Below are positions 1 to 27,003 of a stretch of DNA of 27,003 bases, piece by piece. How positions within the stretch are numbered: the stretch's first letter is position 1; every line of letters begins with the position of its first letter. Made by a program: the position numbers and the translations under genes. The stretch is taken from positions 1-27,003 of the IMG/VR virus record IMGVR_UViG_3300047552_000377; one strand, written 5' to 3'. Below the pieces are notes generated by a model. The model worked only from the letters and a program-made list of their open reading frames with translations. It searched no databases and had not been told where the DNA came from. This DNA is from a virus.

Positions 1-1
1 G

Positions 2-148
2 GTATATAAACCGGCAGGTGTTAATTCTACTGCCGCAGAATGGTGGACTATCGGCGATAAGGCTCACGGCGAACGGGCGAGGGTGTGGAGTCTGAAGGAT
101 GCCAGACTCATCTGCATGGCGGTCAATAAACACTTGGAGGCAAAATGA
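2..148 (+). CDS. Partial phage protein, C-terminal 48 residues
   Basis: The reading frame is open from the window edge and stops at 146-148, so only the C-terminus is present. It contains two adjacent tryptophans and ends LICMAVNKHLEAK. The stop codon overlaps the next start as ATGA, and a GGAGG ribosome binding site for that next gene lies inside this frame. The same 4-base coupling is used by most genes downstream, which supports this being a real gene of the same operon. I do not recognise the family. Confidence 0.6.
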   Translation, partial: VYKPAGVNSTAAEWWTIGDKAHGERARVWSLKDARLICMAVNKHLEAK

Positions 149-540
149 GCAGGGTTAGAAAGTTTAGGGGATATGACAAGGTTCACGATAGATTTATGTA
201 CTTAACAATGCACCCGACAAGCATTAATTGGTCGTCACCTGAATGGATGGCACAGGCACCTTTAATGAATGGAGAAAGCATTGAGGGGTTTGGATTTGCT
301 ATCGAAGGGTGGCAAGAATCCACCAGCCTCTTCGACCGGTCGGGGGTGGAGATTTATGAGGGGGACATTCTTACAGATGATGGTTTTGGTGGGAGCGTGG
401 ATAAGCCGATTTTACAGGTTATGAGATGGGATAAAACATCGTGGGAGCCGTCTTCACTTTTTTTAAATTGGGATAAATGTATTCTGTCGTGCAAAGTCAT
501 CGGCAACATTCACCAGCATAAGCACCTTTTGGAGGGATAA
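145..540 (+). CDS. YopX family phage protein
   Basis: A 131-residue protein with the hallmarks of the YopX family of phage accessory proteins: an N-terminal FRGYDKVHDRFMY segment, a central ESTSLFDRSGVEIYEGDIL segment (the family's 'G..D..G..IyEGDI' core) and a C-terminal CKVIGNIHQH segment followed by a Leu/Glu-rich end. YopX proteins are common in the small early genes of phages of many hosts and their molecular role is not established. The ATG is preceded by GGAGG at a good distance and overlaps the stop of the upstream gene. Family assignment is by motif recognition only. Confidence 0.88.
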   Translation: MSRVRKFRGYDKVHDRFMYLTMHPTSINWSSPEWMAQAPLMNGESIEGFGFAIEGWQESTSLFDRSGVEIYEGDILTDDGFGGSVDKPILQVMRWDKTSWEPSSLFLNWDKCILSCKVIGNIHQHKHLLEG

Positions 541-939
541 ATGGATAAGCATACGGAATTGCCGTGGGGATTGTTTGCACCAAATAAACCATTTAATGAG
601 TTTGTTCAAGAGTGCATAGATTGTAGTAAAGATCAAATGCATATGGAATCAAGAGTAATATCAAATATGCACGATGAGAAGTCTGAAAATTATAGAGTTC
701 TTGCAATTATCGGTCCAGGGCCAAAAGCACACGAAAACGCCGCATTTATCGTCGAGGCCTGTAACAACCACTACCACCTACTCGCCGAGAACAATCGGCT
801 GGCGGAGGCTTTGGAGCGTGGTATTGAAAGGTTGCGTTATGAGCGTTCTCGTATCAACGCAGAAACACAGGAAGGTAAGGCGATGACATCGACTATTGAC
901 ATTCTTGAAGAAGCACTCCAAAGTAGGGGGAACGCATGA
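541..939 (+). CDS. Hypothetical early phage protein with C-terminal helix
   Basis: A 132-residue protein starting directly after the stop of the YopX-like gene, with a strong GGAGGG site at about 532-537. The middle has ENAAFIVEACNNHYHLLAEN, a pattern seen in many small phage proteins of the type 'NA.fIv.a.N.h..L...n..L..aL', followed by a long charged helix (residues about 80-130) likely to form a coiled coil. The function of such proteins is unknown. The next gene starts inside the stop codon (ATGA). Confidence 0.7.
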   Translation: MDKHTELPWGLFAPNKPFNEFVQECIDCSKDQMHMESRVISNMHDEKSENYRVLAIIGPGPKAHENAAFIVEACNNHYHLLAENNRLAEALERGIERLRYERSRINAETQEGKAMTSTIDILEEALQSRGNA

Positions 940-1079
940 CCCCCAAAAACGTGTGCGGAGAGTGTAGGCATTCCGATAAAGTTGCAGGTATAAGAGCTTT
1001 TGCGTGTAGTAAATTCGATAGGTATGTCGCAGAGTTAGTTGACACCAGCGACTGCAAGGACTTTGAAAGGAAAGAATGA
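936..1079 (+). CDS. Small Cys-rich protein, putative zinc ribbon
   Basis: A 47-residue ORF starting with ATG at 936, overlapping the previous stop by 4 bases, and ending so that its TGA overlaps the next ATG. It has a CGEC pair near residue 7, a single Cys near residue 24 and another near residue 40 (DTSDCKDF), a spacing seen in short phage zinc-binding proteins of the form C-x2-C...C...C. AGTAGGGGG lies about 5 bases before the start. Function unknown; a DNA- or protein-binding zinc knuckle is the plausible reading. Confidence 0.6.
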   Translation: MTPKNVCGECRHSDKVAGIRAFACSKFDRYVAELVDTSDCKDFERKE

Positions 1080-1318
1080 TAGACATTATTATTCAGACAG
1101 GGATTCTACTAACAGGCGTTCCAGCATTATGGCTGCTTAACAACGGGTATAAATGGGGATCGGTGATCGGACTTGTGGGGCAGGTATTCTGGTTCGCTAT
1201 GGCTATACGCAATCATCAATGGGGAGTGCTGTTGCTGTGCTGTTTATACACATACTCATGGGCGTGTGGGGTCAAGCGGTGGATGAAGGACTTTGAAAAA
1301 CAGGAGGATGGGAAATGA
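1076..1318 (+). CDS. Small membrane protein, PnuC-like phage type
   Basis: An 80-residue protein with about three hydrophobic segments (roughly residues 4-22, 28-45 and 49-66) and a charged C-terminus KRWMKDFEKQEDGK. The pattern VIGLVGQVFWFAMAIRNHQW followed by WG resembles the short phage membrane proteins that look like one repeat of the PnuC nicotinamide riboside transporter fold ('G...Q.fW.......qWG.f'). Whether it transports anything is unknown; it is far shorter than a true PnuC. It sits between ATGA overlaps on both sides. Confidence 0.6.
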   Translation: MIDIIIQTGILLTGVPALWLLNNGYKWGSVIGLVGQVFWFAMAIRNHQWGVLLLCCLYTYSWACGVKRWMKDFEKQEDGK

Positions 1319-1581
1319 ATAGCGAGAGGCAGAAGTTGATTGAACAAGTTGGTAGACTTTGTACAGGTAATTCGGATTCCGGAACTACTTATGATGCGGA
1401 AGAAATTGCCGACTTCATCCTAGCCGACCGCCAACGCATACTGGCTCCGCTGGTGGAGATAAAGAATAAATTTGAGCCTGATGCATGGGCGTATTTCGCA
1501 AAAAGCGGGCATAGTGCGGATAAAATGATATCAGCTATCGACGCCACCTTGAGGCTGGCGGGATTAACCGGAAAGGAATGA
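1315..1581 (+). CDS. Hypothetical early phage protein (88 aa)
   Basis: An 88-residue, mostly helical soluble protein with YDAEEIADFILADRQRILAP in its middle. The start overlaps the previous stop as ATGA and a GGAGG site lies at about 1303-1307. Similar short proteins that pair an 'iAd.Ila' segment with a basic helix occur in phage early regions, but I do not know a function. The end is again coupled to the next gene by a 4-base overlap. Confidence 0.6.
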   Translation: MNSERQKLIEQVGRLCTGNSDSGTTYDAEEIADFILADRQRILAPLVEIKNKFEPDAWAYFAKSGHSADKMISAIDATLRLAGLTGKE

Positions 1582-1838
1582 CGATGGACATTAAGCATCA
1601 ACTGGCAGAATCGCTTGAGTATCAAGACAGACTGCACGAAAAGATTGCAACCTTAGAAGCTGAAGTCGATTGTCGGATACTGCTGTCAGAGCATAACAGA
1701 CAGGTTACGGAATTAAACGCCAGCATCGAGGAGCTGGAAGGACGGGTGAAGGCGGCTAGAGAGGCTCTGAGAGGTAACACATGGGGACATTATTCGGTCG
1801 AACGAGCTATTAAAATTTTGGAAGGCGGGGAGAAATGA
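1578..1838 (+). CDS. Coiled-coil early phage protein
   Basis: An 86-residue protein that is almost entirely a heptad-like helix: LEYQDRLHEKIATLEAEVD, then VTELNASIEELEGRVKAARE. The C-terminus HYSVERAIKILEGGEK resembles ends of other small phage coiled-coil proteins. It is coupled on both sides by ATGA overlaps. A second in-frame ATG six bases downstream is an alternative start. Likely an oligomeric accessory protein; no function can be assigned. Confidence 0.6.
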   Translation: MTMDIKHQLAESLEYQDRLHEKIATLEAEVDCRILLSEHNRQVTELNASIEELEGRVKAAREALRGNTWGHYSVERAIKILEGGEK

Positions 1839-2059
1839 GCGCAGACGATCAGAAATATTATAATAAACTTGGAACGTATAACGATTACTGCCAATGCCAA
1901 CGCTGTCCGTGTTGCGGGAAGTTGACCAAGCCACAGCATCCAAATGTTGTTTTCGGAAATTACTGTCCAATATGTTTTACGAATCCATGTATGTGTAGTT
2001 GTAAAAAACAAACGGCTGTTCCCATGCCACATGGCCTAACCTGCGGAGGGACACAATGA
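1835..2059 (+). CDS. Cys-rich putative zinc-binding protein
   Basis: A 74-residue protein with eleven cysteines. CQCQRCPCCGK (about residues 19-29) and CPICFTNPCMCSC (about 44-56) give several C-x2-C and C-x-C pairs consistent with one or two structural zinc sites. A GGCGGGGAG site precedes the ATG and the start overlaps the previous stop. It could be a zinc-ribbon transcription or replication accessory protein, but I recognise no family. The last Cys lies near the C-terminus (LTCGGTQ). Confidence 0.6.
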   Translation: MSADDQKYYNKLGTYNDYCQCQRCPCCGKLTKPQHPNVVFGNYCPICFTNPCMCSCKKQTAVPMPHGLTCGGTQ

Positions 2060-2190
2060 TCTCAGCCTTCCTTTTCGGCATGAAATGCGCTATCGCTCTG
2101 GCCGCGTTTATTTTCACGATCTACACCTTAGTTTTATTAGCACATATCATATGGGGTTGGTTCATGGATTTAATGGAGAAGAATAAATGA
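2056..2190 (+). CDS. Small single-pass membrane protein
   Basis: A 44-residue ORF with one long hydrophobic stretch (about residues 10-36) and a short charged C-terminus DLMEKNK. The ATG overlaps the previous stop as ATGA, GCGGAGGG lies about 6 bases upstream, and the TGA overlaps the next ATG. Coupling on both sides is the main evidence that it is translated. Function unknown; it is a typical phage early inner-membrane mini-protein. Confidence 0.55.
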   Translation: MISAFLFGMKCAIALAAFIFTIYTLVLLAHIIWGWFMDLMEKNK

Positions 2191-2333
2191 AATCAAAATC
2201 AACATGGTCATTATTTAGCCTACGTTCAAAACCAAGGGACTTAGCCAGAGAGATGCGTCGTGAGTCGTCGCCAATACAGGTTAAGAAGCCGCGCAGAGAA
2301 ACACTTGTTGATGGAATAAAAGGGGTGAGATAA
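2187..2333 (+). CDS. Small basic protein
   Basis: A 48-residue strongly basic ORF (many Arg and Lys, for example LAREMRRESS and VKKPRRE) starting in an ATGA overlap and ending in a TAATG overlap with the next gene. GGAGAAGA lies upstream as a ribosome binding site. It has no Cys and no membrane segment. The charge suggests nucleic-acid contact, which is inference only. Confidence 0.5.
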   Translation: MKSKSTWSLFSLRSKPRDLAREMRRESSPIQVKKPRRETLVDGIKGVR

Positions 2334-2581
2334 TGACCCGTAATACTTTACGATTAGAAGTAGACTGCCTAGACTGTGGCGACAGCTTTGTTCATTACCA
2401 GTCTCACCGATCATACTCAAAGAAAGAGTTCTGTGACTACTGTCTTACTAAACGAGCCAAGAAACGTAGACTTGAGCGTGTTAAATCAAACGTGTTAACC
2501 TGTAAACAAACAAAGGAGGGATCGATGGCTGGTAAAGCTAAGAAGGTAGTTAAAGTTGTTGCTAAGAACAAGAAGAAGTAA
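2333..2581 (+). CDS. Zinc-ribbon-like protein with Lys-rich tail
   Basis: An 82-residue protein with CLDC near residues 12-15 and CDYC near 34-37, a C-x2-C...C-x2-C zinc-ribbon arrangement, followed by a basic helix (RAKKRRLERV) and a Lys/Val-rich tail. AGGGGTGAGATA precedes the ATG and the start overlaps the previous TAA. Oddly, the tail begins at an in-frame ATG (2525) that has its own strong AAAGGAGGG site, so the last 18 residues may also be made as a separate peptide. A terminator follows directly. Confidence 0.65.
   Translation: MTRNTLRLEVDCLDCGDSFVHYQSHRSYSKKEFCDYCLTKRAKKRRLERVKSNVLTCKQTKEGSMAGKAKKVVKVVAKNKKK
2525..2581 (+). CDS. Putative nested 18-residue Lys-rich mini-protein
   Basis: In frame within the preceding gene, ATG 2525 is preceded by AAAGGAGGG (2512-2520) four bases away, one of the best Shine-Dalgarno sites in the window. 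It would give MAGKAKKVVKVVAKNKKK, half lysine. The site is unlikely to be chance because a second, free-standing 18-residue Lys-rich mini-gene (6115-6171) occupies the same position at the end of the next transcription unit, also just before a terminator. The role is unknown; DNA or RNA charge neutralisation is a guess. Confidence 0.45.
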   Translation: MAGKAKKVVKVVAKNKKK

Positions 2582-2589
2582 AGCTAATT

Positions 2590-2621
2590 CCCCGGCAGCC
2601 GTATCGCCGGGGATTTTTTTT
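2590..2621 (+). terminator. Rho-independent terminator T1
   Basis: CCCCGGC (2590-2596) and GCCGGGG (2606-2612) form a perfect GC-rich stem with a 9-base loop, extended by one T-A pair, and are followed by A and eight T residues. It lies 9 bases after the last early gene and closes the first operon. Confidence 0.9.
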
Positions 2622-2674
2622 AACGCATTATACTCAGCACTTAATACCCAGCAATTAATTATATCATTTCTCCA

Positions 2675-2703
2675 TTGCATAGCATATTAAACTCAGGTAT
2701 TAT
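2675..2703 (+). promoter_or_regulatory. Possible promoter before the primase gene
   Basis: TTGCAT (2675-2680) and TATTAT (2698-2703) are separated by 17 bases, a sigma70-like layout with a good -10 and a weak -35. It lies in AT-rich DNA downstream of terminator T1 and upstream of the primase gene, where a new promoter is expected. No other evidence. Confidence 0.35.
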
Positions 2704-2730
2704 ACAAACTGCCGTTGGAGCCGGCATACC

Positions 2731-2871
2731 ATGGTGACAGCCATAAAGAAATTTATTTGCCCGGACGGACGCTTTGCGACTGCCGGGATTATCTATGCCC
2801 CCTCTAGCCGTTGCTCCAACAACGGCGATCCGTTGCGCTGTCACGCGACGGGGAGGGGGATTTCTATTTAA
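2731..2871 (+). CDS. Doubtful 46-residue ORF upstream of primase
   Basis: ATG 2731 opens a 46-residue frame with three cysteines (KKFICPDGRF..., then two more Cys) ending at 2871, 22 bases before the primase start. A GGAG lies 10 bases upstream of the ATG. The sequence KKFICPDGRFATAG looks protein-like, but the C-terminus is short and polar and coding support is weak. This region (2582-2893) otherwise holds only the terminator and a possible promoter. Confidence 0.3.
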   Translation: MVTAIKKFICPDGRFATAGIIYAPSSRCSNNGDPLRCHATGRGISI

Positions 2872-2893
2872 TCTCGAGATACGGGGAGAAACT

Positions 2894-5107
2894 ATGGATT
2901 TCAAGGGACTGGCCGCGCATCTGCTGTTATCCGCAACACGAATTTTACCAGACTGGCTACCAGGGGGACACTTAAACGGGAAAGAATACTGCTGTGGGGA
3001 CATATCAGGCGGTTCAGGGGACTCATTCCGGGTTAATACCACAACCGGGATTTGGTGTGAGTTCGCTGGGGATCTTAAAGGAGCCGATCTAATCAGCCTA
3101 TACGCGGCCATCCGAACCATTAAACCCGGCCAAGCATACATCGACCTATGCCGTGAGTACAACTATCAGCCAGCGGTCGAACAAACGCAGTCATTCAAGC
3201 ATTTCAAGCATGGTTATCCCGTATCCGTGTGGCATTATCAAGACGCCACGGGTGCCACGATCATGCACGTTGCCCGCTACAACACACCATCAGGCAAGCA
3301 ATTCTGTCCGTTCTCTTATAATAATGGCGTATTACAGTACAAATCCCTGCCAAATAACCGCCCGTTATACAATCTCCCGGCTATAATCCAGCACCCGGAC
3401 CGGCCTGTTATCATCGTTGAGGGCGAGAAAGCCGCCACAGCACTCCAATCTATCGTCCAGCACAGGTACACCGTCACCACATGGCCGGGCGGATGCCGTG
3501 CACACGATAAAACAGACTTCAAACCACTCCAAGGATACCGCATAATACTCTGGCCTGACGCCGATAACGCCGGCCGCCAAGCCATGAATCACATCGAGAT
3601 CCAGTTATCCAAAACAGCCAAATCAATCAAAACACTGCGCACCAACGACCTCCCCGATGGCTACGACGCCGCTGATTTCGAGGGCGAGTGGCCGGCCATG
3701 CGTGACTTTATTACCGATCGACTACTGGTAAAACTCGATATCGTGCCAGCTACGGCCAGCCAGGCCGCCCCAATCGACCCAGACGCGCCACTTATAACCG
3801 GATCTATGCAATCGGCATGGGAGGATCTTGGAATATCCGTTAATCGTTCTGGAAACGCCATATGCAATATCGACAACGTAACCCGTGTGTTGGAGGGATG
3901 CCTTCATTTTCGTGATAATATCTGGTTTGATACATTCTTGAACAAAATACAATACCGCACCAACGGACGCGTCGAGAGTTGGTCAGATACCCATGACATT
4001 AACACCGCTATCAAGTTGCAGCGTTATTTAGGCTTAACCCAGATCACTGACGGCATGGTTTTTAAAGCCGTATCCGCTTACGCACGTCAACATCCTAAAA
4101 ACTGCGTAACCGATTATCTATCATCCCAGAAATGGAACCGCACCAACCTTATAGACACCTTTTTTATAGACATCTGCGGATCACCAGATAACGAATACAC
4201 ACGAGCCGTTAGCCGTAATTTCATACTATCTCTCGTAGCCCGCGCATTTAAACCGGGCTGCAAAGCTGACTGTATGCCTATCCTTGAGTGTGGCCAAGGG
4301 GTTAAAAAGTCAACCATGCTATCTGTATTGGTCGGCCAATCCCTATTTGCCAACGCCACATCAAACGTACACCACGTTGATTTTTTTCAGTGCTTGCAAG
4401 GCAAATGGCTCGTAGAGTTTGCCGAACTTCACCAATTCTCAAAAGCCGACATCACTAAACTCAAAGACATCATGTCAACCCCAATCGACACATACCGCGT
4501 ATCTTACGGTCGCACCCCAGGCGATTACCCGCGCCAGTCGATTTTTGCCGGCACAACCAATGAAACCACATACCTGTCAGACAACACAGGCGCGCGCCGT
4601 TTCTGGCCAATAGAAGTCAAATCTATCAACATCCAACGCCTCCGCGATACCCGCGATCAACTATTCGCAGAAGCTACTTTTATATACCAATCCGAACATC
4701 CGCAATTCGATGAGGACCGCACTACATCATCATGGTGGATCATGCCAAAAACATCAGCAGAGGAGCAGGAATCACGCAGAATACGCGACCCTTGGGAGGA
4801 TGATATTCACGAATTTATTAAGTACAAAAGTACCGTAACAACTCAGGAAATAATTAAGGATTGTTTGAAGATAGAAACTGCCAGAAAAACACGCTTTGAT
4901 GAGATGAGAATTGGATCAATTTTAAGGCTTTTAAAAATGAAAAGGAAGCGCATTAGGATAGGTGATGAGTTTAAATGGGCATTTGTAAAGGTGGTGGAGC
5001 ATCCATATGAGTTGGAGGAATTGGGGTATCAGTCAGCAGGTAAGCCGTTGGATGATGAGGATGTTCAAAATTTGAACTCAGAAAATGTTGGTGAATTTGA
5101 GGCTTGA
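2894..5107 (+). CDS. Primase-helicase: Toprim plus VapE/VirE-type ATPase
   Basis: I chose ATG 2894 because GGGGAG lies 5 bases upstream and conserved sequence begins there; the frame is open 40 codons further up but that part is low-quality. The 738-residue protein has an N-terminal primase-like region (GIWCEFAGDLKGADLISLY, residues about 52-70), a Toprim-type domain with EGEKAA (about 176) and WPDADNAGR (about 220), then a VapE/VirE-type superfamily 3-like helicase: P-loop region ECGQGVKKST (about 465-474), WLVEFAEL, and TTNETTYLSDNTGARRFWPI (about 553-572). Such proteins prime and unwind DNA at phage and satellite origins. The P-loop departs from the GxxxxGKS/T consensus, with Lys in place of the Gly before the catalytic Lys. 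The origin-like repeat array follows immediately. Confidence 0.88.
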   Translation: MDFKGLAAHLLLSATRILPDWLPGGHLNGKEYCCGDISGGSGDSFRVNTTTGIWCEFAGDLKGADLISLYAAIRTIKPGQAYIDLCREYNYQPAVEQTQSFKHFKHGYPVSVWHYQDATGATIMHVARYNTPSGKQFCPFSYNNGVLQYKSLPNNRPLYNLPAIIQHPDRPVIIVEGEKAATALQSIVQHRYTVTTWPGGCRAHDKTDFKPLQGYRIILWPDADNAGRQAMNHIEIQLSKTAKSIKTLRTNDLPDGYDAADFEGEWPAMRDFITDRLLVKLDIVPATASQAAPIDPDAPLITGSMQSAWEDLGISVNRSGNAICNIDNVTRVLEGCLHFRDNIWFDTFLNKIQYRTNGRVESWSDTHDINTAIKLQRYLGLTQITDGMVFKAVSAYARQHPKNCVTDYLSSQKWNRTNLIDTFFIDICGSPDNEYTRAVSRNFILSLVARAFKPGCKADCMPILECGQGVKKSTMLSVLVGQSLFANATSNVHHVDFFQCLQGKWLVEFAELHQFSKADITKLKDIMSTPIDTYRVSYGRTPGDYPRQSIFAGTTNETTYLSDNTGARRFWPIEVKSINIQRLRDTRDQLFAEATFIYQSEHPQFDEDRTTSSWWIMPKTSAEEQESRRIRDPWEDDIHEFIKYKSTVTTQEIIKDCLKIETARKTRFDEMRIGSILRLLKMKRKRIRIGDEFKWAFVKVVEHPYELEELGYQSAGKPLDDEDVQNLNSENVGEFEA
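5063..5077. repeat. Short palindrome at the end of the primase gene
   Basis: GTTCAAA and TTTGAAC form a perfect 7-base inverted repeat with one central A, just upstream of the 9-mer array. Related ATGTTC(A/G)AAA sequences precede the other two repeat clusters, so it may be part of the same protein-binding region even though it lies in coding sequence. Confidence 0.4.
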
Positions 5108-5117
5108 GGTAGGAACA

Positions 5118-5144
5118 GTAGGAACATTTTTGGTTTGTTCCTAC
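5118..5144 (+). repeat. 9-bp stem hairpin from opposed 9-mers
   Basis: A forward GTAGGAACA (5118-5126) faces an inverted TGTTCCTAC (5136-5144) across a 9-base T-rich loop, giving a perfect 9-bp stem just after the primase stop codon. It could act in RNA as a weak terminator or in DNA as an origin hairpin. There is no T run after it. Confidence 0.5.
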
Positions 5145-5190
5145 CATGCCTACCGTTCCCACTGGTTTCCTAAAGACTCTAATGAGTACA

Positions 5191-5236
5191 TTAAAATGTT
5201 CAAAAGTAAGTAGGAACAGTAGGAACAGTAGGAACA
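5191..5236 (+). repeat. 46-base direct repeat, copy 1
   Basis: This block (AAAATGTT, a 9-base spacer, then three 9-mers) matches 5352-5397 at 42 of 46 positions, 161 bases apart, showing duplication of a larger unit rather than only the 9-mer. Confidence 0.7.
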
Positions 5237-5351
5237 ATAGGAAAGCATCAATATAAGATATTATAAGGGATGTTCCTACCTTGTTCCTACCGATAAAAAC
5301 AGGAAGGACATTGAAAATATGTAATATGATGTTAAACATTGCCCAACTCAC

Positions 5352-5397
5352 ATAAAATGTTCGAAACTAGGTAGGAACAGTAGGAACAGTAGGAACA
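5352..5397 (+). repeat. 46-base direct repeat, copy 2
   Basis: Second copy of the unit at 5191-5236, differing at four positions, all outside the 9-mers. The 9-mers themselves are perfectly kept, consistent with selection on them. Confidence 0.7.
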
Positions 5398-5425
5398 AAT
5401 TAAAAACAAGTTTGTGTTAGTGCAG

Positions 5426-5460
5426 GGGTAAATCAAGGGATAAATCAAGGGATAAGTCGG
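5426..5460 (+). repeat. Three tandem 11-12-base repeats
   Basis: GGGTAAATCAA, GGGATAAATCAA and GGGATAAGTCGG lie head to tail just upstream of the gene at 5482. This is a second, unrelated repeat family in the same non-coding stretch and may be another binding site set or an operator of the downstream gene. Confidence 0.6.
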
Positions 5461-5481
5461 GAGCAAAAAACAGGAGAAAAT

Positions 5482-5748
5482 ATGAAAGAATCTGAGCTTA
5501 TTTTTAATCGGGAAACTCATTATGCAGAGCGGAAACTGTACGCTAAAATTGTGCGCACATATTTGGAGATCGTTGATCCTAATTATGGCATTCATATTCA
5601 GGATGAAATAAAAGATTTGCTTGCCACAGAGGACTCATCAATGTGGACTGATCACAAGGTTGAATCAATGACATCTGTTGTCTATGGTGATTTTCTGATT
5701 ACGACCATTCTGATATCTTACTGGTCAATCCAGAAATTTGATGAATGA
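5482..5748 (+). CDS. Hypothetical phage protein (88 aa)
   Basis: An 88-residue acidic, helical protein starting at an ATG with AGGAG 6 bases upstream. It has no recognisable motif. The middle, DPNYGIHIQDEIKDLLATED, and the C-terminus with several aromatic residues suggest a small globular protein. It lies immediately downstream of the repeat array, so it could be a replication accessory or the protein that binds the array. That is inference from position only. Confidence 0.6.
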   Translation: MKESELIFNRETHYAERKLYAKIVRTYLEIVDPNYGIHIQDEIKDLLATEDSSMWTDHKVESMTSVVYGDFLITTILISYWSIQKFDE

Positions 5749-6082
5749 ATGGTTATTAGATTCCCCGCCAGCTAACTCCTGCCGGCCATGGCTGATTGAT
5801 CGGGCATTTAGGCATAAGCTGATATGGGTAGAGGGTATTAGAGGGCTTAAACTGGCGTTAAACAAGCAAAACAGGGGGGAGATCATGGTTAAGCGGGTAT
5901 CTAGTGTTAGAATTTGTAAGTATTGCAAAAAACAGATCGTTACGTCCCCTGGTCCCGGCCGGCCGAACTCGATTGCCTGTCAGCGCGTCCGGTGCCAAGT
6001 TGCCAGGCATGGCGATAACATCCGGGCGTGTATAATCAAGCGGATTAAGTATGAGAAGTTACAGCATGAGCTGAAAGTTTAA
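5741..6082 (+). CDS. Putative zinc-finger protein with alternative internal start
   Basis: ATG 5741 overlaps the end of the upstream gene by 8 bases and gives a 113-residue protein. An in-frame ATG at 5885 has a far stronger site (GGGGGGAG, 3 bases away) and would give 65 residues starting MVKRVSSV. The C-terminal part has CKYC, then a GPGRPNSIAC segment and a further Cys six residues on (C-x2-C...C-x4-C), resembling small zinc-binding phage proteins with a 'GRP...C' signature. The N-terminal part (CRPWLIDRAFRHKLIWVEG) also looks coding. Both products may be made. DNA binding is plausible but unproven. Confidence 0.55.
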   Translation: MNEWLLDSPPANSCRPWLIDRAFRHKLIWVEGIRGLKLALNKQNRGEIMVKRVSSVRICKYCKKQIVTSPGPGRPNSIACQRVRCQVARHGDNIRACIIKRIKYEKLQHELKV

Positions 6083-6114
6083 CCGGAACACCGGGAGAAG
6101 GGAGAGTGATTATA

Positions 6115-6171
6115 GTGGCAAAAGCCAAGGTCAGCAAGAAAGCAACCAAGAAAATGAAGAAGGGTTGCTAA
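6115..6171 (+). CDS. 18-residue Lys-rich mini-protein
   Basis: GTG 6115 opens MAKAKVSKKATKKMKKGC (GTG read as Met), eight lysines in 18 residues, with GGGAGAAGGGAGAG at 6093-6106. GTG 6106 in the same frame is an alternative start. It stops 7 bases before a terminator stem. Length, composition and position match the Lys-rich peptide at 2525-2581, which argues that both are real genes. No function is known; binding to nucleic acid is a guess from charge. Confidence 0.5.
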   Translation: MAKAKVSKKATKKMKKGC

Positions 6172-6178
6172 TCGGTTG

Positions 6179-6213
6179 CCCGGCCCTAGCTGTATTGGGG
6201 CCGGGATTATTTT
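6179..6213 (+). terminator. Rho-independent terminator T2
   Basis: CCCGGCCC (6179-6186) pairs perfectly with GGGCCGGG (6198-6205) around an 11-base loop, followed by ATTATTTT. It closes the replication operon ahead of the packaging genes. Confidence 0.8.
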
Positions 6214-6266
6214 GCCACCACGCACGGATACGATGAATTAAGTTTTTCCCCGCCATTAAATTCTAA

Positions 6267-6295
6267 TTGCGAATACTCTAATTGTCGGTTACATA
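6267..6295 (+). promoter_or_regulatory. Possible promoter for the late operon
   Basis: TTGCGA (6267-6272) and TACATA (6290-6295) are 17 bases apart; transcription would begin at or next to the terS ATG at 6303. The sequence CATATTAAAGC just before the ATG resembles TATATTGAAGCC before the ATG at 11875, and AATTAAGTTT lies 57 bases before this ATG and 56 before that one. Motif strength alone is modest. Confidence 0.4.
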
Positions 6296-6302
6296 TTAAA
6301 GC

Positions 6303-6752
6303 ATGGAAGAATTCCAAGAAGATCCACAGCCGATACTGCCAGCACACCCGCCGGTTCAGCCGGCCACGGTTACGCCCGCGCCCGCGTTTAAGTCCGAGAT
6401 TGATGAACTCATTTACGAACTGCGCCAGATAGCGTTTTACGACATTGCCGAGATGTACGACGAGCAGAACTGCCTCCTGCCGGTTCAATCCATGTGTCCA
6501 GGCATTCGCCGGGCGATAGCCAGCATTGACACTGAGGAGTTGTACGCTGGATCTGGCCATGCTAGAGAGTTAATCGGGTATACCAAAAAGGTCAAGCTGA
6601 TAGATAAAAAGGGTGCTATTGAAATTTGCCTTCGCAAGCTGGGTGCTTTCGTTGAAAAGATCGAGCAAAAGCATACACTCAAGACCATGAATGTTGATCT
6701 GTCCGGTAAAACACCCGAAGAACTCATAAGGATTTTGAATGGTTCCGATTGA
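6303..6752 (+). CDS. terS: Terminase small subunit
   Basis: A 149-residue protein whose core LRQIAFYDIAEMYDEQNCLL, then GIRRAIASIDTEELY and IGYTKKVKLIDKKGAIEIC, matches the C-terminal half of terminase small subunits of the Terminase_2 type ('LREIAF.D...df......L.....p...raIasie......G......K.kl.DK..ALe.L'). The usual N-terminal helix-turn-helix is missing and is replaced by a short Pro-rich segment, so DNA recognition may differ. A stop codon sits two codons upstream, so ATG 6303 is the earliest start. There is no Shine-Dalgarno and the gene may be leaderless. It overlaps terL by 14 bases. Confidence 0.82.
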   Translation: MEEFQEDPQPILPAHPPVQPATVTPAPAFKSEIDELIYELRQIAFYDIAEMYDEQNCLLPVQSMCPGIRRAIASIDTEELYAGSGHARELIGYTKKVKLIDKKGAIEICLRKLGAFVEKIEQKHTLKTMNVDLSGKTPEELIRILNGSD

Positions 6753-8268
6753 TATAACGGATAATCTGAAATTCAGGATCAAGACGCTGGATAGATGCGT
6801 TAATGACGCCGTTGCCCAGGAAGCGTTATTCCGTTTATGCGATTCAGACATATTGAGTTTCTTTCGGATATTGGCATGGACATATGATCCGCGCAAGACG
6901 CCATCTGATCGCCCGTTTATCCCGTTTCCGTATCAGGAGCAGTACATTTTGGACATTAACAATGACATCGAGCAGGGAAATCCATCGGTTACAGAGAAAT
7001 CACGCGATATGGGCGTAACGTGGTGTGTTCTGACGGTGTTTTTTTATCGCTGGGCGTTTAAGAGTGAGAATTTTCTTGTCGGTTCAAAGAAAGAGGACGC
7101 CGTTGATACCATTGGCGATATCGGATCGCACTTTGAACGGTTCAGGTATATGTTGTCAAAGATGCCATCATGGTTATGTGATCGTTTGGGAATTAAGGCG
7201 AAGAACTCTGGAAGCATGAGGATATGGAAGGATAACGGGGCGGCCCTGGTTGGTGAGTCAATGGCTCCGGGGTTCTCCCGGCAAGGACGGCACAACGCTA
7301 TTCTGCTCGATGAATTTGCTTTTGTTGATAAAGCCGACTTGATTTACCGCGCTTGCGGTGATTCTGCACCTTGTCGGATTGCTGTCAGCACACCGAATGG
7401 TAAGAATAATTTCTTTGCCAAGCTCCGGTTTGGTGGCAAGGTCAAGGTTTACACTCATCACTGGAAATCTCATCCGGGCAAAGGGGACGCATGGTACGAG
7501 TCGCAGAAAGGCAACAGAAGCGATAAAGACATAGCGCAGGAGTTGGATATTAACTACACCGTTAGTGCTGGCGATCCGTTTTATATCGGTTTCTCGCGTG
7601 GTATGCACGTCAAGAAGATGGAAATAAGCACGGATAAAGACCTGATCCTCGGGTTCGACTATGGGTTTACGCACCCGAATTGCACCATTCATCAGTTATC
7701 TGCCGAAGGAATACTGATAATTGTCGATAACATTTTCGGTGAGAACCAGACTATTGACGAGTTCGGTGAGCATGTTAAGTCGTATTTGAATGCTAATTGG
7801 CCGGGGTATAAGTTCGGTCGCGTATGTTACGGCGATCCTGCTGGTAATCAGCGAGGGGATAAAAGCAAGAAATCATCGGTTGAGGTGTTGGCTGATCTTG
7901 GGTTTAAGGTATTGTCCATGCCGTCCAATTCAGCATTAGGCAGTTATGCGAACAGGAAGAACATCATCGAGAAGCGGTTAAGGACGATTATCAGAGGCAT
8001 ACCGTCATTGGTAATAAACGACGTGCCGAATAATGAGATATTCGCAGAGGGATTTGAAGGTGGGTATTGTTATCCAGATGCCGATAAATACGGTGGCACG
8101 AAAGAACACCCGATACACGACGACTATTTTTCCCATCCGTTTAATTGCCTTGAGTATGTTTGTATAAACCTATTCAGGCCGGTTGAGAAGAATGAGCAGA
8201 GATATAATTCTAGGATTGTTAAGAGGGATAACGTAAGAAGGCCGGCGAACGCCGGGTTCGGGTTCTAA
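6739..8268 (+). CDS. terL: Terminase large subunit (ATPase and nuclease)
   Basis: A 509-residue packaging motor. The N-terminal ATPase shows a Walker A-like EKSRDMGVTW (about residue 86) and Walker B ILLDEF (about 188), then VSTPNGKNN as the coupling motif. The C-terminal RNase H-fold nuclease shows GFDYGFTHPNC (about 305), CYGDPAG (about 363) and a late acidic/His segment HDDYFSHPFNC (about 460), giving the expected metal-binding acids. Length is normal for the family. It acts at the portal vertex to cut and pump DNA into proheads. It overlaps terS and is followed 12 bases later by the portal gene. Confidence 0.95.
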   Translation: MVPIDITDNLKFRIKTLDRCVNDAVAQEALFRLCDSDILSFFRILAWTYDPRKTPSDRPFIPFPYQEQYILDINNDIEQGNPSVTEKSRDMGVTWCVLTVFFYRWAFKSENFLVGSKKEDAVDTIGDIGSHFERFRYMLSKMPSWLCDRLGIKAKNSGSMRIWKDNGAALVGESMAPGFSRQGRHNAILLDEFAFVDKADLIYRACGDSAPCRIAVSTPNGKNNFFAKLRFGGKVKVYTHHWKSHPGKGDAWYESQKGNRSDKDIAQELDINYTVSAGDPFYIGFSRGMHVKKMEISTDKDLILGFDYGFTHPNCTIHQLSAEGILIIVDNIFGENQTIDEFGEHVKSYLNANWPGYKFGRVCYGDPAGNQRGDKSKKSSVEVLADLGFKVLSMPSNSALGSYANRKNIIEKRLRTIIRGIPSLVINDVPNNEIFAEGFEGGYCYPDADKYGGTKEHPIHDDYFSHPFNCLEYVCINLFRPVEKNEQRYNSRIVKRDNVRRPANAGFGF

Positions 8269-8280
8269 CCGGGGGGAGAT

Positions 8281-10407
8281 ATGGAAAAAGAGATTCAGAT
8301 ACCAGTTGAACATGACTATGCCATGCGGAAACAGACGCCTGATGAGCGTGAGAAATGGGAAGCGGCCACGATCCCGGAATACCGCGTGCGTTTAAAATTG
8401 TCAGATGAGCAGAAAGAAAAATTGAAAACTCAGGTCATGCTTGAGTTCGAGGCCTTAAAAACAGAACGCCAGGAGCTTAAACTTGAGAAAGCATGGGAAG
8501 AACGTGACCGGCAATACGACGGAAGCCTAACTCCGGTTGAGAATCTGGAGTTTGCTATTGACGTGCGAGAGAGCAAAATCAAGGTTGAGGCCGTGGTCCG
8601 GGCCTGTAAGGAAGCGTTTCTGCCTGAAGGCGGGGACATTGTTGATGTCACTCCGCGTCCTGATATTGGCCGTAAAGACGGCTTTGAGATTGCCGAGCGT
8701 CAGCAGCAGTTCCTTGACTACGAGATGGATGAAAATATCAAGCCAGAGATGGCGATTGAGAAGATCTCCCGGTCAGCGGCCAAGAAGTTTGTCGGGATCG
8801 GTAAGCTGTGCTGGTCGTTTAAACAGCAGATCAGGCGTCGGGAAGAACATTGGGAAGCTAAGATGGTGCCGGTTGGCGTGTCGCAGGATGGTATGCCGGT
8901 GATGGACAATGAAGGGTTAAGGAATTTCTTGAACGCATATCCTGACGCGCCGAAGCGTTATCCTGGACAGGTTGCTGCGCTGTTGGCGGGAAAGAGCATT
9001 GATATTGTCGTGCAGTATAAAGAAATGATCGCAAATAACCCGGAGCTGAAATACGTCAAGGTCGAGGATTTCTATGTTAGGAATTGCTGTGATTATAATA
9101 AAGGACTGGCCACAGAACATTTGATCGGGGAACGTCAGCAGTATTCGTATTGGGAATTGAAGAAGATGGAAGCTGACGGCGATTTCGAGAATGTGGATAA
9201 TCTGTGGACAGATGCGGGATCTGATTCAGAGGGGAACGATCATACCACTAAGACGTATGACGTAATGGAATTCACGACATATTTAAAGCTGAACAAATCG
9301 GACGAGGAAGAAACCAAGATGAAATGCTGGTTCTCCGAGGAGAAAGAGGAATTTCTTGGAGCGATCCTGTACCCGTATTATGCGGTTGACTCTGATTATA
9401 TCGGGTTCTGGCTGGCATTGAATGATAAAGGATTCTACGGTGACGCTGAAGGATTGATGTTCGATCTGCGGGACACTCATATCGCGCAAGATGCCTTAAT
9501 ATCCCTGCTGTTGCACTCCATTTATATCCGCAACGTAATCACGCCAATCGTGAAAGAGGGTTCCGAGGTCGAAAAGATGTTTCTGGATCATCAGTTTAAG
9601 ACGGGCAAACCGTTGCCGGTGGATGATTTGACAGATGACGTGTCGAAGGCGATGTCATTCGTTCAGTGGCCGGCGATGGATACCAACGGAGCGTTGGTGA
9701 TGTTGGAGAAGATGAAGCGCATTGGTTCCGATGTCACGCGGGTATCGGATCTGGTGACTGGTGGCGAGAGTGTTATTGATCCGACTGCACCGGCGAGCAA
9801 GACGATTGCGATGTTGCAGCAGTCGGGTATCGGGATTAAGGATTACATTCGGACGTTTCTGCCGTCGTTTAATATATTCGCTGGAAATTTGTTACAGTTA
9901 TATTTCCAGATGTCCACGGAAGATCGCGGGTATCGGATTAACAAGCGGTCGCAGTCAGTTACGGGCGCGAATCCGTTCGGGAATATTAAGAGGGATGACA
10001 TGGCGGCCAGAACCGTGGTGCAGTCCAGGGCCGCAGCGTTTGCGTTCGATAAGCTGAATGAGAAGAAAGAGGCCGTTGCAGCGTATCAACTGATAACGAC
10101 GAATCCATATGCGGCCAGACAGCCGAAAGTATTGTTTAAGGCACTGAAGGTGTTCCTGGGTACGTTCGGCGGACGTTGGAAGAACCTGGGAGATGTTGAC
10201 CTGTTATCACCAGAGGATTTCGATAAACAGCAGATGCAGGTTGCTATGCAAGCGATACAGGCGTTGTTTCAGCAAGCCCAGCAGAGCCAGCAGGTGACGG
10301 GTGTTGCTCCAGATCCACGTCAGGTTATGGCAGGTGCGCCGGAAGCGGTTACGAAGGCACAGATGGTTGATTACAACCCGGCATTGGCGGAGGAACAGAA
10401 TGCGTGA
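8281..10407 (+). CDS. Portal protein, large podovirus-like type
   Basis: A 708-residue protein directly after terL with a GGGGGGAG site. The N-terminal quarter has a charged helix (KLEKAWEERDRQYDG) leading into VRACKEAFLPEGGDIVDVTP, IAERQQQFLDYEMDE and a stem-like region, as in large portals of short-tailed phages. The late part (VTGGESVIDPTAPASKTIAM, then helices) fits the portal crown, and the C-terminus is Gln/Ala-rich (IQALFQQAQQSQQ). It would form the dodecameric ring at the unique vertex through which DNA enters and leaves. Identification rests on position, size and these segments. Confidence 0.85.
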   Translation: MEKEIQIPVEHDYAMRKQTPDEREKWEAATIPEYRVRLKLSDEQKEKLKTQVMLEFEALKTERQELKLEKAWEERDRQYDGSLTPVENLEFAIDVRESKIKVEAVVRACKEAFLPEGGDIVDVTPRPDIGRKDGFEIAERQQQFLDYEMDENIKPEMAIEKISRSAAKKFVGIGKLCWSFKQQIRRREEHWEAKMVPVGVSQDGMPVMDNEGLRNFLNAYPDAPKRYPGQVAALLAGKSIDIVVQYKEMIANNPELKYVKVEDFYVRNCCDYNKGLATEHLIGERQQYSYWELKKMEADGDFENVDNLWTDAGSDSEGNDHTTKTYDVMEFTTYLKLNKSDEEETKMKCWFSEEKEEFLGAILYPYYAVDSDYIGFWLALNDKGFYGDAEGLMFDLRDTHIAQDALISLLLHSIYIRNVITPIVKEGSEVEKMFLDHQFKTGKPLPVDDLTDDVSKAMSFVQWPAMDTNGALVMLEKMKRIGSDVTRVSDLVTGGESVIDPTAPASKTIAMLQQSGIGIKDYIRTFLPSFNIFAGNLLQLYFQMSTEDRGYRINKRSQSVTGANPFGNIKRDDMAARTVVQSRAAAFAFDKLNEKKEAVAAYQLITTNPYAARQPKVLFKALKVFLGTFGGRWKNLGDVDLLSPEDFDKQQMQVAMQAIQALFQQAQQSQQVTGVAPDPRQVMAGAPEAVTKAQMVDYNPALAEEQNA

Positions 10408-10471
10408 CAGATGGTTGGTCATAAAGGTTCGTAATGTGGTTCACGTCATCCAACAATCGAGGTTAAATTAA
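10400..10471 (+). CDS. 23-residue mini-ORF after portal
   Basis: ATG 10400 overlaps the end of the portal gene by 8 bases and has GGAGGAA (10389-10395) as a strong ribosome binding site. It encodes MRDRWLVIKVRNVVHVIQQS and three more residues, and ends immediately before the next ATG. The strong site and tight fit between two genes support translation. The function is unknown, and translational coupling of the next gene is a possible role. Confidence 0.5.
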   Translation: MRDRWLVIKVRNVVHVIQQSRLN

Positions 10472-10768
10472 ATGAGCATACTATCATTCATTAAAAAAGA
10501 AAAACCCGAAGCTCCCGAGATCAGCGTAACGGCGTCCAGGGCAGCGGAGTGTATGAAACTCGAAGAGTTTAAAGAGTACCGGGAATCGTTCGATGGCATG
10601 GAGCGGAAGATTATTGACGAAATGGTAATGGATGCGGCTGGATTCTCGACACAGAACGAGTCGCTTGAACGGTTTGCTATGCGGACGCTGATTAAGCTGA
10701 CCAGGATACGGGATTTACGCGCATTATTAAGCAAGGTCCAGACGGACGCAAGAAAAGCGGAGGCATAA
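10472..10768 (+). CDS. Hypothetical helical protein (98 aa)
   Basis: A 98-residue, highly charged helical protein starting one base after the 23-residue ORF. GAGG lies about 9 bases upstream. Sequence such as LEEFKEYRESFDGMERKIID and a C-terminal KVQTDARKAEA suggest a small helical bundle. Genes of this size between portal and head genes are common in phages, but I recognise no family. Confidence 0.6.
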   Translation: MSILSFIKKEKPEAPEISVTASRAAECMKLEEFKEYRESFDGMERKIIDEMVMDAAGFSTQNESLERFAMRTLIKLTRIRDLRALLSKVQTDARKAEA

Positions 10769-10769
10769 T

Positions 10770-11810
10770 ATGATTCTGTTCCTGATACTCATGCTGTTAT
10801 GTGTTCCTGTTGAGGCCGCCCAGAAAGTAGGCACGTTCGGAGTGCCAAACTCTGAGGGACGCGCACCGCTTGAGGTGGACAGCGACAGGAAGGTTACGTT
10901 ACAGTCTGACGCCTCATTGGTGATGGATGGCCCGGTAACGGGAGATTTAATTGTCAACGGGAATATTGGAGTTAACGTATCGTCACCAACACAGCGAATT
11001 GATGTTTCAGGCACGGTTAAGGCCACGAAGTTTAAGGTGGAAGGATTCTCCAGCGATCCTGCCATATATGCAGACAACGACGCCAACACCGGCTTAGTGT
11101 TCCACGGCCCGGATGTGATTGCTCTCCATACCGGGGGTGCTGATCGTTTGGAGGTTACGGCATCCGGTAACGTAGGGATCAATACCACCGCCCCGAGATA
11201 CAGGTTAGAAGTTGATGGCGGGATTTATGCCGGTGGTACTGGCGGGAACACGATCATCGAGACAGATGGATCAATCTATTCCTATGGTGCGGCCACGGTG
11301 TATGAGGACATGAAGTTTCCCGCACAGGCTTTATCCGCCGGTGCAACTCCGGCTGATCCGTGTGCTGTTATAGGTTCTACGTTGAGAACATTGTGCTTTA
11401 ACGGTGATGCCACAACAGAGAGCATGGAACTATCCGCGCAGTTTCCGCATGAAAGACGACTTAATTCTCTTCTCCATCCTCACGTCCATTGGGGGCCGTC
11501 GAATACCAATGCCGGCAACGTGAAGTGGCAATTAGAGTATTCTTGCGCGAACATTGACGGAACATTCCCGGCCAGCTCTACAATATCCGTTATTGACGCA
11601 TCCGATACCGTGGCCCACAAGCACCAGATCGTATCATTACCGGAGATTGACACATCACTCTATGGTCAGATATCTTCCATGTGTCTGATGCGGATATTCC
11701 GTAATCCCGGCGACGGATCAGACACTTACGGATCAGATGCGGAACTGTACGAGTTCGATATTCATTACGAGATCGACACGATGGGAAGTCGAGAAGAATA
11801 TTTGAAGTAA
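10770..11810 (+). CDS. Exported fibre-like protein with jelly-roll-type C-terminus
   Basis: A 346-residue protein with a signal peptide (MILFLILMLLCVPVEA, cleavage before or after the next Ala). The N-terminal AQKVGTFGVPNS...EVDSDR module is shared with the product at 15540. Fibre-like repeats follow (GNIGVNVSSPTQRIDVSG, GNVGINTTAPRYRLEVDG, residues about 70-150), then TDGSIYSYG and a beta-rich C-terminal domain with HPHVHWGPS (about 236) and YEFDIHYEIDTMGSREEYLK at the end, resembling receptor-binding or decoration domains of phage fibres. Strong GGAGG site. An exported virion-like protein is unexpected. Whether it is in the virion is unknown. Confidence 0.7.
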   Translation: MILFLILMLLCVPVEAAQKVGTFGVPNSEGRAPLEVDSDRKVTLQSDASLVMDGPVTGDLIVNGNIGVNVSSPTQRIDVSGTVKATKFKVEGFSSDPAIYADNDANTGLVFHGPDVIALHTGGADRLEVTASGNVGINTTAPRYRLEVDGGIYAGGTGGNTIIETDGSIYSYGAATVYEDMKFPAQALSAGATPADPCAVIGSTLRTLCFNGDATTESMELSAQFPHERRLNSLLHPHVHWGPSNTNAGNVKWQLEYSCANIDGTFPASSTISVIDASDTVAHKHQIVSLPEIDTSLYGQISSMCLMRIFRNPGDGSDTYGSDAELYEFDIHYEIDTMGSREEYLK

Positions 11811-11839
11811 TTAAGTTTATCGCTGATGGATAAAATAAT

Positions 11840-11868
11840 TTGTTGACTTTAAACGATTGAATTATATT
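11840..11868 (+). promoter_or_regulatory. Possible internal promoter before 11875 gene
   Basis: TTGTTG (11840-11845) and TATATT (11863-11868) have a 17-base spacer; TTGACT overlaps at 11843 but with a 14-base spacer. The -10 ends 6 bases before ATG 11875, so the transcript would be leaderless. Layout parallels the sequence before terS. Confidence 0.4.
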
Positions 11869-11874
11869 GAAGCC

Positions 11875-12279
11875 ATGAGAATCGAATCCCAAGAAAACCT
11901 GAATAACATGATCGCAGACCGGCCAGAAGCCGTTTCGCGTGAGGAACGGTTACGGTTCGATCATGCCGCAGTTGCCAGCCAAGCCATTAAAATGATTAAC
12001 TCGATCAGGATGGATGATTTTGTCCGTCGTGTTATGACGCTCAGGATCATGGGTCCGATGATTACCGGGCATGAGCGGACACATCTTTCGATTGCTCTGG
12101 AGCTGGGGGCCACCGAGGATGATGTTATTCAGGCAGAACAGTACGGAATGAAAGTCGTTGAGGATCTCCTGCAAAAGGTTAATTCGCAGGAATTCGTGAA
12201 TAAATTTAACGCCGAGGAAAAGCTAAAACGGACGATTGAGTCCGAAATAAAACGTGGTAACTCCGCACGCTCTGCGTAA
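11875..12279 (+). CDS. Hypothetical helical head-region protein (134 aa)
   Basis: I chose ATG 11875, since the only earlier start is TTG 11857 with no ribosome binding site. ATG 11875 also lacks a Shine-Dalgarno sequence and is likely leaderless or weakly translated. The 134-residue protein is helical: LRFDHAAVASQAIKMINSIR, RVMTLRIMGPMITGHERTHL, then IALELGATEDDVIQAEQYG, and a Lys/Glu-rich C-terminus. It lies between a fibre-like gene and the scaffold gene. I do not recognise the family. Confidence 0.6.
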   Translation: MRIESQENLNNMIADRPEAVSREERLRFDHAAVASQAIKMINSIRMDDFVRRVMTLRIMGPMITGHERTHLSIALELGATEDDVIQAEQYGMKVVEDLLQKVNSQEFVNKFNAEEKLKRTIESEIKRGNSARSA

Positions 12280-12300
12280 GGAATCCATAAGGGGGAAAAC

Positions 12301-13422
12301 ATGGATTTGACACAGGTTGTTGATAACGAAGAATTAGGCAAAGCTGCCTATGCTGAAATAGAAGCGGAGAAGGAAGGCGATAAGCCAGGCGAACCGGAGG
12401 CTACCCCTGCAAAGGATGCCAAAAAGAAGCCTGAACCTGATGCGTCTGACGATGAACCGGCTGAAGGTGGGGAGAAAGACGGCGAACCCGCTGAAGGTAA
12501 AGATAAAGCTGACGATAAGCCAGCTGATAAAGCCGATGACGATAAGTCTGGCGAGGACGAGCCAGCACCAGAAGAAGGTGATCATCTGGCGGTGGATAAG
12601 AAAATCACCGAATATGCTGAAAAGCATAAGATGACCTACGCAGAAGCGAAAGAGGACATTGAAAAGACCGGGGAGATTCTTAAACAGTATAAGAATGACC
12701 CGGCTGAGATGGCCCGCGCAATGCGTAACAAGGACCGGGAGTACCATAAACTGAAAGCAGATCAGGAAAAAGCGGCCGCTAAGAAAGAGCCGTTATTCCG
12801 TCGCATGTCTGACGAACAGTTTATCGGTTGGGCCAAGGCCGAGGTTGCCAAGAAGCCCGAGTTCGTGGAGAAATTCCGCGAAAAGTTCCCTGCCCGGTCT
12901 GAGTCGATGAGCGATGAGGCTATTATTGAGGAGATCGTTGACCGCGAGTTGACGGTTTACCACGAGAAGGCCACTGAAAAGGAAAACGAGATCAAGTCAG
13001 CGGCCAGCAAACGCCGGGATGACTTGGTTGTCGCAATTCCTGAAGCTGATCGACGGTTCATTCCTGAAGTGAAAGCGTTATTGCAGAACATTAGCGATGC
13101 GGATCTGTTAAACAGTGATGACATCGTTAAAGATGCTCTGTTAATGGCGAAGGGGAAAACATACGATTCCGATATTAAAGCCGCAGAGGAACGCGGGTTT
13201 AAGAGGGCGAAGGAAGGCGCACAGATCGTTGGCGTGAAGCCGTCTGCGTCTGGTTCTGCACCTGTTAAGGGTAAGACCAGCGTAACGCTGAATGCCAAGC
13301 AGAAAGAACGCGCTGAACAGATGTTCGGTAATATGGCTGGTGTTGACGGCCCCGAGGATTGCTATAAGGCGTACCGCGAGGCGTTTGAGGATGAGTTGAA
13401 GAAAGATCCTAAATTTGTTTAA
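12301..13422 (+). CDS. Probable scaffolding protein
   Basis: A 373-residue, very charged protein two genes before the capsid gene, the usual place for a scaffold. Residues about 20-95 are a low-complexity acidic stretch rich in Asp, Glu, Ala, Pro and Lys (for example DEPAEGGEKDGEPAEGKDKA). Long helices follow (EYAEKHKMTYAEAKEDIEK, then AMRNKDREYHKLKADQEKAA), and the C-terminus is basic and helical, as expected for the part that binds the capsid protein. It would direct prohead assembly and be removed before packaging. No protease domain is visible. Confidence 0.75.
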   Translation: MDLTQVVDNEELGKAAYAEIEAEKEGDKPGEPEATPAKDAKKKPEPDASDDEPAEGGEKDGEPAEGKDKADDKPADKADDDKSGEDEPAPEEGDHLAVDKKITEYAEKHKMTYAEAKEDIEKTGEILKQYKNDPAEMARAMRNKDREYHKLKADQEKAAAKKEPLFRRMSDEQFIGWAKAEVAKKPEFVEKFREKFPARSESMSDEAIIEEIVDRELTVYHEKATEKENEIKSAASKRRDDLVVAIPEADRRFIPEVKALLQNISDADLLNSDDIVKDALLMAKGKTYDSDIKAAEERGFKRAKEGAQIVGVKPSASGSAPVKGKTSVTLNAKQKERAEQMFGNMAGVDGPEDCYKAYREAFEDELKKDPKFV

Positions 13423-13457
13423 TATCCGGTGATTCCGGTTAAAAAGGAGTTTTATTT

Positions 13458-13952
13458 ATGGCACACGAACAGAAATACGGGCCTGTTAGCCCTTATGCTA
13501 CGGAGAAGGCCGTTCCCAGACCCATTACAGTTGGCGAAACATTCCGCGCTAAATCTGGCCGGTTTGTGACGTTGAACGCGGGTTATGTTGAAGTTGCTGA
13601 TGATGGAGATACTCGTTTACACGGGTGGGCTGAAATTGGCGAGCAAGTTACTGTTGCTGGTCAGTCTGCCAATGTGATCTTGGCTGAAGGTTGCTCTGAG
13701 AGATTCCGCATTCCGATCTCAGAAGGTCAGGCTGGCGCTCCGACAACTCTGGCTACGGCCATTGCATTGCTCGGTAAAACTTGCGATCTGATTCGTGAAA
13801 CTATTGGCGGAGTGACGCTGATTCAGTGCGCGAATCTGGCCGGGTCTGGCGAAGACTGCCTTACGATTGTTAATGTTGATTTCGATAATTATAAGTGGGT
13901 CGATGTTGTGTTTACTCCGGCTAAGGTTACTGCTGGTACGGGAGTTGCGTAA
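13458..13952 (+). CDS. Probable capsid decoration or head protein
   Basis: A 164-residue, beta-rich, Gly/Ala/Val/Thr-rich protein between scaffold and capsid genes, with an AAGGAG site. It starts MAHEQKYGPVSPYATEKAVP and has GETFRAKSGRFVTLNAGYVE followed by a compact beta domain, and Cys residues in the second half. Proteins of this size and place often decorate the capsid in equal number with the capsid protein. The assignment is by position and composition only. Confidence 0.55.
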   Translation: MAHEQKYGPVSPYATEKAVPRPITVGETFRAKSGRFVTLNAGYVEVADDGDTRLHGWAEIGEQVTVAGQSANVILAEGCSERFRIPISEGQAGAPTTLATAIALLGKTCDLIRETIGGVTLIQCANLAGSGEDCLTIVNVDFDNYKWVDVVFTPAKVTAGTGVA

Positions 13953-13988
13953 TTGATGATTGGTTAAACGCTAAATGATCGGGCTACG

Positions 13989-14000
13989 GCCCATTACAAG
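13989..14000 (+). other. Hairpin with UACG tetraloop before capsid gene
   Basis: In RNA, GGGC-UACG-GCCC forms a 4-bp stem closed by a C-G pair around UACG, a known extra-stable UNCG tetraloop. It lies a few bases upstream of the AAGGAG site of the capsid gene and has no T run. It could stabilise the capsid mRNA or mark a processing site. Confidence 0.35.
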
Positions 14001-14008
14001 GAGCTTAT

Positions 14009-15007
14009 ATGGCAGGTTTACGGCTGGATCAAATCCAGGGATATAATAAGGACATGTATAAATACGAACGCATCGGTGAAACGGTCAAACAGGCCAAGTA
14101 CCCGATGATTTACAAAGTCAAGACCGAGGGCGTTACCGGGATGGGCGATAAGTTCACCCAGAAGCTCTCTGCCGGTCAGTTGTCGCGTCACACCGTTGAA
14201 GGTCAGACGATTGTTTTCAAATCGCCTGTCAGCGGATGGACTTCACAGGTGGCGTACCAGACCTATTCTGATGGTTTGACGTTTACTTATGAAGCGGTCA
14301 AAGACGCAATCAAGATGAAGAACATGGTGCAGGATTTCGCACAGACCTGGGGCGATGAAGTTCGTCGCGCCAAGGAAACCTGGGCCGCCCGCGCGTTTAA
14401 CAACGGCGGTACGCTCCTGGGTGATGATGTGTTCAACGGATCGTTTGACGGGAATGCTGATGCCAGCGGGAAACTGCTGTATGACGGTAAGCCGCTGTTT
14501 AATATCGTTGGTAACGAGAATACCACGAAGGGTGGCGGTACTTATATTAATTCTAAAGCTACCGCGTATGCGGCTGGTGCTATTCTGCCGTCGCATTTCT
14601 CCACACTGTATAACCTGATGACAGCCACGAACAACCGGGATGAACTGGATCGTCCTACCGAGAACAAACCTGACACCATCGTGTGTAAGCCTGGTGCGGA
14701 TTATGATTCTCTCTGGACTGTTCTGAACAGCGATCAGTTGGCGAACAGCCAGTTGAACGACAAGAACATCCACAAGGGACGTGTCAAGGACATTATCGAA
14801 TGGGACTACATCACAGATGCCGCTTTTTATTTGGGCAAGGCGAAATCTGATCTCATGCTGTTCGAAGAACGCCAGATGCCGGAGATTGATTTCTTCGAGC
14901 ATAAACCGACCAAGGGATACATGGCCTCGATCATGGTACGTTTCGGGACTCATTTCAAGCCTGGCGTGCGTCGGTTGTGGGTGCGTGGTGGTGGTACTTC
15001 TGCTTAA
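14009..15007 (+). CDS. Major capsid protein, HK97-fold type
   Basis: A 332-residue protein with a strong AAGGAG site. Its layout matches HK97-fold capsid proteins of the group with 'FNNG...GK.L......N', a helix, then a predicted-strand region: WAARAFNNGGTLLGDDVFNG (residues about 127-146), LMTATNNRDELDRPTENKPD, VLNSDQLANSQLNDKNIHKG, then IIEWDYITDAAFYLGKAKSD and the C-terminal MASIMVRFGTHFKPGVRRLW. These correspond to spine helix, A-domain and P-domain features. Position after scaffold and decoration genes agrees. The exact subfamily is not resolved from sequence alone. Confidence 0.88.
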   Translation: MAGLRLDQIQGYNKDMYKYERIGETVKQAKYPMIYKVKTEGVTGMGDKFTQKLSAGQLSRHTVEGQTIVFKSPVSGWTSQVAYQTYSDGLTFTYEAVKDAIKMKNMVQDFAQTWGDEVRRAKETWAARAFNNGGTLLGDDVFNGSFDGNADASGKLLYDGKPLFNIVGNENTTKGGGTYINSKATAYAAGAILPSHFSTLYNLMTATNNRDELDRPTENKPDTIVCKPGADYDSLWTVLNSDQLANSQLNDKNIHKGRVKDIIEWDYITDAAFYLGKAKSDLMLFEERQMPEIDFFEHKPTKGYMASIMVRFGTHFKPGVRRLWVRGGGTSA

Positions 15008-15018
15008 AATGGAGAGTT

Positions 15019-15294
15019 ATGGCGAGAATAAAAACTCGTAATGTTGATTTTCCGGCTTGGGGGCTGTCCCCTCTTGGTGGTAATGCACAGGAGGGGACGG
15101 CAACTGGGTTTGCAGCAGTGCGGAATACCGAGATCATGGGTGTTCCGTTAGAGTATGATCCTGTAAGCGGGGAGTATGTGTCCAAGCTGGCCTTGATTGA
15201 GCAGGAAGATAAGCGTCATGCAGAGGCGTTGGCGCAGAAAACAAGGGAAGATGAATCGTTCCGCCAGAGGGCGGGTTTCCGTCGTAGCGTTTAA
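15019..15294 (+). CDS. Hypothetical small head protein (91 aa)
   Basis: ATG 15019 is preceded by GGAGAG and starts 11 bases after the capsid stop; the open frame upstream of it has no ribosome binding site. The 91-residue protein begins MARIKTRNVDFPAWGLSPLG and ends in a charged helix with RQRAGFRRSV. Such short proteins after the capsid gene are often minor head proteins. I recognise no family. Confidence 0.6.
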   Translation: MARIKTRNVDFPAWGLSPLGGNAQEGTATGFAAVRNTEIMGVPLEYDPVSGEYVSKLALIEQEDKRHAEALAQKTREDESFRQRAGFRRSV

Positions 15295-15312
15295 ACATAA
15301 GGAGTGATCGAT

Positions 15313-15543
15313 ATGGCAAGAGGACGCAGAGCGGCACAGGAAGAATTTGAACCGGAATCCGTTGCTGAAGGTGTTTCGCGTGAAACGCCTATCGAGAACC
15401 CTAATGACGCTCCGGCTGAACCTTCCGTTGAGGGGAACTGGATCAAGGCAACGTACGATGAACTCGTACGGTATGAGAATGAAGGTAAATTGATCGGCTA
15501 TAAGCCGGCAACAATGGAAGTTTTATTAAAGGAGAGTCTATGA
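15313..15543 (+). CDS. Hypothetical small head-region protein (76 aa)
   Basis: A 76-residue protein starting MARGRRAAQEEFEP with a TAAGGAG site. Its middle is acidic and Pro-rich, and the C-terminus GNWIKATYDELVRYENEG followed by KLIGYKPATMEVLLKESL looks like a small winged or SHOCT-like module of the kind that ends some phage proteins. Its TGA overlaps the ATG of the next, exported fibre-like gene. Function unknown. Confidence 0.6.
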   Translation: MARGRRAAQEEFEPESVAEGVSRETPIENPNDAPAEPSVEGNWIKATYDELVRYENEGKLIGYKPATMEVLLKESL

Positions 15544-15998
15544 AAAGGTTTATCCTGGCGATTGGCATTCTGCTGATGGTTGGCGGGGTGGCGTTCGCTG
15601 CACAGAAAGTTGGCATGTTTGGAGTTCCGAACAGCTCTGGTACTGGCCCGATGGAGGTTGATTCTGACCGTGCCATTACGGTGGCATCTGATGCGACGTT
15701 GACGGTGAGTGGAACGACCACATTGGATGGTGCTACCACTGTGAATGCCGCATTGAATCCCGATAGTATTGAAGTTGACGGCGAGATTTACGTTGACGGG
15801 TCGATCTATGCCGGAGTGATCGTGGTTGGGAATAGGACTACTCCTGCAAAGTTTGCCGGAGCAACAACTCTTGATCCGTGCGCAACGCTTGGTAGAGGCA
15901 CTATTTTTATCAATGCCACAAAAGGAAATCCATGTTTCTGTAATAATTACGGTGTTGATCTTAGTTTGTATGATGGCACGACTGCTTGCTTCCCGTGA
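15540..15998 (+). CDS. Exported short fibre-like protein
   Basis: A 152-residue protein with a signal peptide (MKRFILAIGILLMVGGVAFA then AQ). The mature part starts with the module AQKVGMFGVPNS, EVDSDRAITVASDATL, shared with the product at 10770, then has EVDGEIYVDGSIYAG, a fibre motif also found in three other proteins here. The C-terminal 50 residues have four cysteines (LDPCATLGRGTIFIN..., CFCNN, CFP), so a disulphide-bonded tip is possible, consistent with export. Coupled to the previous gene by ATGA. Confidence 0.65.
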   Translation: MKRFILAIGILLMVGGVAFAAQKVGMFGVPNSSGTGPMEVDSDRAITVASDATLTVSGTTTLDGATTVNAALNPDSIEVDGEIYVDGSIYAGVIVVGNRTTPAKFAGATTLDPCATLGRGTIFINATKGNPCFCNNYGVDLSLYDGTTACFP

Positions 15999-16006
15999 TA
16001 ATACTT

Positions 16007-16033
16007 GCCGGGGTGAAATTCCCCGGCCTTAAA
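16007..16033 (+). terminator. Hairpin, weak terminator T3
   Basis: GCCGGGG (16007-16013) and CCCCGGC (16021-16027) form a perfect 7-bp stem with a 7-base loop between two fibre-like genes. The following CTTAAATTTT is only partly T-rich, so termination may be partial. Confidence 0.6.
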
Positions 16034-16052
16034 TTTTGATTAAGGAGATCAC

Positions 16053-16523
16053 ATGTTACGCATACCAGTTAAGTTAATCATTGTGGCATGTCTGGCGTTA
16101 GTGTTATCTGGCGCAGCACATGCGGGTTTAATTGGTGGCGCATCGGTGGTCACCAATGGCAGCGATTCAGCAACAATCGCGGTTAATGTCGATCAAATTA
16201 TTTATACCAGTTCGTTTGACATGAACCGATCAGATGTGTTTGGCGTATGGGTTAAAGCCACATCCGTTACCGGGACACCGGCCATCAAGATTGAGTTAGA
16301 GGAAAGTTACCGTAAGCCAACCACGGAAGGTAGTGGAGATACCGCGTGGATGGAGCCAGCAGCCATTTCTGACGTAGTTACTGCCCTGGCTGATGAAACA
16401 GCTCACATTTACCCATTATCGCCCGTTCCCATGCCGTATGGACGTTATAAGATCACCGGAACTGCCGCTAATCCCGCAGATACTACGGTTTCGATTTATA
16501 ATTTCTTCCAAGGAAATAATTAA
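16053..16523 (+). CDS. Exported beta-sandwich structural-like protein
   Basis: A 156-residue protein with a signal peptide (MLRIPVKLIIVACLALVLSG, then AAHA and cleavage before Gly) and a TAAGGAG site. The mature part is beta-rich, with SDVFGVWVKATSVTGTPAIK and YPLSPVPMPYGRYKITGTAA, a pattern seen in small phage surface proteins that describe a single beta-sandwich. It sits between two fibre-like exported proteins, suggesting a shared surface role. The family was not recognised further. Confidence 0.6.
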   Translation: MLRIPVKLIIVACLALVLSGAAHAGLIGGASVVTNGSDSATIAVNVDQIIYTSSFDMNRSDVFGVWVKATSVTGTPAIKIELEESYRKPTTEGSGDTAWMEPAAISDVVTALADETAHIYPLSPVPMPYGRYKITGTAANPADTTVSIYNFFQGNN

Positions 16524-16532
16524 GGAGTTGCC

Positions 16533-18455
16533 ATGAAACGGATACTCGGACTGATATTGATTGTCTTATCCTGTGCTGGATGGAGTTCCGGTTCAACGTG
16601 GTATGGTTCTGGAAGTGGGGCTAGTACCAGCAGCCAATGGGACGACATCACCGGCGGCATAAACTACGCTGACGGCAACGTCGGCATCGGCTCCTCTTCG
16701 CCGAGGGGGAAGTTGGATGTGGATGGGGCTGTATACATTGACGGGTCAATCTACGGAGATTTAAAATCTTTCGTAAGCCATTCTGGCAGATCAATTACTA
16801 TCTTTGCCCATGAAGGTGACAATTTAACTACAAAATACACGGAAGCTATTAGTCATGGAACCAATGATAAAGTTATATTTTCGTTGGCTCCCGGCACATA
16901 TTCTTGGTGTGGTGTTGCGGTTACAACCCCTGTTCATCTTACTGTTAAGGGCGCGGGAAAAGATTCAACTATTATAAGTTGCTCTCAATCAGGGGCAACT
17001 AACGTATTTAATTTTTCTGGTCAAGACGCTAACTCCTATATTGGTATAAGTGATTTGTCTATTTCTGTACCGAGCGCAGATGCCGGCGCAGCCGGTATAT
17101 TCATAGATCAAATTGCTGGAACATCTTTACTCGAAAGTCAAATAAATATAAGTAATGTTCGCATTAATGTTACAGGAACATTTGATACCGACTGCATATC
17201 CATTGTTGACTCTGGTTTTAATGTAGATAACGTCCAATGCGTATCAACCACAACTGGAACTGTGCGTAACGCCCGTGGGATATATCAAAAGATTGCTGGA
17301 AGTTCGGATAGCGACCTTACATCGAGAATATCAAACTCTAGTTTTATGGCTTCTGCCGCTGCCAGTAACTCGTCATATTCCGGCAGGGGCATGATGTTTT
17401 GGTATTCCAATACAAGCCATTCGTTTAATAATACTGTAAAAGTTGAAAATACTATTTCATCTGGTCAATCAACATTGGCTGGTGAAAATGTGGCGTGTTA
17501 TTGTGTCAATGATGACAACGCCTTAACAAATAGCCAGAACTGTTATTACAACAATGTTATATGTGACGGGAGATCGGCTTTCGGTTCGCAACGAGCGTTC
17601 CGCGCAACAGCCGACAATAACGGACTGCTAAACATATACTGGAACAATGTAAAATTATTCGGGACGACTTACCGTACTAATTTGGTGCAAACAAGCGGGA
17701 CAAATACCGTTTTTCGTTCTGATGGCATTATGTTCTTTAAGTCTGTTGAAAACTCAGCGGCTTATTCTCCCGCTATAACCGGGACCAATAGCGTTCTTTT
17801 AGACGGTATTGACTTAATGTCCATCACGGGTGAAACAGGCGGAAGCAATATATTGACTACTGGTACATCCAACTCCGGCGAGGGTGCAGACGTTCTAATC
17901 ACTTCCGGTCTTGGTGGCTCGTCGGTTGGTACTACGGGCGGTTCGACTGCCGGGTCTGGTGGAGATTTTGAACTTACTGGCGGTGCTGGTGGAGCTCAGA
18001 CAAACGCCTCTGGAACTACAAACACAGGTGGCGCGGGTGGGTATTTACAATTAAAAGCCGGTGCGGGCGGTGCCGCCAATTCGGGAAGCTCTACCGATGC
18101 TGGCGGTAATGGTGGAAGCGTTTATTTAGTTCCCGGTGCAGGTGGCGTTGGAACTGATAGCACGGGAACGGCTGGCAACATTTATATCGGAGTAGCAACA
18201 AGCGGGGCCGGTGTTGGCAATATCTCGATGGGTACAACATCGTCGGTGGGTTTAGTTACAATAGGGACTACTTCTCCGAGCAGAACTAGTGTTGACGGAA
18301 CAAATGATCTTATTGTCAAAGACGCCGTTGAGGTTGATGGGAACGTCTACGTTGATGGATCAATTTATAATAGTGGTATCTATGTTGCTAGCGGGAACAC
18401 CGTTTGTTATAACGCAAGCGGTAAATTCTTCTACGTAAATACGAGTTGCCCATGA
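16533..18455 (+). CDS. Exported tailspike-like beta-helix protein
   Basis: A 640-residue protein with a hydrophobic N-terminal signal (MKRILGLILIVLSCAGWSSG). The N-terminal DGNVGIGSSSPRGKLDVDGA and VYIDGSIYGD are fibre motifs. Residues about 70-410 look like a pectate-lyase-type right-handed beta-helix (repeated short strands with Asn, Ser and Gly turns), typical of glycan-binding or depolymerase spikes. A Gly-rich stretch (about 455-545, for example LTGGAGGAQTN) follows, then a C-terminal DGNVYVDGSIYNSG tip with Cys. The beta-helix section looks more AT-rich than its neighbours, suggesting later acquisition. Catalytic residues cannot be picked out. Confidence 0.7.
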   Translation: MKRILGLILIVLSCAGWSSGSTWYGSGSGASTSSQWDDITGGINYADGNVGIGSSSPRGKLDVDGAVYIDGSIYGDLKSFVSHSGRSITIFAHEGDNLTTKYTEAISHGTNDKVIFSLAPGTYSWCGVAVTTPVHLTVKGAGKDSTIISCSQSGATNVFNFSGQDANSYIGISDLSISVPSADAGAAGIFIDQIAGTSLLESQINISNVRINVTGTFDTDCISIVDSGFNVDNVQCVSTTTGTVRNARGIYQKIAGSSDSDLTSRISNSSFMASAAASNSSYSGRGMMFWYSNTSHSFNNTVKVENTISSGQSTLAGENVACYCVNDDNALTNSQNCYYNNVICDGRSAFGSQRAFRATADNNGLLNIYWNNVKLFGTTYRTNLVQTSGTNTVFRSDGIMFFKSVENSAAYSPAITGTNSVLLDGIDLMSITGETGGSNILTTGTSNSGEGADVLITSGLGGSSVGTTGGSTAGSGGDFELTGGAGGAQTNASGTTNTGGAGGYLQLKAGAGGAANSGSSTDAGGNGGSVYLVPGAGGVGTDSTGTAGNIYIGVATSGAGVGNISMGTTSSVGLVTIGTTSPSRTSVDGTNDLIVKDAVEVDGNVYVDGSIYNSGIYVASGNTVCYNASGKFFYVNTSCP

Positions 18456-18550
18456 CCCCCGTCCCCCTAACAGGCAACGCTCAAACCATAACCGAACTGC
18501 GAGAACTGGTTAAACTCCGTCGTTCCGCGATAAAAAGAGATGGTAAATAA
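18452..18550 (+). CDS. 32-residue mini-ORF
   Basis: ATG 18452 overlaps the spike gene stop as ATGA, and its TAA shares a base with the next ATG (TAATG). It encodes MTPVPLTGNAQTITELRELV followed by a basic end. There is no Shine-Dalgarno, so it would depend on coupling. Short helical peptides of the 'ltGnaqTi.ELr.Lv' type do occur in phages. Real but unproven. Confidence 0.4.
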   Translation: MTPVPLTGNAQTITELRELVKLRRSAIKRDGK

Positions 18551-18882
18551 TGGACGAATCAACCGTACAGATACTCCAAGCGATCACAAGGTTAGAAACA
18601 AAGCTTGATGCAAACATGGCTGAAACATCTCTGCTGAGATCACGGTATCACGAGCTTGGAGGCGTTCTCCACCGGCATGAGTTACAGCTATCAGATAGGT
18701 CATGTCAGACGCATACGGAGAAGATCAAGGAGATGTCTTCTGATATTGTATGGCTTAAGACGGTTAGCTGGTCTGCGGCTGGTGGCGTTGCGGTGTTGCT
18801 GTGGGTAATAATCTATGGGGTTCCGATGATGCACAAGACTCATGCTGACGTGTCTGCGGCACAAACTGGAGTTGATAAATAA
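18550..18882 (+). CDS. Coiled-coil plus TM protein, XhlA-like candidate holin helper
   Basis: A 110-residue protein with an N-terminal amphipathic helix (ILQAITRLETKLDANMAETS), a linker, KIKEMSSDIVWLKTVSW, then one transmembrane segment (about residues 75-93, SAAGGVAVLLWVIIYGVPMM) and a short tail. This coiled-coil then TM layout is shared by XhlA-type lysis accessory proteins and similar phage membrane proteins. It starts a cluster of small membrane proteins. No endolysin is recognisable nearby, so a lysis role is a guess. Confidence 0.55.
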   Translation: MDESTVQILQAITRLETKLDANMAETSLLRSRYHELGGVLHRHELQLSDRSCQTHTEKIKEMSSDIVWLKTVSWSAAGGVAVLLWVIIYGVPMMHKTHADVSAAQTGVDK

Positions 18883-19073
18883 TGCCGTCACCATTCAAAG
18901 CCAAGCGTCAATCTCCAGAGTTCTACGTCGAACAGGCTATCCGTAGCCTTGGTGGACAGACTGAGAACTACGTTGTCAACTCGTATCTTGAAGCGGCCTT
19001 GTTGGCTATGAAAGGGAAAAATGCTCGTAGGAAAAAGACACAAGATAATCCCGCAGCTCGAGAAACTTTATAA
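18882..19073 (+). CDS. Hypothetical small basic protein (63 aa)
   Basis: A 63-residue basic protein starting MPSPFKAKRQSPEFYVEQAI. GGAG lies 10 bases upstream and the start overlaps the previous TAA. The sequence YVVNSYLEAALLAMKGKNAR forms one helix. The end overlaps the next gene by 53 bases in another frame. Function unknown. Confidence 0.5.
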   Translation: MPSPFKAKRQSPEFYVEQAIRSLGGQTENYVVNSYLEAALLAMKGKNARRKKTQDNPAARETL

Positions 19074-19209
19074 CCTTTTGCGTGATATCGAGGAAATGGC
19101 TGACGGGATGAATCTGGTTAATTATGGCGGGCGGGCGCAGTCGATACGGGTTAAGGCGCAGGATGCTTTGGGTGAGATTAATCGTGTGGTTACGGAGGAT
19201 GCGAAATGA
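19021..19209 (+). CDS. Hypothetical helical protein (62 aa)
   Basis: ATG 19021 has AAAGGGA just upstream, supporting this start despite a 53-base overlap with the previous gene. The 62-residue product is helical (KIIPQLEKLYNLLRDIEEMA, VKAQDALGEINRVVTEDAK). Its TGA overlaps the next ATG as ATGA. A start nearer 19096 would avoid the overlap but has a worse site. Function unknown. Confidence 0.5.
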   Translation: MLVGKRHKIIPQLEKLYNLLRDIEEMADGMNLVNYGGRAQSIRVKAQDALGEINRVVTEDAK

Positions 19210-19436
19210 ACTGGCAGAAACTCCTTAGTGGGCAATGGATTATCACAGTTCTAACGTGCCTTACTTACTGTCTGGTGGTTATCGTGACAACTGCTTATTA
19301 CATCCGTCATGCCACACCGGATAAACTGGAAGGCTTTGCCATGGGGCTAGTGATGGGGTTCTCGTCATTGGCAGGGATTGTTTATAAGTCGTACTTTGAA
19401 AGGTCAAGACCAACAGGGGGAACAGATGCGAAATAA
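19206..19436 (+). CDS. Small two-TM membrane protein, holin-like
   Basis: A 76-residue protein with two predicted transmembrane segments (about residues 11-32 and 44-60) joined by a short polar loop HATPDKLEGF and a charged C-terminus SYFERSRPTGGTDAK. GGAGG lies 8 bases upstream. Size and topology fit class II holins, but many phage membrane proteins look alike, and no endolysin is seen in the window. Confidence 0.5.
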   Translation: MNWQKLLSGQWIITVLTCLTYCLVVIVTTAYYIRHATPDKLEGFAMGLVMGFSSLAGIVYKSYFERSRPTGGTDAK

Positions 19437-19815
19437 TATCGTTCTGGCAGTTATCGCGGCGTTGATGATGTTGACGGGGAGTGCGAAGGCGGATGTTATT
19501 CAAGACGGTAAGGATTTCGTGAATACCGTGAAGCCGAATGTCGGGTACATCTATGACTTCGTGAACCATGAGGGCGTCCAGTTTTACAGCCGGAATATCA
19601 TCGAGAAAGGGGCGTTTAGTGTCCCGTTTGGGTACACATCGACCGATGGGCTGGCTGTTGGCGCGGCGTACAAGGTTGGGCCTGTATCGCCCGTTCTGGC
19701 GGTCGGCATGAGGGACATTCGCAACATCGTTGAAAAGCCGTCCTCGCTTACTGTGGATAACTTTGGGGTGTATGCCGGTATAAACTTCAAGATCGAGTTC
19801 GGTGCGGCTAAATAA
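19426..19815 (+). CDS. Exported small outer-membrane-barrel-like protein
   Basis: A 129-residue protein with a signal peptide (MRNNIVLAVIAALMMLTGSA then KA, cleavage before Asp) and a GGGGGAA site. The mature part alternates hydrophobic and polar residues and ends with strands GLAVGAAYKVGPVSPVLAVG and NFGVYAGINFKIEF, with Phe close to the C-terminus, as in small outer-membrane beta-barrels. A phage product in the host envelope could alter receptors or block superinfection, as Lom- and Cor-type proteins do, but no homology to those is claimed. It could also be a soluble periplasmic protein. Confidence 0.55.
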   Translation: MRNNIVLAVIAALMMLTGSAKADVIQDGKDFVNTVKPNVGYIYDFVNHEGVQFYSRNIIEKGAFSVPFGYTSTDGLAVGAAYKVGPVSPVLAVGMRDIRNIVEKPSSLTVDNFGVYAGINFKIEFGAAK

Positions 19816-19845
19816 ATGAACTGGAAACAAGCGCAGGGGAAACCT

Positions 19846-20124
19846 ATGGCAGAAGAATCCAAGATCAGAAAAGGCATGTCTTGGGCGAGTTTGCTGGCCA
19901 TTCTCATGGGTGTAGGGATTATTGCTTATCTGACATGGCAGTCAACAAAAAAGACCGATACGACAAATTATGCCAAGGGTTCGGACCATACGGAAACCAA
20001 TATTACCGTGGCTCCGGTTGAGCATAATTACCCGTTGGCACTACCACGTTGCGGCCGGCTGTTTAGCATTGACCCGAATTGGGCGGCCAGTCTAACCAAG
20101 GAACAACCAAAGGCTAAAAAATGA
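19846..20124 (+). CDS. Single-TM protein with periplasmic-type tail
   Basis: I prefer ATG 19846 because AGGGGA lies 5 bases upstream; ATG 19816, directly after the previous stop, would add 10 residues. The 92-residue protein has a positively charged start, one TM segment (SWASLLAILMGVGIIAYLTW), then a polar tail with one Cys (LPRCGRLFS). N-in, tail-out topology resembles inner-membrane spanin subunits, but there is no overlapping lipoprotein partner, so this is only a hint. Confidence 0.55.
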   Translation: MAEESKIRKGMSWASLLAILMGVGIIAYLTWQSTKKTDTTNYAKGSDHTETNITVAPVEHNYPLALPRCGRLFSIDPNWAASLTKEQPKAKK

Positions 20125-20570
20125 TCTTCCTAGCCAGTGCCATCTCCGCCTGTTTGTACCGTGTGGGGGGTGCCTCAAAGGACGAAATCCCATTCGCCAA
20201 TAGCCAATACCGCGACATCGGCTGCCCGGTTATCGTATTTGGGTATCTTCTGACCTTGGGCGTCACTTGGTATCTGGCTCTAGTCGTTGGTCTGGCTGTG
20301 TGTGGGTTGATTCGGACGTATTGGGACTTCATCACAGGGGATGATAATCTTTGGCTTCACGGGGCCGGAATTGGCCTATGCATGACTCCTCTGTGTTGGG
20401 ATGGCGTATCGTGGATGGGTGTTCTGGCTTATACCGCTATTCTGTCCGTGACCATTGGCGGCCTTAACACGCTCTGCACGCGTGTTACGGTGCCTGGCGC
20501 TGTATGGATCGAGGAACTGTTCAGGGGCGCGGTCCTAATTGCGGCAATTCCTGTAATATTTTGGGGGTAA
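20121..20570 (+). CDS. Multi-pass phage membrane protein (149 aa)
   Basis: A 149-residue protein with about four to five hydrophobic segments. The N-terminal half ACLYRVGGASKDEIPFANSQ, then YRDIGCPVIV, matches a type of uncharacterised phage membrane protein with 'LYRlGG....pf...yRDiGCP'. The start overlaps the previous gene as ATGA. Conserved polar residues in a membrane setting suggest an enzyme or channel, but none is known. It closes the run of membrane proteins before the adaptor gene. Confidence 0.6.
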   Translation: MIFLASAISACLYRVGGASKDEIPFANSQYRDIGCPVIVFGYLLTLGVTWYLALVVGLAVCGLIRTYWDFITGDDNLWLHGAGIGLCMTPLCWDGVSWMGVLAYTAILSVTIGGLNTLCTRVTVPGAVWIEELFRGAVLIAAIPVIFWG

Positions 20571-20572
20571 TT

Positions 20573-21247
20573 ATGACGCTTGGAGATTTCATAAACCGCA
20601 TTAAGATGGCCGTTCCGAACATGGGTGAAACCGGCGTTACCGATCCATATCTGGTAACTCTATTTAATCAAGGCGTGAATGAAGTCAATCTAATAACAAA
20701 GGTTTATTCCGGTTACACTGATTTTGACATTGAAGCCAACAAACGGATTTATAATCTGTCCGTGTCGGTCCCGTCATATCTTGGCACGGATAAGCGAGGA
20801 TTATTTTTTCTGCTTGGCACGGAATGGCAGAAAATTGATCCAAAGACCGAGGCGTATCTATCAGAGAATTTTCAAGATTATCTCAATGCCGGGTCCACGG
20901 AACAGCCAAATTTCTACTGGATCAATGGGGATGAGCTTGGGTTCTACCCGGCCCCGAGTACGTCCCAGGTTGCTGGTGCTAGGCTGTATCATCTGAAAAA
21001 AGGCACTGCTATGGGGTCAAATGACCAATACCCGTTTACCGGGTCAACGACCGAGATAACAGTATTTTCTGCCTTGGATGATGCCATTATCGATTGGGTG
21101 AATTGGAAGCTAAAACCGGCTTATGGCGCGGTGACTGACACGGATCTCGGGTATCGTCGTTTTTTAGAGTCTTGCCGCAAGGGTGCTATGCAGATTAAAC
21201 GGCGCAGGGATCTAACAAACAGCAATCTTACCGGGATAAGGACATGA
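20573..21247 (+). CDS. Tail adaptor (head-tail connector) protein
   Basis: ATG 20573 has GGGGG 5 bases upstream; the open frame continues upstream without a site. The 224-residue protein starts TLGDFINRIKMAVPNMG, has VTDPYLVTLFNQGVNEVNLI, then a beta part with GSTEQPNFYWINGDELGFYP and ends in Arg-rich helix. This is the pattern of podovirus adaptor proteins that bind below the portal ('ll...N.a..ei...t' then '.P..y...g..l.f.P.p'). It is coupled to the tail hub gene by an ATGA overlap, as expected for sequential tail assembly. Confidence 0.75.
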   Translation: MTLGDFINRIKMAVPNMGETGVTDPYLVTLFNQGVNEVNLITKVYSGYTDFDIEANKRIYNLSVSVPSYLGTDKRGLFFLLGTEWQKIDPKTEAYLSENFQDYLNAGSTEQPNFYWINGDELGFYPAPSTSQVAGARLYHLKKGTAMGSNDQYPFTGSTTEITVFSALDDAIIDWVNWKLKPAYGAVTDTDLGYRRFLESCRKGAMQIKRRRDLTNSNLTGIRT

Positions 21248-23739
21248 TTATTGTTGCCAGGGTAATAATGGGCATGATGTGGGCTGTGATGGCCTACATT
21301 GTCATCATGATTGGGTTAATGTCACCGGTTCATGCGGCAGATAGTTTCTACGTCATAGAGAATTTCTCAGGGATGCTGAAATCCCATGTTTCTGAATATA
21401 TGGTTCAGGATGGCGATGCCACGGAAGCGCAGAACATTCGGGCGAATGATGAATATGGCGTGATTGCCAAACGTCAGAAGATGTTCAATCTGTCTGCCTG
21501 TCACGCTGCCCCGGTCAAGTCGCTGTATCGGTATTACAAATCTGATGACACGAAATACACGATAGCCACATCATCGACGTATATTGATTATGTGTCCGAT
21601 GCGGGCGCGTGTACCGCGCTGTATGCGTCTGCGTCCGATGGCAAGCGGTGGTCCTGGATAACGTATAAAGATAAACTGATCGGAATGAATGGAACGAATA
21701 ATGCGAAGAAGTGGGATGGGTCGACTGAGATAACGGTTGGAAATCCCGCAACTGACGATAACTCCCGGACGGCGGGCGATTTAATGGCCGATCTTGGTGC
21801 GCCGTTCGCGCAGTTATCCAGTGAGAATGGTGGGAATGACCTTGATCCATCCGCATGGTATCAGTATAAGGTTGCGTTTCTTGATGGGGCTATTTATTCG
21901 TTCTCGAATGCCAGATCGAATCCAATTATGACGGATTCAGCGATTTATAATTTATCATTGACGGATATCCCATTGGGACCGTCCGGGACAGATGCCAGAA
22001 TTATTTACCGGACTGAAGGTAAAGCCGCGCGAGCAGACGTTGTCGGCCTCGCAGATTCAGCGTTTTATAGAGTGACCACGATCAGCGACAATTCGACAAT
22101 GACGTATGATGACTCAATGACAGACGCCACACTGTTAGGCGATTCCGCTCCGACATGGGCCACGGTATCAGGTGCAGACGATATCGAAGTCACCCCTCCG
22201 AAGTCGAAATTCTCAGTTATCAACCAAGATAGGTTATTCACGGCCAATGATCCGTCCGGCATTGAGTCCGGGAAATCAACAGTTTACTGGTCGGACATAT
22301 TGAATCCTGATTATTTCGTGACTGCTGCAGATTATGACCTGATACGCCCGGATGACGGGGATGAGATCACGTTTATTAAGAACCTGTCCGGTATCCTGAC
22401 GATTGGGAAAACTCGCACGATCAGCAAGTTTTACACAGAAGGCGCGTCAACCGGATGGAGCATCAGCGATCCGTTCTCGTTTACCGGAAATGTGGCTCCC
22501 TGGTCGGCGGTTAACGGTATCACCGGGATATTGTATCTTGGCCGGTACGGGATTTATTCGTTTAACGGGCAGAATAGTGAATTGGTGTCAGATGTTGTAA
22601 CAGATAAGATCCGCGATATTCTTGAAACAAATCAGGATGAGGTTGTCGGGATTTATCACGATAACAGTTATTATCTGGCATACACCAGCTCCGAATCAGG
22701 ATCAGCGAATAATGACCATGTTTTAGTGTTCGATATCACCCGGAATGCGTATGTTGAGGACACTTCCCATATTGATAGTTTCGCAAATTATGACTCCGGG
22801 GATGATTATGGGGTGCTGTATTCCGGCTCGAGCGAGGTTGACGGATCGATTTATGCGCATGGAGAAAGTTTCAACGCTCTGACATATCGGTATGAGAGCC
22901 AGTTGGTTGACGGAACACTGTACAGCGTGAATGTTGGCGGTGAAGAAAACAATCCGAATATCACGCTTGGAAGTGCTGCGACATGGGCGAGCGAGTCGGG
23001 TACATGGGCCGATGCTGGCAGTACGACATGGTTATTGGATGATCTCACTGGTGAATGGTGGTCCCCAGTCGTTCAGATAAATGCTCAATCTCTGGATAAG
23101 CTATTCTGGAATGAATCGCTTGGGAATTACGGGAATGTGACGTTTGCCATCCGCACCGGGGCCACGCCTGGCGCGGTGACGGCAGCGGCATGGTCAAGCG
23201 AGTTTACCGATCCAACGGGTTCGGATGTATCCGGGATAACGGGGAATGTTTATATTCAGATTCGGGCGTCTTTGACATCCTCGGTTTATACGGAAACTCC
23301 AACTGTTTACCTGGAGAACTCATACGTTATTAAAATGTCGTACCGCAAGTCTGGAACTGGCGCGGAACCGGCGTTTTTATCGGTCTGGGCTGGCGGCCGT
23401 ACTGATTTCGGGACCGATGCTCCCAAGCGGATCAAGGATATCCAGGTGTTCTATGCCGGCACCGAAGGGACACTGACATCGTATTACACGGATGATAATG
23501 GAGTTACTCGGTCATTCGACATTGATTTGAGCGTTAAACCGTCAGACTCAGCCACGGATGCGTATTTCGGGACTGATAATAATAAAGTATTCGTTTATGT
23601 GCCAGCGTTTAACGATCAGCCAGTCGTGCGTGATGTGGTATTTAAGTTTTCAGATATTGGAACAGAGCAATGGAAAATCAAGAGGATGGTTGCTAGAATC
23701 GAGACGTTACCTTATACAGTCAGACAAGGGGCGATATGA
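21244..23739 (+). CDS. Tail hub/nozzle-like protein with signal peptide
   Basis: An 831-residue protein. After a hydrophobic N-terminus ending SPVHA-AD (residues about 1-32), the start ENFSGMLKSHVSEYMVQDGD then ATEAQNIRANDEYGVIAKRQ matches the opening of large short-tail hub proteins ('GG....p..i.dge...a.N....dgg.lrkR.g'). The body has beta-propeller-like repeats such as WITYKDKLIGMNGTNNAKKW, RLFTANDPSG and GITGILYLGRYGIYSFNGQN, and a C-terminal beta domain, like P22 gp10 or T7 gp12 type nozzles. No internal start lies between the signal and the conserved region, so the signal peptide is really part of it. That is unexpected for a tail hub. Confidence 0.72.
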   Translation: MIIVARVIMGMMWAVMAYIVIMIGLMSPVHAADSFYVIENFSGMLKSHVSEYMVQDGDATEAQNIRANDEYGVIAKRQKMFNLSACHAAPVKSLYRYYKSDDTKYTIATSSTYIDYVSDAGACTALYASASDGKRWSWITYKDKLIGMNGTNNAKKWDGSTEITVGNPATDDNSRTAGDLMADLGAPFAQLSSENGGNDLDPSAWYQYKVAFLDGAIYSFSNARSNPIMTDSAIYNLSLTDIPLGPSGTDARIIYRTEGKAARADVVGLADSAFYRVTTISDNSTMTYDDSMTDATLLGDSAPTWATVSGADDIEVTPPKSKFSVINQDRLFTANDPSGIESGKSTVYWSDILNPDYFVTAADYDLIRPDDGDEITFIKNLSGILTIGKTRTISKFYTEGASTGWSISDPFSFTGNVAPWSAVNGITGILYLGRYGIYSFNGQNSELVSDVVTDKIRDILETNQDEVVGIYHDNSYYLAYTSSESGSANNDHVLVFDITRNAYVEDTSHIDSFANYDSGDDYGVLYSGSSEVDGSIYAHGESFNALTYRYESQLVDGTLYSVNVGGEENNPNITLGSAATWASESGTWADAGSTTWLLDDLTGEWWSPVVQINAQSLDKLFWNESLGNYGNVTFAIRTGATPGAVTAAAWSSEFTDPTGSDVSGITGNVYIQIRASLTSSVYTETPTVYLENSYVIKMSYRKSGTGAEPAFLSVWAGGRTDFGTDAPKRIKDIQVFYAGTEGTLTSYYTDDNGVTRSFDIDLSVKPSDSATDAYFGTDNNKVFVYVPAFNDQPVVRDVVFKFSDIGTEQWKIKRMVARIETLPYTVRQGAI

Positions 23740-24449
23740 TCCGTTTTCTGGTGTTAATGATGATGGTGTGTGCGCCGGTAATTGCGCCGGTGATGGCGCA
23801 AGAAGTCGTCACCAAGATGGACACGACCGGCCTCGGGATTATGAACGAGGAACTACGCCGCACACGGTCGTCAACCAGTGCTAATGGGGCGTCGATTGTA
23901 TCGTTACAGTCCGACATTACATCGAAGTTTGATTCGTCCACCGGACACGACCATGATGGTACAGATAGCAAGAAAGTTCCGGTTGGAAACTTAGACGCCA
24001 CGGATATTAGCGTAGATAATTATTTATATAATGACGCCGGAACAATTAAAGGCAAGAATTTACCGGCGAATGTGTTTAGTCTAATCAGCACAACGACGAT
24101 AACATCAGCTACGGAATCAGCACAGATACCGATAGATTCGTCCAAGAATTATGTTGCTTATTTGGTTGGCACAAACGATCAATCCGGTTCGTCATGGTAC
24201 ATTACTCCAAGCTCTACGACTGCAAAGACAATAATGTCAACTTCTGACGCCCGCGTAGTATCGGCGGAGGTTAAGATATTCAAAACCATAGGATCTGGAA
24301 ACACTCAATCATGGTTCACAGTGGCTAACAATTACGGAACAACACTTACGCAAACAGCATTTAATATATCCAATTCGACATATTTTACATTTAGCAGTAC
24401 AAACACTTTTAGCGGGTACGTCTATTTGTATGAGATAGGAACCAACTGA
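23736..24449 (+). CDS. Exported tail-fibre-like protein
   Basis: A 237-residue protein with a signal peptide (MIRFLVLMMMVCAPVIAPVMA, then Q) and an AAGGGG site, coupled to the hub by ATGA. After a helical stretch (NEELRRTRSS) comes GHDHDGTDSKKV, the 'HDHDG..S..i' motif common in phage fibre proteins, then a Ser/Thr-rich beta domain. It likely forms a fibre or tip attached near the hub. Export remains unexplained. Confidence 0.65.
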   Translation: MIRFLVLMMMVCAPVIAPVMAQEVVTKMDTTGLGIMNEELRRTRSSTSANGASIVSLQSDITSKFDSSTGHDHDGTDSKKVPVGNLDATDISVDNYLYNDAGTIKGKNLPANVFSLISTTTITSATESAQIPIDSSKNYVAYLVGTNDQSGSSWYITPSSTTAKTIMSTSDARVVSAEVKIFKTIGSGNTQSWFTVANNYGTTLTQTAFNISNSTYFTFSSTNTFSGYVYLYEIGTN

Positions 24450-24456
24450 GGTAAAC

Positions 24457-25239
24457 ATGAAAAAACTCTTACTTTTAATCATAGGATTATTTATTGCGGG
24501 GACGGCGTTCAGTGCCGACGAGTGGCTGAAATCACGCCCGCAGTCCACGGACACCCGCATTTCATGGCCGGCTGATTCACAGGCTAACAATGCCGCTATT
24601 GATCGATTGTTATCGACCTACAACAAAATGCTGATGTCCTATTCCAGCGGGTCAACAATATCGGTTAGCGCGGGATCTGTTGTATGTTCCAATGCCGCAG
24701 GAACAGTCAGACGTATGCGTTTAAACCCGAGTGCCACGAATGTGACGTTCTCGGATATTGACACGGGATCAGAAGCCAGCGGGACTCAATATTATTTATT
24801 TGCGAATTGTGATGCGGATGCTGAGACGGCAACTTTCAAGATTAGTGCCAGTTCGACTGCTCCGACTGGTGTTACTTATTACAAGCGTGTTGGAAGTTTC
24901 TATAACGATTCATCCAGCAACATCACGCGGTTGGTAAATGATGACGCTAAACAGGTTCGCGAGAAAGAAAGCAAAACCGCCGGATCAACGTATCAGGCGT
25001 TGACGGACGGTTTTGTGACGTTCACCGGATGCGCTTCGTCAGTTCGTGGTCAGGCAGGGTATATCTACACCGACAATTCTTCTTCACCTACGACGCTATA
25101 TGGGCAGTTCGGATCTGGTTCAGATCAGGGAAGCGGCTCGGCTATCACTATCCCGGTTAAGGCGGGGGACTATTACAAGACTACATTCTCCTCAACAGAC
25201 TCATGTACGGCAACAGTCTATTTTATTCCTTTTAATTGA
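24457..25239 (+). CDS. Exported fibre-like protein (260 aa)
   Basis: A 260-residue protein with a clear signal peptide (MKKLLLLIIGLFIAGTAFSA) and a GAGGT site. The mature start DEWLKSRPQSTDTRISWPAD, then QANNAAIDRLLSTYNKM, looks like an N-terminal helical attachment region, followed by a beta-rich region with VVCSNAAGTVRRMRLN and GVTYYKRVGSFYNDSSSNIT of the type seen in phage fibres. Six cysteines in total could form disulphides after export. Receptor binding is inferred. Confidence 0.6.
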   Translation: MKKLLLLIIGLFIAGTAFSADEWLKSRPQSTDTRISWPADSQANNAAIDRLLSTYNKMLMSYSSGSTISVSAGSVVCSNAAGTVRRMRLNPSATNVTFSDIDTGSEASGTQYYLFANCDADAETATFKISASSTAPTGVTYYKRVGSFYNDSSSNITRLVNDDAKQVREKESKTAGSTYQALTDGFVTFTGCASSVRGQAGYIYTDNSSSPTTLYGQFGSGSDQGSGSAITIPVKAGDYYKTTFSSTDSCTATVYFIPFN

Positions 25240-25247
25240 GAGGCCAT

Positions 25248-25625
25248 ATGAAAAATATCCTATTAATTCTCATGCTCGCAATATGCACTCCGGCGCTGGC
25301 TGATGTTTATGTTATCACGGATAAAGATGGTGGCATTTACTCGATCAGCGAACAGGACGATGCCGTTCTGCCAGCTGGTTACTCGAAGGATATAATCAAG
25401 GGTAAAATGATCGGTGACTTGGCTTTGGACGGTGATTTATCGCTGTATAAATTTAACGGGAAGAAATTCACGATTGACACCAATAAGGTGGCTGAACGTC
25501 GTAAACAAGACGCTGATTTGGCACAGTCCATTGAGGATAATAAAAATGCCAGGGTTACGGCGATTGGGAAGTTAAAGACTCTCGGGCTGACGGATCTTGA
25601 GATATCGGCCTTAATGGGTAAGTAA
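25248..25625 (+). CDS. Small exported protein
   Basis: ATG 25248 with GAGAGG about 6 bases upstream is preferred over TTG 25236. The 125-residue protein has a signal peptide (MKNILLILMLAICTPALA), then a compact mature domain: YVITDKDGGIYSISEQDDAV, a beta strand pair, DLSLYKFNGKKFTID and a helical C-terminus ending ALMGK with many charged residues. Similar short proteins with a 'k.ngkkf..' strand and C-terminal helix occur near tail fibres and may be chaperones or tip attachments. Function unknown. Confidence 0.6.
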   Translation: MKNILLILMLAICTPALADVYVITDKDGGIYSISEQDDAVLPAGYSKDIIKGKMIGDLALDGDLSLYKFNGKKFTIDTNKVAERRKQDADLAQSIEDNKNARVTAIGKLKTLGLTDLEISALMGK

Positions 25626-25626
25626 A

Positions 25627-26070
25627 ATGAACGAGATCGTTCAATCTTCCAGGGAAAAAATATTGGCATTTGAGGGTGTATTAAACACTCATCCCGATGC
25701 CATGCACGGCGATTGCTTTCCTTTGAAGCATTCTTTTGCGGAAGGTGTCTATGTTCGGGAGATATTCTTACCGGCTGGCTGCGTGTTGACTGGAAAGATC
25801 CATAAACACTCACATCCGAATTTCTTAATGTCTGGCAAGGTCGAGGTTTTCACCGAGGAAGATGGATTACAGACACTTGAAGCCCCGCTGTCCATGATCT
25901 CAAAAGCCGGGACGAAGCGAGTTGTTCGGGCCATAACAGATACGGTCTGGATCACGGTTCATGTGACCGAGGAAACGGATTTAGATAAAATTGAAGATCA
26001 TGTCATTGCTAAGAATTTTGAAGAATTGGCTTTATATAATGATAAGAGGGGTGCTATATGTCATGGGTAG
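25627..26070 (+). CDS. Cupin-domain protein
   Basis: A 147-residue protein with no signal peptide. HKHSHPNFLMSGKVEVFTEE (residues about 59-78) is a cupin motif 1-like stretch with His ligands, followed by AGTKRVVRAITDTVWITVHV as the second half of the barrel. Phages carry similar cupins next to tail genes; their substrate is unknown and a metal-bound structural or sugar-modifying role is possible. It starts right after the previous stop and its end overlaps the next start by 13 bases. Confidence 0.75.
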   Translation: MNEIVQSSREKILAFEGVLNTHPDAMHGDCFPLKHSFAEGVYVREIFLPAGCVLTGKIHKHSHPNFLMSGKVEVFTEEDGLQTLEAPLSMISKAGTKRVVRAITDTVWITVHVTEETDLDKIEDHVIAKNFEELALYNDKRGAICHG

Positions 26071-26825
26071 CCACAGCAGTAGTAAGCGCGGCAGCAATAG
26101 GCAGTGCGGCCTATTCCGGCTCGCAAGCCAATAAAGCCGCCAAAAAAAACCGATCACTGCTTGATGGATTGCAGTATCAGGAAGATCCGAACTTTACAGA
26201 AACACAGACCAAGCTCAAAGATTATGGCACTGGCCTGCTTGATGGAAACATTCCAGATTATTATAAAGCAATCGGTCAATCAAACAGTCAGGAGTTTCAA
26301 GATTTATTGAGCATGAACACTAAAGACGTTCAGACGGCGGCCAATGAAGCGGCTGCTAAATCAGGACGCGCCAGGGGTGGTTATCTGCCGGCCGCAACGT
26401 CTGGCGCATTGGCCGATTCTGCGGCGCAGTTAAGATATTCTGATTATGCTAGATCATTGCAAGGCAAGGAGTATTTGCTCAACACTGGAAATAATATGTT
26501 AAGTGGTGTCAGAAGCGCCGCGTTCGGCAATCAACAGCAAGAGAACGCATTTGACCAGAATAAAGTTAATGCCTACATGGGTTTAAATAATCAAGTAGCG
26601 CAGAACAATTCTCAAATGTGGTCCTCGATTGCTGGAAGCGTATCGGGAGCTGTATCAGGTGGCGGTGGTAGCAGTCTGTTAAGTTTGTTATCGCGGAATA
26701 ATACTGGAGCAGGAACACAGCAATACCAACCATCGGCATTGAGTCTTTCTGGAAGATCACCACTTGGTTCGATAATGGATAACACCTACACTCTCGGAAA
26801 CTTTGGCAATACTAGATATTATTGA
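26058..26825 (+). CDS. Putative internal/ejection protein (255 aa)
   Basis: A 255-residue protein with a GAGGGG site. It begins MSWVATAVVSAAAIGSAAYS and SGSQANKAAKKN, an Ala/Gly-rich amphipathic N-terminus typical of small internal virion proteins that cross membranes during DNA ejection. The middle is rich in Gln, Asn and Ala (AANEAAAKSGRARGGYLPAA), with Ser/Gly-rich low-complexity toward the end (SVSGAVSGGGGSSLLSLLS). The following gene has the same look. Role inferred from type and position. Confidence 0.6.
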   Translation: MSWVATAVVSAAAIGSAAYSGSQANKAAKKNRSLLDGLQYQEDPNFTETQTKLKDYGTGLLDGNIPDYYKAIGQSNSQEFQDLLSMNTKDVQTAANEAAAKSGRARGGYLPAATSGALADSAAQLRYSDYARSLQGKEYLLNTGNNMLSGVRSAAFGNQQQENAFDQNKVNAYMGLNNQVAQNNSQMWSSIAGSVSGAVSGGGGSSLLSLLSRNNTGAGTQQYQPSALSLSGRSPLGSIMDNTYTLGNFGNTRYY

Positions 26826-26834
26826 AAGGGATAT

Positions 26835-27003
26835 ATGTTTTCTAATGCTAATCCTATAAATATCGTTGCCGGAGCTATGGATCAATTTCGTGAATCGCAG
26901 AATAATATGATGAAGATTCGCCAAGCCCGGCAGAAGATGGAGTTTGACCAGGAGGATCAGGAGTTTGAGCGTAAGAAGCGGGAAATGGAGCTGGAGGACG
27001 GCA
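26835..27003 (+). CDS. Partial coiled-coil protein, possible internal protein
   Basis: ATG 26835 with GAAAGGGAT upstream opens a frame that runs off the window after 56 codons. It starts MFSNANPINIVAGAMDQFRE and continues into a strongly charged coiled coil (QEDQEFERKKREMELED). It is probably another internal or ejection protein in the same operon. The C-terminus is not seen. Confidence 0.6.
   Translation, partial: MFSNANPINIVAGAMDQFRESQNNMMKIRQARQKMEFDQEDQEFERKKREMELEDG

Follow-up and report, generated by a model that had tools for sequence, protein, structure and literature searches.

To our knowledge, tailed phages are held to assemble entirely in the cytoplasm. The closest described systems, BPP-1 (Rauchvirus) and the P22- and T7-type phages, share the late gene order terminase large subunit (TerL), portal, scaffold, major capsid protein (MCP), adaptor, hub and internal proteins, and it is the hub that seals packaged heads in P22-like phages. 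The same order is found in the 27,003-nucleotide stretch of viral DNA analysed here (the window; Table 1) and in the podovirus clade around it, which resembles BPP-1 further in encoding a fibre with the second domain of Mtd. The clade differs in having fibres and a lysis block placed between the MCP and the adaptor and, in particular, in that its tail proteins carry signal peptides, whereas those of T7, P22 and BPP-1 do not. Alignments of the MCP and portal proteins against 84,980 genomes revealed no relative, and against isolate phages they again revealed none, with distant matches of the hub only. In the open-access literature dealing with signal peptides of phage virion proteins, and with phage O-antigen ligases, we found no account of exported tail modules.

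The first-pass annotation of the window had listed nine products with a hydrophobic N-terminal core, eight of them with an Ala-x-Ala-like site at its end. All nine starts belong to genuine open reading frames beginning with ATG. We examined the N-termini for a basic n-region, a hydrophobic h-region and an Ala-x-Ala-like c-region (residues ~15–35), using a von Heijne-type matrix calibrated on 80 annotated genes of E. coli K-12, with a pass mark of 6. In the calibration, OmpF, SsuA, SurA, LptD and fimbrial proteins, among others, passed, and no clearly cytosolic protein combined all of these features. Eight of the nine window proteins passed, with predicted cleavage at the sites already listed. 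As had been noted, the product starting at 16533 stands apart: its strong hydrophobic core was confirmed, but it has no Ala-x-Ala site and only a weak possible Gly-Trp-Ser site, partly common to its relatives (GWA, GWT). Proteins at the same position in those relatives have the hydrophobic N-terminus and the GW in common, and one of them matches the tail spike family phrog_4636 and Phage_depo_C. Reading 16533 as a lipoprotein (signal peptidase II) was rejected; a VLSC stretch is present, but the Cys is not kept at that place in relatives. Also rejected was a tenth signal at 26058, whose weak pass (6.6) we judged false because none of the five members of its family has a signal and because it sits at the position of a T7 gp14-type internal protein.

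Table 1. Late-region genes of the window, with predicted signals (slash, predicted cleavage site), matrix scores and the basis of each assignment.
Coordinates	Strand	Assignment	Predicted signal	Score	Basis
6739..8268	+	Terminase large subunit	none		phrog_2, 1.6e-17; family 0/17 with signal
8281..10407	+	Portal-position protein, 708 aa	none		after TerL, size; in all 18 contigs; family 0/18
10770..11810	+	Fibre-type protein	MILFLILMLLCVPVEA / AQKVG	7.1	tail fibre PHROGs, 1e-8
12301..13422	+	Scaffold-like protein	none		position, acidic composition; family 0/18
14009..15007	+	Major capsid protein	none		position, conservation; family 0/17
15540..15998	+	First post-head fibre-like protein	MKRFILAIGILLMVGGVAFA / AQKVG	13.8	syntenic relatives retain signal
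16053..16523	+	Beta-rich protein	MLRIPVKLIIVACLALVLSGAAHA / GLIGG	10.1	phrog_28213, 1.7e-12
16533..18455	+	Large fibre/spike protein	hydrophobic N-terminus, GW motif; cleavage site uncertain	4.8	
18550..18882	+	Holin-like/XhlA-like protein, one TM, within exported block			phrog_689, 5.5e-5
19206..19436	+	Small membrane protein, putative second holin			hydropathy, synteny with L009:16827-17099
19426..19815	+	Small predicted-exported protein, lysis-gene region	MRNNIVLAVIAALMMLTGSAKA / DVIQ	8.5	
20573..21247	+	Head-tail adaptor (gp4/gp11 position)	none		phrog_399 for family members; family 0/8
21244..23739	+	Putative tail hub (P22 gp10/head closure Hc3-like)	MIIVARVIMGMMWAVMAYIVIMIGLMSPVHA / ADSF	12.3	
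23736..24449	+	Post-hub fibre-like protein	MIRFLVLMMMVCAPVIAPVMA / QEVV	7.4	position after hub
24457..25239	+	Fibre with Mtd second-domain match	MKKLLLLIIGLFIAGTAFS / ADEW	7.8	PF21916, 1.4e-7 (exceeds gathering score); family 5/5 with signal
25248..25625	+	Small predicted-exported protein between fibre and internal proteins	MKNILLILMLAICTPALA / DVYV	7.1	
26058..26825	+	Internal/ejection-type protein (T7 gp14 position)	none (pass judged false)	6.6	family 0/5; BPP-1 and T7 gene order

Among 18 related IMG/VR phage contigs, the presence of a signal follows the protein family. Signals are absent from the head and packaging families (0/18, 0/18, 0/18, 0/17, 0/17 and 0/17, the portal, scaffold, TerL and MCP among them), from the adaptor and from the gp14-like internal or ejection protein, whereas they are carried by the hub (7/7), the Mtd-like fibre (5/5) and the first-fibre family (6/7, the single exception being a mis-called start). 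The search of related phages that the first-pass annotation had proposed finds the signals on the homologous hub and fibre genes. When 8 more distinct hubs with complete 5′ ends were fetched as a new test, each had a signal-like N-terminus, giving 16/16 distinct hubs, of which a few score below threshold (4.4–5.6). The signal region is 25% identical and the mature part 51%, and this faster drift is typical signal-peptide behaviour. The genes at the place of 23736 in relatives also bear signals, as do those at the place of 25248 in three other genomes, where the sequence is poorly conserved. The signal boundary separates the hub from the adaptor, although the two adjoin each other directly in tails of the P22 type, and holin-like genes sit within the exported block.

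Several observations bear on where the signals join the mature proteins. In the family of 16053, 13 of the 14 members lack a signal and begin where the mature protein would, so that the signal is a window-specific addition placed exactly ahead of the family's common N-terminus. The proteins at 10770 and 15540 have their N-terminal domain and mature N-terminus in common. Distant outgroup homologues of the hub, from other phages and lacking a signal, have their first residue where the cleavage site falls, and in two of three a stop codon lies 6 codons upstream; the predicted cleavage position is thus the N-terminus of signal-less homologues. Wrong start calls as the source of the signals were rejected, since signal-bearing genes match the other genes in the quality of their ribosome-binding sites, and an alternative, Shine-Dalgarno (SD)-preceded start between signal and mature domain is present in almost none of them. 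(For the adaptor, alignment with relatives makes 20573 the probable true start instead of 20504.) A general hydrophobic or compositional bias, which the first-pass annotation had argued against from the neighbouring genes, was likewise rejected, given the head families and the control phages. In the window, the head, packaging and connector genes have no signal by the calibrated score, and the tail genes of T7, P22, BPP-1, HTVC010P and part of N4, our controls, have none either. Signal-like proteins of at least 100 aa number 0–1 per control genome, the single case being the N4 endolysin, versus 6–8 in the window and its four longest relatives.

For the identity of the hub we rely on profile matches through an intermediate hub rather than on a structure. 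The clade hub aligned with the hub of a signal-less outgroup (L024-type) in hhalign (94.5%, E 8e-8), and the latter matches phrog_578 (5e-6), phrog_3287 and the head closure Hc3 family, which includes P22 gp10, suggesting that the clade hub is P22-gp10/Hc3-like. In the complete cases that were read, the adaptor family, which matches phrog_399, lies directly upstream. Compared directly, the profile of the clade hub matched none of P22 gp10, T7 gp12 and Bbp13, and a sequence search of the PDB with its profile gave no credible match; its AlphaFold model (pLDDT 48, all-beta with an N-terminal helix) was too weak for a fold search. For the fibre at 24457, a fold search with the model (pLDDT 54) gave no match with E ≤ 0.001. 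As regards a diversity-generating retroelement, the genes scanned on the contig, which is a fragment, included none reported as a reverse transcriptase.

The signal features, their distribution across whole families and their precise addition at the mature N-terminus are directly visible in the encoded proteins. The sequences strongly support export of the distal tail through Sec; that export and cleavage actually take place, that folding is periplasmic, and when and where heads and tails join are inferred. The claim of systematic Sec export of fibre and hub proteins is supported by family conservation and by the precise N-terminal additions. In the reading that we favour, and consider probable, the signals are genuine, cleavable Sec signal peptides, this podovirus clade exports its distal tail via Sec, and heads and tails mature apart and join at or after disruption of the inner membrane. 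Proteins of the head, of DNA packaging and of the adaptor, together with the internal (ejection) proteins, would remain cytoplasmic and form DNA-filled, adaptor-capped heads, while the hub, the fibre or spike proteins and some helper proteins would be taken across the inner membrane by Sec and, once signal peptidase I has removed the signals, fold in the periplasm. With heads and tails in separate compartments, the two could come together only at the inner membrane or, as the simpler possibility, once holins have opened that membrane at the end of infection, making tail attachment a late step coupled to lysis. That virion assembly is finished at the envelope, one of the reasons offered by the first-pass annotation, agrees best with the data, since it is precisely from the head-tail adaptor to the hub that signals set in. 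Against this reading, heads left unclosed until lysis would need another way of holding their DNA, and the 16533-type proteins have no canonical site. The broader proposition, a lineage of tailed dsDNA phages with cytoplasmic heads, complete distal tails delivered to the periplasm via Sec, joining of the two only upon failure of the inner membrane and lysis as the final assembly step, we regard as nearly as likely as not.

The family distribution is also compatible with completion of tails at the inner membrane during infection, with heads docking via portal and adaptor and the hub and fibres on the opposite side, and a long hydrophobic stretch in the window hub could linger in the membrane. 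However, we recognised no phage-encoded membrane docking or secretin-like protein in the late region and know of no route for a packaged head through the membrane, and we regard this arrangement as unlikely. In it, the particle would span or cross the membrane before lysis. It is also rather improbable that virions are built from copies other than the exported ones, signal-bearing fibres instead coating the cell surface or periplasm, or leaky signals leaving a cytoplasmic fraction for the virion. Such coats might act in superinfection exclusion, receptor masking, or biofilm or capsule degradation. A structural role is not required of small proteins with a signal, 19426 for example, and some signal-bearing proteins resemble adhesins or depolymerases (Phage_depo_C; DUF4215 and beta-helix), but the hub is a core tail part present as a single copy per genome, and nearly all of the 16 signal-bearing hubs lack an SD-supported start behind the signal. 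Surface decoration may account for the smaller proteins; it does not explain the hub.

Export might instead serve periplasmic modification. Membrane enzymes of the Wzy_C/O-antigen-ligase superfamily have their active side facing the periplasm, and genes for them follow immediately after the first gene with a signal in the late region of the relatives G001, G002, L010, G008 and G014, raising the possibility that exported fibres are glycosylated in the manner of a PglL-type O-oligosaccharyltransferase. Yet Wzy_C is missing from the window contig and, at that place, from the G003 and G009–G012 types, all of which keep the signals; moreover, no specific O-OTase model matched, and the enzyme may alter the host O-antigen instead. 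We consider this explanation very unlikely. Disulphide maturation, as suggested by the first-pass annotation, was rejected as a common reason, there being no general sign of it across the clade: the number of cysteines is even in 25 signal-bearing proteins and odd in 21, compared with 86 and 104 of the other proteins (p = 0.32). What stands of that suggestion is that in the window's own signal-bearing set the counts are all even. Lastly, the hydrophobic N-termini might not be export signals at all and be retained in the virion as membrane-active segments for DNA entry, a reading to which the hydrophobic N-termini of T7-like internal virion proteins and the weak sites of the 16533 type lend something. 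The basic n-regions, Ala-x-Ala sites and drift pattern are, however, typical of signal peptides, and the feature is common to fibres, hub and small proteins. Cleavage, moreover, restores the N-termini of signal-less homologues. We consider such segments highly improbable; because cleavage restores these N-termini, the non-cleaved membrane tethering offered by the first-pass annotation is unlikely for most of the proteins.

If Sec signals indeed mark every hub and the fibres but never the adjoining adaptor, the picture of cytoplasm-only assembly would change: virion completion would be tied to the lysis clock and phage yield would depend on host Sec, and the periplasm could provide tail proteins with oxidation, glycosylation or chaperones. 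A signal-bearing hub directly after a signal-less adaptor would then be a marker for finding such phages in metagenomes.

Other phage systems share parts of this arrangement. Signal-arrest-release endolysins are also late proteins that use host Sec, but they are lysis enzymes rather than virion parts and occur once per genome. In P22, a note in the phage record has the host protease OpdA cleaving the virion protein gp7 N-terminally; there, however, the protease is cytoplasmic and its target an internal ejection protein with no Sec signal. The filamentous phages (Inoviridae) export their coat proteins by Sec/YidC and assemble at the membrane, and the clade, whose members are uncultured, resembles them in having virion proteins with signal peptides and, as predicted, assembly outside the cytoplasm. 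Unlike the Inoviridae, it has no recognised inovirus-type secretion machinery and carries lysis genes, and it comprises tailed dsDNA phages with a cytoplasmic head, of which only the distal tail is predicted to be exported.

The nine late-region genes of the window to which the first-pass annotation had assigned Sec-type signal peptides (named by their starts: 10770, 15540, 16053, 16533, 19426, 21244, 23736, 24457 and 25248) were all confirmed, each with an ATG start, by ORF listing and start inspection in this genome fragment (IMG/VR virus record, 27,003 bases). Signals were scored using a von Heijne-type weight matrix together with a hydrophobic-core and charge rule. In calibration against a set of 80 annotated genes from E. 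coli K-12, known exported proteins passed and no clearly cytosolic protein satisfied every criterion. Eight of the nine products passed, and 16533 has the core without a good cleavage site; as the annotation had also claimed, no head or packaging gene of the window passed. The product of 26058 passed weakly but was rejected as a signal bearer, the signal being absent across its family (0/5).

The identity of TerL (6739) is certain from its match to phrog_2, and those of portal, scaffold and MCP follow from gene order and conservation. Gene 10770 matches tail-fibre PHROGs, 24457 contains the Mtd second domain (PF21916), and one of the relatives of 16533 has matches to a tail-spike PHROG and, under that model's gathering score, to a depolymerase C-terminal domain. 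Gene 20504, whose family matches the structural PHROG phrog_399, occupies the adaptor position and probably starts at 20573. Direct comparison of 21244 with P22 gp10, T7 gp12 and BPP-1 Bbp13 gave no match, so its name, hub, rests on gene order and a profile bridge: its relatives include hubs from other phages (by hhalign, 94.5% with that of contig L024), and L024-type hubs match phrog_578 (head-closure Hc3) and phrog_3287 (virion structural protein). A mature N-terminal domain of ~40 residues common to 10770 and 15540 is likely a shared docking domain, and motifs recurring in three fibre-like proteins suggest modular exchange (Table).

Some dozens of related contigs were gathered in searches that used TerL, MCP, the portal and the hub as queries, the longest (G002–G005) of 38–49 kb; G005 has 49,270 bp with a 127-bp direct terminal repeat. 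Aligned relatives share 36–57% (portal) and 48–74% (MCP) identity with the window. No relatives were found among 84,980 bacterial and archaeal genomes, and isolate and environmental phage records gave remote hub matches only. The host is probably diderm, given that some relatives encode small lipobox proteins similar to outer-membrane spanins.

Features of the window and of related phage contigs
Feature	Contig	Coordinates	Strand
Shared domain, AQKVGxFGVPNSxGxxPxEVDSDR	window	10770-10900; 15540-15670	
VDGxIYxDGSIY and NVGIG-type motifs	window	16533-18455; 15540-15998; 10770-11810	
Three arrays of short tandem repeats (9- and 12-base units), lying between the late region and a large replication-type ORF (2774-5107)	window	5209-5455	
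Low-complexity repeat ORFs near contig start (GVLTLGVLTL..., GDSVWDSV...)	G003; L048	35-451; 89-448	
Signal-less 4,174-aa ORF after internal-protein genes	G005	18415-30939	reverse complement
Signal-bearing 902-aa fibre-region protein of G005, three DUF4215 repeats, 20 mature cysteines	L062	16770-19475	minus
Wzy_C/O-antigen-ligase superfamily membrane protein, late structural region	L009	10416-11594	
Same	L010	10599-11783	
Same	L026	10931-12133	
Same	L064	10563-11759	
Same	G002		
Spanin-like lipobox proteins	L009; G003; L092	17349-17594; 23703-23921; 705-977	

When the related phages were searched for the same signals, families present in at least three genomes split cleanly. Signals were carried by the hub (7/7), Mtd-like fibre (5/5) and first-fibre (6/7) families, the one first-fibre exception (G001_12792) being a gene-caller start error in which an internal ATG yields MRKYLLILIAVFSIGWAS. 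They were absent from the head and packaging families (portal and scaffold, each 0/18; TerL and MCP, each 0/17), the adaptor (0/8) and the families of 10472 (0/18), 13458 (0/17), 15313 (0/7) and 11908 (0/6). A later scan added eight further distinct hubs with intact 5′ ends, all with a signal-like N-terminus (16/16 in total, four of them scoring 4.4–5.6, under the strict mark). Among fetched hubs, identity is 25% in the signal regions and 51% in the mature parts. All components that lie within the particle or at its top (head, adaptor, internal proteins) lack signals, and the hub and recognised fibres beyond the adaptor bear them.

Hub homologues outside the clade begin at the residue just after the predicted clade cleavage site, and in two of their sources (L023 and L024) an in-frame stop lies six codons upstream of the hub start. 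Likewise, 13 of the 14 members of the 16053 family start at about the residue following the AHA-GLIGG site of the window copy, which alone in the family has a 24-residue signal in front. That two unrelated families should have gained a signal at the mature N-terminus is hard to explain unless the signal is removed.

These findings strongly suggest export of the distal tail. In the simplest model, the distal tail would pass through Sec and fold in the periplasm, and head and tail would join once holins, which are encoded in the same block as the signal-bearing tail genes, open the inner membrane; we infer such joining at lysis. Cysteine analysis did not support periplasmic disulphide maturation as a common reason for export, although the window's own signal-bearing proteins have even cysteine counts, two hub cysteines are gained or lost together across the clade, and the DUF4215 protein of G005 is rich in cysteines (Table). 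Membrane-docked assembly and decoration of the cell surface are kept as rival readings, as is periplasmic glycosylation. A lead for the last is that at least five relatives have, behind their first signal-bearing gene, a member of the O-antigen-ligase superfamily (Wzy_C, 5e-10); this gene is absent from the window. In most relatives bearing it, the gene is followed by a signal-less coiled-coil-type protein of ~300 residues.

No signal was found on any tail protein of T7, P22, BPP-1, HTVC010P and N4 (22–70 kb) or of the parts of other phages used as controls, the N4 endolysin being the only control protein of at least 100 residues to pass; the phi14:2 stretch, mainly non-structural genes, is a weaker control. 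Export of a tail module is not known to us from any tailed phage, and no published account of one turned up in the open-access literature searched. The clade gene order follows that of BPP-1, T7 and P22. The components belong to a familiar type of phage, and what is new is their routing; a virion built in two compartments is the novel reading that we propose.
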